A stretch of 49,114 bases of DNA from Rhodocyclales bacterium (lineage in GTDB: Bacteria > Pseudomonadota > Gammaproteobacteria > Burkholderiales > Rhodocyclaceae): the NCBI GenBank assembly GCA_016215645.1, contig JACRIX010000077.1:1-49114 (forward strand), in the 5' to 3' direction. Positions 1-49,114 of the stretch are shown here, piece by piece. Numbering within the stretch: position 1 is the stretch's first letter; the number at the start of each line of letters is the position of its first letter. The notes under the pieces were generated by a model. That model was not told the origin of the DNA. It was given only the letters and a program-made list of their open reading frames with translations, and did no database searches. The position numbers and the translations under genes were made by a program.

Positions 1-1
1 G

Positions 2-1303
2 CGCGGCAGCGCCGGCGACGATACCTTCCGCATGTACCAATTCACCGGCGCTGCGACCGTCGAGCGCATCGAAGGCAACGGCGGCAACGATCAGATTGCC
101 GGCACCGGCAGCAGCGATACGCTGGACTTCTCGGCCACCGATCTGGTCGGCATCGCCCAGATCGACGGCGGTGCCGGCAACGACGCCATCACCGGAAGCG
201 CGGGGGCCGACATCATTGTCGGAGGTACGGGCAGCGACAACCTCAACGGCGGCGCGGGTGACGACGTCTTCCTGCTCAGCGGCACGGACGCCGGCTACGA
301 CCGCTTCGAAGGTAGCGTCGGCGTCGATGTGCTGCGCGGATCGGCGGGCGACGACACTTTCCGCATGTACCAATTCACTGGTGCAGCGACCGTCGAGCGC
401 ATCGAGGGCAACGGCGGCAACGACCAGATCGCCGGCACTGGCAGCAGCGACACGCTGGACTTCTCGGCCACCGAGCTGGTCGGCATTGCCGAGATCGACG
501 GCGGTGCCGGCAACGACGCCATCACCGGCAGCGCCGGGGACGACATCATCGTCGGCGGCAGCGGCAGCGACAACCTTAACGGCGGCGCGGGTGACGACGT
601 CTTCGTGCTGGCCGGGACGGACGCCGGCTACGACCGTTTCGAGGGCGGTTCTGGGTACGACATCCTGCGCGGCAGCAGCGGCGACGACACCTTCCGCATG
701 TACCAATTCACCGGCACCGCCACGGTCGAGCGTATCGAAGGCAACGGCGGCAACGATCAGATTGCCGGCACCGGCAGCAGCGATACCCTGGACTTCTCGG
801 CTACCGAACTCGTGGGCATCGCCCAGATCGACGGTGGTGCCGGAAACGACGCCATCACCGGCAGCGTCGGGGCCGACATCATTGTCGGCGGCACGGGCAG
901 CGACAGGCTCAAGGGCGGGCCGGGCGGCGATTTATACCGATTCGGTCGGGGTGATGGTATCGATACGGTGGCCGAGAACGATGCCACGCCAGGCACCATG
1001 GATGCGGCCGAGTTCCTCGCCGGTATCGCCGCCGACCAGATCTGGATGCGCCATGTCGGCAACAACCTGGAGGCCAGCGTCATCGGCACTGCGGACAAGT
1101 TGATTGTCGAAAACTGGTATCTCGGCAGCCAGTATCACGTCGAGCAATTCCGCGCTGCGGATGGCCGGTTGTTGCTGGATAGCCAGGTCGAGAATCTGGT
1201 TCAGGCGATGGCAGCCTTCGCGCCGCCGGGTGCGGGTCAGACGATTCTGCCGCAGGCTTACCAGGATGCACTTGCCCCGGTTATCGCCGCCAACTGGCAG
1301 TAG
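2..1303 (+). CDS. RTX-type calcium-binding repeat protein, 3' part (5' end outside window)
   Basis: The reading frame is open at the left edge and continues the repeat pattern, so the true start lies upstream of the window. What is visible is 2.7 copies of a 111-residue unit that begins MYQFTG, contains an ERIEGNGGNDQIAGTGSSDTLDFSAT stretch interrupted by few changes, and then GGxGxDxI/L nonapeptides typical of RTX calcium-binding beta-rolls (for example GGAGNDAITGSAG and GGSGSDNLNGGAGDD). The last about 130 residues switch to a non-repeat tail with FGRGDGIDTV, a VIGTADKLIVENWYLGSQ-like segment and the end VIAANWQ; this resembles the C-terminal tail of large betaproteobacterial RTX proteins. 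Family knowledge: such proteins leave the cell through a type I secretion system that reads a C-terminal signal. No secretion genes are in the window. Function (adhesin, surface layer or enzyme) cannot be told from this fragment. Confidence 0.9.
   Translation, partial: RGSAGDDTFRMYQFTGAATVERIEGNGGNDQIAGTGSSDTLDFSATDLVGIAQIDGGAGNDAITGSAGADIIVGGTGSDNLNGGAGDDVFLLSGTDAGYDRFEGSVGVDVLRGSAGDDTFRMYQFTGAATVERIEGNGGNDQIAGTGSSDTLDFSATELVGIAEIDGGAGNDAITGSAGDDIIVGGSGSDNLNGGAGDDVFVLAGTDAGYDRFEGGSGYDILRGSSGDDTFRMYQFTGTATVERIEGNGGNDQIAGTGSSDTLDFSATELVGIAQIDGGAGNDAITGSVGADIIVGGTGSDRLKGGPGGDLYRFGRGDGIDTVAENDATPGTMDAAEFLAGIAADQIWMRHVGNNLEASVIGTADKLIVENWYLGSQYHVEQFRAADGRLLLDSQVENLVQAMAAFAPPGAGQTILPQAYQDALAPVIAANWQ
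32..930 (+). repeat. 333-bp in-frame tandem repeat within the RTX gene
   Basis: The sequence ATGTACCAATTCAC recurs at 32, 365 and 698, exactly 333 bp (111 codons) apart. Units are nearly identical at the DNA level over most of their length, with scattered third-position and a few replacement changes. The array extends left beyond the window and decays after about 900, where the C-terminal tail starts. Confidence 0.92.
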
Positions 1304-1310
1304 CACCCGA

Positions 1311-1350
1311 GGGCGCGGGACTGCCCGCCGATGTGGCGAGTACCGCGCCC
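1311..1350. other. GC-rich inverted repeat after the RTX gene
   Basis: GGGCGCGG at 1311-1318 pairs with CCGCGCCC at 1343-1350, with additional GCC/GGC pairing inside. It begins 8 bp after the RTX stop codon. There is no T-run, so it is a hairpin candidate rather than a clear intrinsic terminator. Confidence 0.4.
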
Positions 1351-1371
1351 CTGTCGGGCATCGGAGCCGAA

Positions 1372-1393
1372 AGTCGGCGCTGGCGCCACGGCG
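1372..1393 (+). repeat. 22-nt dispersed repeat, copy 1
   Basis: AGTCGGCGCTGG followed by CGCCACGGCG; 21 of 22 positions match the most frequent form. It lies in the gap between the RTX gene and the methyltransferase. Confidence 0.75.
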
Positions 1394-1450
1394 ATATCGA
1401 AGCAGAGGTTAAGATTCGTCCCCGATGAAACCTGCCGACAGGGACCGAAA

Positions 1451-2077
1451 ATGGACCAGCTGACCCGATGGAATACCCGTTACCGCGATGCCGGCGACGA
1501 CTACCTGTTCGGTACCGAGCCCAATCGCTTCCTGGCCCATCGCGCCGACCTGCTGCGCGACGGTCGCACGGCGCTGTGCGTGGCCGACGGCGAGGGGCGC
1601 AATTCGGTCTGGCTGGCGGAGCAGGGTCTGGAGGTGACGGCGGTCGAGATTTCCGCCGTCGCGGTGGAAAAGGCGCGTCGGCTGGCGGCTGGGCGCGGCG
1701 TCGAGATCGCCTTCGAGGTGGCCGACATGCTGGCGCCGGGCTGGCCGCCGCCGCCGATGCACAGGCTGTACGACTGGGTGATCGGCGTCTTCATCCAGTT
1801 CACCGGGGCGGAGGACCGGGCGCGGCAGTTCGCCGCGATGAAGCAACTCACCCGGCGCGGTGGCCGTGTCCTGCTCCAGGGCTATACGCCGAAGCAGCTC
1901 GACTACGGCACCGGCGGCCCCGGCGTGCTGGAAAACCTCTACACGCCGCAGATCCTGCGCGCGGCCTTCGACGACTGGGAGATCGAGGAGCTGGTCGAGT
2001 ACGAGGAGGATGTCAGCGAAGGGCGAGGCCACAGCGGTCGTTCGGCGCTGATCGGCATGGTGGCCCGCAAACCATGA
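1451..2077 (+). CDS. Class I SAM-dependent methyltransferase
   Basis: A 208-residue cytoplasmic protein with the Rossmann methyltransferase fold. The SAM-binding motif I is seen as ALCVADGEGRNSVWLAEQG near residues 38-56, followed by the acidic end of strand 2 (VTAVEIS). The N-terminus WNTRYRDAGDDYLFGTEPN is the usual opening of this uncharacterised family, some of whose members are called TehB- or thiopurine-methyltransferase-like. I chose ATG 1451 because the longer frame back to 1331 runs through a dispersed repeat and lacks family similarity; an imperfect ribosome site (AGGGAC) precedes it. The stop overlaps the next gene's start (ATGA), implying coupled translation with the YHS lipoprotein. 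The substrate is unknown. Confidence 0.85.
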   Translation: MDQLTRWNTRYRDAGDDYLFGTEPNRFLAHRADLLRDGRTALCVADGEGRNSVWLAEQGLEVTAVEISAVAVEKARRLAAGRGVEIAFEVADMLAPGWPPPPMHRLYDWVIGVFIQFTGAEDRARQFAAMKQLTRRGGRVLLQGYTPKQLDYGTGGPGVLENLYTPQILRAAFDDWEIEELVEYEEDVSEGRGHSGRSALIGMVARKP

Positions 2078-2835
2078 TGTCGCCCGATAGCCGCGCCGCG
2101 ACGGGCCCGAATGCTTGGCGGCTCGGCCTCTTCTGCGGCGCGCTGGTGCTCGCCCTGCTGCTGCAAGGCTGTGGCACGCCCTACGCGACGATGAGGAACT
2201 CGCAGGGCGAAGAGGTGATGCTGCTCGGCCACGACCCGGTGGCGTATTTCACCGTCGGCAAGCCGACCTACGGCGATCCGGCGATCAAGAGCACGCTGCC
2301 GGAGCGGACCTACTATTTCGCCAGCGCCGCCCACAAGCGTTTGTTCGATGCGGCGCCGGAAAAATACGAGCCGCAGTTCGGCGGCTTCTGTGCCTCGGGC
2401 GCGGCCTTCGCCCTGAAGCTGGGCAGCGATCCGACCGAGTTCGAGATCGTCGGCGGCAAGCTCTACATTTTTGGCGACGTCGTCGGCCACGAGGCCTGGA
2501 GCATCGCCCCGGCATGGAACATCCGCCACGGCGACGAGGTCTGGCCGGAGTCGCGCGCCGAGGGCTGGCGCTGGCAGAGCCTCAAACGTTACGCGAACAA
2601 GGTGGCGTGGTACAAGAACACGGCCGATGTCCGCCGCGACTGGGAGACGAGGTTTCCCGGTCGGCCACGGGCGGCCTACGATCCCGGTGGCATGATCAGC
2701 AACCTGTTCCTGAAGGGCCCGGGCTGGCGCGCCCGTGAAGGCTTCGGCCAGCCGGCGGTCGGCTTTGTCGGCGAAGATGCCTGTCCGCCGGCGTGCGCGG
2801 GAAAGCACTCGCCGCGTTTCGGCGAAAGCCGGTGA
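2074..2835 (+). CDS. YHS-domain lipoprotein
   Basis: A 253-residue protein with a lipoprotein signal: a hydrophobic stretch LFCGALVLALLLQG ending at Cys33, the likely lipidation site. A YHS-type domain follows (VMLLGHDPVAYFTVGKP, then FASAAHKRLFDAAPEKYEPQFGGFCA), a fold linked in other proteins to metal binding or sensing. The rest (HEAWSIAPAWNIRHGDEVWPES onward) has no domain I recognise. It starts inside the methyltransferase stop codon, so the two are probably one transcription unit. ATG 2077 directly after 2074 is an equally good start. Role unknown; outer-membrane or periplasmic location is inferred from the signal. Confidence 0.82.
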   Translation: MMSPDSRAATGPNAWRLGLFCGALVLALLLQGCGTPYATMRNSQGEEVMLLGHDPVAYFTVGKPTYGDPAIKSTLPERTYYFASAAHKRLFDAAPEKYEPQFGGFCASGAAFALKLGSDPTEFEIVGGKLYIFGDVVGHEAWSIAPAWNIRHGDEVWPESRAEGWRWQSLKRYANKVAWYKNTADVRRDWETRFPGRPRAAYDPGGMISNLFLKGPGWRAREGFGQPAVGFVGEDACPPACAGKHSPRFGESR

Positions 2836-2938
2836 GCTGCTTGACGCGCTGCCACACACGGCGAGCGCCGTAGCCTGCCGCTAGAATGGGGCGCCTGCGC
2901 TGGTGCCGTTGGCGCATGGCCACCAAGGGAGCCGCCTG

Positions 2939-4585
2939 ATGTTCGAACTCGGCAAATTGTTCTCGCACAAGCCCGACCACCCGATGAACTCGGTGGGTGC
3001 GGCGCGTGATCTGCTGAACGCGGTGGATGAGACCGCGCCCGTCGCGGCGCTGGGCGAGATTGCGACCTGGGCCAACTCGCTGGCCCTGACCGATGGCTTT
3101 GGCTGCGAAGATCGCTTCCTGATCGTCAGCGAAATCGAGGAAAGCGGCAACCGGGTGGCGCTGGAGGTATTCCAGGAGTACCTGCGGCACATCCACAAGC
3201 GCGACCAGGAACAACGCAAGATCTTCGAGGCTATCCACGGCTACTGGGCCGCGCTGGCCGAGGCCTACGAGCGTTGCATCATGGATCACGAAGCGGGCGA
3301 AGCCGGTGCCGGCAGCTTCGGCAAGCACCTTGGGCTGGCCATTGCCCGGGCGATCCGCGCCTGCGAGCATGCCGAGCGCATGCGGCAGTTGCGCTACATC
3401 GGTTCCGGCGCCGAGATGTGGCGTGCGCCGTATCGGCTGTTTGCCTATGCCGAAACGCTCGGCCTCGACGAGCAGCCCGTCGCCGTGCATGAGCGCGAGG
3501 TGCGCTCGACCATCCGTGCCGAGCTGCTGCGCATGGTCGGCATGAGCCTCGCGGCGCTGCACGAGATGCCGCCGGAGCAGGTGGAACTTGCCGGTCGCAT
3601 CCTTGAACGCTTTGCGATTTCGTTTTCCTGGTCAGCCGAACCGTTGCCGGAGTGCAATTTCGTGATCGACCTGGCGGGAACAGCGCCGGCCCGACAACGG
3701 GGCGATGACGACGCCCCGTCGCCGACGAAGCGCTACCTGGGCGGCGGTCCGGCCTTGTACAAGCTGGAGGAGATCGAGGCCCTGATCGCCAAGGATCTGC
3801 TGGCCGAGGAGGCACGCTTCGGCCCCGAGTTTACCCAGGCGCAAATCGTCAGTGTGATTCGTCACCTGATGCTCTATCTCGGCGTGGATCCGCCGAAACG
3901 TCGCTTTGAGCGGACCTCGGTGTCGAAGCCGGTGTCGATCACCTACGGCTTTGGCTCGGTAGCGCCACGGGTGGCGACCCTGGAAGCCGGATCGGGCGTG
4001 CAGATCGACGAGGAATTGAATGTCAAACAGCGCAAGAGTTCCGCCGTCGAGCTTGCGGCGGAGACCCCGGATGCGGAACCCGAGGTGTGGACCATGCGCG
4101 ACCAGAGCGAGTGGGGCATCGGCGTCGATATCCCCCAGGGTCTGGGCAGTTGGGCCGAGCCCGGCGTGCTCTGCGGCATCCGCGAGAACGAACAGTCGCC
4201 CTGGTGGGTCGGCATCATCCGGCGCGTCGACGCCCCGGAGTTCGGTCGCCCCCATTGCGGCCTGTGGATCATGTCGAAGAAGCCGATCGCCACCCATCTG
4301 CGCGTGATCGGCAACGAGACCCACCAGGCGGAGAACTGGGAGACATCGAGCGGCGGCTTTCGTTACAACTACATGCGCGCCCTGCTGCTACCCGACACGG
4401 TCAAGGCGCACGATCGCCCGGTGATGCTGATCGAACGGCAACCGATCTGGATTGGCGAACTCTGCGAAATCATGGCCGGCGAGCATCCGCGCCACATTCG
4501 CCTGATGGAATTGATCGAGGAAGGCAGCGACTACATGCGCATCGGCTTTTCCTGGATGCCGATGGGGCCTGCCAGGGGTGCCTAA
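2939..4585 (+). CDS. Conserved protein of unknown function (helical N-terminus, beta-rich C-terminus)
   Basis: A 548-residue soluble protein with no signal peptide or membrane segment. ATG 2939 (MFELGKLFSHKPDHPM) is preceded at good spacing by AAGGGA (2925-2930). The N-terminal 250 residues look helical and rich in charged residues (VFQEYLRHIHKRDQEQRK, AIARAIRACEHAERMRQLR). The C-terminal part contains strands such as WWVGIIRRVDAPEFGRPHCG that recall PilZ-like c-di-GMP-binding domains, but I see no clean RxxxR...(D/N)xSxxG signature, so c-di-GMP binding is only a guess. Similar proteins occur in Rhodocyclales without an assigned function. The stop overlaps the convergent prmB by 4 bp. Confidence 0.75.
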   Translation: MFELGKLFSHKPDHPMNSVGAARDLLNAVDETAPVAALGEIATWANSLALTDGFGCEDRFLIVSEIEESGNRVALEVFQEYLRHIHKRDQEQRKIFEAIHGYWAALAEAYERCIMDHEAGEAGAGSFGKHLGLAIARAIRACEHAERMRQLRYIGSGAEMWRAPYRLFAYAETLGLDEQPVAVHEREVRSTIRAELLRMVGMSLAALHEMPPEQVELAGRILERFAISFSWSAEPLPECNFVIDLAGTAPARQRGDDDAPSPTKRYLGGGPALYKLEEIEALIAKDLLAEEARFGPEFTQAQIVSVIRHLMLYLGVDPPKRRFERTSVSKPVSITYGFGSVAPRVATLEAGSGVQIDEELNVKQRKSSAVELAAETPDAEPEVWTMRDQSEWGIGVDIPQGLGSWAEPGVLCGIRENEQSPWWVGIIRRVDAPEFGRPHCGLWIMSKKPIATHLRVIGNETHQAENWETSSGGFRYNYMRALLLPDTVKAHDRPVMLIERQPIWIGELCEIMAGEHPRHIRLMELIEEGSDYMRIGFSWMPMGPARGA

Positions 4586-5478
4586 GCGGGAAAGTCCTCG
4601 CGCGTCAGCACGAAGACCTTGCCTTCCGCATTGGCCGTGTCGAGCCAGACTGCGGGCAGGTCGGGAAAGGCCTCGGTGACGAGGTCCTGGTTGTGCCCGA
4701 CCTCGATGGCAATCACGCCGCCGGGTTTCAGGTGCTTGTGCGCCTGCGCCAGGATGCGACGCACCACGTCGAGCCCGTCCGCGCCGGCGGCCAGGGCCAG
4801 CGCCGGTTCGTGGCGATATTCGATGGGCAGGGCATCCATCGCCTCCGCCGTGACGTAGGGCGGGTTGCAGATGATCAATTCGTAGCGACGCCCCCTGGCC
4901 TTGGCGAAGAGGTCGGACTCGATGGCGCGCACGCGATTTTCGAGGCCGTAGGCGGCGATGTTGTGCCGGGCGACATCGAGCGCCTGCGCCGAGATGTCGA
5001 TCGCATCGACGATGGCGTTGGGGAAGGCGTGGGCCATGACGATGGCCAGGCAACCGGAGCCGGTACACAGGTCGAGTGCCGACACGACCGCCTCGGGCGC
5101 TTCGATCCAGGGGGCGAAGCCGTCTTCGAGCAGTTCGGCAAAATACGAGCGCGGCACGATCACGCGCGGGTCGACGTGGAAGCGGAAATCGCCCAGCCAG
5201 GCCTCGTTCAGCAGGTAGGCGGCGGGCAGGCGATGCACCACGCGCTGCTGCAGCCGCTCCAGCAGGGTCTGGCGCTCGGAGCTGGTGAGGCGTGCGTCGA
5301 GGAAGGGCTCCAGCGTATCGCGCGGCAGGTGCAGGGTGGCGAGCACGATCCAGACCGCTTCGTCCCAGGCATTGTCGGTACCGTGCCCGTAATGCAGGCC
5401 GGCCTCGTCGAAGCGACTGACGGCCCAGCGCAGCCAGTCGCGAATAGTGACGAGTTCGTCCGTAGCGCCGTGGATCAT
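4582..5478 (-). CDS. prmB: Ribosomal protein uL3 N5-glutamine methyltransferase PrmB
   Basis: PrmB methylates a glutamine of ribosomal protein L3 using SAM. The 298-residue length fits the family. The SAM site is [10 protein letters not shown] (about 136-145) and the catalytic NPPY motif is at 205-208 ([16 protein letters not shown]), which distinguishes the PrmB/HemK group; the [18 protein letters not shown] tail is also typical. Start ATG 5478 overlaps the dapE stop as ATGA, so it is the last gene of the dapC-dapD-pilU-dapE-prmB run. A longer frame upstream exists but would lie inside dapE. HemK/PrmC is the alternative, but the N-terminal domain and gene context favour PrmB. Confidence 0.93.
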
Positions 5479-6641
5479 GTTGACAACAGTTTCTCGAAAG
5501 TCAGTTCGTAGATTTTCGCCAGCGGTTCGAGGTCGGCGACGGTAATGCATTCGTCGAGCTTGTGGATGCTGGCGTTGACCGGGCCGAATTCCACCAGTTG
5601 CGGGCAGATGTCGGCGATGAAGCGGCCGTCCGAGGTGCCGCCGGTGGTGGAAAGTTGTGCGGCGACGCCAATGGTGGCGGCGACGGCGGCGGTGAGCGCC
5701 GCGCAGAGTTCGCCGCGCGGCGTCAGGAAGGGTTTGGCGCCCAGGGTCCAGGCGATGTCGTAGTCGAGACCGTGGCGGTCGAGCAGTTGATGCACGCGGT
5801 TCTGCAAACCATCGACGGTGCTGGCCGTGGAAAAGCGGAAATTGAAGTCAATGACGAAGCTGCCGGGCACGACGTTGCCGGCGCCGGTGCCGGCATGGGC
5901 GTTGGAAATCTGGAAGCTGGTCGGCGGGAAGTACTCGTTGCCGGCGTCCCAGGTCGTGGCGGCCAGTTCGGCCAGCGCCGGGGCCGCCAGATGCACCGGG
6001 TTCCTCACCTGCTCCGGATAGGCGACGTGGCCCTGCACGCCCTGCACCGTCAGCCTGGCCGAGAGCGAACCGCGGCGGCCGTTCTTCATCGTGTCGCCGA
6101 GTTGCTTGACGCAGGTGGGCTCGCCGACGATGCAGAAATCGATGGTTTCGCCGCGCGCCTTGAGTGCCTCGACCACGCGCACCGTGCCGTCGATGGCATC
6201 GCCTTCCTCGTCGGAGGTCAGCAGCAGGGCCAGAGAGTTATGCGCAGCGGTATCCCCTTGTGGGACGGCGCTGGCCGCATTTTCCAACTCGCGGCGATTC
6301 AGCAGATTCTCGATCGCCGCGACGCAGGCGGCGATCGAGGATTTCATGTCGGCGGCGCCGCGGCCATAGAGGAAACCGTCGCGGATCGTCGGTTCGAAAG
6401 GCGGCGATGCCCATTTCTCCAGCGGGCCGGTGGGCACCACATCGGTGTGGCCGGCGAAGCAGATCAGCCGGCCTTTGCTGCCGCGCCGCGCCCAGAGGTT
6501 GGACACGCCACCGGCATCGAAGCGCTCGATGCTGAAGCCCAGCGGAACCAGCCAGGAGGCGATCAGGTCCAGGCAACCGGCATCGTCGGGGGTGACCGAG
6601 GGCCGCGCAATCAGCGCCTGGACTTTGTCGAGAACGGTCAT
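5475..6641 (-). CDS. dapE: Succinyl-diaminopimelate desuccinylase DapE
   Basis: DapE hydrolyses N-succinyl-LL-diaminopimelate to LL-diaminopimelate and succinate, in the lysine and peptidoglycan pathway. The dinuclear zinc enzyme's residues are visible: His65 and Asp67 in [12 protein letters not shown], Asp98 in [10 protein letters not shown], the catalytic Glu145-Glu146 in [12 protein letters not shown], and the GTSDGRF and IHKLDECI motifs near the end. At 388 residues it is slightly longer than usual, owing to an insertion around [19 protein letters not shown] before the TSDEEG motif. ATG 6641 overlaps the pilU stop as ATGA; the longer frame upstream lies inside pilU and is a shadow. Confidence 0.95.
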
Positions 6642-7801
6642 TCGGATGGCATGTCCAGCTTGAAGTCGCTGAAGGAGCCCGGTGCCACCGACTTGGTCAT
6701 GTCCTGCGCCGCCGGCTTGTCGCCACTGGCAGCGGCCGGCGCGGCAGCGTTGTTGATCACTTGTTGCAGGTTGTTCGCCGAGTCGGCGTTGCTCAGCGCT
6801 TCTTCCAGCGTGATGATGCCTGAGGCATAGAGCTGGTAGAGGCACTGCTCGAAGGTCTGGCTGCCCGGCACCATGGATTTTTCCATCGCGTCCTTGATTT
6901 CGCCGAGTTCGCCCTTTTCGATCAGTTCGGCGATGTAGCGCGAATTGAGCAGCACTTCCACGGCCGGGGCGCGACCGCCGTCGGGCTTCTTCACCAGGCG
7001 CTGCGAGATCACGCACTTCAGTGTCACGCCGAGGTCGGCGAGCAGCGACGGGCGGTTTTCCAGCGGATAGAAGCTGATGATGCGGCTCATCGCGTGGTAG
7101 CTGTTGTTGGCGTGCAGCGTCGCGATGCACAGGTGGCCGGACTGGGCATAGGCGATGGACTGGCTCATGGTGTCCTTGTCGCGGATCTCGCCGATGAAGA
7201 TCACGTCCGGCGCCTGGCGCAGGGCGTTTTTCAAGGCGATGTGGAAGGCCTTGGTGTCGGAGCCGACCTCGCGCTGGTTCACAATCGACTTCTTGTTCTG
7301 GAAGATGAATTCGACCGGGTCTTCGAGCGTCAGGATGTGGCCCGCCTTGCGCGCATTGCGGTAGTCGAGCATCGAGGTCAGCGTGGTCGACTTGCCCGAG
7401 CCGGTGGCGCCGACCATCAGGATCAGGCCGCGCTTTTCCATGATCACTTCGGTCAATACGTTCGGCAGGTGCAGGGTCTCGAAGGCCGGGATGTCGACCG
7501 GGATGTAGCGCACCACCATGGCCGGCGAGCCCTTCTGGCGGAAGCAGGAAAGGCGGAAATTGCCGGTACCGGGCATGTTGTAGGCGCCGTTGAATTCCAG
7601 TTCCTCGAGGAATTCGTTCATCTGCTTTTCGGTCAGGACTTCACCGAACAGCCCCATGATGGTCGCCGAGTCCATGATGGTCTGGTTGACCGGCACGGCA
7701 TTGCCGTTGAGTTTGATGTTGATCGGCGAGCCGACAGAGACAAAAAGGTCGGAAGCCTTCTTGTCCGCCATCAACTGGAACAGTCGCTGCATCGTACCCA
7801 T
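6638..7801 (-). CDS. pilU: Type IV pilus retraction-type ATPase PilU
   Basis: A hexameric ATPase of the PilT/PilU family that helps retract type IV pili (twitching). Walker [10 protein letters not shown] is at 131-139, followed by the Asp box (LEDPVEFIF), Walker B ([10 protein letters not shown]) and His box ([15 protein letters not shown]). The C-terminal tail ending [11 protein letters not shown] matches PilU rather than PilT, which lacks such an extension. The start ATG 7801 has a near-perfect ribosome site (AAAGGAGG, minus-strand 7814-7807). Its place between dapD and dapE is a common betaproteobacterial arrangement. No pilT or other pilus genes are in the window. Confidence 0.93.
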
Positions 7802-7828
7802 GGTGTCCTCCTTTGCGGCGTGTGACTG

Positions 7829-8647
7829 TTAATCGCGAAGCAGATCGTTGATGCTGGTCTTGGAACGCGTCTGCGCATCCACCTTCTTGACGATGATGGC
7901 GCAGTTGAGGCTGTAGCTGCCGTCCTTGGAGGGCAAACTGCCGCTGACCACTACCGAACCTTCCGGCACGCGGCCATAGATGACCTCGCCGGTGGCGCGA
8001 TCGAAGATCTTGGTGCTCTGGCCGATGAACACGCCCATCGAGATCACGCAGTTGTCTTCGACGATGACACCCTCGACCACCTCCGAGCGGGCGCCGACAA
8101 AACAGTTGTCACCGATGATGGTCGGGTTGGCCTGCAGCGGTTCGAGCACGCCGCCGATGCCGACACCGCCGGAGAGATGGACGTGTTTGCCGATCTGGGC
8201 GCAGGAGCCGACCGTGGACCAGCCGTCGACCATGGTGCCCTCGCCGACATAGGCGCCGATATTGACGAAGCTGGGCATCAGCACCACGTTCTTGCCGATG
8301 AAGCTGCCGCGCCGGGCGATGGCGCCGGGCACGACACGAAAGCCGCCGTTGGCGAAATCGTGGGCCGCGTAGTGGCTGAACTTGTTCGGTACCTTGTCGT
8401 AATAGCGCATCGGGCCGGCCTCGGTTACCGCATTGTCTTCGAGGCGAAAGGACAGCAGTACGGCCTTCTTGATCCACTGGTGGGTGACCCACACACCGTC
8501 GATTTTTTCGGCGACGCGCATGGCGCCGCTGTCGAGTTCGCCGAGGACGTGGTTGACCGCGTCACCGATGCGCGCCGGTGCGGCGCCGGGACTGAGGTTG
8601 GCGCGGTCTTCCCACGCCTGTTCGATGATTTGCTGGAGTTCGGACAT
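7829..8647 (-). CDS. dapD: Tetrahydrodipicolinate N-succinyltransferase DapD
   Basis: DapD transfers succinyl from succinyl-CoA to tetrahydrodipicolinate, the committing step of the succinylase branch of lysine biosynthesis. The 272-residue protein shows the left-handed beta-helix hexapeptide repeats ([39 protein letters not shown]) and the family segment [26 protein letters not shown] start it at [13 protein letters not shown] (ATG 8647), the usual family N-terminus; the frame is open further up but that would run into dapC. It sits 11 bp after dapC and 27 bp before pilU, so co-transcription is likely. Confidence 0.95.
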
Positions 8648-8658
8648 GATGATGGCCT

Positions 8659-9852
8659 TCAGAGGGATTGACAGAAATCGTTGATGCGTTCGGCGGCGTT
8701 GCGGCATTCTTGGTGGCCGGCGACCAGCGCGATGCGGATGAAGCCCGCGCCGGGATTGATGCCCGCATTTTCGCGCGCCAGGTAGCTGCCGGGCAGGACC
8801 ACGACGTTTTTTTGCCGCAGCAGCTCACGGGCGAAGTCGGTATCGGCGATCGGCGTCTTCGCCCAAAGATAGAAACCGGCATCCGGGAGTCGACAGTCGA
8901 GGTGGCGCGCGATCAGCGGCGTCACTTCGTGAAACTTTTCGGCATACATGCGGCGGTTGTCGCGCACGTGGGCTTCGTCATTCCAGGCAGCGATGCTGGC
9001 GGCTTGCACCGCCGGGTTCATGGCGCTGCCGTGGTAGGTGCGGTAGAGCAGGAAGTTCTTCAGGATGGCGGCATCGCCGGCAACGAATCCGGAGCGCAGG
9101 CCGGGCACGTTGGAGCGCTTGGAGAGGCTGGAGAACATCACCAGGTTGCGGTAGTCGCTGCGGCCCAGTTGTGCGGCGGCGGACAGGCCGCCCAGAGGCG
9201 GCTGATTCTCGTCGAAGTAGATTTCGGAATAGCACTCGTCGGAGGCGATGACGAAGCCGTGGCGGTCCGACAGTTCGAACAGTTCCTTCCATGCGGCGAG
9301 GTCCATCACCTTGCCGGTCGGGTTGCCCGGCGAACAGACGTAGACCAGTTGCACCTCGCGCCAGGTGGCCTCCGGCAGGGAGGCCCAGTCCATGGCGAAG
9401 TCGTCGTGTGGCAGGGTATTGAGGTAGATCGGCCGGGCACCGGCGAGCAGGGCGGCGCCTTCATAGATCTGGTAGAAGGGATTGGGGCAGACCACCCTGG
9501 GGGCAGCCCGGCGGCGGTCGATCACCGTCTGGGCGAAGGCGAACAAGGCCTCACGCGAGCCATTGACCGGGATCACCTGGCTTGCGGCATCGGGGGCCGG
9601 CACGCCGTAGCGACGGCCGATCCAGCCGGCGATGGCCTGGCGCAGGGCGTCGGTGCCCTGGGTGGTCGGGTAGTTCGCCAGCCCGCCGAGCGCGTCGGCC
9701 AGCGCCTTCATGATGAAGGGCGGCGTTTGGTGCTGGGGTTCGCCGATCGAGAGCTTGATTTCGCCGAGAGTCGGCGCTGGCGCGACGCCGGCAAACAACT
9801 GGCGCAGCTTTTCAAAGGGGTAGGGCTGCAGGAGCGACAGGTCGGAATTCAC
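8659..9852 (-). CDS. dapC: Succinyldiaminopimelate transaminase DapC
   Basis: A PLP-dependent fold-type I aminotransferase that makes N-succinyl-LL-diaminopimelate between DapD and DapE. Visible features: the N-terminal [15 protein letters not shown], the NPxG-type segment CSPGNPTGK (about 173-181), Asp205 of [11 protein letters not shown] for the pyridine nitrogen, and the Schiff-base Lys245 in [16 protein letters not shown]. The length (397 aa) is normal. Codons 22-29 (VAPAPTLG) coincide with copy 2 of the dispersed repeat at 9769-9790. It is the first gene of the minus-strand dap run, with a promoter -10 match at 9888-9883. Confidence 0.93.
9769..9790 (+). repeat. 22-nt dispersed repeat, copy 2
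   Basis: AGTCGGCGCTGG core followed by CGCGACGCCG; 19 of 22 match the common form. It is inside dapC, read on the coding strand as Ala-Pro-Ala-Pro-Thr. Confidence 0.5.
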
Positions 9853-9882
9853 GAAGGTAGGTCAGCAGGACAGCGAGCCGGC

Positions 9883-9888
9883 ATTATA
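9883..9888 (-). promoter_or_regulatory. Putative sigma-70 -10 box for the dapC operon
   Basis: TATAAT on the minus strand, 31 bp before the dapC ATG. The corresponding -35 region has no good TTGACA match at 16-18 bp, so the assignment rests on the -10 box and position alone. Confidence 0.45.
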
Positions 9889-9961
9889 CGAGGGCTGCAT
9901 CTCGTCGATTGCCGCCGATTTCCGGTAAATTCCGCTCTCTCCGACTCCAGAGGAAACCGGC

Positions 9962-10627
9962 ATGGGAAAGATGATCGATTTCGAGCGCCCCGATGGCAGT
10001 GCCTGCCGTGGCTATCTCGCCAGTGCGGGGCCGGGTCGCCCCGGCGTGGTGGTGATCCAGGAGTGGTGGGGTCTCAACGATCAGATCTGCGGCATTGCCG
10101 ACCGCTTTGCCCGTGCCGGCTACAACGCGCTGGCGCCGGACCTGTTCAAGGGCCGCGTGACGCAACAGCCGGACGAGGCCAGCCATTTGATGAACGGGCT
10201 GGATTTCCCCGGTGCCACCCACCAGGACATTCGCGGCGCGGTGGATCACCTGCTGAACCTGGGGGGCAAGGTCGCCGCCATGGGCTTCTGCATGGGTGGG
10301 GCGCTGGCGATTGCCGCCGCCGTGCATGTGCCCCGGCTCAGTGCCGGCGTCTGCTATTACGGCATTCCGCCCAGGGAGTTTGCCGACCCGGCCGACATCC
10401 GCATTCCCTTCCAGGCGCATTTCGCCCGCAGGGACGACTGGTGCACGCCGGCGGCGGCCGACGGGCTGGAGGCGGCGATGCGCGCCGCCGGCAATCCGCC
10501 GGAACTCTTCCGCTACGAGGCCGATCACGCCTTCTTCAACGAGCGCCGCGGCGAAGTGTATGACGCGGCCTGCGCCACCCTGTCCTGGGAGCGCATGATG
10601 GGCTTCCTGGCGAAGCATCTGTCCTGA
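9962..10627 (+). CDS. Dienelactone hydrolase family protein
   Basis: A 221-residue alpha/beta hydrolase with the Cys-Asp-His triad of dienelactone hydrolases: Cys110 in GFCMGGALAIAAA, an Asp in ARRDDW (158/159), and His189 in YEADHAFFNE. The QEWWGLN segment (33-39) supplies the family's active-site Glu. No signal peptide, so cytoplasmic. A ribosome site GAGGAA lies upstream at normal spacing. Neighbours give no aromatic-degradation context, and many members of this family act on unknown esters or lactones, so the substrate is open. The ankyrin gene follows after 3 bp, suggesting one operon. Confidence 0.9.
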   Translation: MGKMIDFERPDGSACRGYLASAGPGRPGVVVIQEWWGLNDQICGIADRFARAGYNALAPDLFKGRVTQQPDEASHLMNGLDFPGATHQDIRGAVDHLLNLGGKVAAMGFCMGGALAIAAAVHVPRLSAGVCYYGIPPREFADPADIRIPFQAHFARRDDWCTPAAADGLEAAMRAAGNPPELFRYEADHAFFNERRGEVYDAACATLSWERMMGFLAKHLS

Positions 10628-10630
10628 GCC

Positions 10631-11089
10631 ATGGCCACCCCCGACCTCACCCCTGCCGACTGGGTCAACATCAGCCTCACCGAGGCCATGCTGGCCCGCG
10701 AGGGCCCGCCCTTGTATGTCGCCGCCAGGCTCGGCTGCGTCGCGGCGACGCGGGTGATGTGCGAGGCCGGGACCCATCTCGAAGTGCTCGGACCGAAGCG
10801 TGACCGGCCGCTGCATGCGGCGGCGGCCAACGGCCATACCAATGTCGCCGCGACCCTGGTCAGCGCGGGCTGCGAAGTGGATCCGCAGGACGAGGACGGC
10901 AACACGCCGTTGATTACCGCCGTACTCCATGGCCAGGCCGGGCCGGTGGAACTGCTGCTGGCCGTTGGCGCCGACGTCAATGTCGCGCGGCTGGATGGCA
11001 TGACAGCGGTGCATATCGCCCAACTGCCGGGCACGCCCAAGGCAATCTACGAACTGGTCATGCTCGGCCAGGAAGAAGACCAGGCTTGA
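10631..11089 (+). CDS. Ankyrin-repeat protein
   Basis: A 152-residue soluble protein with about four ankyrin repeats: GPPLYVAARLGCVAATRVM, RPLHAAAANGHTNVAATL, NTPLITAVLHGQAGPVELL and MTAVHIAQLPGTPKAIYEL. No catalytic or export signal. It starts 3 bp after the dienelactone hydrolase stop and precedes a deoxyribosyltransferase-like gene by 16 bp. Ankyrin proteins bind other proteins; the partner here is unknown. Confidence 0.88.
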   Translation: MATPDLTPADWVNISLTEAMLAREGPPLYVAARLGCVAATRVMCEAGTHLEVLGPKRDRPLHAAAANGHTNVAATLVSAGCEVDPQDEDGNTPLITAVLHGQAGPVELLLAVGADVNVARLDGMTAVHIAQLPGTPKAIYELVMLGQEEDQA

Positions 11090-11105
11090 ATCGGTTTCTC
11101 GCCGC

Positions 11106-11570
11106 GTGAAGCTCTACCTGGCCGGTCCCGATGTGTTTCGTCCCGATGCGGCGCAATGGGCCGCATCGGTGCGTCTGCAATGCTCGGCCGCCGGGCACGA
11201 GGCGCTGGTGCCGCTCGACAGCGAGCCAGCCTCGGCCGCGGCGATTTTTCGCAACAATTTGCGGCTGATTGCCGAGGCGGATTGTGTCGTCGCGAACCTC
11301 AATCCCTTTCGCGGTGCCGAGCCGGATTCGGGCACCTGTGTCGAAATCGGTTACGCACTGGCGCTGGGCAAGCCGGTGGTCGGCTACGCGGCGGACCTTC
11401 GACCGCTACGCGAGCGCCTGGCGGCTGCGGATGCCGACGGTGTTTGCCGCGATGCCGCCGGCTGGCAGGTCGAGGATTTCGCCTTGCCGATGAACCTGAT
11501 GCTGGCCGTACCGCTGCGTCTGGCCCAGGGCGGATTGGCCGACGCACTGCGCGAACTCGATCGCGCCTAG
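11106..11570 (+). CDS. Nucleoside 2-deoxyribosyltransferase-like protein
   Basis: A 154-residue protein of the nucleoside 2-deoxyribosyltransferase fold. The N-terminal YLAGPDVF, the NLNPFRGAEPDSGT loop and the putative nucleophile Glu80 in CVEIGYALALGKPV fit enzymes that swap bases on deoxyribonucleosides or hydrolyse nucleotide N-glycosidic bonds. It starts with GTG at 11106 (GTGAAGCTCTACCTG) and I see no clear Shine-Dalgarno, which leaves the start somewhat uncertain, but the motif YLAGP sits at the right place. The 3' end overlaps convergent yaeQ by 4 bp. Confidence 0.85.
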   Translation: MKLYLAGPDVFRPDAAQWAASVRLQCSAAGHEALVPLDSEPASAAAIFRNNLRLIAEADCVVANLNPFRGAEPDSGTCVEIGYALALGKPVVGYAADLRPLRERLAAADADGVCRDAAGWQVEDFALPMNLMLAVPLRLAQGGLADALRELDRA

Positions 11571-12118
11571 GGCGTGCCCGGGGCCATCCGGGTGTGCGGC
11601 GCGATGTGCAGGCTTTCGCCGTCGGCAATCAGCCAGGCTTCGTTTTCCTGCAACGTGCATTGCAGCGTCATCGAGCGTTGCGCGAGTGCCGCGAGTGCCT
11701 GGGTTTCCTGGGGAACCAGGTCGATCACGGTGAGCTTGTCGAGCTTGCGCAGGGCCGCCTGGTTCTGTTGCCACCACATGTCGGCGACGCGGCCGCCGTA
11801 GGTCAGCACCAGCACGCGATTCGAGCGGCCGCAGGCGCGGCGCAGGCGCTTTTCGTCGGGGAGGCCGACTTCAATCCAGAGTTCGATGGTGCCGGTGAGG
11901 TCCTTGCGCCAGAGGTCGGGTTCGTCCTCGGACGACAAGCCCTTGCCGAAGCTGAGCGCCGCGTCCGCATTGAGCATGAAAGCCAGCACGCGGACCATCA
12001 TGCGTTCGTCGGTTTCCGAGGGGTGGCGGGCGACCTTCAGTACATGCGTCGCGTAGTAGCTGCGGTCCAGATCGGCGATCTGCAGTTCCGCCGTGAAGAT
12101 GGTCGACTTGAGGGCCAT
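11567..12118 (-). CDS. yaeQ: YaeQ family protein
   Basis: A 183-residue protein matching YaeQ from MALKSTIFTAELQIADLDRS through the family core ARHPSETDERMMVRVLAFML and ELWIEVGLPDEKRLRRACGR. YaeQ has a compact fold resembling PD-(D/E)XK nucleases; its biological role is not settled (it was once reported as a suppressor of rfaH loss). It is cytoplasmic, with no signal. It is transcribed toward the deoxyribosyltransferase-like gene and lies downstream of the nuclease-like gene across a terminator, so it probably has its own promoter in 12119-12249. Confidence 0.92.
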   Translation of the reverse strand: MALKSTIFTAELQIADLDRSYYATHVLKVARHPSETDERMMVRVLAFMLNADAALSFGKGLSSEDEPDLWRKDLTGTIELWIEVGLPDEKRLRRACGRSNRVLVLTYGGRVADMWWQQNQAALRKLDKLTVIDLVPQETQALAALAQRSMTLQCTLQENEAWLIADGESLHIAPHTRMAPGTP

Positions 12119-12249
12119 GGCTGGGGTGCGAAACCGTGGATTAAACTACAGAAACGTCACCAGGGTGTTGCGGTTTTTACCATTTGACTTTGGCCAGTCG
12201 CAGGCATACAGTGAAATCGCTTCCAGCTTGGGGCGACCTCCGGAGGACC
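12119..12249. other. Intergenic between yaeQ and nuclease-like gene
   Basis: About 130 bp, less GC-rich than its surroundings. It should hold the yaeQ promoter (minus strand); a TTTAAT stretch at about 12140-12145 is a possible -10. No RNA gene or repeat recognised. Confidence 0.3.
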
Positions 12250-12969
12250 TTAGCGCTGAGACCGATTCCGCGATTGATGCTTCCCTACATAGTCCGCTAA
12301 CACCGGACTTCGGCCCGCAGGGGCCGCGCCGATTTGAGACACAGCTTGCGGGCGCCATACAAATTCAGCTAAAGCAAAAAGCCCGTTCCGGCCCTGGCCC
12401 CAACGGGCTTTGTCATTTGGCTCCGCCCGGAGCGCAGTCACGCCCTTGCGCTTGCGCCATTCCCATGGCGGGATCGGGGATTCGTCGCGCCACAGACCGA
12501 TGCGGCGCGTTCTGGCGTCGAATTCGGCGTACTCGTAGTAGCCCTGGTCTTGGAGCGTCTGCTCGCGGCGTTCCTCGCGGAACCACCAGGCCAGCCCGGC
12601 CTCGATCTGGGCCAGCGCCACGTCGCGACTCGGCGGGCAGGTGGCGCAATGTGCCGGGGTGGTCAGCAGTTTGCCGATGAGGCGGCCGTAGGCGTCTTCG
12701 CGGATTTTTTCGACCATGACACGCTTGCCGAGCAGCAGGTCGGCAAGCGCGCGTCGTGATTCGGCGGCAAATGGCTGGCGCGAATCCGGTGCCGCGATGG
12801 CAAACAGGCGCACTCGATGCCGTTGGCCCTGCATGTCTTCAATGACCAGACTGTCGCCGCTGACCAGCTCCACCACCTTGCCGGTGACGTTCTCCGCCCG
12901 GGCGGGTGACAGGCAGAGGATTGCCCCAAGGGGAGCTACCCAGGCAAGGAGATTCCACAGGCCCCTCAT
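12250..12969 (-). CDS. Thermonuclease (SNase)-like secreted protein, possibly altered 3' end
   Basis: Begins MRGLWNLLAWVAPLGAIL with a signal peptide ending near SPARA-EN, then an SNase-like domain (VVELVSGDSLVIE, RVRLFAIAAPDSRQPF, DAYGRLIGKL). In staphylococcal nuclease the metal and catalytic residues are two Asp, a Glu and two Arg; here the first Asp and both Arg positions appear kept, but the usual (V/I)D(T/A)PE reads AIAAPD, so the second Asp is Ala and the Glu is Asp. Activity may be reduced or different. The frame continues about 50 codons past KRKGV, through a terminator hairpin, to a stop at 12250. A TGA at 12415-12413, just before the hairpin but one frame away, suggests a small indel moved the original end. 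Confidence 0.75.
   Translation of the reverse strand: MRGLWNLLAWVAPLGAILCLSPARAENVTGKVVELVSGDSLVIEDMQGQRHRVRLFAIAAPDSRQPFAAESRRALADLLLGKRVMVEKIREDAYGRLIGKLLTTPAHCATCPPSRDVALAQIEAGLAWWFREERREQTLQDQGYYEYAEFDARTRRIGLWRDESPIPPWEWRKRKGVTALRAEPNDKARWGQGRNGLFALAEFVWRPQAVSQIGAAPAGRSPVLADYVGKHQSRNRSQR
12376..12410 (-). terminator. Intrinsic terminator lying inside the nuclease-like ORF
   Basis: On the minus strand AAGCCCGTT (12410-12402) pairs with AACGGGCTT (12387-12379), a 9-bp stem ending in a run of five T (12380-12376). It lies before the stop codon of the overlapping nuclease-like frame, which is unusual. Confidence 0.75.
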
Positions 12970-13100
12970 GGCGCTACCGCAACGAGGTTGGCAACCGCCC
13001 ATTTGACGCCGGCGTCGACCCTGCGGGATACTCCGTCCGCAAGCAGGCGGTGCGCCCCGGAGGGAGCACGCCGCTGATGACAACGGGGGAGTTGATTGGC

Positions 13101-13538
13101 ATGAGCTTGATGCAATGGAGCGTGAATTACTACACCGGCCTGCCAGAGGTGGACCGGCAGCACGAGGCCTTGTTCGGGCTGGTCAATCGCCTGTACGATG
13201 CCCGGGGGCATCGCGCCGAGCTGATCGAGCAGGCCTTCATCGACTTGCGCGACTACGTGCGCGAGCATTTCTCGCTGGAGGAAAGGCTCATGGCCGAATC
13301 CGGCCTCGACGCCGGCTATATCGCGCGCCACCGCGCCGCCCATGAGAACTTCATCATGCGCGTTGACGAACTCTGGGACATTCATTGTGCCGGGAGCGAT
13401 TCGGCTGCCGAAGAACTGCTCGGCTTCCTCATGGCCTGGCTGCGGGAACACATCCTGCATACCGACCGCAACATGGCCCTGGACATCCACGCCAGGATGG
13501 GTACGCAGGCGCCGCACAACCAGTTCGCGCACTTCTAG
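13101..13538 (+). CDS. Bacteriohemerythrin
   Basis: A 145-residue oxygen-binding diiron protein. The ligand set is intact: His21 (DRQHEALF), His56 and Glu60 (REHFSLEERLM), His77 and His81 (RHRAAHENF), His117 and Asp122 (REHILHTDRNM). The N-terminal W-SVNYYTGLPEVDRQH is the family opening. I chose ATG 13101 because it is closest to the conserved start and has GGGGAG upstream; an in-frame ATG at 13077 would add 8 residues. Bacterial hemerythrins store or carry oxygen or sense it. The stop overlaps the convergent DUF3301 gene by 4 bp. Confidence 0.93.
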   Translation: MSLMQWSVNYYTGLPEVDRQHEALFGLVNRLYDARGHRAELIEQAFIDLRDYVREHFSLEERLMAESGLDAGYIARHRAAHENFIMRVDELWDIHCAGSDSAAEELLGFLMAWLREHILHTDRNMALDIHARMGTQAPHNQFAHF

Positions 13539-13867
13539 TGCAGCGTCGGGCTGACGGCCACAAGCCGCAGGCCGGTATTGACCACCAGCACCTCGTCGCC
13601 GAGCATCACCAGGCTGCCGCGCCGACGATTGTTGCCGGTGTCGCTGTAGTCAAAGCCGTAGGCGCGACGCAAGCGCAGCCGACCGTCGTCATCGCGCGCC
13701 AGGCTGAGGCTGGCAATCGCCACCGTGTCGTCGAGCAGTTGCAAGGCGTCGGCGGCGCAGGCGGCCTTGGCCGCGCGGATGCCGATGTCGCGCACATGCA
13801 CGCTGTCGTACCAGAGCCAGGCCAGTGCGCCGAGAAAGATCAGGGCTAGCAATTCGAGCGTCGGCAT
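13535..13867 (-). CDS. DUF3301 family small membrane protein
   Basis: A 110-residue protein with one N-terminal membrane segment (LELLALIFLGALAWLWY) followed by the DUF3301 pattern: AADALQLLDDTVAIASLSLARDDDGRLRL then YGFDYSDTGNNRRRGSLVMLGD. The family is common in beta- and gammaproteobacteria and has no known function. It lies 100 bp downstream of the NosR-like gene on the same strand, with a possible -10 (TATGAT, minus strand, about 13941-13936) suggesting separate transcription. Confidence 0.85.
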   Translation of the reverse strand: MPTLELLALIFLGALAWLWYDSVHVRDIGIRAAKAACAADALQLLDDTVAIASLSLARDDDGRLRLRRAYGFDYSDTGNNRRRGSLVMLGDEVLVVNTGLRLVAVSPTLH

Positions 13868-13967
13868 CGGCGATGGTCGTGACAGCGGTCGTGGGAACGG
13901 GTGGATGATTTCGAGGCATGACGCCTCGATCCATCATCATAATCGGCGGCGGGACCTTCGGGTGCTT

Positions 13968-16094
13968 TCAGGTGTCCGGTGAGCGATTCACGCAGGGATG
14001 GATTTTCAACGCCTTGCCCTTGCGCACCAGCAGCAGCTGCGGTCCGCAACGATTGGTGTCGTGATAGATGCCGACACAATCGAGGCACTGGTGGCACTCG
14101 TCATAGTCGATGGCGCCGTCCGGCGCAATGGCATCGTAGCGGCAGGCGATGCGGCAGCGCTGGCAGGGCTGGCCGCAGGCCTCGATGCGCGGCAGCCAGG
14201 CCCGGCGCCGCAGCCGGCCGCCCAGCGTCAGCGCCGCACCGAGCGGGCAGACGAAACGGCAGAAGAATTTGTATACCACCGCGCCGGCCAGCAGCAGTCC
14301 GACGGCCCAGAGCAGGAACGGCCATTCGCGCTGGAAGCCCACCGTGATGGCGGTCTTGAAGGGTTCGATCTCCACCAGCCTTTCGGCCGCGGCGGGGGCG
14401 AAGGCGGCGCTGCCGACCAGCAGCGCGAGCACGGCGTAGCGGCTGCGTGCCAGCACGCGTGACAGACGGGCCGGCAGGCGCCATTGCGGGATGCGCAGGG
14501 CGCGTGCCAGCAGGCCGACGAACTCCTGCAGGGCGCCGAAGGGGCAGAGCCAGCCGCAGAAGGGACCGCGACCCCAGACCGCCAGGCTGAGCAGGGTAAA
14601 GGCGATCAGCAGCAGGGACACCGGGTCGTAGAGGAAGCTCTTGAGCCCGGCGCCGGCGGCGAGCGACTTGATTGCGCCGGTGATCTGCACGATGGAAAGC
14701 TGGCCTTGCGCATGCCAGCCAATGAACAGCAGCGTGAAGGCGAGGAAGCCCGTGCGGAACAGCCACAGTGTGCGAGGCTTGATCGACACGGCGCGCGGTC
14801 GCCGCAGCACGGCGCTCAGCAGCAGCAGGGCCAGGCCGATGACGATCAGGTCGGGCAGGCGTCCCTGCCAGGCCTGCAGCCATTCCGGCAGCGGCTTCGG
14901 CGGGTAATCGAACAGCTCGCCGGGCGGCGTGTAGTGCAGGTTGATCTGCTGCTGCGTTACCACCGGCATGATGAAGCCGCGGCCGCGACTGACGGTGAAG
15001 CGGAAATCCAGCGGCCGGCCCGGATCGAGCCCGGCATGCGCCGGCGCGGTGAGGATCAGGGCGCTGCCCGCATCGCCGAAGCCCGGCAGTTGCGCATAGT
15101 CGCGATTGGCGTCGCGCAGCTCGATCGGCAGTTCGCTTTGCACCAGCGCCAGGCGTGGCGGCGCCGTGCCGGGGACGAAGGCCTCGTCGACCAGCGCATA
15201 GCGGCCGCGCGTGGCGATCCAGAAGGCCGGGCGGTCGTCCACCAGATAGGCCTTGAACCTTTCCCAGGCGGCGTCGCCGAGCAGATTGCGGCCTATGGTC
15301 GGCGCGTTGAGGTAGGCGACATGGATTTCGGCGAAGAGCTCGTCGGGCTTGCCCAAGGCTTGCGCATCGGTGCCGGCGCCGTCGCTGCCGGCGAACAGCT
15401 TTTCGATGTCGGCATTGCTGAAGGCGATGCGCTGCACGTAGCCGCGCTTGACCAGGGTGGCGAAGTCCATGCGCTCGAAGGGCAACGCTCTGACCACGGC
15501 CGGCGGCGCGCCGCTGCCGGGATCGGCAAAGCCGAGGCGGGCCCGGGCGACGGCGAGCGAGGCGGCAAGCACCGACTGATTGACGATGCGCACCGAGGCG
15601 GTGGCCTTGGCCACGCCGTCCAGCACGACCCGGTTGCCGCCGCCACCGGAACGGGTGTTGCCGTAGGTGCTGGAGACGGTGATTTCCTGCTTGAGGCTCT
15701 TGCCCTGGTACTGCTTGACGAATTCCTGGAGCGGCAGCGGACCGAGGCCGCCAAGGAACACCGGTTCGTGCTGGCGCAGGACTTCGACATCCATGAACTT
15801 GCCACCGGCGTCGATCGCCACCAGCAGGTTCATCGGCGTGCCCTCGAAGCCCGGGATCGGCGCCAGGTCGATCGACTCGAAGACATAGCCGACCGGACCG
15901 GCGTCCGGCGTCAGTTCGCTGGTGAGCGGCCAGGCGGGCACTTCGCGCAGCTTGTCGCCGACGTGCAGCGGGCGCTGGAAGCGGCGTTCGATGTCGGCGC
16001 GGGCCAAGTCGCCGGCCAGCGCCGAAAGGCAGCACAGAGCGCCGAGCAGCAGGCCCGCAAGGGCTCGTGTCCACGCCCCAAGCCTTGCCTGCAT
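13968..16094 (-). CDS. NosR/NirI-like FMN-binding polyferredoxin membrane protein
   Basis: A 708-residue membrane protein: signal/transmembrane start MQARLGAWTRALAGLLLGAL, a periplasmic FMN-binding domain (about 40-180, with DGVAKATAS where NosR-type proteins carry the flavin-attachment threonine), then several transmembrane helices with CGWLCPFGALQE and CRFVCPLGAAL, and two C-terminal cytoplasmic Fe-S motifs (CGQPCQRCRIAC and CHQCLDC...CGP). NosR feeds electrons to nitrous oxide reductase, but no nos gene is here; instead it is divergent from tonB and a two-component system in front of a PQQ dehydrogenase. I infer an electron-transfer or flavoprotein role tied to that cluster. The frame can start at 16226; I prefer ATG 16094 because the signal sequence begins there. 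Confidence 0.82.
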   Translation of the reverse strand: MQARLGAWTRALAGLLLGALCCLSALAGDLARADIERRFQRPLHVGDKLREVPAWPLTSELTPDAGPVGYVFESIDLAPIPGFEGTPMNLLVAIDAGGKFMDVEVLRQHEPVFLGGLGPLPLQEFVKQYQGKSLKQEITVSSTYGNTRSGGGGNRVVLDGVAKATASVRIVNQSVLAASLAVARARLGFADPGSGAPPAVVRALPFERMDFATLVKRGYVQRIAFSNADIEKLFAGSDGAGTDAQALGKPDELFAEIHVAYLNAPTIGRNLLGDAAWERFKAYLVDDRPAFWIATRGRYALVDEAFVPGTAPPRLALVQSELPIELRDANRDYAQLPGFGDAGSALILTAPAHAGLDPGRPLDFRFTVSRGRGFIMPVVTQQQINLHYTPPGELFDYPPKPLPEWLQAWQGRLPDLIVIGLALLLLSAVLRRPRAVSIKPRTLWLFRTGFLAFTLLFIGWHAQGQLSIVQITGAIKSLAAGAGLKSFLYDPVSLLLIAFTLLSLAVWGRGPFCGWLCPFGALQEFVGLLARALRIPQWRLPARLSRVLARSRYAVLALLVGSAAFAPAAAERLVEIEPFKTAITVGFQREWPFLLWAVGLLLAGAVVYKFFCRFVCPLGAALTLGGRLRRRAWLPRIEACGQPCQRCRIACRYDAIAPDGAIDYDECHQCLDCVGIYHDTNRCGPQLLLVRKGKALKIHPCVNRSPDT

Positions 16095-16278
16095 CAGGCG
16101 GGAGCCCGGTGTGTCAGCCACGGGTGTCGCTGTATCGTCATGCGACAGTCCTAGCAAGGACGGGGCCAGCCGTTCGCGAACATCGCCCCCGGTCAGGCGT
16201 GGCGAAAATCCTGTCATGATTTTCATGATTCGATGCCCAAGGCTGGAAGCTGGCCGGGCGATGCGTTAGCGTGGCGCC
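16095..16278. promoter_or_regulatory. Divergent control region between nosR-like gene and tonB
   Basis: About 184 bp if the NosR-like protein starts at 16094. It contains one TCATGA-N3-TCATGA site (16215-16229) and a TGCGACAG octamer (16141-16148) like those before the PedF-type gene and aorA. Confidence 0.45.
16215..16229. promoter_or_regulatory. TCATGA-N3-TCATGA operator candidate, site 1
   Basis: TCATGA-TTT-TCATGA, 50 bp before the tonB ATG and 120 bp before the chosen NosR-like start. Same spacing as sites at 18927 and 29906. Confidence 0.6.
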
Positions 16279-17016
16279 ATGAACAGCCTCGCGCTTGGCG
16301 TTCCCGCCGGCTTTCCCTCCTTTGCCATGCCGCTCGCGGTTCGCGACTGGGGTTTTGGCGCGGCCGTCGCGGCGTCGGCGCTGATCCACGGCATTGCCCT
16401 GGGGTGGTTGCCCGGCCTCGAAGCTCGCCTGGACGAGCCGCCGCCGGCGCTGCGGGTTCGCCTGGCCGTACCGACACCGCCCGCCGGGCTTCCCGCCGTG
16501 TCGCCAGCGCCGACTTTCCCGCCTGTGTCGGCTCCGGCGCTGCGCCCCGCGCCCGATCCGACGCCGCCACAACGACCCGCCGCGCTGCTCGCCAGCCCGT
16601 TGCCGCAGGCGCAGCCGGAATTCGTGTTGCCGCGCAGGATCGATCCGCCCGTGGCGGTGCCGATCGACCTGCCCCTGCCTGCCCCGACGCCCGCGGCGCT
16701 GCGCCCGGCGGTGGTCGACCCGGCACGGCTGGCTGCCTACGGCCGGGATCTGGCGGGTGCACTGGCCGCGCACCAGCGCTACCCGCGCATCGCCCTGTTG
16801 CGCCAATGGCAGGGCACCACCCTGCTGCAACTGGAGCTCGCGGCCGACGGCCGTTTGCTCGGGGTCCGCGTGCTGAGTTCGAGTGGCCATGACACGCTCG
16901 ACCGACAGGCGCTGGATATGGTGCGCGCGGCGGTGCCGCTGCCGGCCACGCCCGCGGCCCTGGCCGGCCGACCGCTGACCGTCGATGTGCCGGTAGTGTT
17001 CCGGATTGCTTCCTAA
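16279..17016 (+). CDS. tonB: TonB-like energy transducer
   Basis: A 245-residue TonB: one N-terminal membrane anchor (WGFGAAVAASALIHGIALGWL), a long Pro/Ala-rich periplasmic linker (about 50-145), and a C-terminal TonB domain with the hallmark Tyr168-Pro169 (HQRYPRIALLRQW) and LELAADGRLLGVRVLSSSGHDTLD. TonB couples the inner-membrane proton gradient to outer-membrane receptors. Copy 3 of the dispersed repeat lies in the linker. It is the first gene of tonB-kinase-regulator; receptors at 19025 and 27454 and an ExbB-like/DUF2149 pair at 24876-25732 are the natural partners. Confidence 0.9.
   Translation: MNSLALGVPAGFPSFAMPLAVRDWGFGAAVAASALIHGIALGWLPGLEARLDEPPPALRVRLAVPTPPAGLPAVSPAPTFPPVSAPALRPAPDPTPPQRPAALLASPLPQAQPEFVLPRRIDPPVAVPIDLPLPAPTPAALRPAVVDPARLAAYGRDLAGALAAHQRYPRIALLRQWQGTTLLQLELAADGRLLGVRVLSSSGHDTLDRQALDMVRAAVPLPATPAALAGRPLTVDVPVVFRIAS
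16494..16515 (-). repeat. 22-nt dispersed repeat, copy 3
   Basis: Matches the common form at all 22 positions, on the minus strand. It lies in the Pro-rich linker of tonB, encoding Ala-Val-Ser-Pro-Ala-Pro-Thr. Confidence 0.75.
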
Positions 17017-17046
17017 ACCGTTGCGAACGCTCCGGGAGGGGTATCG

Positions 17047-18267
17047 ATGAGCCTCCGGCTGCGCCTGAATCTGCTGGTCGCCGGGCTCAACCTGGGATTT
17101 CTGGCGGCCCTGACCTGGCTCATGGTGGATAACCACCGCAGCGCGATCCAGGAGGAAATCGAGGCCGCGCATCGCGTCACGATACAGATGCTGGGCACCG
17201 CGGCGCAGACCAGCCGGGTCTTCGGCTCGGCGCCGGCGGTGATGTTCGATTACCTGAAGAGTCTAGGGCGGGTGCGCGCCAACGAGATCCGCCTCTACTC
17301 GGACGACGGTGTGCTGCGCTATGAGTCGCCGCCGAGCACCTACAAGGCCGGACGCCGCGCGCCCGACGGGTTCGAGGCGTTGATGCGGCCGAAGCTGGCG
17401 ACGACCGTGATCGGCCTGCCTGGCGCACGCATCCAGATCGTGCCCGATGCGTCGCGCGCGATCCTGGATGCCTGGGACAGCGTGACCGCGATCTTCCTGC
17501 TCGGCCTGGGCTTCGTCGCCGTGCTGCATGTGGCGCTGCTGCTGTTCCTGCGCCACCTGCTGCGTCCGACCGAGGCCGATGCGCTGCGGCTGGTGGCGAC
17601 CACCCGGCAACTGGCGGAAAACCGCGAAGTGATCCGCCTGATCCAGACCGGCGTCGAGGAGGAGCGCAAGCGCCTGGCGCGCGAGCTGCATGATGAACTC
17701 GGCCAGTCGGTGACGGCGATTCGCCTGATTGCGGCATCGATCGCGCGCGGCAACGGCTCGGGCGGCGCGGTGCCGGGCTCGGCCAAGATCGACGAGATTG
17801 CGGCCAGTCTCTACGACAGCGTCCATCGCATCGTGCGCGAGCTGCGCCCGGCAGTGCTGGAACAGCCCGATCTGGCCGCGGCGCTGGCCGACCTCGGGCG
17901 TGAATGGCGGGTGCGCCACCCGGAAATCGAACTCGACCTGAAACTGGAAGGCGACCTCGGCGACCTCGGCGAGGCCATGACCCTGGCCGTGTTTCGCTGC
18001 GTGCAGGAGGCGCTGACCAATGCGCTCAAGCACGCGCAGGCGAGCCGGGTCGAACTGGCGGTGCGGCGGCGCGACGGGCGCCTGGAAGCCAGCATCGAAG
18101 ACAACGGTCGGGGCGTCGCGGCGGACGGTCCGCCAGGTTCCGGACACGGCCTGGTCGGCATGCGCGAGCGGGTGGTGGCGCTGGGCGGCCGCCTGGAGGC
18201 CGCCGCCGGCGCCGAGGGCGGATTCCGCGTTAGCATGAGCCTTCCGCTGCCTGGAGATTCCGAGTGA
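17047..18267 (+). CDS. NarX/UhpB-type sensor histidine kinase
   Basis: A 406-residue inner-membrane kinase. Two transmembrane segments (LLVAGLNLGFLAALTWLM and AIFLLGLGFVAVLHVALLLFL) flank a roughly 115-residue periplasmic sensor region. The HisKA_3 box is EEERKRLARELHDELGQS with phosphorylated His215; the ATPase domain has the N box (EALTNALKHAQ), EDNGRG and GHGLVGMRERV. It overlaps the response regulator by 4 bp (GTGA) and follows tonB by 30 bp. In other bacteria kinases of this type next to PQQ dehydrogenases respond to alcohols, lanthanides or related signals; the signal here is unknown. Confidence 0.92.
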   Translation: MSLRLRLNLLVAGLNLGFLAALTWLMVDNHRSAIQEEIEAAHRVTIQMLGTAAQTSRVFGSAPAVMFDYLKSLGRVRANEIRLYSDDGVLRYESPPSTYKAGRRAPDGFEALMRPKLATTVIGLPGARIQIVPDASRAILDAWDSVTAIFLLGLGFVAVLHVALLLFLRHLLRPTEADALRLVATTRQLAENREVIRLIQTGVEEERKRLARELHDELGQSVTAIRLIAASIARGNGSGGAVPGSAKIDEIAASLYDSVHRIVRELRPAVLEQPDLAAALADLGREWRVRHPEIELDLKLEGDLGDLGEAMTLAVFRCVQEALTNALKHAQASRVELAVRRRDGRLEASIEDNGRGVAADGPPGSGHGLVGMRERVVALGGRLEAAAGAEGGFRVSMSLPLPGDSE

Positions 18268-18905
18268 GCCCGACGTTGCGCATCATGCTGGTCGACGATC
18301 ATGCCGTGGTGCGCATGGGCTTTCGCCTGTTGCTGGATACCACCAGCGACCTGCGCGTGGTGGCCGAGTGCGGCAGCGGCGAAGAGGCGCTGAAGTGCTT
18401 TGCCGAGGTCGATCCCGACGTCGTGGTGCTGGACCTGTCGATGGGCGGCATGGGCGGCCTGGAAGCGCTGTCGCGATTGCTGGCGAAGTGGCCGGCGGTG
18501 CGTGTGCTGGTGCTGTCTGCCCATGAAGACACCGCCCATCCGCGGCGCGCGCTGGCGGCCGGGGCGCTCGGTTACCTGACCAAGCGCAGCGCAGCCGAAG
18601 CCCTGATCGAGGCGATTCGCCGCGTCGCGGCCGGCAAGCTGTTCCTCGAACCGGCGCTGGCGCAGGAAATCGGCGTGCAGCAGGTCGGCAGCCAGGGCAA
18701 TCCGCTGGAAGCCTTGTCGGCGCGCGAGTTCGAGGTGTTCCTGATGCTGGCGCGCGGCAAGTCGGTGGCCGAGATCGCGGAAGTGCTGTTCCTCAGCCCG
18801 CGCACGGTGGGCACCCACCTCTACAACATCAAGCAGAAACTCGGCGCCGGCAACTCCGCCGAACTGACGCTGATTGCCATTCGCAACGGCCTGATCGACG
18901 TCTGA
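18264..18905 (+). CDS. NarL/LuxR-family response regulator
   Basis: A 213-residue regulator, GTG start overlapping the kinase stop. The receiver domain has the acidic pair Asp11-Asp12, phosphoacceptor Asp57 (VVLDLSMGGM), and the Lys of YLTKRSAAE. The C-terminal LuxR-type helix-turn-helix is LSAREFEVFLMLARGKSVAE through LSPRTVGTHLYNIKQKL. It is the partner of the preceding kinase. The TCATGA-N3-TCATGA sites near tonB and both receptor genes are candidate targets; this is inference from position. Confidence 0.93.
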   Translation: MSPTLRIMLVDDHAVVRMGFRLLLDTTSDLRVVAECGSGEEALKCFAEVDPDVVVLDLSMGGMGGLEALSRLLAKWPAVRVLVLSAHEDTAHPRRALAAGALGYLTKRSAAEALIEAIRRVAAGKLFLEPALAQEIGVQQVGSQGNPLEALSAREFEVFLMLARGKSVAEIAEVLFLSPRTVGTHLYNIKQKLGAGNSAELTLIAIRNGLIDV

Positions 18906-18926
18906 GAGCTCTGAGCGGGGCTCGTC

Positions 18927-18941
18927 TCATGAATTTCATGA
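18927..18941. promoter_or_regulatory. TCATGA-N3-TCATGA operator candidate, site 2
   Basis: TCATGA-ATT-TCATGA, extended to a palindrome CTCATGAA-T-TTCATGAG. It sits between the response regulator stop and the TonB receptor start at 19025, about 85 bp before the latter. Confidence 0.62.
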
Positions 18942-19024
18942 GGCCGCGCCGCGCGATTTGACGGCAGCGCCGGCGATCGCTTGCGGCAACAATGCAGGCT
19001 CTTTCGACTTTCCGTGGAACTGCC

Positions 19025-21154
19025 ATGTCGCTTCCGAATTCCGGCCGCCTGCTGCTGCCCCTTGCGCTTGGCGCCCTGCCTGCCTTTGTGGCACTGGCCG
19101 CCGACGCCACCCTGACCACCGGCCCGGTGGTGGTCAGCGCCACGCGCGTCGAGCAATCGGGCTTCGACCTGCCGGTGTCGATCGACAGCCTGAACAAGGA
19201 ACAACTGCAGGACGGACAGTTGCAGGTCAATCTGTCGGAATCCCTCGCCCGGATCCCCGGCATCGTCGCGCAGAACCGGCAGAACTATGCGCAGGACTTG
19301 CAGATCTCCTCGCGCGGCTTTGGCGCCCGTTCCACCTTCGGCGTGCGCGGCCTGCGCCTCTACGCGGATGGCATTACGGCGACGATGCCGGACGGGCAGG
19401 GCCAGGTATCGCACATCGACCTCGGCTCGGCGGCCCGGGTCGAAGTCATGCGCGGGCCCTTCTCGGCGCTCTACGGCAATTCCTCGGGCGGCGTGATCGC
19501 GGTATTTACCGAGGACGGCGCGCCGGGCGCGCGCGTCGAGCCCTCGCTCGGCATCGGCAGCTTCGGCACCGAGCGCGTCGCGGCGAAGCTGTCCGGCGAT
19601 TCGGGTACCGTCAACTATGTCGTCAATGGCGCGCGCTTCCGCACCGATGGTTACCGCGACCACAGCGCCGCCAAACGCGAGACCCTCAACGCCAAGCTGA
19701 AATGGAAGCCGGCGGCCGATACCGGCTTGACCCTGATCGCCAACAGCATGGAAATGCCCGACCTGCAGGATCCGCTGGGTCTGGATCGCGCCAGTTACGA
19801 TGCCAACCCGCGCCAGGCCACCGCCGGCGCCTATACCTTCAATACTCGCAAGAGCACCAGCCAGCAGCAACTCGGGCTCGCCCTGGAACGCAAAGTCGGC
19901 GCTGGCGATACGCTGTCGGTGGCCGTCTATCGCGGCCATCGCGACACCATCCAGTACCAGGCCATCACGGTCGGCGCCCAGGCGCCGGCCACGCACTCCG
20001 GCGGCGTCATCGATCTCAAGCGCGACTATTGGGGTATCGACGGGCGCTGGACCCACCGCCGCGATCTGGCCGGCGGGCCGCTGACCGTCACCGGCGGAAT
20101 CAGCTACGACGACCTCGACGAAGCGCGCAAGGGCTTCCAGAACTTCATCGGCGCGCAGACCGGGGTGCTGGGCGCGCTGCGGCGCAACGAGGACAACCGG
20201 ATCCACAGCTTCGACCAGTACTTGCAGGCGCAATGGGAACCGTCCCCGGCCTGGCTGCTGATGGCCGGTGCGCGCCACAGCATGGTCAAGGTCAGTTCAA
20301 AAGACAACTACGTGGTCGGCACCAATCTCGACGACAGCGGCTCGGTCGATTTCGCAGCGACCACGCCGGTGCTCGGCGTGACCTGGCGCGCCTCGCCGGC
20401 GGTGAATGTGTATGCCTCGGCCGGCAAGAGCTTCGAGACGCCGACGATGAACGAGCTCTCGTATCGTGTGGCCGGATCGGGCCCGAACTTTGGCCTGCGC
20501 CCGGCGCGCAGCGACAACCTGGAGCTCGGCGTGAAGGCGCTGCTCGGGCCGAGCGTACAGCTCAATGCCGCGCTGTTTGCGGTCAAGACGCGGGACGAAC
20601 TGGTGACCTTGCAAAACACCGGCGGGCGGGCGATCTTCCAGAACGTCGGCGGCACCCGCCGCAACGGGCTGGAAATCGCCGCCACGGCCGAACTCGGGCA
20701 GGGCTTCCAGGCCAGCCTGAGCTACAGCTACCTGAAGGCCTGGTACGCCGAGGCCTTCACCACCTGCACCGGTACGCCCTGCGCCGCACCCAATACCGCG
20801 GTTGCCGCCGGCAACCTGATTCCGGGAATTCCCCGCTCGACCCTGTTCGGCGAGATTTCCTGGCGGCATGCGGCGAGTGGATTCGTCGCCGTGCTCGATG
20901 CGCGGCACGTGGCGAAGGTATATGTGAACGACGCCAACACCGATGCGGCCGAGGCCTATCTGGTTGGCAATCTGCGCCTGGGTTTCGAGCAGGCGTCGGC
21001 CGGCTGGCGCTTCAAGGAATTCCTGCGCATCGACAACCTCGGCGACAGGAAGTACGCCGGCTCGGTCATCGTCAATGACGGCAATTCGCGCTTCTTCGAG
21101 GGCGCGCCCGGCCGCAACTATCTGTTGGGGCTGTCGGCCAGTTACGGCTTCTGA
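19025..21154 (+). CDS. TonB-dependent outer-membrane receptor (1)
   Basis: A 709-residue receptor: signal peptide (LLLPLALGALPAFVALA-AD), a TonB-box-like segment (GPVVVSATRVEQ), plug domain (LARIPGIVAQNRQN through RVEVMRGPFSALYGNSSGG) and a beta-barrel ending YLLGLSASYGF with the C-terminal Phe used by the barrel assembly machinery. Such receptors import metal chelates, vitamins or sugars. It lies between a TonB/two-component operon and the lanthanide-type dehydrogenase, so a metal (lanthanide) carrier is a plausible substrate, but this is inference. ATG 19025 opens the signal peptide; an in-frame ATG at 18992 is less likely. Codons near 290 coincide with repeat copy 4. Confidence 0.92.
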   Translation: MSLPNSGRLLLPLALGALPAFVALAADATLTTGPVVVSATRVEQSGFDLPVSIDSLNKEQLQDGQLQVNLSESLARIPGIVAQNRQNYAQDLQISSRGFGARSTFGVRGLRLYADGITATMPDGQGQVSHIDLGSAARVEVMRGPFSALYGNSSGGVIAVFTEDGAPGARVEPSLGIGSFGTERVAAKLSGDSGTVNYVVNGARFRTDGYRDHSAAKRETLNAKLKWKPAADTGLTLIANSMEMPDLQDPLGLDRASYDANPRQATAGAYTFNTRKSTSQQQLGLALERKVGAGDTLSVAVYRGHRDTIQYQAITVGAQAPATHSGGVIDLKRDYWGIDGRWTHRRDLAGGPLTVTGGISYDDLDEARKGFQNFIGAQTGVLGALRRNEDNRIHSFDQYLQAQWEPSPAWLLMAGARHSMVKVSSKDNYVVGTNLDDSGSVDFAATTPVLGVTWRASPAVNVYASAGKSFETPTMNELSYRVAGSGPNFGLRPARSDNLELGVKALLGPSVQLNAALFAVKTRDELVTLQNTGGRAIFQNVGGTRRNGLEIAATAELGQGFQASLSYSYLKAWYAEAFTTCTGTPCAAPNTAVAAGNLIPGIPRSTLFGEISWRHAASGFVAVLDARHVAKVYVNDANTDAAEAYLVGNLRLGFEQASAGWRFKEFLRIDNLGDRKYAGSVIVNDGNSRFFEGAPGRNYLLGLSASYGF
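19894..19915 (+). repeat. 22-nt dispersed repeat, copy 4
   Basis: AGTCGGCGCTGG core followed by CGATACGCTG; 19 of 22 match. Inside TonB receptor 1, coding for Val-Gly-Ala-Gly-Asp-Thr. Confidence 0.45.
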
Positions 21155-21192
21155 TCGGGCCGGTTGCGGACACGTGCGCGAGTTCCGGGCGG

Positions 21193-21212
21193 TGTAACAG
21201 TTTGCTGTTCCA
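21193..21212. promoter_or_regulatory. Palindromic enhancer candidate upstream of the PQQ dehydrogenase
   Basis: TGTAACAG-TTTG-CTGTTCCA: 8-bp arms with one mismatch, centred about 110 bp upstream of the sigma-54 -24 element at 21314. This is a normal distance for an NtrC-family activator site. Confidence 0.5.
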
Positions 21213-21313
21213 TTCTGAAACACCTGCCCGCATTTGACGCACGCTGCAACGCAGCATTCGAGACGCCGATCGCGAATCATCGAATTTGCAGCTCTTCATG
21301 AGTTTAAATCCCC

Positions 21314-21329
21314 TGGCATCTGGATTGCT
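21314..21329 (+). promoter_or_regulatory. Sigma-54 (-24/-12) promoter for the PQQ dehydrogenase
   Basis: TGGCATCTGGATTGCT fits TGGCAY-N5-TTGCW with the required GG-N10-GC spacing (GG 21315-21316, GC 21327-21328). Transcription would start near 21340, giving a leader of about 55 nt with an inverted repeat CGGACA-N10-TGTCCG (21343-21364) before the ribosome site AGGAGGTG. Confidence 0.7.
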
Positions 21330-21394
21330 ATAGAGCTCTCGACGGACACGCGAGTGCATGTCCGACGAACCATAAACTCCAGGAGGTGGATTAG

Positions 21395-23137
21395 ATGAAA
21401 CGTACCCTGACATCGGTGCTGGTTGCCGGCGCCCTGATCACGCTGGCCGGCGCACCGGCAACGGCCGCAGTCACTGACAAGGACATCGAGAACGACGCCA
21501 AGTCAACCGGCGACGTACTGTCCTGGGGCCTCGGCACCCAGGGCCAGCGCTACAGCCCGCTGGCGAAGATCAACACCAAGACGGTCAAGGATCTGGTGCC
21601 GGTCTGGTCCTTTTCCTTCGGCGGCGAGAAGCAGCGCGGCCAGGAATCGCAGCCGGTGATCCACAACGGCAAGATGTTCGTGACCGGTTCCTACTCGCGC
21701 CTGTTCGCCCTCGACGCCAAGACCGGCAAGAAGCTGTGGCAATACGAGCACCGCCTGCCCGACGGCATCATGCCCTGCTGCGACGTGGTCAACCGCGGCG
21801 CCGCGCTGTATGACAACCTGGTGATCTTCGCCACGCTCGACGCGCAACTGGTGGCCCTGAACCAGGACACGGGCAAAGTGGTGTGGAAGGAAAAGATCGA
21901 CGAGTATTCGGCCGGTTACTCCGCCACGGCAGCGCCGATCATCGCCAAGGGCCTGGTCCTCACCGGCGTCTCCGGCGGCGAATTCGGCGTCATCGGCCGG
22001 GTCGAGGCGCGCGATGCCAAGACCGGCAAGATGGTCTGGGTGCGCCCCACCGTCGAAGGCCACATGGGCATGAAGGACGGTAAGGACAACGGCATTTCCG
22101 GTACTACCAACGCCACCTGGCCGGGTGACCTGTGGAAGACCGGCGGCGCCGCCACCTGGCTCGGCGGCACTTACGATCCCGAGACCGGGCTGGCCTATTT
22201 CGGCACTGGCAACCCGGCGCCGTGGAACAGCGCGCTGCGTCCCGGCGACAACCTGTATTCCTGCTCCACCGTGGCCATCGACGTCGCCACCGGCAAGATC
22301 GCGTGGCACTTCCAGGGCACGCCGAACGACGGCTGGGATTACGACGGCGTCAACGAGTTCGTCACCTACAAGAGCAAGGACGGCAAGCATCTCGGCGGCA
22401 AGGCTGACCGCAACGGCTTCTTCTACGTGCTCGACGCCAAGAGCGGCAAGTTCCAGAAGGGCTTCCCCTTCGTCAAGAAGATCACCTGGGCCACCGGCCT
22501 CGATGAAAACGGCCGGCCCAAGTTCGATCCGGCCAACCGCCCCGGCGATCCGGCCAAGAGCGCCGACGGCAAGAAGGGCACTTCGGTGTTCTCGGCGCCG
22601 TCCTTCCTTGGTGGCAAGAACCAGATGCCGATGGCCTATAGCCCCGACACCGGCTACTTCTACGTGCCCGCCAACGAGTGGGGCATGGAAATCTGGAACG
22701 AGCCGGTCAGCTACAAGAAGGGCGCGGCCTACCTCGGCGCCGGTTTCACCATCAAGACCATCGACGACAGCTACATCGGCGCCATGCGCGCGATCGATCC
22801 GGCCACCGGCAAGATCGTCTGGGAAGTCAGGAACAACGCTCCGCTGTGGGGCGGCGTGCTGACCACCAAGGGCGGCCTGGTGTTCTGGGGTACTCCGGAG
22901 GGCTTCCTCAAGGCGGCCGATGCCAAGACCGGCAAGGAAGTCTGGTCCTTCCAGACCGGTTCCGGCGTGGTCGCGCCGCCCATCAGCTGGGAACAGGACG
23001 GCGAGCAGTACATCGGCGTCGCCTCGGGTTGGGGCGGTGCGGTGCCGCTGTGGGGCGGGGACGTGGCGAAGAAGGTCAACTACCTGAACCAGGGTGGTTC
23101 GATGTGGGTGTTCAAGTTGCACAAGAGTGGTGTGTAG
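21395..23137 (+). CDS. PQQ-dependent alcohol dehydrogenase, lanthanide (ExaF/PedH) type
   Basis: A 580-residue periplasmic quinoprotein: signal peptide ([16 protein letters not shown]), eight-bladed propeller with tryptophan-docking repeats (for example [12 protein letters not shown]), and the vicinal disulfide Cys128-Cys129. Metal ligands Glu196 (SGGEFGV), Asn273 (GTGNPAPWN) and catalytic Asp315 are present. Asp317, two residues after the catalytic Asp (WDYDG), is the residue that marks lanthanide-dependent enzymes; calcium enzymes have Ala or Ser there. The likely reaction is alcohol to aldehyde with electrons passed to a cytochrome c, plausibly the PedF-type protein at 32638. Strong ribosome site AGGAGGTG, sigma-54 promoter upstream, and terminator downstream make it a monocistronic unit. 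Methanol as substrate (XoxF) is less likely given the ethanol-dehydrogenase-like sequence. Confidence 0.93.
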
Positions 23138-23192
23138 GACGGGTGGGCTCCTCCTGATGTGATCCGTTCGAGAATGCGGATCGCTTCAATTC

Positions 23193-23229
23193 AAGGCCGG
23201 CGCAATGTGATTGCCGCCGGCCTTTTTTT
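23193..23229 (+). terminator. Intrinsic terminator after the PQQ dehydrogenase
   Basis: AAGGCCGGCG (23193-23202) pairs with CGCCGGCCTT (23215-23224), a 10-bp stem followed by seven T. Confidence 0.92.
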
Positions 23230-23260
23230 CTTGCGTTGACATTGCGCGATCGGGCCTGTC

Positions 23261-23821
23261 ATGAAGCGTCGATACCTGTATCTCCTGCTTTGCGCCATGC
23301 TGCCGTCACTGGCGGGATTCGCCGCCGAGCTATCGGGCAGTCGCGGCATCTGGTTGAGCAACGCCGACGGCGAGCGGCAGCGCATCGGTAGCGTCGAATT
23401 CACGCCGGCGGGTGGCGGACAGACGCGCTTCAAAATCAGCATGGAGGAATCGCTGGAGGAATACTTCCTCGCCATGCGGCCGTTCCGCTGCCTGAGCGGT
23501 CCGCGCCAGCGCCTGTGCCATTTTCCGGTGGCGCGCGAGGCGCCGCTGATCAGTGCCGGCGATCTGGTGCCGCTCGAATACGCGCTGCTGTTCATGCGCA
23601 CGGCGCCGAAGTCCCTGCACATCGATCCCTTCAACGGCCTCTACTACCGCATGAGCTGGACCGCGCAAGGCATCGTCGGCCAGGTGCACGATGTCGACAT
23701 GGATCCCTTCATCACGCCCGACAGCGTTCCCGTCGAACGCCGCCAGCGGCCGATCCGTGCCGAGGACCTGAGCCCGGGCGATCCGCGCAGCCACTGGCTG
23801 CCGATCCTCAGGATCGAGTGA
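23261..23821 (+). CDS. Secreted protein of unknown function
   Basis: A 186-residue protein with a clear signal peptide (YLYLLLCAMLPSLAGFA-AE). The mature part is all-beta looking and contains SNADGERQRIGSVEFTPAGG, a two-Cys segment FRCLSGPRQRLCHF that could form a disulfide, and ALLFMRTAPKSLHIDPFNG. I recognise no domain. It follows the dehydrogenase terminator and precedes the Sel1/ExbB-like genes by about 120 bp, so it may begin that group. Confidence 0.78.
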   Translation: MKRRYLYLLLCAMLPSLAGFAAELSGSRGIWLSNADGERQRIGSVEFTPAGGGQTRFKISMEESLEEYFLAMRPFRCLSGPRQRLCHFPVAREAPLISAGDLVPLEYALLFMRTAPKSLHIDPFNGLYYRMSWTAQGIVGQVHDVDMDPFITPDSVPVERRQRPIRAEDLSPGDPRSHWLPILRIE

Positions 23822-23940
23822 CATGGCGTCGCTGCACTCACTGGCGCCGGCTCGGAATGCCCGCCGCGGAGGTTTGCCATCGCAGGCTCGACGCCGCGGT
23901 ATGATCGATGGTCGCTGACAGTGCGGAAAGGATCGCGGTG

Positions 23941-24876
23941 GTGAAGCGCCTGATTGCCGGTGGTGCGATTCTCGCGTTCGTGTTGATGCCGGTCGCGAAC
24001 GCGGCCAGCCATGCCGGCGTCAGCTTTTGCGGCGGCACGGTGACACCGGGCGATCCGATCGACCTGGAGAACCAGATCGGCGACATGACGCTGCAGGCCG
24101 CGGTGGACCAGCCGGCGAGCATCACCACCTGCGCCAAGGGTTACCTGCTGGCCAAGTGCGGCGACCATGAAAATGCGAACAAGATATTCGACAGGTGCAT
24201 CGTCGCCGGCTATGTCGGGGCGATGATCTGGAAGGCCTTGCAGGTCGAGAACGGCAACGGCACCGAGCGCGACCTGAAGGAGGCCGCCGACCTGCTGCGC
24301 CAGGCCGCCATGAGCAGCGATCCGGCTTACGGTCCGCTCGGTCGCATGCACTACGCCACGGTGCTGTTCGAGGGGCGCGGTGTCGCCCGCGATCCGGAGG
24401 CGGCGATGAAATGGTTCCGCCAGGCGGCGGCGGAAGGCAGCGAGGAAGCCGCCGAGTTCCTGCGCACCGGCTATCACACCGGCGCCCGCGACGGCAGCGG
24501 CATGGGCGCCGGGACACCGACCGCGGCGGCGCTGGCGCCGATGCTTTCGGTGCCGGTGGCGAATTCAGGGGATGCTCCCGGGTCGTCAGCCGACGGCCTT
24601 GTCGAACGGCGTTCGCCTCCGCGTGCCATTGCCCTGGCGCCACGTTCCGCTACGATGCCCGGTTTGCCGCAACTACAAACAGGTGCCTTGTCCGCCGAGG
24701 CGACGATCGAGGGCTTGCAGCTCAACCAGGCGTCGGCTGCGCCGGCAAGGCCGGCCGGCGGCCTCGGCGGTCTGATCTGGCTGCTGTTGGCGGCTTTCCT
24801 CGCTGGCGTGCTGTTCCAGCGCCCGGCGCGGGAGGTTCGTGTTCGCGTCCAATTGCCGCACGCGGCGGGCGCGTGA
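23941..24876 (+). CDS. Sel1-repeat protein with C-terminal membrane anchor
   Basis: About 311 residues. N-terminal signal-like stretch (LIAGGAILAFVLMPVANA), Sel1-type repeats (KEAADLLRQAAMSSDPAYGP, DPEAAMKWFRQAAAEGSEEA), a Pro/Ala-rich linker and a C-terminal membrane segment (GGLGGLIWLLLAAFLAGVLF). I chose GTG 23941 because AAAGGA (23927-23932) sits at correct spacing; ATG 23908 is in frame and possible. The stop overlaps the ExbB-like start by one base, so the three genes 23941-25732 are one coupled unit. Sel1 repeats mediate protein contacts; here it may scaffold the ExbB-like/DUF2149 complex (inference). Confidence 0.8.
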   Translation: MKRLIAGGAILAFVLMPVANAASHAGVSFCGGTVTPGDPIDLENQIGDMTLQAAVDQPASITTCAKGYLLAKCGDHENANKIFDRCIVAGYVGAMIWKALQVENGNGTERDLKEAADLLRQAAMSSDPAYGPLGRMHYATVLFEGRGVARDPEAAMKWFRQAAAEGSEEAAEFLRTGYHTGARDGSGMGAGTPTAAALAPMLSVPVANSGDAPGSSADGLVERRSPPRAIALAPRSATMPGLPQLQTGALSAEATIEGLQLNQASAAPARPAGGLGGLIWLLLAAFLAGVLFQRPAREVRVRVQLPHAAGA

Positions 24877-25400
24877 TGGCGGCAGCCGAAACAGCAGGCG
24901 TGGCGGCGAACTTCGGCACCCTGCTGGAAACCCTGATGTTCGGCATCAGCCAGTTGTTCCTGGTACCGGTGCTGCTGGCCATCGCCTTCCTGTTTCTGTA
25001 TGCGTTCTATGCCCTGGGCGCCTTTGCCTGGCAGTGGCGGCAGCGCCAGCGGCAGGTGGCGGCAGCGTTCGAGCTGCTGGACGCCCGGCGTCGCATGCCC
25101 GAGCTTTCCCTCGCCGAACTGGAGGCCGAGGCCGTGACGCGGCTGGAGTTCATCCGCATCGTGACGCGCGTCACGCCTATGCTGGGCCTGGTGGCGACCA
25201 TGATCCCGATGGGACCGGCGCTCAAGGCGCTCGGCGACGGTCAACTGATGGATGTTTCGCGCAGCCTGATGGTGGCGTTCTCGGCGGTGATCCTGGCGCT
25301 GATCGCCTCGGCGCTGACCTACTGGATCGCCAACGTGCGCAAGCGCTGGTATGCCATCGAACTGCTGCAGCTGGAACGTCGGCAGGGCGGGCAGTCGTGA
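24876..25400 (+). CDS. MotA/TolQ/ExbB proton-channel family protein
   Basis: A 174-residue inner-membrane protein. A first membrane segment (LFLVPVLLAIAFLFLYAFYAL) is followed by a cytoplasmic loop and two further helices: RVTPMLGLVATMIPMGPALK, the TolQ/ExbB-type TM2 signature, and MVAFSAVILALIASALTYWI (TM3). ExbB-family proteins form a proton channel with an ExbD-like partner, here probably the DUF2149 protein that overlaps by 4 bp (GTGA). The likely job is to energise the TonB at 16279. Confidence 0.87.
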   Translation: MAAAETAGVAANFGTLLETLMFGISQLFLVPVLLAIAFLFLYAFYALGAFAWQWRQRQRQVAAAFELLDARRRMPELSLAELEAEAVTRLEFIRIVTRVTPMLGLVATMIPMGPALKALGDGQLMDVSRSLMVAFSAVILALIASALTYWIANVRKRWYAIELLQLERRQGGQS

Positions 25401-25732
25401 AGCTGCGCCTGGATGACGAGAGCGAAGGCGACGACCCGATCCTGTCGCTGGTGAACCTGATCGACGTGTTCCTGGTGGTGATCGCGGCGCTGATGCTGGC
25501 GATCGCCAACAACCCGCTGAATCCTTTCACCAGCGACACGCTGACCCTGATCCGCAACGCCGGCAAGCCGGACATGGAGATCGTCACCAAGGATGGCGCG
25601 AAGATCGAGCGCTATCAAGGGGCCGGTTTGGTCGGTAGCGGCAAGGGGGTGCGTGCCGGCGTCGCCTACCGCATGGCTGACGGTTCCTTGGTGTACGTGC
25701 CGGATCCCGCCGGCGCGGCGAGGACGCCCTGA
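25397..25732 (+). CDS. DUF2149 (ExbD-like) membrane protein
   Basis: A 111-residue protein starting with GTG in the ExbB-like stop. It has one N-terminal membrane helix with an acidic residue at its start (LVNLIDVFLVVIAALMLAIANN), as ExbD/TolR proteins have, then a small periplasmic domain (DMEIVTKDGAKIERYQGAG, AYRMADGSLVYVPD). The family pairs with MotA/TolQ/ExbB-type genes. I infer an ExbD role; the length and single helix fit. Confidence 0.83.
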   Translation: MKLRLDDESEGDDPILSLVNLIDVFLVVIAALMLAIANNPLNPFTSDTLTLIRNAGKPDMEIVTKDGAKIERYQGAGLVGSGKGVRAGVAYRMADGSLVYVPDPAGAARTP

Positions 25733-25745
25733 TCGGGCGCTGGAT

Positions 25746-25767
25746 CGCCGTGTCGCCAGCGCCGACT
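25746..25767 (-). repeat. 22-nt dispersed repeat, copy 5
   Basis: Perfect match to the common form on the minus strand, in the 63-bp gap between the convergent DUF2149 and propeller genes. No terminator hairpin is evident in this gap. Confidence 0.78.
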
Positions 25768-25795
25768 TTTCGGCGGCACCTGCCGACGGCTCATC

Positions 25796-26869
25796 TCACG
25801 GCGTGTCGAGGCTGCCGAAGGATTTTGGATAGGTGACGATGCCCCAGGGCATCTGCTTGTCGGCGATGCGCTTGACGACTTTTCCACTGACGGCATCGAG
25901 CACCACGACTTCGTCGGAACGACCGCAGGCGAGCAGGATGTGCCTGTCGTCCGGCGTGAACGTGAAGTGCCAGCAGCGGTCGCCGATCGGGTAGTCCGCG
26001 ATGCTGGCGAAACTGGTCGTGTCGAACACTTGCAGGGTCTTGCCCCTGGCCAGTGCGACATACAGCCGGCTGCCGTCGCGGCCGAAGGCGACGCCGTAGG
26101 GCGTGTCGCCGGTCGCCACCACCCTGGCCACGTTGAAGCCGGCATCGAGCACCACCAGCTTGTTGCCGAACTCGATGGTGGCAACGTAGGACTTGCCGTC
26201 GGGCGCCATCTTGATGCCGCGCGGCCGCGTGCCGTAGGGTTTGGTGTCGATGGTCTTGAGCAGTCTGCCGCTGGCGATGTCATGCACCGTGAGGTTGTTG
26301 TCGTCCTCGTTGGTGACGATGATGCTGCGGCCGTCGGCGGAGAATTCGATGCCTTCGGTTTCCATGCCGCCGGTGATTTCGGCGATTTTCCTGCCGGCCT
26401 TGAGGTCGACGATGGCGATGCGCGCCGGCTCCTCCTTGTCGTCAGCGCGTTTCTGCTTCAGCTCCGTGGCCTCCTTCGAGCCCGGCTTGGGCGGCGCTCC
26501 ACCCGCCGAGGCGGGTTCGAAGGAGACGAAAGCCTGGTCGCCGCGGACGCGGACGAATTCGGGGTTCTTGCCGATGGCAATGCGCCGGACCAGCGTGCGC
26601 GTGTGCAGGTCGACCACGGCCAGATCGCCCTTGTCGCGCGTGGCGACGACCAGCAGTTTGCCGTCGGCGGTGACGCCCAGGCCACGCGGCGAAGCGCCGC
26701 CGATGTCGATTTCGCCGACCGTTTCGAAAGTGGCCAGGTCAATCGTGGTGACATTGCCCTTCTGGTTGCTGACGTAGGCGCGGGCGCCGCCGGCGCTCGC
26801 CGGCAGGGCGAGGCCGAGGGCAAGGGCAGCGAACATCAGGCGCACCGGGCGCAGGGATAGGAGTGTCAT
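25796..26869 (-). CDS. YVTN-type beta-propeller protein of PQQ-associated type
   Basis: A 357-residue secreted protein: signal peptide (MFAALALGLALPASA-GG), then repeated propeller blades (AYVSNQKGNVTTIDLATFE, LLVVATRDKGDLAVVDLHTR, SIIVTNEDDNNLTVHDIASG, RLYVALARGKTLQVFDTTSF). A seven-bladed propeller family is recurrently found with PQQ dehydrogenases and is named for that association; its biochemical role is not settled. ATG 26869 shares one base with the yceI stop, so it is co-translated with yceI and the upstream receptor. A Lys/Glu-rich insertion (GSKEATELKQKRADDKEEPAR) interrupts blade three. Confidence 0.86.
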   Translation of the reverse strand: MTLLSLRPVRLMFAALALGLALPASAGGARAYVSNQKGNVTTIDLATFETVGEIDIGGASPRGLGVTADGKLLVVATRDKGDLAVVDLHTRTLVRRIAIGKNPEFVRVRGDQAFVSFEPASAGGAPPKPGSKEATELKQKRADDKEEPARIAIVDLKAGRKIAEITGGMETEGIEFSADGRSIIVTNEDDNNLTVHDIASGRLLKTIDTKPYGTRPRGIKMAPDGKSYVATIEFGNKLVVLDAGFNVARVVATGDTPYGVAFGRDGSRLYVALARGKTLQVFDTTSFASIADYPIGDRCWHFTFTPDDRHILLACGRSDEVVVLDAVSGKVVKRIADKQMPWGIVTYPKSFGSLDTP

Positions 26870-27435
26870 CAGGAGTCCTTGAGTGCTTCGACGGGGATGG
26901 TGATCCGGACGTCGTCGCCGATCCCGGGAAGGTTGGCGTTCATGCCGAAATCCGAGCGCTTGATGGTGGTTTCGAGATCCGCACCGCACAGCTGGCGCGG
27001 CAGGATCGGATGTTTGGCGCAGCGCCACTGCGACACCTTGAGCACCACGTTACGGCTTACGCCGAGCAGGGTCAATTCGCCGGCGACCGGGGCTGGCCGG
27101 TCGGCATCGAAGGCGAAGTCGCGGGCGACGAAACGCGCCTGCGGAAACCTGTCGCTCTGGAAGAAGCGCTCACCGCGCATGTGCTTGTTCCAGTCCTCGA
27201 AGCCCATGTCTACCGACGTCGTGTCGATCGTGATGTCGACCGAGCCTCGTTTCGCGCCGGCGTCGAGATCGAGCTTGCCGCTGAGTTTGTTGAAGCGTCC
27301 GCGTTGCAAGGAGAAGCCATAGTGGCTGACCTCGAAGCTGGGGAAGGTATGGCGCGCGTCGATGGTGTAGCTCTCGGCGCTCGCCGCCCCGGCGGCAAAC
27401 ATCGAAAGCAGTAGAGCGAGGTGGCGAGGTTTCAT
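26869..27435 (-). CDS. YceI-family periplasmic protein
   Basis: A 188-residue protein with signal peptide (LALLLSMFAAGAASA-ES) and the YceI lipocalin-like barrel pattern: YTIDARHTFPSFEVSHYGFS, SVDITIDTTSVDMGFEDWNKHM, FFQSDRFPQARFVARDF, and the end IKRSDFGMNANLPGIGDDVRI. Related proteins bind polyprenoid chains or other amphiphiles. An added CAKHPILPRQLC segment may form a disulfide. It lies 18 bp after TonB receptor 2 and overlaps the propeller gene. Confidence 0.9.
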   Translation of the reverse strand: MKPRHLALLLSMFAAGAASAESYTIDARHTFPSFEVSHYGFSLQRGRFNKLSGKLDLDAGAKRGSVDITIDTTSVDMGFEDWNKHMRGERFFQSDRFPQARFVARDFAFDADRPAPVAGELTLLGVSRNVVLKVSQWRCAKHPILPRQLCGADLETTIKRSDFGMNANLPGIGDDVRITIPVEALKDS

Positions 27436-27453
27436 GCGGACTCCCTGGGATGC

Positions 27454-29802
27454 TCAGCCGAGACTGAGATTGACGGCGAGAAACAGGCTGCGCGGCGCGC
27501 CGGGAGCATAGAAGCTTTCCCGCGTCCAGTTGGCCGAATTGGTCTGGAAACTGCCGGTGGCGTTGAAGGGGTTTTCCGCCAGGGCGCCTGCCGTTGCGTA
27601 GTGCGTGTCGAACACATTGTTGAGCCGTGCGGAAAACTGCCAACGCCGATCGAGCCTGATCCGCGTCGCCAGGTTCAGCACGGCATAGCCCGGCGCGCTG
27701 CCGGCGCCACGGAAGCTGCGCGGTCCGCCACCGAGGATGTCGGAATAGGTGCCGGGCGAATGCGCGTTGTTCTCGTTGCCGCGCAGGTATTGGCTGGAAT
27801 AGGCGACCAGATCGGCCGACAGGCGCAGGTCGGCGCCGCCGCGCCAGTCGGCGCCGAGCTTGAGGCTGTGCAGCGGAATCCCGGGTATCCGGTTGCCGGC
27901 CTGCACCAGGATTTCGTCGTTCTGGCCGCCGCGGGTGCAGGCCGTGGTTTGCCCGCGTGTGCTGTTGTTTTCCGCCCGCAGGCAGGCGGCCGACTGGTAG
28001 GTGGCCTTGACATAGCCATAGTCGGCGCGCAGCGAGACCGGGCCGAGATCGGTGGCGGCGCCAAGTTCGATCCCCTCGCGCCGCGTGCGACCGAAATTGC
28101 TGAAGTAGCCCTGGCTGGTCGAGGTGCCGACGAAGAGGATGTCGTCGCGATTATCGGCGCGGAACACGGTTGCGTTCCAGCGCAGCCTGCCCGCCTTGCC
28201 GCGTGCGCCGGCCTCGAAAGTCTGCGTCACCACCTGCGCGAGAAACGGGTCGGCCTGCATGGCGTTGGGCAATGAGCAGGGGTTGGCGCGGTCGGCGCAA
28301 CCGAGTTCGATCGGGCTTGGCGCGCGGTTGCCCTGGGCCGCGTTGGCAAATACCGAGAAGCCCGGCGCGAGCGTCCAGTGGGCACCGATGGCCGGATTCA
28401 GCTTGGTATAGAGCTGGTCACCGTCGAGATTGGGCGCCGCGGCGCGCAGTTCGTCGCGGGTGGTGACGCGGGTCTGATTCAGGCGCAGCGAGCTCGTGAT
28501 CGCCAGGTCCGGACGCGGCTTCCAGGTGTCGGTGGCGAACAGGCTCCAACTGCGCGACTTTCCCTTCAGGCGATTGTTCAGCGTCTCTCCGGCGCCACCG
28601 GAAGCGACGCCGCGCTGGCTGTCGAAAATGCCCAGCTCGGTGGTCTGCTGGAAGCTCGATCGGCTGAAGTCACCGGTCAGGCCGAAGGCGACGTGATTGT
28701 TGTCGTCGATCCGCGACCACTGCAGGGCGCCGCCCCAGCCGCGCTGGTCGGTGGCGGTGCGGTTGCTGGCGGCGGTGCTGGTGTTGACGCCGAGGCCGCC
28801 GTTGGCGCCGGCATCGCCGTCCAGCGCGGCATCGCTCTCGAAGGCGTCATTGGCATCGCCGTTCAGGGTTTTCACCCGGTTGCTGCGATGGTAGAGCGTG
28901 CCGGTAACGCGCGCCTTGTCGTCGAGCCAGTAGCTGGCGCCAAGGCTCAGCAGATGCAGGCGATGGCGCGTCTGGTCGGGCTTGGTGAATATGCTCCGGC
29001 GCCGCGCCTGCAGCATCGAATCCGGCAACAGGCCGTTGCCGATCAGGTCGGTATTGGCGTGGGTATAGGCGAGGTCCCACTCCAGCGGGCCGCGCTGCTG
29101 CGACAGTTTGAGGAAGACCTGGTCCACTCGCGACGGCGAGAAGTCGCGCCAGCCGTCTTCGCGAAAGGTCGAGCCGGCCACGAACAGGCCCAGGTCGCCG
29201 CGCTTGCCGCCGAATTCGGCTTCGATCTCGCGCCGGCCAAAGCTCCCGGCGCTGGCCTCGATCGCCGCGCCGGGATGGGTGAAGCCGTCCTTGGTGCGGA
29301 TCGACAGCGCGCCGCCCAGGGTATTCAGCCCGAACAGCGGATTCGAGCCGGGGATCAGGTCAATGGAACTGACCGCCGCGCGCGGCACCAGGTCCCAGTT
29401 GACGGTATCGCCGAAGGGCTCGTTGATGCGCACGCCGTCCTGATATACCGAAATGCCCTGCGGGGTGCCCAGCAGCGGGCTGGCGCTGAAGCCGCGGAAG
29501 TTCACGTCGGCCTGGTAGGGATTGCCCTGTATCTCATTGACATTGACGCCGGAAATGCGGCTGCCCAGCAGTTCCGGCAGCGGTTGCAGCCGGTTCTCGT
29601 GCAACACCCGGTTGTCGAGCGACTGGACATGGGCCGCGACTTCGTCGCGCGGCTGTTCCAGGCCCTTTACCGGCGATAGGCCGACCACATTCACGCTCGG
29701 TGCGTCGATGTCGGCGGCGACGGCCGGCGACGGCAGCAGACCCAGGGTGGCAAGCAGGCTGAAGGTGGTGCGCAGTCGCTGCGGCAGGGGTGATGAAGGC
29801 AT
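27454..29802 (-). CDS. TonB-dependent outer-membrane receptor (2)
   Basis: A 782-residue receptor with signal peptide (TFSLLATLGLLPSPAVA-AD), plug domain (LPELLGSRISGVNVNEIQGN, FGDTVNWDLVPRAAVSSIDLIPGSNPLFGLNTLGG) and a barrel. The very C-terminus is SLFLAVNLSLG, without the usual terminal Phe. The large Cys-containing loops (CADRANPCS and CLRAENNSTRGQTTAC) would be extracellular. Placed with a PQQ-associated propeller gene and near the dehydrogenase, it is a candidate importer of lanthanide, PQQ or another metal complex; no sequence feature proves which. A TCATGA-N3-TCATGA site lies about 105 bp before its start. Confidence 0.9.
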   Translation of the reverse strand: MPSSPLPQRLRTTFSLLATLGLLPSPAVAADIDAPSVNVVGLSPVKGLEQPRDEVAAHVQSLDNRVLHENRLQPLPELLGSRISGVNVNEIQGNPYQADVNFRGFSASPLLGTPQGISVYQDGVRINEPFGDTVNWDLVPRAAVSSIDLIPGSNPLFGLNTLGGALSIRTKDGFTHPGAAIEASAGSFGRREIEAEFGGKRGDLGLFVAGSTFREDGWRDFSPSRVDQVFLKLSQQRGPLEWDLAYTHANTDLIGNGLLPDSMLQARRRSIFTKPDQTRHRLHLLSLGASYWLDDKARVTGTLYHRSNRVKTLNGDANDAFESDAALDGDAGANGGLGVNTSTAASNRTATDQRGWGGALQWSRIDDNNHVAFGLTGDFSRSSFQQTTELGIFDSQRGVASGGAGETLNNRLKGKSRSWSLFATDTWKPRPDLAITSSLRLNQTRVTTRDELRAAAPNLDGDQLYTKLNPAIGAHWTLAPGFSVFANAAQGNRAPSPIELGCADRANPCSLPNAMQADPFLAQVVTQTFEAGARGKAGRLRWNATVFRADNRDDILFVGTSTSQGYFSNFGRTRREGIELGAATDLGPVSLRADYGYVKATYQSAACLRAENNSTRGQTTACTRGGQNDEILVQAGNRIPGIPLHSLKLGADWRGGADLRLSADLVAYSSQYLRGNENNAHSPGTYSDILGGGPRSFRGAGSAPGYAVLNLATRIRLDRRWQFSARLNNVFDTHYATAGALAENPFNATGSFQTNSANWTRESFYAPGAPRSLFLAVNLSLG

Positions 29803-29831
29803 GGTCGGCGGCGTGGCGCCCGGCGCGCGCG

Positions 29832-30233
29832 TCAGATGTCGAGGTGCCCGAAATCAAGCAAGGCACAGGCCCACCAGGCCAAAGCGCCCGACACCAGCAC
29901 CCAAATCATGAAAATCATGATGGCGGCGAGGTGGCTCGCCGGGCGCGGCCGGTCAGCCCATTCGCTGGCGCGCTGGCGGCACTCGGCCAGCACCGGCGGC
30001 GGGATCAGGCGCAGGGCGAGACCCAGCAGCAGCGGCAGCAGGATCAGTTCGTCGAGGTAGCCCAGCACCGGTATGAAATCCGGGATCAGGTCGATCGGAC
30101 TCAGCGCGTAGCCGACGATGAAGGCCACCAGCAGGCGTGCGGACCACGGTGTCGCCGGATGCCTCGCGGCAAGATACAGCACCAGCGTTTCGGTCTTGAG
30201 CCGTCTGGCCTCCTGCGCCAGTCGTGAAAACAC
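29832..30233 (-). CDS. YkvA/DUF1232 membrane protein
   Basis: A 133-residue protein with the DUF1232 core [28 protein letters not shown] and a C-terminal membrane helix ([24 protein letters not shown]). The family is widespread and uncharacterised. It sits 28 bp after the sigma-54 activator and 29 bp before TonB receptor 2, in one minus-strand run. The receptor's putative operator lies inside its coding sequence. Confidence 0.88.
29906..29920. promoter_or_regulatory. TCATGA-N3-TCATGA operator candidate, site 3
   Basis: TCATGA-AAA-TCATGA within the ykvA-like gene, about 105 bp upstream of TonB receptor 2, similar to the distance of site 2 from receptor 1. Confidence 0.55.
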
Positions 30234-30261
30234 GCCGGACTCCGGTCGCTCCGGCCCCGCC

Positions 30262-32325
30262 TCAGGGCTGCAGCTTGCGATACAGGGTGCTGCGACTGAT
30301 GCCCAGTTCGCGCGCCGCCGCCGAGACGTTGCCGTGGGCGCGGCCGAGGGCGTCGTGGATGGCCTGCATGGTCAGGTCGTCGAGATTCGTGGTCGGTGGG
30401 GCAGCGACTGCCGCCGCCGGGCTGGCAGAAGTCGGCGCTGGCGACACGGCGACCGACGCGGCCGCCATCGCATCGACGGGGGCGGCGGCTGTCGCATTTG
30501 GCAGGCTCTGCCCAACATCTTCGATGAAGTCATCGGGCAAATGTTCGCGGCGGATGGTGGCTTCGCCCTCCGCCATGACCACCGCCGTGCGCAGCAGGTT
30601 CGACAACTGACGCAGATTGCCCGGCCAGGGATGTTTACGGAACAGGCTCAGCACTTCGGGATCGAGCGAGGGCGGGTGGTCGCCGCCGAGTTCCCTGAGC
30701 AGCGAGGCAACCAGGGCTTCGAGGTCGGTGCGTGCGCGCAGCGGCGGCAACATCACGGTCAGCCCGTTGAGCCGGAAATACAGGTCCTCGCGGAACAGGC
30801 CGCTGCTGACGCTGTCGCGGATGCGGCGGTGCGTGGCGCAGATCACGGCGATATTCACCGGGTAGGCTTTTGCGCTGCCCAGCGGCATCACCACGCGCTC
30901 CTGCAGTACGCGCAGCAGGCGTGCCTGCAGCGACAGCGGCATGTCGCCGATTTCGTCGAGGAACAAGGTGCCGCCGTCGGCCTGCAGGATGCGGCCGACG
31001 CTGCCCTTGCGGCGTGCGCCGGTGAAGGCCCCGTCCTCGTAGCCGAACAGTTCCGATTCGATCAGGCCCTCGGGAATCGCGGCGCAATTGACCGCGATGA
31101 AGGCCTTGGCGGCGCGCGGGCCGACACAGTGGATCGCATTCGCCAGGAGTTCCTTGCCGGTACCCGTTTCACCCTGGATCAGGATCGGGATGTCGCGGCC
31201 AATCACCTTTTTGACCTTGGCAAGGACGGCGTCGATTTGCGGATCCCCGGTTTGCAGGCGCTCCATCGGGCAGTTGCGGCGGGAAGGCGCGTGAGCCTGG
31301 TCGGCGGCTACGGCAGCGACGGCCGGCACGACAGCCTGGGGCAATGCCGCCTCGCTCTGCATCGATGGGCGCGAGTGGCGCCGCAAGTGGGAGGTGCGAA
31401 AGTCGGCGCGTGCCTGGACCCGGACGCCGCTGCTGAGGGTAAGCGCCATCGGGTCCTGCGGGCGGACCAGCAGGTGGTCGAGCAGGCGGCTGATCGGCTG
31501 CCCGAACAGCGAGCTGAAATTGGCACCGCGCAACTGGGCGAGGTTCTGGCCGAACTGGAAGCAGGCGTTGCGATTGGCCGAGAGCAGGGTGCCGTCTTCC
31601 GAGAAGGCGGCCATGCCTTCGCAGAGCGTGCCGACGAACTCCGGTCGGGCATGGAAGCGCAGGGTCAGCATTTCATTGAAGGCCGAGGCGAACATGCGGT
31701 TCTCGATCATCTGCACCGACATGCGGACCAGGGCCATGGTATGCCGGTTGGAACTGCGATGATCGCCGGAGACGTCGAGGATGCCGCTCAACTGACCGTG
31801 GGGATCGAATATGGGTGAGGCGGAGCAGGTCAGGAACCGGTTGGCGGAAAGGAAATGCTGGTCGCCATTCACTACCACCGGCGCCGCCATCACCAACGCG
31901 GTACCGATCGCGTTGGTGCCGCGATTGGCCTCTGACCACTCGACGCCCGGCGCCAGGGCCACCTTTTCCGCCTGCGTCAGAAACTCCGGATCGCCACAAC
32001 TGTGGAGGATGTAGCCGGCGTTGTTGGCCAGCACCACCACGTTCTGGGTATCGACGATCTGCTCGAACAGTACGTCCATCACGGGTTGGGCGTGGGTCAG
32101 CAGGTCGCGGCTTTTTTCGATCTGTTCCGCCAGCAGCACCCGCTCCAGCGGGTCGAAGTCGGTGCCCTGGTCGTTGTCCAGGCCATAGCCGAGACAGCGT
32201 TCCCAGGACAGTTCGATCGCCGTCGGAAGCAGGCCTGTCGGTACCAGGCCGGCGTTGCGCAACACGTCATGGGCGTGGCCCGCGGTGCCGAATTCCAGCC
32301 CGCCACTGCTGTTGGCCTGCTTCAT
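30262..32325 (-). CDS. AcoR-like sigma-54-dependent transcriptional activator
   Basis: A 687-residue NtrC-family activator. The N-terminal sensor half (about 60-300) has the GAF-type pattern of AcoR proteins ([38 protein letters not shown]). The AAA+ domain has Walker A GETGTGKE (385-392), the sigma-54-contacting GAFTGA loop (432-437) and Walker [10 protein letters not shown]. After a Pro/Ala linker that contains repeat copy 6, a Fis-type helix-turn-helix ends the protein ([18 protein letters not shown]). ATG 32325 has GAGGAGA upstream; the longer frame to 32445 is unlikely. Divergent from the PedF-type/aor genes and near four sigma-54 promoter matches, it is the obvious candidate activator. 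A small-molecule inducer (alcohol or aldehyde) is inferred. Confidence 0.93.
30430..30451 (+). repeat. 22-nt dispersed repeat, copy 6
   Basis: Perfect match to the common form; inside the linker of the sigma-54 activator, read on its coding strand as Ala-Val-Ser-Pro-Ala-Pro-Thr, the same frame as in tonB. Confidence 0.78.
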
Positions 32326-32497
32326 TGCGTTGTCTCCTCGCTCCGGCGGCGTGGCGCTCCCGGCGCTCGCGTCGCTATTGGTGCCGTTTACGTTGAACGG
32401 CCCATATGTAGTCGTTGCCCGGTAATGATACATCGGATGTTTCAAGTTGCGACAGTCCGTCGTTTTGACAGAAGTGTTCCAGTGCAGTTTTCATGCC

Positions 32498-32522
32498 TGC
32501 GACAGTTTCGACGTTTGTCGCA
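32498..32522. promoter_or_regulatory. Inverted repeat TGCGACA-N11-TGTCGCA (activator-site candidate)
   Basis: Perfect 7-bp arms. The same octamer TGCGACAG appears at 32448 and, twice in direct orientation, before aorA. The distance to the -24 element is short (about 28 bp), so the 32448 copy may be the working enhancer. Confidence 0.5.
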
Positions 32523-32549
32523 GTAGGATTGCCGTGCAATCCAGGTGAT

Positions 32550-32565
32550 TGGCACGCATCGTGCT
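32550..32565 (+). promoter_or_regulatory. Sigma-54 promoter for the PedF-type cytochrome gene
   Basis: TGGCACGCATCGTGCT: full TGGCAC -24 element, GG (32551-32552)-N10-GC (32563-32564). The start would be near 32576, 60 bp before the ATG. Confidence 0.7.
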
Positions 32566-32637
32566 GCCTGGGGGGGATTCAGTGCCGGCCATGTTCCGGC
32601 ATGGCCGGACCACCCACATTCCAGGAGGAAAGCTTTC

Positions 32638-33330
32638 ATGCACGCAACGATCCGATCTCTTGCCATGCTCGCCGTCATGGCCGGCGCACTGGTGTCGTCA
32701 TGGGCACTGGCCCATGGCGACGTGACCCCGCAGGCGGTGGATGTCAGCAGCCTGAAGCCGCTGGGAGACGCGAAGCGCGACGAAAACCCCTACCGCGGGG
32801 AAAAGGAAGCCATTCGGGTCGGGACCTCGGCCTACAATCAGAACTGCGCCCGCTGCCATGGCCTCGAAGCCATCAGCGGCGGCATCGCGCCGGACCTGCG
32901 CAAGCTCGACATCGACAAGGAAACCGACATCTATTTCCGCGACTCGGTATTGCGCGGCAAGGTACGCAATGGCGCGGTGTACATGCCGCCCTTCGAAGGC
33001 ATCCTGTCGCAGGAGGCGATCTGGGCGATTCGCTCCTACCTCGATACACGGCATGAAGAGGAGGCGGCGCCGGTAAGCCCGATGGAGGCGCTGGCCAGGA
33101 AATCCAACTGCCTGTCGTGCCACGCGGTCGATACGCGCGGTGTCGGCCCGGCGTATCGCGAGGTGGCCAAGAAATATGCGAAGGACAAGAATGCCGAAGC
33201 CCGGTTGCTGGCGAAGGTCAAGAAAGGCGGCGCGGGAAGCTGGGGCAAGGTGCCGATGCCGCCGATGGACACCGTGCCCGAGCAGGACCTGAAGACCCTG
33301 ATCAAGTGGATCATGGCCGGCGCCAATTGA
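32638..33330 (+). CDS. pedF: Diheme cytochrome c: PedF-type c-550 fused to a c551/c552-type domain
   Basis: A 230-residue periplasmic protein with signal peptide (LAMLAVMAGALVSSWALA-HG). Residues 27-140 match PedF, the cytochrome c-550 acceptor of PQQ alcohol dehydrogenases (HGDVTPQAVDVSSLKPLG, heme site C70-A-R-C73-H74, NGAVYMPPFEG with Met116). A second heme domain follows (C158-L-S-C161-H162, WGKVPMPPMDTVPEQDLKTLIKWI), resembling class I c551/c552. PedF is normally monoheme, so the fusion is notable: the second heme could pass electrons on to a terminal oxidase. ATG 32638 with AGGAGGAAAG; sigma-54 promoter upstream. It is the first gene before the PedG-type and aor genes. Confidence 0.9.
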   Translation: MHATIRSLAMLAVMAGALVSSWALAHGDVTPQAVDVSSLKPLGDAKRDENPYRGEKEAIRVGTSAYNQNCARCHGLEAISGGIAPDLRKLDIDKETDIYFRDSVLRGKVRNGAVYMPPFEGILSQEAIWAIRSYLDTRHEEEAAPVSPMEALARKSNCLSCHAVDTRGVGPAYREVAKKYAKDKNAEARLLAKVKKGGAGSWGKVPMPPMDTVPEQDLKTLIKWIMAGAN

Positions 33331-33397
33331 GCGGCATCAGATTCGCGGGCCGCGGTAGCGGCGGCGCGTCGCACAAGTGCATGAGGAGGGTGTACGC

Positions 33398-34234
33398 ATG
33401 ATTCGATGGCCGGTTCTGGCAGCGCTGACTGCCCTGTGGCTCTCACTGTTCGCCGCGGCGCCGGCGGGCGCCGAGGAGCTTTCGGCATTGCAGAAAATTC
33501 GGGCCAGCGGCGTGCTCAAGGTGGCGCTGTACAAGAACTTCGCCCCTTTTTCGCATGAGGGCAGCGGGATCGATGTCGAGCTCGCCGCGGCGCTGGCGGC
33601 CAAGCTCGGCGTCAGGATGTCGCCGCTCTGGTTCGAGGCGGACGAGAACATGGAGGACGACCTGCGCAACATGGTCTGGAAGGGCCACTACCTGGGCTAC
33701 GGTCCGGCCGACGTGATGATGCATGTACCGATCGATCCGGCCTACATGGCCAAGGTGGAGCGAGTCAAATTCTTTGCGCCGTATCACCGCGAACGTTATG
33801 CGATTGCGCGCCAACTGGACCAGTTGCCGACACTGGACAATTTCGAACCCTTTGAAAAATTCAGCCTCGGCATCGAAGGCGACACGCTTGGGGCGAGCGT
33901 GATGTTGTCGGCCGACGGCGGACGCTACCGCAATACCATCAAGACCTTCCGCACTGCCGGCGAGGCGGTGGCGGCACTGAAGGGCGGCACGGTGGCGGCG
34001 GTGATGGCGCAGCAGGGCGAGCTCGAAGGCGGCCTCAAGGGTGACGCGCGCATGGCCATCGACCTGCCGCCGCACCCGATCCTGCAGAAGCGCCAATGGC
34101 CGCTGGGCCTTGCCGTCAAGCAGCAGAGCGACGACCTGGCGCAGGCGCTGCAGGCGGCGATCAACGAACTGCTGGCTGACGGTACGCTGAAGGCCATCAT
34201 GCAGCGGCATGGCGTGCAGCATCGCCAGCCATAA
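33398..34234 (+). CDS. Quinoprotein-associated periplasmic binding protein (PedG-type)
   Basis: A 278-residue secreted protein (signal LAALTALWLSLFAAAPAGA-EE) with the family-3 solute-binding fold: LQKIRASGVLKVALYKNFAPFSH, GIDVELAAALAAKLGVRM, PIDPAYMAKVERVKFFAPYHRERYAI, and a C-terminal DLAQALQAAINELLADGTLKAIMQRHG. This group recurs beside PQQ alcohol dehydrogenases and PedF cytochromes without ABC permease genes, as here, so it may deliver or chaperone a cofactor or sense a ligand rather than serve transport. ATG 33398 with GAGGAGGG; an in-frame ATG at 33377 is less likely. It lies 67 bp after the cytochrome gene. Confidence 0.87.
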   Translation: MIRWPVLAALTALWLSLFAAAPAGAEELSALQKIRASGVLKVALYKNFAPFSHEGSGIDVELAAALAAKLGVRMSPLWFEADENMEDDLRNMVWKGHYLGYGPADVMMHVPIDPAYMAKVERVKFFAPYHRERYAIARQLDQLPTLDNFEPFEKFSLGIEGDTLGASVMLSADGGRYRNTIKTFRTAGEAVAALKGGTVAAVMAQQGELEGGLKGDARMAIDLPPHPILQKRQWPLGLAVKQQSDDLAQALQAAINELLADGTLKAIMQRHGVQHRQP

Positions 34235-34297
34235 AACCGCCGTAGCGTGCGTGCGATGGTGTAGCGTCCATCGATTTCGGTCGAAACCGTCGCGCTT

Positions 34298-34327
34298 TGC
34301 GACAGTTGTAGCGTTTTGCTGCGACAG
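34298..34327 (+). promoter_or_regulatory. Direct repeats TGCGACAG before aorA (activator-site candidate)
   Basis: TGCGACAG at 34298-34305 and 34320-34327, 22 bp apart (about two helical turns), 50-75 bp upstream of the aorA sigma-54 promoter. The same octamer occurs before the PedF-type gene. Confidence 0.5.
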
Positions 34328-34373
34328 ATATGAATCCGGGTGCCGAAATTCAGATATCCCGCAAAAAAATGCA

Positions 34374-34389
34374 TGGCATGCGAATTGCG
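34374..34389 (+). promoter_or_regulatory. Sigma-54 promoter for the aor operon
   Basis: TGGCATGCGAATTGCG: GG (34375-34376)-N10-GC (34387-34388), with TTGC at -12. The transcript would begin near 34400, about 68 nt before the aorA ATG. Confidence 0.7.
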
Positions 34390-34467
34390 AATGGAAATCG
34401 TCCTGTCGCACGCCGAACAGGATCCCGCTTCAGTCCAAGAAAATTCGAGTCAAACAGGAGGTTGGAA

Positions 34468-34947
34468 ATGCAGAAATCGTTGCACATCGACGCCAACAAA
34501 TGCACAGGCTGCCTGCAATGCGAGATGGCCTGTTCCTACGAGAACCATGGAGTGTTCAATATCTCCAAGTCTCGGATCAAGGTCTTCAACTTCGAGCATG
34601 CCGGTCGCAAGGTGCCCTACACCTGCACCCAGTGCAGCGAAGCCTGGTGCATGACGGCCTGCCCGGTCGATGCCATCCGCATTGATGCCGGCACCGGCGC
34701 CAAGGCCGTGCATGAGGACATCTGCGTCGGTTGCAAGGTGTGCACCATCGCCTGCCCGTTCGGCACCGTGAATTACATCGCCGAAACCGGCAAGGTGCAG
34801 AAATGCGACCTCTGTGGCGGCGAACCGGCCTGCGCCGATGCCTGCCCGACAGGCGCCATCACCTATGTCGATGCCGACTGGACCGGGCTCGACAAAATGC
34901 GGGCCTGGGCCGGCAAGACCGACACCCAACCGCGCGCGACCGCTTAA
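34468..34947 (+). CDS. aorA: AOR small iron-sulfur subunit AorA
   Basis: A 159-residue ferredoxin-like protein with 16 cysteines in four CxxC-type clusters: 12/15/18/22, 53/56/61/65, 86/89/92/96 and 113/116/122/126, enough for four [4Fe-4S] clusters. This matches the electron-transfer subunit of the three-subunit tungsten aldehyde oxidoreductase known from Aromatoleum. There it passes electrons between the tungsten subunit and the FAD subunit. No signal peptide, so cytoplasmic. ATG 34468 has CAGGAGG at normal distance; the longer upstream frame runs over the sigma-54 promoter and is not real. First gene of aorABC. Confidence 0.92.
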   Translation: MQKSLHIDANKCTGCLQCEMACSYENHGVFNISKSRIKVFNFEHAGRKVPYTCTQCSEAWCMTACPVDAIRIDAGTGAKAVHEDICVGCKVCTIACPFGTVNYIAETGKVQKCDLCGGEPACADACPTGAITYVDADWTGLDKMRAWAGKTDTQPRATA

Positions 34948-34959
34948 GGAGACACAGAC

Positions 34960-36810
34960 ATGGCATGGAACAGGAAACTACTGCGCGTTGACCTCAGCAA
35001 GGGCACCTGCAAGGCGGAACCGCTGAACATGGAATGGGCCCAGGAATACCTGGGACAGCGTGGCCTCGCCACCAAGTACTTCGTCGAGGAAGTCGACCCC
35101 AAGGTCGATCCGCTGGCGCCCGAGAACAAGCTGATCATGACCACCGGCCCGCTCACCGGCACGGTCGCCTCCACCGGCGGACGCTACTCCGTCGTCACCA
35201 AGGGAGCGCTGACCGGCGCCATCGCCTGCTCCAACTCGGGCGGCTATTTCGGCGCCGAGCTCAAGTTCTCCGGCTGGGACATGATCATTTTCGAAGGCAA
35301 GTCGCCGAAGCCGGTCTATCTCTCGATCGAGGATGACAAGGTTGAACTGCGCGATGCCTCGCACCTCTGGGGCAAAACCGTGTTCCAGACCGAGGAGATC
35401 ATCAAGAGCAGCCATCAGGATCCGCAGATCCGCGTTTCCAGCATCGGTCGTTCCGGCGAAAACGGCGTGCTGTTCGCCTGCGTGGTCAATGACCTGCACC
35501 GGGCCGCCGGCCGCTCCGGGGTCGGTACCGTGATGGGCAGCAAGAACCTCAAGGCTGTCGCCGTGCGTGGCAAGAGTGGCAGTGGCGGGGCGCTCAAGGA
35601 CGCCAAGGGATTCATGGCCGCGACCAAGGCGGCGAAGAAGGTGCTGGCCGACAACGCGGTGACCGGACAGGGCCTGCCCAAGTATGGCACCCAGGTGCTG
35701 ATGAACGTGATCAACGAAATGGGCGCGCTGCCCACGCGCAACCATCGCGACGTGCAGTTCGAGGATGCGCGCAAGATCTCCGGCGAAGCCATGCACGAAA
35801 AGCGGCCCACCGACGGCAAGACGCATCTCGTCACCAACGCCGCCTGCTTTGGCTGCACCATCGCCTGCGGGCGCATCTCGCGCATCGACGAAACCCATTT
35901 CAGCGTGGTGAACAAGCCGCAATACTGGGGCGCTTCCGGCGGGCTCGAATACGAAGCCGCCTGGGCGCTGGGCGCCGCCAATGGCGTCGGCGACCTGGAA
36001 GCCCTGCAATACGTGAATGTGCTGTGCAACGAAGACGGCTTCGATCCGATCACGTTTGGTGCCACCATCGCCGCGGCCATGGAACTCTACGATCTGGGCA
36101 TACTGACCAAGGAACAGATCGGCCTGGAGGCACCCTTCGGTTCCGCCCAGGCACTGGTGGAACTGGCACAGATGACCGCGCAGGGGATCGGCTTCGGCAA
36201 GGAACTGGGCATGGGCTCGGCCCGGCTGTGCGCCAAGTACGGTCGCCCCGAGCTGTCGATGGGGGTCAAGAAGCAGGAATTCCCTGCCTACGATTCGCGC
36301 GGCATCCAGGGCATGGGCCTGGGCTACGCGACATCGAACCGCGGCGCCTGTCATCTGCGCGCCTACACCGTGGCCTCCGAAGTGCTGGGCATCCCGGTCA
36401 AGACCGATCCGCTGGTCACCGAAGGCAAGGCCGACCTGGTCAAGGCCTTTCAGGACGCCACCAGCGTCTTCGACAGTGCCGGCGTTTGCGCCTTCACCAC
36501 CTTTGCCTGGTCGCTGGCCGATCTGCAGCCGCAGCTCGACACGGCCTGCGAAGGTGACTGGACCATGGAGAAGCTGGCGCTGCTGGGCGAACGCATCTGG
36601 AACATGGAGCGCCTGTTCAACAATGCTGCCGGCTTCACCGCCAAGGACGACGACCTGCCGCCGCGCCTGAAGACCGAGGCCGCCAAGACCGGACCGGCCA
36701 AGGGCCTGGTGAATGGCATCGACAAGATGCGGCCGGAATACTACAAGGCGCGCGGCTGGACGCCGGAAGGCGTGCCGACCAAAGAAACCCTGGATCGCCT
36801 GGGTCTGTAA
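34960..36810 (+). CDS. aorB: Tungsten-containing aldehyde:ferredoxin-type oxidoreductase subunit AorB
   Basis: A 616-residue AOR-family enzyme that oxidises aldehydes to acids, and can run in reverse, using a tungsto-bispterin cofactor and one [4Fe-4S] cluster. Cluster ligands: Cys296, Cys299, Cys303 (AACFGCTIACG) and distal Cys510 (GVCAFTTFAW). The pterin region RAAGRSGVGTVMGSKNLKA and substrate-side segments EFPAYDSRGIQGMGLGYATSNRGACH are present. Length and order with aorA and aorC match the Aromatoleum enzyme. Cytoplasmic. AAGGAGA lies 8 bp upstream. It would remove aldehyde made by the PQQ dehydrogenase, though that enzyme is periplasmic, so aldehyde must cross the membrane (inference). 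Confidence 0.93.
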   Translation: MAWNRKLLRVDLSKGTCKAEPLNMEWAQEYLGQRGLATKYFVEEVDPKVDPLAPENKLIMTTGPLTGTVASTGGRYSVVTKGALTGAIACSNSGGYFGAELKFSGWDMIIFEGKSPKPVYLSIEDDKVELRDASHLWGKTVFQTEEIIKSSHQDPQIRVSSIGRSGENGVLFACVVNDLHRAAGRSGVGTVMGSKNLKAVAVRGKSGSGGALKDAKGFMAATKAAKKVLADNAVTGQGLPKYGTQVLMNVINEMGALPTRNHRDVQFEDARKISGEAMHEKRPTDGKTHLVTNAACFGCTIACGRISRIDETHFSVVNKPQYWGASGGLEYEAAWALGAANGVGDLEALQYVNVLCNEDGFDPITFGATIAAAMELYDLGILTKEQIGLEAPFGSAQALVELAQMTAQGIGFGKELGMGSARLCAKYGRPELSMGVKKQEFPAYDSRGIQGMGLGYATSNRGACHLRAYTVASEVLGIPVKTDPLVTEGKADLVKAFQDATSVFDSAGVCAFTTFAWSLADLQPQLDTACEGDWTMEKLALLGERIWNMERLFNNAAGFTAKDDDLPPRLKTEAAKTGPAKGLVNGIDKMRPEYYKARGWTPEGVPTKETLDRLGL

Positions 36811-36825
36811 TTCCTGCCATACCCC

Positions 36826-36854
36826 TCAGGGGATCGGCCTTGCCGATCCCCTGA
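36826..36854. other. Perfect 13-bp hairpin between aorB and aorC
   Basis: TCAGGGGATCGGC (36826-36838) pairs with GCCGATCCCCTGA (36842-36854), 3-nt loop. A TCGTTT follows, not a full T-run, and aorC's ribosome site comes right after. It could lower aorC expression, protect the aorAB transcript 3' end, or be a leaky terminator. Confidence 0.8.
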
Positions 36855-36871
36855 TCGTTTAAGGAAAGCTC

Positions 36872-38188
36872 ATGAAACACGTCATCATTGGAAATGGACC
36901 GGCTGGCGTGGTGGCGGCGGAAGCCCTGCGCAAAGCCGATGCCGCCGCCGAGATCGTCCTGATCGGCGCCGAGCCGGAACCCGCCTATTCGCGCATGGCG
37001 ATTCCCTATCTGCTGGAAGGCAATATCGACGAAAGCGGCACCTGGCTGCGCAAGACGGAGGGCCATTTCGCCAGGCTGCGCATTCGCGAACTGCAAGCGC
37101 GGGTGGTCTCGATGAACACCACCCAGCGCAAGCTGCTGCTTGCCGACGGACAGTTCGAAACCTATGACCGCCTGCTGATCGCCAGCGGCTCGCACCCGGT
37201 GCGGCCATCGATTCCCGGCATTGACCTGCCGCAGGTGCAAACCTGCTGGACCTTGGCCGATGCTCGTGCGATCGCCAGCCTGGCCAAGCCGGGAACGCGC
37301 GTCCTGCAACTGGGCGCCGGCTTCATCGGCTGCATCATCATGGAGGCGCTCGCCGCGCGCGGTGTCGAATTGACCGTGGTCGAGATGGGCGACCGCATGG
37401 TGCCACGCATGATGACGCCGAAAGCCGGCGGCATGATCAAGCAATGGGTCGAGAGCAAGGGCGTGCGCGTCCTGACCGGCAAGGGAGTGCAGCGCATCGC
37501 CCCGGCTGGGGCCAATCCGGGCCTGCTCGACCGTCTTGCGCAAGCCGTGGGCGTCGGCGCCAAGTCCGAAGCCAGCGGCTTGACGGTGACCCTGTCTGAC
37601 GGCGAGGCGCTGGGCTGCGATCTGGTGATTGTCGCCGCCGGCGTGGCGCCGAATGTCGGCTTTCTGGAGAATACCGGGGTGCAGGTGGCGAAGGGCGTGC
37701 TGGTCGACAGCCGGATGCAGACCACCGTCGCCGGCATCTATGCGGCGGGCGACGTGGCCGAAGCGCCGGACTTGTTGACCGGCGCCCATCTGGTCGCGGC
37801 GATTCAACCCAATGCCGCCGACCAGGCGCGGGTCGCGGCGCTGAACATGGCCGGACGCGAAGCACAGTTGCCGGGTGTGCTGGCGATCAACGTGCTCGAC
37901 ACGCTCGGCCTAGTGTCGACCTCCTTTGGTCAGTGGTGGGGCGAGACCGCGCAAAATGGCGGCGCGGGGACCGAGTTGGTGGATTCTGCCAATCATCGCT
38001 ACCTGTCGCTGCAGTTCAAGGACGACGTGCTGATCGGCGCCACGTCGATCGGGCATACCGAACATGTTGGTGTCTTGCGCGGCCTGATCCAGACGCGGAC
38101 CCGGCTCGGGTCATGGAAAGACGCTTTGCTGAAGGATCCGAATTGCTACATGGCGGCTTATCTGGCGAGTGCCCAGAGGGCGGCATGA
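36872..38188 (+). CDS. aorC: AOR FAD-dependent NAD(P)H-type reductase subunit AorC
   Basis: A 438-residue two-dinucleotide-binding flavoprotein: FAD-binding GNGPAG (7-12), NAD(P)-binding LGAGFIG (147-153), and a second FAD motif GIYAAGDVAEAPD. It resembles NAD(P)H:ferredoxin/rubredoxin-type reductases and the AorC subunit that links AOR to NAD. A C-terminal extension (NHRYLSLQFKDDVLIGATSIG and onward) is the usual dimerisation part. AAGGAA upstream of ATG 36872. It allows aldehyde oxidation with NAD+ as acceptor. Confidence 0.9.
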   Translation: MKHVIIGNGPAGVVAAEALRKADAAAEIVLIGAEPEPAYSRMAIPYLLEGNIDESGTWLRKTEGHFARLRIRELQARVVSMNTTQRKLLLADGQFETYDRLLIASGSHPVRPSIPGIDLPQVQTCWTLADARAIASLAKPGTRVLQLGAGFIGCIIMEALAARGVELTVVEMGDRMVPRMMTPKAGGMIKQWVESKGVRVLTGKGVQRIAPAGANPGLLDRLAQAVGVGAKSEASGLTVTLSDGEALGCDLVIVAAGVAPNVGFLENTGVQVAKGVLVDSRMQTTVAGIYAAGDVAEAPDLLTGAHLVAAIQPNAADQARVAALNMAGREAQLPGVLAINVLDTLGLVSTSFGQWWGETAQNGGAGTELVDSANHRYLSLQFKDDVLIGATSIGHTEHVGVLRGLIQTRTRLGSWKDALLKDPNCYMAAYLASAQRAA

Positions 38189-38214
38189 GCAATGCTTGAG
38201 CAGGGGAGGGAGGC

Positions 38215-38469
38215 ATGAAGGTGATCTTCAAGCTTTACGCAACCCTGCAGGATTACCTGCCGGCCGAGGCAAAGCGGACCAATGCGCAGACGCTGCACCT
38301 GGAAGAGGGAACCACGGTGCAGCAGATCATCGAACGCTTCGCGCTGCCGCAGAAGCTCTGTCATCTGGTATTGATCGATGGCCATTTCGTGCCGCCGGGC
38401 GAGCGCGGAACGCGCGTGCTGGAGGACGGCGCCATACTGGCGATCTGGCCACCGGTGGCCGGTGGTTGA
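38215..38469 (+). CDS. MoaD/ThiS-like sulfur-carrier protein
   Basis: An 84-residue beta-grasp protein (MKVIFKLYATLQDYLPAEAK, GTTVQQIIERFALPQ, DGAILAIWPPVAGG) ending in Gly-Gly, the tail that MoaD and ThiS use to carry sulfur as a thiocarboxylate. Aor operons in relatives contain a MoaD-like gene at this place, pointing to tungstopterin synthesis. Strong ribosome site GGGGAGGGAGG; 26 bp after aorC. No MoeA- or MoaE-like gene is next to it. Confidence 0.88.
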   Translation: MKVIFKLYATLQDYLPAEAKRTNAQTLHLEEGTTVQQIIERFALPQKLCHLVLIDGHFVPPGERGTRVLEDGAILAIWPPVAGG

Positions 38470-38531
38470 GCGCGAATGACAAACAAGTCGAGCCGGCACG
38501 ATGGGATCGCCGCCGATTTTTGCTACTGGCG

Positions 38532-38547
38532 TGGCATGCCCCTTGCG
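38532..38547 (+). promoter_or_regulatory. Sigma-54 promoter before the DUF1097 gene
   Basis: TGGCATGCCCCTTGCG: GG (38533-38534)-N10-GC (38545-38546) with TTGC at -12. The leader to the DUF1097 ATG would be about 165 nt and contains an inverted repeat TGAAAC-N11-GTTTCA (38588-38610). No TGCGACAG site is seen upstream. Confidence 0.55.
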
Positions 38548-38724
38548 CATTACTCCCATGGAGCAATGTGGTCGGCGGATAGTGTGCTGAAACCAGACAC
38601 TAGTGTTTCAGGTACAGGATCCGATTGACCGGTTTTGATCGAGGTTCGGCGCTTTTGTTCGGGCCATCGGTTGGCATTGATCCAAATTCGACCGAGACAA
38701 TACCAATCACAGGAGACGATCGCA

Positions 38725-39246
38725 ATGAAGAGTTTGAATGCACTTGCCATAAGTATTTCGGTTTTGGGCGCCCTGGCCACCTTTCTCGCCCTCGGACCGC
38801 TCAGCGGCGTGTATCTGATCTGGGCGGCGTTTGTCGCCTGGGGCGCGTTCTATGCCCTTGGCGCCGATATCGCCGCGCTGCGCAAGCTGATCGTCTGCGG
38901 TATTTTCGGTGCGCTGGTGGCCTGGGTCGTGGCGGTGGTCATCCTTACGGTGCCCATGGCCGGGTCGCTGGGTTTGCCGTTGTGGGCGGCGCTGGTGGTC
39001 GGCGCCGGTGTGGTCGTGGTGGTTTTGGCGGCCAACATTCCTGCCCTGGCGACGATTCCCGCCACGGTGTTCGGCTTTGCCTCTTCCTTTGCCTATCTGC
39101 TGCAAACACCGGATATGCTCAAGCCCGAGGTCCTGCTATCGTTAAGCATGAAGAATTCACTTGTCGTCATCTCCCTGTCGCTGGTTGCCGGCGCCGTATT
39201 CGGCCTGGCTTCGGCGCGCTGGGGGGCGGCAATGACCCGGTCGTAG
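38725..39246 (+). CDS. DUF1097 membrane protein
   Basis: A 173-residue, strongly hydrophobic protein with about six membrane segments (LAISISVLGALATFLALG, VYLIWAAFVAWGAFYALG, LIVCGIFGALVAWVVAVVIL, LVVGAGVVVVVLAANIPALA and others). Its pattern matches DUF1097, a family of inner-membrane proteins without known function (E. coli YcdZ/YahN-region type). ATG 38725 has AGGAGA upstream. Its putative sigma-54 promoter links it to the alcohol/aldehyde regulon; a small transporter or aldehyde/acid permease would fit, but this is speculation. Confidence 0.85.
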   Translation: MKSLNALAISISVLGALATFLALGPLSGVYLIWAAFVAWGAFYALGADIAALRKLIVCGIFGALVAWVVAVVILTVPMAGSLGLPLWAALVVGAGVVVVVLAANIPALATIPATVFGFASSFAYLLQTPDMLKPEVLLSLSMKNSLVVISLSLVAGAVFGLASARWGAAMTRS

Positions 39247-39279
39247 CCGCGGCATCTTCCCGCGCGGCCACCATTCGGG

Positions 39280-39314
39280 ATCGGAAATGCCGGCGTCGGT
39301 CCGGCATTTCCGAT
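39280..39314. other. Perfect 14-bp hairpin between DUF1097 and cytochrome c genes
   Basis: ATCGGAAATGCCGG (39280-39293) pairs with CCGGCATTTCCGAT (39301-39314), 7-nt loop. Only scattered T follow, so it is a transcript-end or processing hairpin rather than a textbook terminator. Confidence 0.75.
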
Positions 39315-39376
39315 TCCGCTTTGGTGCCGTTTCCGGGACAGGTTTCCGCACAGGTTTTATTGTCTGAGGAGTTGGT

Positions 39377-39766
39377 ATGAAACGCATGACCGCAATCCAC
39401 CTGCCGCTGCTGCTCGCCGCTGTGCTCGCCAGCAGCCCCGTCCTTGCCGATGCCAAGAAGGACGAGGCGGCGCGCCAGTTGGCGACCAAATCCGGCTGCT
39501 TCATCTGCCACGCGATCGAACTCGATGCCAAGGGACCGGAAGGCCTCAAGCCGGTCGGGCCGCCCTGGAAGGCGGTCGCCGCGCGCTACAAGGGTGACAA
39601 GAATGCGCGCAAGAATCTGACGGCGGCGATCATGGGCGGGACATCGGTGTACAACCGGCACTGGAAGGAAGAATCCAGCGGCGTGGCGATGCCACCGAAC
39701 GGGGTGGCGATTTCCGAGGCCGACGCGAAGAAGCTGGTGGACTGGATTCTGGCCCTGCCGAAGTAA
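39377..39766 (+). CDS. Small monoheme cytochrome c (c551/c552 type)
   Basis: A 129-residue periplasmic protein: signal peptide (LPLLLAAVLASSPVLA-DA), heme site C41-F-I-C44-H45, the family segment GLKPVGPPWKAVAARYKGDK, and VAMPPNGVAISEADAKKLVDWI with the axial Met. It resembles the second domain of the diheme PedF-type protein, so it may be an alternative or sequential carrier. GAGGAG precedes ATG 39377. It is convergent with the DUF364 gene, with 18 bp between. Confidence 0.9.
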   Translation: MKRMTAIHLPLLLAAVLASSPVLADAKKDEAARQLATKSGCFICHAIELDAKGPEGLKPVGPPWKAVAARYKGDKNARKNLTAAIMGGTSVYNRHWKEESSGVAMPPNGVAISEADAKKLVDWILALPK

Positions 39767-39784
39767 ATCGACGCGGCCGGACGT

Positions 39785-40639
39785 TCAGCGGCGTGCGGCA
39801 CGGGCGCGCGCCAGCAGTGTGGGAAAGCCGGGATAGTGGTCCCGCGTCAGCGCCGATTTAAGGCTGAAGGCACTGGTCGATTCACCACGCGTGAGGGCGT
39901 CGACGAAGCCCGCGGCATCCCGGATCCAGTTGCCGCCGACCAGGGTGACGCCGCGCGCGAACAGGGCATCGGGCAGACAGCCGGCGCCGGGGCCGACCAT
40001 GGCGAACCAGCGCGCGGAACGGCACTGTTCCAGCATGCGATCCAGGGTGTCGTTGAGCAGCAGCGTGCTGGTCGACACCACTTTTTCGCACGGCATCAAC
40101 TCGGTGGCATCGAGGGTGACCCGGTAACCATCGGCCTCGCCGGCAAGTTCGGCCTTGAGTTCCACCACCGTGAGCCGGGCGCCGCTGGCGAGCACGCGAC
40201 CGAGCAGGGGGCGGAACAGGCCAATCATGCCGATCTGCTCGCCGGCCCGGGGATCCATCTGGCCGATCGAGTCGCTGCTGGCATCGGGGACAAAGCCGGC
40301 GCGATCATAGAAGCAGCGCGTCAAGGCGTTGGCGGTGGCGAAGCCCAGGGCCTTGCCGAAAGAGTCGGCGCCGGCGTAGCGGCGAGCCAGCGCCATGGCG
40401 TCGGCGCCAACCAGGCCGAGCCCGTCGCCCGCCGCACGCAGCCGCGCCAGCGTATCGTCGAGCAGCACATACGAAAGCCCGAGCGAGCCATCATCGAGTT
40501 CGAGGGCGCAGAACTCGCCCTTGTTGGTTTCCGGTGACACGGAAGGCGGGGGCGGCAGATGCAGGGCGCGCACGCGCGGCACGGGGCCGAGCGCGGCGAA
40601 GGCGTCGAGTTGGGCCAGGTAGTCGCTGGCGAAGCTCAT
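39785..40639 (-). CDS. DUF364-type (putative heavy-metal chelation) protein
   Basis: A 284-residue cytoplasmic protein matching the DUF4213/DUF364 pair: an N-terminal small domain and a Rossmann-like C-terminal domain (IGMIGLFRPLLGRVLASGARLTVVELK, ELMPCEKVVSTSTLLLNDTLDRML, WFAMVGPGAGCLPDALFARGVTLVGGNWI). The family is annotated as putative heavy-metal chelation and is found near molybdenum or other metal-enzyme genes. It overlaps the vWA gene by 4 bp (ATGA). With MoxR and vWA neighbours it suggests metal-cofactor insertion or handling, possibly for AOR. Confidence 0.8.
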   Translation of the reverse strand: MSFASDYLAQLDAFAALGPVPRVRALHLPPPPSVSPETNKGEFCALELDDGSLGLSYVLLDDTLARLRAAGDGLGLVGADAMALARRYAGADSFGKALGFATANALTRCFYDRAGFVPDASSDSIGQMDPRAGEQIGMIGLFRPLLGRVLASGARLTVVELKAELAGEADGYRVTLDATELMPCEKVVSTSTLLLNDTLDRMLEQCRSARWFAMVGPGAGCLPDALFARGVTLVGGNWIRDAAGFVDALTRGESTSAFSLKSALTRDHYPGFPTLLARARAARR

Positions 40640-42198
40640 GCAGGCTTGGTGCCGCGAAAGGCGGCGGAGGCTTCGGCACCGGAGACTGTGGCTTCGCGCG
40701 TTGCCTCGTTCCTCAGCGCGCCGGGAAAATACAGCGCGGTGAGGCGATGCGTATGGATTGGTGAGTCGGCATTGTTGCCGCCAAAGCGGCGCCAGTCGCG
40801 CACCGGGTAAATGTGGTCGGCGATTTCGAGCAGGCCGACGGTTTCGCGGTCGGCGATCAGCACGCCCTGCACGCGCAAGCCCAGCGCGCGCTTGACGGCG
40901 GCAAGGCGCGCGGCCAGCGCCGGCGTGGCGCCGAATTCGCCGTCGGTGGCGATCAGCAGGTCGGCGCGCTGCCAGCGCTCCTGTTCGACCTGGGCGATGA
41001 CTTTTTCCAGCGGCGCGCAGATGTCGGTGCCGCCGCGAAAGGATTGGCCGAGAAAGCGCGTGGCGCGTTCGATGCCGGCACGGTCCACCGGCAGCGCCAT
41101 TTCCACGACTTCCTCCGGGCCGCCGAAGGCGAACACATGGCAGGCGCGGTGTTGCGCATGCGCGGCGCGCATGGCTTCGAGGACCACGGCTTTGGCCACC
41201 GCCTCGGCACCGCCCTGCATCGAGCCCGAGGTGTCGACGCAGACCAGCATGGGGCCCAGTTCCAGCTTCTTCGCCGGCATCAGGCCGGGGCGCGGTTGCA
41301 GCACCGGCGCCTGGTGCAGGCGCGTTTCCGTCATGCGGTCGTCGTCTTCATAGCACAGCAGGCTGCGCTCGGCGCGCCGCGCGTGCCACACCAGGCGCAA
41401 ACGCGGATGGCCCAGCAGCATGGCCTCGGCCGGCAGCATGCGGGCGATGCGGTCGGAGCGGTGGATGCCGCGCGTCTCGCCCGGCATGTCGGGAACGCGT
41501 ACCGTGCGTGCTTCGGCGCGCAGGGCCACGGCCTGCTCCATTACCTCGACCAGCGACTGGCTGGCGATGTCGTGTGCTTCGGTCGGACGCGAGCGACCCA
41601 GTTCGCGAATGATCTTCACCAGTTCCGGCAAGCCGGCGAGCAGGCGCCGGATGCGCAGCACCTCTTGCCAGCCGGCGGAATGCAACAATCCGCGCAGCTC
41701 GTCCCAGCGGCTGTGTTCGCAATCGTCGGGCACCATGCCGAAGACGTCGACCAGTTCGTCGATCTCGCCACAGTGCTGGCGCCAGTCATCGCTGAAGGCA
41801 TCGATGGCCATCTGCATGGCCTGCTCCTCATCGGCACCGCGATCGACGTAATCGACGATGAGGTCGAAATGGAACAGGATGCTCATCAGCACCGTGTCGG
41901 TGAGTTCCTGCCGAGCATGGCAATAGCGTGCCAGGTCCAGTGCGTCCATGGCGCTGCCCAGCGCCAACGCGATATCGGGCGGCGGCCACGACATGGCATG
42001 CATTGGCGGCGCCTTGCCGGCGAAAAGCGCGCTGCGCAGGCCCGCCAGGGCGTCCAGGCGCGGCTCCAGGCAACCCTGCGAATTGGTCATGCCGCCCAGC
42101 CAGTGCGCCCGGGCCAGGGCGTCGAGCGCCGCCAGGCGCGCCTCGCCGCCGCAGAACAGCAGCGCGGAGGGCAGCGGCGGGTTTGCGTGGATTGACAC
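40636..42198 (-). CDS. von Willebrand factor A domain protein (partner of MoxR ATPase)
   Basis: A 520-residue soluble protein. The N-terminal two-thirds are helical and Glu/Asp-rich (DLARYCHARQELTDTVLMS, EEQAMQMAIDAFSDDWRQHC). The C-terminal vWA domain has an intact MIDAS motif DTSGS (322-326, CVDTSGSMQGG), a Thr in GGTDICAP, and an Asp in LLIATDGEFG. It resembles ViaA/CoxE-type proteins that work with a MoxR ATPase as a chaperone for metalloenzymes. It lies 8 bp after the MoxR gene. Confidence 0.87.
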   Translation of the reverse strand: MSIHANPPLPSALLFCGGEARLAALDALARAHWLGGMTNSQGCLEPRLDALAGLRSALFAGKAPPMHAMSWPPPDIALALGSAMDALDLARYCHARQELTDTVLMSILFHFDLIVDYVDRGADEEQAMQMAIDAFSDDWRQHCGEIDELVDVFGMVPDDCEHSRWDELRGLLHSAGWQEVLRIRRLLAGLPELVKIIRELGRSRPTEAHDIASQSLVEVMEQAVALRAEARTVRVPDMPGETRGIHRSDRIARMLPAEAMLLGHPRLRLVWHARRAERSLLCYEDDDRMTETRLHQAPVLQPRPGLMPAKKLELGPMLVCVDTSGSMQGGAEAVAKAVVLEAMRAAHAQHRACHVFAFGGPEEVVEMALPVDRAGIERATRFLGQSFRGGTDICAPLEKVIAQVEQERWQRADLLIATDGEFGATPALAARLAAVKRALGLRVQGVLIADRETVGLLEIADHIYPVRDWRRFGGNNADSPIHTHRLTALYFPGALRNEATREATVSGAEASAAFRGTKPA

Positions 42199-42206
42199 CG
42201 GCGCGT

Positions 42207-43604
42207 TCAGGCGGCGAGGTCTTCGTGCGCCACGGGTTCCGGCTCGCGGCCGTTGTCGGCGTCGAGGCGCGGCAGGTTCAGGAAACCGGCGCGCGTCGTT
42301 CGTGTGCGTTCGGTGAGTCGGGCCACGGCATCAGACGTGGCGGCAAGGTTCATTTCGGCGCGCGCGGTAAGCGCTTCGTTGAGCCAAAGACTGCTTCGCG
42401 CGAATGCTGCAAGGTCGGTACATTGCAGCGCAATTTCATCCGCATAGCCGGCGATGCGCGCCAGCAGATCGTCGATTTGCCGAACCCGGGCGCCGATATG
42501 CGTCGCCCCGTAGTGCCGGCGCCGCTGGTACAGCATGCGCGTGGCGGCAGCGCCACCCTTGGCGTCGCCGATTTCCTCGGCCAGTTCGACCGAGGAAAAC
42601 TTGAGCCGGCCGGACTCGTCGTAGTCCAGGTCGTTGGCCTGGAGTTCGGCCTGCAATTGCCCTTCGAAGGCCTCCACCACCCGCGTCAGGCGCGCCGGCG
42701 AAAAGGCCTCGCGCACCCCCAGTCGTGCCGCCAGCCAGTCGGCTACCTGCGCCTGGCGCGGCGCATCGGGCGCGGTGAGCCAGGGCAGCAGCAGCAGGTC
42801 CCAGGCAGCGATGGCAGTGCGACCATCGCTCGCGGCAGCGACGCGCAACAGCCGGACGATCTTGACCCAGCGCCGGTCAGATACCGCCAGGGGCACTGTG
42901 GCGAAGTGCCGGCGCAGTTCCGCCAGTACGGCGACGACTTCAGGTGGAACGTCGATGGCGCCCGCCCGGGCGGCCAGCCGCGCCAGATCCGCGCGGTCGA
43001 GGCTGAGCTCCGGTCCCGGCGCCTGCCAGTCGCGCAGCTTGCCGGCGTCGAGCAGGGCGCCGAAGCCCTCGGCGCTCACCGCCGCGATCGGCAGGCGCAC
43101 CAGGAAGCGGTCGAAGAAGGCCTCGCCGATTTCATCCTCGGGCACCTCGTTGGTGGCGCCGATGGCGCTGATCAGGGGACACGCCTGGCGTCCGGAGCCG
43201 TTGTCGAACTCGCGTTCGTTGAGCAGGGTGAGCAGGGCGTTGAGGATGGCGCTGTTGGCCTTGAACACCTCGTCGATGAAGGCGACTGAGGCATCGGGCA
43301 GGAAGCCGGCGGTATGGCGCTCGTAGCGGTCGTCTTCCAGCGCCTTGATCGACAGCGGACCGAAGAGTTCCTCGGGCACCGAGAAGCGCGTCAGCAGGCG
43401 TTCGAAATAGCGGGCGTCGCGAAATACGGTGTGCAGGCGCCGCGCCAGTTCGCTCTTGGCCGTGCCGGGCGGTCCGATCAGCAGCGTGTGCTCGCCGGCG
43501 AGTGCCGCCAGCAGGCACAGGCGCACGCTCTGGCGACGTTCGACCAGGCCGGTTTCGAGGGTGTCGAGGAGGCTGCGCAGGCGCATCGAAAAATCGGCAT
43601 TCAT
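42207..43604 (-). CDS. MoxR/RavA-family AAA+ ATPase
   Basis: A 465-residue AAA+ protein: Walker A GPPGTAKS (44-51), Walker B FIDEVFKAN, sensor 1 (ISAIGATNEVPED) and Arg finger region FFDRFLVRLP. It is longer than small MoxR proteins and resembles RavA in having an extra C-terminal part. The pair MoxR-vWA is known for remodelling or activating metal enzymes (CoxD-CoxE for CO dehydrogenase, NorQ-NorD, RavA-ViaA). ATG 43604 opens the conserved part; the frame continues to 43742 but over a dispersed repeat. It heads the minus-strand MoxR-vWA-DUF364 operon that converges on the aor region. Confidence 0.88.
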   Translation of the reverse strand: MNADFSMRLRSLLDTLETGLVERRQSVRLCLLAALAGEHTLLIGPPGTAKSELARRLHTVFRDARYFERLLTRFSVPEELFGPLSIKALEDDRYERHTAGFLPDASVAFIDEVFKANSAILNALLTLLNEREFDNGSGRQACPLISAIGATNEVPEDEIGEAFFDRFLVRLPIAAVSAEGFGALLDAGKLRDWQAPGPELSLDRADLARLAARAGAIDVPPEVVAVLAELRRHFATVPLAVSDRRWVKIVRLLRVAAASDGRTAIAAWDLLLLPWLTAPDAPRQAQVADWLAARLGVREAFSPARLTRVVEAFEGQLQAELQANDLDYDESGRLKFSSVELAEEIGDAKGGAAATRMLYQRRRHYGATHIGARVRQIDDLLARIAGYADEIALQCTDLAAFARSSLWLNEALTARAEMNLAATSDAVARLTERTRTTRAGFLNLPRLDADNGREPEPVAHEDLAA

Positions 43605-43655
43605 GGGCCGTGATTGTAGGCAAGCGAGACGCCGTCGTATACGACGCAGATCAAG

Positions 43656-43677
43656 AGTCGGCGCTGGTGACACGGCG
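43656..43677 (+). repeat. 22-nt dispersed repeat, copy 7
   Basis: One mismatch (position 13, C to T) to the common form. Intergenic between the divergent MoxR and MFS genes. Confidence 0.75.
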
Positions 43678-43724
43678 TTCCGGAGCGCCTTCACCTCACC
43701 GGCGGCAGGGGCCCGCCCGGCCAT

Positions 43725-43739
43725 CGGCGATAATCGCCG
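43725..43739 (+). promoter_or_regulatory. Palindrome with GATAAT -10 box directly before the MFS start
   Basis: CGGCGAT-A-ATCGCCG. GATAAT (43729-43734) is only 7 bp before ATG 43742 and no ribosome site is seen, so the mRNA may be leaderless. Confidence 0.4.
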
Positions 43740-43741
43740 CA

Positions 43742-44964
43742 ATGAGCTTCTTTACCGCGGTCTTTTCGCGCGCCTTGTCCTCGCGCAACTACCGGATCTA
43801 CTTTGCCGGGCAACTGGTGTCGCTGGCCGGCACCTGGATGCAGCAGATCGCCATGATCTGGCTGGCCTGGCGGCTGTCGAATTCGGCCGCGGTGCTGGGC
43901 ATGGTGGGTTTCGCCAGCCAGATTCCGATCCTCGTACTCGGCCCCTTCGCCGGCGTGCTGACCGACTGCTTCGATCGGCGCCGCATCCTGCTGGCGACCC
44001 AGGTGGCGGCGATGCTGCAGGCGGTGGTGCTGACGGCGCTGACCTGGTCCGGCCAGGTCACGCCCGGCTGGCTGATCGGGCTGGCCTTGCTGCTGGGGAC
44101 CATCAATGCGCTGGACCTGCCGGCGCGGCAGGCCTTCTCCGCGCAACTGGTCGAAAAGCGCGACGACTTGCCCAATGCGATTGCCCTGAATTCGCTGCTG
44201 ATGAACTCGGCGCGCTTCGTCGGCCCGGCCCTGGCCGGCTTCGCCGTGGCCACCATCGGCGAGGCCTGGTGCTTCGCCATCAATGCGGCCAGCTACCTGG
44301 CCGTGCTGCTGGCACTGCTGGCGATCCGGGTGGTGCCGCATCGCGGCGAGCCCGGCTCGGCCTGGCAGTCGTTCCGCGAAGGCATTGCCTACGTGCTGGG
44401 CCACGGCGAAATCCGGCCGCGCCTGCTGACCGTGGCGGCGGTGAGTTTCCTGGTGACGCCCTATGCGGTGATGATGCCGCTGTTTGCCAGCGAGATCTAT
44501 GGCGGCGATGCGCGCGCCTACGGCCTGCTGATCGGCAGCGCCGGTGCCGGTGCGCTGTTTGCCGGCCTGTATCTGGCGAGCCGGCAAGGTACCGAGCGCT
44601 TGCCGCGACGCGTGGCCGACGCCGTGCTGGTGGCCGGCGCGGCGCTGACCGTGTTCTCGCTCAACACCGTGCTGGCCCTGGGTTTCGCCATCGTCATGGT
44701 GCTGGGCTTCGCCGTGATCGCCTTCATCGCCGGCAGCAATACCCTGGTGCAGATGCAGGTCGATGATGCCTATCGTGGCCGCGTGATGGCGATTTTTTCG
44801 ATGGCCTTCCTCGGCATCGCACCGCTCGGCAGTTTCACCGTGGGGCATCTGGTGCAGTGGTTCGGTGTGCAGCAGGTGCTGTTTTTTTGCGGGCTGGGCG
44901 CTATTGCGGTGGGCATTGTCGGCCGGCGGCGTCTGGCCGTGATAATTAGCCAAGGATCGACACC

Positions 44965-44968
<4 letters not shown>
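43742..44968 (+). CDS. MFS transporter (EntS-like)
   Basis: A 408-residue membrane protein with about 12 hydrophobic helices. The N-terminal segment NYRIYFAGQLVSLAGTWMQQIAMIWLAWRL and the loop FAGVLTDCFDRRRILLATQ match the EntS-like exporter subfamily. SRNYRIYFAGQ and NALDLPARQAF are further subfamily signatures. Substrate unknown. ATG 43742 opens the conserved N-terminus. It overlaps the next gene by 4 bp (GTGA), so MFS, ABC exporter and Sir2 form one operon. Confidence 0.88.
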
Positions 44969-46703
<1,735 letters not shown>

Positions 46704-46707
<4 letters not shown>

Positions 46708-47549
46708 CGGCGCTTGCCGACGGCTATGCCGCTGCGGCGCGCCTGATCGAACAGGCCGATGCGCTGGTGATCTGCGCCGGTGCCGGCATGGGCGTGGATT
46801 CGGGGCTGCCGGATTTTCGTGGGCCGGGCGGCTTTTGGCAGGCCTATCCGGCCCTCGGGCGAGCGCGCATCCGCTTTGAAGAAATCGCCTCGCCGGCCGC
46901 GTTTCGCCGCGATCCGGAAGTGGCCTGGGGCTTCTACGGCCATCGCCTGAACCTGTATCGCGCCACCGTGCCGCATGAGGGCTTCGGCTTGCTGCGTGAA
47001 CTTGCCGCGAGCATGCCGCGCGGCGGCGTTGTGTTCACCAGCAACGTCGATGGCCACTTCCAGCGTGCCGGGTTTGGCGAGGACCGGGTGACCGAATGCC
47101 ACGGCTCGATCCATCATCTGCAATGCTTGGAGCCTTGCTCGGATGCGATCTGGAGCGCGGCCGACTTGGTGCCCGAGGTCGATGTCGCCGAATGCCGCAT
47201 CCGTTTGGCGATGCCGCGCTGCCCGAACTGCGGTGCCTTGGCGCGGCCGGCCATCCTGATGTTCGGCGACCGGGACTGGATCGAGGGGCGCACGCGCGAA
47301 CAGGAACGCCGTCTCGCGGACTGGCTGCGAACGGTCGAGCGGCCACTGGTGATAGAAGTCGGCGCTGGCAGCACGGTGGCCACCGTGCGCGCCTTCGTGC
47401 ACAGCCTCGACGCGCCGCTGATCCGCATCAACCCGCGCGAACCGGAGGTGGTGCAACGCCGCGACGTCGGGCTGGGGGTCGGGGCGCGGGAAGGTATTTC
47501 AGGGATAGTGCGGTCTTCGGCGGGAGGCAAAGGCGGGTCGGTTGCGTGA
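46704..47549 (+). CDS. Sir2-family NAD-dependent deacylase/ADP-ribosyltransferase-like protein
   Basis: A 281-residue sirtuin. NAD-binding GAGMGVDSGLPDFRG (about 26-40), TSNVDGHFQRAG, catalytic His133 in TECHGSIHHLQC, and the zinc cysteines Cys141, Cys145, Cys173, Cys176 (CPNC). GAGSTVATVR matches the C-terminal NAD loop. The substrate class (lysine deacylation or ADP-ribosylation) cannot be decided from sequence. ATG 46704 overlaps the ABC exporter stop (ATGA). Repeat copy 9 lies over the VGAGST segment. Confidence 0.9.
47357..47378 (+). repeat. 22-nt dispersed repeat, copy 9 (weak)
   Basis: Core AGTCGGCGCTGG kept, three later mismatches. It covers codons for a motif conserved in sirtuins, so part of the match could be coincidence. 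Confidence 0.35.
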
Positions 47550-47611
47550 TGCATCAAGCGATGCACGGCAGATGCATGAGAAACGTGTCGAAGCGAAAGA
47601 GCATCCACAAT

Positions 47612-47633
47612 AGTCGGCGCTGGCGGGACGGCG
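47612..47633 (+). repeat. 22-nt dispersed repeat, copy 10
   Basis: Two mismatches at the variable positions 15-16. Intergenic, at the left edge of the AT-richer islet. Confidence 0.7.
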
Positions 47634-47739
47634 GTAACCGGCCATGAGCGGACATCAAGGAGCTGCATCAAAGTACGCTTCCGGGGGATCATGCATTAAG
47701 TTAAGAACACAATCTCACGTCCATTGTTTGCCAATTTTT

Positions 47740-48585
47740 ATGGTCAATGTTAAGAACCTTTCCATTGCACTTTGGGTTGGCCTCCTCTATTGGAGCTCAG
47801 CTGGCGCACAGACGCAAAGTGGCGGGACAACAATTTGGATTCCTTCAATGGAAAGGCTGCCTGATAGCAATCAGAAAACTATCAAGCTTGAGGCAACTCT
47901 CTATACACCCAATGCGACCGGGAAGTATCCTGTATTTATCTTTAACCACGGCCTAGTGAGCGGTTTTTCGAGGGTCAAATACGATGAACTGGCCAACCTG
48001 ATGACTTCGCGTGGCATTGCAGTAATCATGCCTATGCGGCGCGGGTTGGGAGGTTCGGAGGGGTCGCAAAATCAGCCGCGCAGCTGCGACATTGCTATAA
48101 ACATGGCCGGCGTTCAGCATGCCATCGAAGACATCGACGCGGCGTTCGCTTACGTGCGAAGCAATCCATCTCTCGACGCTGAGCGGGTACTGCTCGGAGG
48201 AAATTCTCGGGGAGGTGTTTTGGCGCTTGTTTATGCTGCGAGACGGAAGGTTGCGGGGCTCAAAGGAGTTATCAATTTTGTTGGAACCTGGGGCGATGAT
48301 CGAAGCTGCCGATTTGATGACATCAATGGGACCCTGTTCAAAGAGGCCGGTGCCGGCTCGGAAATTCCGACACTTTGGCTCTATGGAGAAGGTGATGGCT
48401 ATAACTCGGACAAATCCGTAAAGTACTATGCTGAGACATACCGACTCGCTGGTGGAGATTTAACCTTCCGTCTGTACGCTCATGACTTTTGGAATGGGCA
48501 TAAGCTTCTGGAGAAGGGAAGCAAGTTTTGGCTTCCGGATCTCATCCAGTTTCTTGACCGGATCAACCTCGTGGGAACGAATTAG
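47740..48585 (+). CDS. Secreted alpha/beta hydrolase
   Basis: A 281-residue protein with a signal peptide (LSIALWVGLLYWSSAGA-QT) and a serine-hydrolase fold: FIFNHGLVSGFSR (oxyanion region), nucleophile Ser156 in GGNSRGG, an Asp in YGEGDGYN and His in LYAHDFWNGH as triad candidates. Dienelactone-hydrolase-like/prolyl-oligopeptidase-like; substrate unknown. ATG 47740 (MVNVKNLSIA) opens the signal peptide; an in-frame ATG at 47644 is less likely. AT-richer than its neighbours. It is 3 bp before the thioredoxin-like gene. Confidence 0.85.
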   Translation: MVNVKNLSIALWVGLLYWSSAGAQTQSGGTTIWIPSMERLPDSNQKTIKLEATLYTPNATGKYPVFIFNHGLVSGFSRVKYDELANLMTSRGIAVIMPMRRGLGGSEGSQNQPRSCDIAINMAGVQHAIEDIDAAFAYVRSNPSLDAERVLLGGNSRGGVLALVYAARRKVAGLKGVINFVGTWGDDRSCRFDDINGTLFKEAGAGSEIPTLWLYGEGDGYNSDKSVKYYAETYRLAGGDLTFRLYAHDFWNGHKLLEKGSKFWLPDLIQFLDRINLVGTN

Positions 48586-48588
48586 ATC

Positions 48589-48999
48589 GTGGGTGTTGAC
48601 ATCGAGAGGTCATCACTCGTCAGATTGCTTCGCGTCATGCTTGGACTCTTTTTGTTCCAGCTGCCAAATTCGTATGCCCAAGGGCCGTCACCGGCAAGTT
48701 CTATCAGCGTTGTTTATTGGGGATCAGCCGACTGCAAGTGGTGCACCTACTGGGAGGGGTCACTGTCGGGAATGGAGGCGGAATTCCGTAATAGCGAGAC
48801 TTTTAAGCAAGTCAGGTACACGGTAGTTAAGAATATCTATCTAAGTGCTCCGTATGTTGAATCTGATTTTCAAAAGGATGGACAGTGGCTTTGGAAGTTG
48901 GTTGCCGATGGCACTGTTCGACTTCCTCGAGTGCGTCCTGCATGGTCTATTTTCGTTGGGCAGAAGCATGCTGCTAGTAGTCAGTCATCGAGGAATTGA
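48589..48999 (+). CDS. Secreted thioredoxin-fold protein, possibly frameshifted at its 3' end
   Basis: A 136-residue frame with a signal-like N-terminus (LLRVMLGLFLFQLPNSYAQG) and a thioredoxin-type active site C49-K-W-C52 (GSADCKWCTYWEG). It starts with GTG 48589, or ATG 48637. The end VGQKHAASSQSSRN looks unlike a thioredoxin tail, whereas the frame one step away continues RSMLLVVSHRGIDRGNC, which fits a beta-strand ending, so a single-base indel near 48960 is possible (natural or sequencing). Periplasmic redox role inferred. Confidence 0.6.
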   Translation: MGVDIERSSLVRLLRVMLGLFLFQLPNSYAQGPSPASSISVVYWGSADCKWCTYWEGSLSGMEAEFRNSETFKQVRYTVVKNIYLSAPYVESDFQKDGQWLWKLVADGTVRLPRVRPAWSIFVGQKHAASSQSSRN

Positions 49000-49079
49000 T
49001 AGGGGAAACTGCTGCGGTTCCGGCGAGTGGTGAATGGCAGGGAGTCATACGCTGAAGCCTTTCGTGACGGGAGGCTGAC

Positions 49080-49114
49080 ATGCAGATCAAGTGGCGGGTG
49101 GATTTGACGGCTGA
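49080..49114 (+). CDS. Start of a gene cut by the window edge
   Basis: ATG 49080 preceded by GGGAGG at good spacing; reads MQIKWRVDLTA and runs off the right edge. Too short to identify. Confidence 0.4.
   Translation, partial: MQIKWRVDLTA

What the first reader, a model, noticed from the sequence alone, without database searches (positions are those of the whole stretch)
21193..39766. A shared sigma-54 regulon joining a lanthanide-type alcohol dehydrogenase and a tungsten aldehyde oxidoreductase
Four GG-N10-GC promoters (21314, 32550, 34374, 38532) precede the PQQ dehydrogenase, the PedF-type cytochrome, aorA and DUF1097. An AcoR-like sigma-54 activator (30262-32325) is encoded among them. 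This suggests one switch for a two-metal alcohol to aldehyde to acid pathway across the inner membrane. I know of AorABC and of PQQ/PedF systems separately; a common sigma-54 control of both would be new to me.
Basis: partly seen in the sequence, partly recalled or inferred. Interest (0 to 1): 0.85.

Follow-up and report, generated by a model that had tools for sequence, protein, structure and literature searches.

The report
Shared sigma-54 switch for alcohol oxidation
A group of bacteria appears to place a rare-earth-type alcohol-oxidising enzyme, its electron carrier and a tungsten aldehyde-oxidising enzyme under one sigma-54 control protein, an arrangement that related bacteria seem to have put together several times, although no expression experiment has tested it.

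Summary
The four GG-N10-GC sites are the best four sigma-54-like sites in the window on both strands and precede a Ln-type PQQ alcohol dehydrogenase, pedF-pedG, aorABC-moaD and DUF1097. The AcoR-like activator (EBP) is intact. Relatives support a shared regulon. Of 80 fetched aorB loci, 77 had a readable aorA upstream; a proximal sigma-54 site (score >=13.5) is in 11 of 13 with the EBP nearby and 1 of 64 without. PedF has one in 12 of 12, orthologous PQQ dehydrogenases in 19 of 19, less similar ones in 1 of 10. A 17-bp palindrome, TGTnnC-N5-GnnACA, lies upstream of the PQQ, pedF and (7/8) aorA promoters and is enriched in held-out regions. Cultured Aromatoleum species have pedGF<>EBP>aorABC. 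Against a simple 'one switch': DUF1097 lacks the palindrome, most linked aorA in relatives lack it, a LuxR-type system sits beside the PQQ dehydrogenase, and rpoN was not found in this incomplete genome. Sigma-54 control of a PQQ dehydrogenase and, by prediction, of clostridial aor were known separately; nine paper searches found no report joining them. New variant of a known kind.

The parts
17047..18267 (+). Sensor histidine kinase (HisKA_3), possible second regulator of the PQQ dehydrogenase
   Evidence: Pfam; relative in L280 83%
18264..18905 (+). LuxR-type response regulator
   Evidence: Pfam; relatives in 12 of 16 fetched stretches around PQQ-ADH genes
18992..21154 (+). TonB-dependent receptor related to PqqU (below that model's cut-off)
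   Evidence: NF041535 709 bits, cut-off 1200
21206..21222 (.). Putative activator site (UAS) TGTTCCATTCTGAAACA upstream of the PQQ-ADH
   Evidence: 8/8 match to TGTnnC-N5-GnnACA; 7/8 in the relative (L251/L280)
21314..21328 (+). Sigma-54 promoter of the PQQ-ADH
   Evidence: Score 14.5/15.5; 19 of 19 orthologous genes, this one included, have a site of at least 14
21395..23137 (+). PQQ alcohol dehydrogenase with the lanthanide-type motif GWDYDGVNE
   Evidence: TIGR03075; best PDB matches 6zcv and 6zcw
30262..32325 (-). AcoR-like sigma-54 activator (GAF, marginal PAS, AAA+ with GAFTGA, Fis-type HTH)
32438..32454 (.). Putative UAS TGTTTCAAGTTGCGACA between EBP and pedF
   Evidence: 8/8; conserved block in L280
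32550..32564 (+). Sigma-54 promoter of pedF-pedG
   Evidence: Score 14.5; -24 and -12 blocks conserved in L280 with a divergent spacer
32638..33330 (+). PedF-type cytochrome c with two cytochrome domains
   Evidence: TIGR04494, Pfam
33398..34234 (+). PedG-like periplasmic binding protein
   Evidence: SBP_bac_3; position as PedG in PMC12997753. Searches used 33401-34234, one codon short of the ATG
34288..34304 (.). Putative UAS CGTCGCGCTTTGCGACA upstream of aorA
   Evidence: 7/8 here, 8/8 in L170
34374..34388 (+). Sigma-54 promoter of aorABC
   Evidence: Score 15; identical in L170, absent from the unlinked paralogue L171
34468..34947 (+). AorA, iron-sulfur subunit
   Evidence: Fer4 families
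34960..36810 (+). AorB, tungsten cofactor subunit
   Evidence: AFOR_N/AFOR_C; 8c0z 1118 bits
36872..38188 (+). AorC, FAD/NAD subunit
   Evidence: Pyr_redox_2
38215..38469 (+). MoaD/ThiS-like protein (AorD/AorE-like)
   Evidence: ThiS family
38532..38546 (+). Sigma-54 promoter of DUF1097
   Evidence: Score 15; in L170 the gene lies beside the EBP and has a 15.5 site
38725..39246 (+). DUF1097 protein, function unknown
   Evidence: PF06496
39377..39766 (+). Small c-type cytochrome, possible further member
   Evidence: Cytochrom_C; present in L170 behind moaD

Best explanation
The cluster is a sigma-54 regulon run by the AcoR-like EBP at 30262-32325. Its GAF/PAS part probably senses an alcohol or a related metabolite (inferred). 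The activated EBP binds TGTnnC-N5-GnnACA palindromes that begin 86 to 112 bp upstream of the promoters and opens sigma-54 polymerase at the pedF-pedG, PQQ-ADH and aorABC-moaD promoters. PQQ-ADH with its cytochrome oxidises alcohol to aldehyde in the periplasm, and AorABC oxidises the aldehyde that enters the cytoplasm to the acid, reducing NAD (inferred from characterised relatives). DUF1097 belongs to the sigma-54 set, but its activator is unknown. A LuxR-type two-component system may add a second input at the PQQ-ADH. Shown here by sequence: promoters, gene families, conservation, the EBP-promoter association. Inferred: binding, inducer, flux, metals.
For: Four sites rank 1-4 in the window. 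aorA site (>=13.5 within 300 nt) in 11 of 13 EBP-linked and 1 of 64 unlinked loci, Fisher p 1.4e-10 without correction for relatedness (80 loci, 3 too short). pedF: 12 of 12 at >=14 in that set; in the first set 17 of 18 pedF genes followed by pedG at >=14, the 18th at 13.5, and none of 4 other PedF-like rows. PQQ-ADH orthologues 19 of 19, less similar ones 1 of 10. Palindrome: exact in 13 of the 31 regions it was read from (0.65% of random 250-mers); held out, >=7/8 in 26 of 42 and 8/8 in 6 of 42, against 4.5% and 0.3% of random 250-mers and 6 and 2 of 131 ORF-free 250-mers; other spacers reach at most 12 and 2 of 42. Footprints against L170/L280 keep palindrome and promoter at aorA and pedF, and the promoter with a 7/8 palindrome at the PQQ-ADH. 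At least three gene arrangements bring EBP, pedFG and aor together; the linked state needs 10 changes on the AorB tree. Natural pair: the L170 genome has two AORs (96% and 94% to the window's AorB); only the EBP-linked copy has promoter and palindrome.
Against: No rpoN found in this genome (79.6% complete) or in the L170 genome by three searches; 10 of 12 genomes have it. The palindrome reaches 7/8 in only 3 of 13 held-out linked aorA regions, is 7/8 at the window's aorA, absent at DUF1097, and reaches 7/8 in 17 of 64 unlinked aorA regions, 11 of them one related group. Linked but without a site of 13.5 at aorA: L102, L123, L124, L233, L246. Unlinked aorA with one in the first set: 5 of 27. 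Two of six PQQ-ADH orthologues in the first set fall below 14, and a 41% relative there has 15. A LuxR-type regulator lies near 12 of 16 PQQ-ADHs. The motif was chosen by eye; score weights are mine.
Confidence: 0.7

Rival explanations
1. Two switches: the EBP controls pedFG and aor, while the PQQ-ADH is a sigma-54 gene governed mainly by the neighbouring LuxR-type two-component system.
For: Kinase and LuxR-type regulator at 17047-18905, kept in L280 at 83% and 96%, and LuxR-type relatives in 12 of 16 stretches around PQQ-ADHs. [quoted passage not shown] the original paper was not held), and an ECF sigma factor also affects it (passages in PMC12826043).
Against: A LuxR-type protein has no AAA+ domain, so sigma-54 still needs an EBP (established knowledge). 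The EBP-type palindrome is at 21206 and reaches 7/8 in 13 of 17 held-out PQQ-ADH regions.
Confidence: 0.25
2. aorABC is transcribed mainly by read-through from the pedF promoter or from a sigma-70 promoter; the site at 34374 is minor.
For: aorA follows pedG on the same strand here and in L124, where no clear aorA site was seen.
Against: Site and upstream palindrome are kept between window and L170 amid divergent DNA; sites occur in loci where aor does not follow pedG, such as Aromatoleum.
Confidence: 0.15
3. The sites are chance GG-N10-GC matches in GC-rich DNA.
For: GG-N10-GC alone occurs as often as chance predicts.
Against: The full consensus ranks these four first, and association with the EBP and conservation hold in relatives.
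Confidence: 0.03

Closest known systems
AorABC(DE) of Aromatoleum aromaticum EbN1 (PMC6365974, PMC10413684: passages only)
   Same: Same three subunits and a MoaD-like companion; AorB aligns end to end with 8c0z, which I recall as the EbN1 enzyme.
   Different: The word searches in those papers found no regulator or promoter. A. toluclasticum, toluvorans, toluolicum and evansii have an AcoR-like EBP directly upstream of aorA and pedFG beyond it. EbN1 itself was not among the fetched loci.
ped/exa system of Pseudomonas (PMC12997753, PMC6115532: passages only)
   Same: PQQ-ADHs including a lanthanide one, PedF cytochrome, PedG binding protein, LuxR-type response regulators.
   Different: The passages describe control by two-component systems, with the sigma-54-type response regulator CbrB listed as a higher-level regulator; the words AcoR and enhancer-binding do not occur in PMC12997753.
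exaA of Azospirillum brasilense Sp7 (cited in PMC6115532 and PMC12826043; original not held)
   Same: PQQ-ADH dependent on sigma-54.
   Different: Reported with a LuxR-type regulator; no AOR in the passages I saw.
AorR regulon of Clostridiales (PMC6615313: passages only)
   Different: Assigned there to alcohol synthesis; no PQQ dehydrogenase in the passages.
BmoR of Thauera butanivorans (PMC8899819 passages; PMC6366067 abstract)
   Same: Alcohol-responsive sigma-54 EBP (kinship with AcoR recalled).
   Different: Controls an alkane monooxygenase promoter; its sequence was not compared here.

Membership tests
Sigma-54 promoter | TGGCAYG-N4-TTGC with GG and GC 10 bp apart, close to a gene start | tested here: met
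   66 to 178 nt between site and start codon (sequence)
Sigma-54 promoter | Transcription start about 12 bp downstream, dependent on RpoN | not testable with these tools
   Needs RNA 5'-end mapping
Sigma-54 promoter | Organism has rpoN | tested here: inconclusive
   Not found in G000 (draft, 79.6% complete) or G399 (a MAG); nif- and flagellar-type sigma-54 sites present in G000
AcoR-type EBP | GAF, sigma-54 AAA+ with GAFTGA, Fis-type HTH | tested here: met
AcoR-type EBP | Effector bound by the GAF/PAS part | not testable with these tools
   No ligand data
Lanthanide-type PQQ-ADH (PedH/ExaF) | Extra Asp two residues after the catalytic Asp (rule recalled) | tested here: met
   GWDYDGVNE in the window; GWD[YF]DG or AWDFDG in all 19 orthologues, D-x-D also in 6 of the 10 less similar ones; aligned with 6zcv
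Lanthanide-type PQQ-ADH (PedH/ExaF) | Activity with Ln3+ | not testable with these tools
   Needs enzyme assay
Three-subunit tungsten AOR (AorABC) | Fe-S, AFOR and FAD/NAD subunits encoded together with a MoaD-like gene | tested here: met
Three-subunit tungsten AOR (AorABC) | Tungsten content and NAD-dependent activity | not testable with these tools
   Needs purified enzyme
PqqU receptor | NF041535 curated cut-off | tested here: not met
   709 bits, cut-off 1200: related, not assigned

The most novel reading that the evidence does not exclude
One alcohol-responsive AcoR-type EBP has repeatedly recruited tungsten aldehyde oxidoreductase operons into an older pedFG/PQQ-ADH regulon in betaproteobacteria, so that a rare-earth and a tungsten enzyme on opposite sides of the inner membrane form one inducible pathway, which would also explain how AOR is switched on in Aromatoleum.
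Probability: 0.45. Interest if true: 0.65.

Novelty: new variant of a known kind. Interest (0 to 1): 0.55.

Why it matters
How bacterial AorABC is regulated is not described in the passages I read, which name detoxification of aldehydes as its apparent role (PMC10413684) and no regulator. A testable activator next to aorA in cultured Aromatoleum species would point to an inducer for AOR and tie it to periplasmic alcohol oxidation. It would also be a regulatory link between lanthanide-type and tungsten enzymes.

Tried and rejected
The inverted repeat CTGCGACAG-N9-TTGTCGCAG at 32497-32523 looked like the activator site at first but is not kept in L280; dropped. Of two TGCGACAG copies near aorA (34298, 34320), the first is part of the 17-bp palindrome and the second is not kept in L170. 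The palindrome at 16131 lies near the start of a NosR-like gene and was not pursued. A first pass over PQQ-ADH loci read minus-strand loci in the wrong orientation and was replaced; the locus L010 was likewise read on the wrong strand and is not used. In one search three queries (AorA, MoaD, DUF1097) were off frame; the AorA hits still marked the gene's place, so the aorA rows rest on them. One search repeated all queries in frame (only L170-L249 printed), and rescored aorA with them: in the first set L106, L113, L115, L117 and L119 again reach 13.5, L102, L123 and L124 again do not, and L127 was not in that tree. Five genomes occur in both AorB sets (L095/L179, L097/L192, L099/L203, L100/L216, L101/L221), all unlinked; one copy was dropped. 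One counted PQQ-ADH orthologue (L264) has an in-frame TGA. Literature: searches gave no paper joining AOR, a PQQ dehydrogenase and sigma-54; word searches in PMC13390443, PMC9765128, PMC13328260 and PMC12096430 gave nothing on it either. Most subscription papers are not held.
Full report
What is there. The window is one contig of a draft genome of 3.41 Mb in 106 contigs, 79.6% complete. The stretch holds a PqqU-related TonB receptor, a PQQ alcohol dehydrogenase, an AcoR-like sigma-54 activator (EBP) divergent from pedF-pedG, then aorA, aorB, aorC, a MoaD-like gene, DUF1097 and a small cytochrome c. The PQQ-ADH matches the solved chains 6zcv and 6zcw best and carries GWDYDGVNE, with the second Asp that I recall as the mark of lanthanide enzymes. 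[quoted passage not shown]

Are the four promoters more than chance? The bare GG-N10-GC rule is not informative here. With the full consensus the four sites are the best four of the window on both strands. Of 11 exact TGGCAYGNNNNTTGC sites in the genome, two lie here; four precede a nitrogenase component 1-type gene, a nifU-like gene, flgE and flgK, which makes an active sigma-54 system in this lineage likely; one is at or inside a PilY1-domain ORF and four were not assigned.

Relatives. From 399 genomes of the order, 36 have an AorB relative and 89 an EBP relative at the thresholds used, the window's own included. I fetched stretches around 34 AorB loci and 26 EBP loci. The EBP with pedF-pedG, in several cases with a PQQ-ADH and TonB receptors, recurs in many of them. 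AOR is near it in G388, G003 and G264 and about 11 kb away in G049. A second set of 80 AorB loci from named records (the best 80 of a capped list) gave 13 with an EBP of at least 40% identity in the fetched stretch, a lower bound because many contigs are short. Arrangements: EBP<>pedFG>aorABC (window, L170, L117, L124); pedGF<>EBP>aorABC (four Aromatoleum species, Azoarcus and others); aorABC>, EBP<, pedFG> (L245, L249); and EBP<>aor without pedF (L186).

Promoter tests. In the second set, 77 aorA upstream regions were readable (L174, L175, L247 too short). A site of at least 13.5 of 15.5 within 300 nt is in 11 of 13 EBP-linked and 1 of 64 unlinked loci; within 500 nt it is 2 of 64. L233 and L246 have a weaker 12.5 site at about the same place. 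In the first set 31 of 34 loci were scored (see Tried and rejected for its query): of four linked, only L117 reaches 13.5; of 27 unlinked, five do (L106, L113, L115, L119, L127), and the genomes of the last four (G026, G092, G048, G170) have an EBP relative elsewhere. pedF: 12 of 12 at 14 or more; in the first set 17 of 18 pedF genes followed by pedG, the 18th at 13.5, and none of 4 other PedF-like rows. PQQ-ADH orthologues (70% identity or more): 19 of 19, the window included; a twentieth, L266, has no start in the fetched stretch and was left out. In the first set 4 of 6 orthologues reach 14; of two distant relatives there, one has 15 and one 9. Less similar PQQ-ADHs: 1 of 10. Random 480-base stretches reach 14 in 2.6%. 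Loci are related to one another, so p-values are not literal.

Activator sites. Reading the regions upstream of the promoters suggested TGTnnC-N5-GnnACA, that is TGT-N11-ACA, a spacing within that reported for many EBPs (PMC6615313, passages). In the 31 regions it was read from, 13 have it exactly, and a spacer of 5 stands alone. In 42 held-out regions 26 have at least 7 of 8 and 6 have all 8; other spacers give 1 to 12 and 0 to 2. Held out means that these regions were not read when the motif was chosen; some come from genomes whose other promoters were, and L170 is a close relative of the window. By class, at least 7/8: aorA 3 of 13, pedF 10 of 12, PQQ-ADH 13 of 17. Unlinked aorA regions have 17 of 64 at 7/8 or better (1 at 8/8), 11 of them from one AorB clade of Dechloromonas, Azonexus and kin, and spacer 8 gives 16 of 64 there. 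ORF-free 250-mers give 6 of 131, 2 of them exact. In the window it is exact at 21206 and 32438, 7/8 at 34288 and absent at DUF1097; 3 of the genome's 21 exact places are in the window.

Footprints. Between the window and L170 the aorA region keeps CGCTTTGCGACAGTTGT and the sigma-54 site with its surroundings, amid divergent DNA; the second AOR of the same genome (L171), 94% identical to the window's AorB, has neither. At pedF the palindrome and the -24/-12 blocks are kept while the spacer varies; at the PQQ-ADH the blocks are kept and the palindrome is 7/8, its right half conserved. DUF1097 sits elsewhere in L170, next to the EBP, and still has a sigma-54 site of 15.5.

History. In the EBP tree (44 rows) AOR-linked EBPs fall on both sides of a supported branch (99/91). 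In the AorB tree (108 rows, quick method) the linked label needs 10 changes, 9 forced by starred branches. The link was therefore gained, or gained and lost, several times.

Against. rpoN was not found in this genome or in that of L170 by Pfam, NCBIfam or a relative's protein, while 10 of 12 genomes had it, including that of L186, whose EBP is the next closest. I take this as assembly gaps, but that is unproven. pqqB and pqqC were also not found in these two genomes. A LuxR-type two-component system next to the PQQ-ADH is a serious rival for part of the control.

What was known. Sigma-54 dependence of a PQQ dehydrogenase with a LuxR-type regulator is reported for Azospirillum (passages in PMC6115532 and PMC12826043; original not held). 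Sigma-54/AorR control of aor-moaD is predicted in Clostridiales (PMC6615313, passages). My nine paper searches found none that joins the two. The new element is the shared AcoR-type activator and its repeated association with AOR.

Noticed in passing
window 18992-21154; genomes G000, G399, G400, G234: No pqqC was found in these four genomes (G399 and G400 are MAGs, G000 an incomplete draft), although three have a PQQ dehydrogenase (G400 had none). With a PqqU-related receptor beside the PQQ-ADH (G000, G399) or pedFG (G234) this hints at PQQ scavenging.
   Followed up: partly
L212, L214, L222, L231 (divergent); L115, L119, L127 (directly upstream): A PqqU-related TonB receptor sits next to aorA in these loci with no PQQ dehydrogenase hit in the fetched stretch; why an AOR operon would travel with such a receptor is unexplained.
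   Followed up: no
L118, L120, L121: A different sigma-54 activator (27-29% to the window's) lies divergent to aorA, yet no strong GG-N10-GC site was found there.
   Followed up: no
L170 and L171; L174 and L175: Two genomes carry two closely related AOR operons; in the first only one is linked to the EBP.
   Followed up: partly
window 13968-16226 and 16131-16147: NosR-like gene (NF046105, 493 bits, below cut-off) with an exact 17-bp palindrome near its start.
   Followed up: no
window 39785-43742: DUF364, ViaA-like VWA and RavA/MoxR-like genes downstream on the other strand, perhaps metal or cofactor insertion.
   Followed up: no
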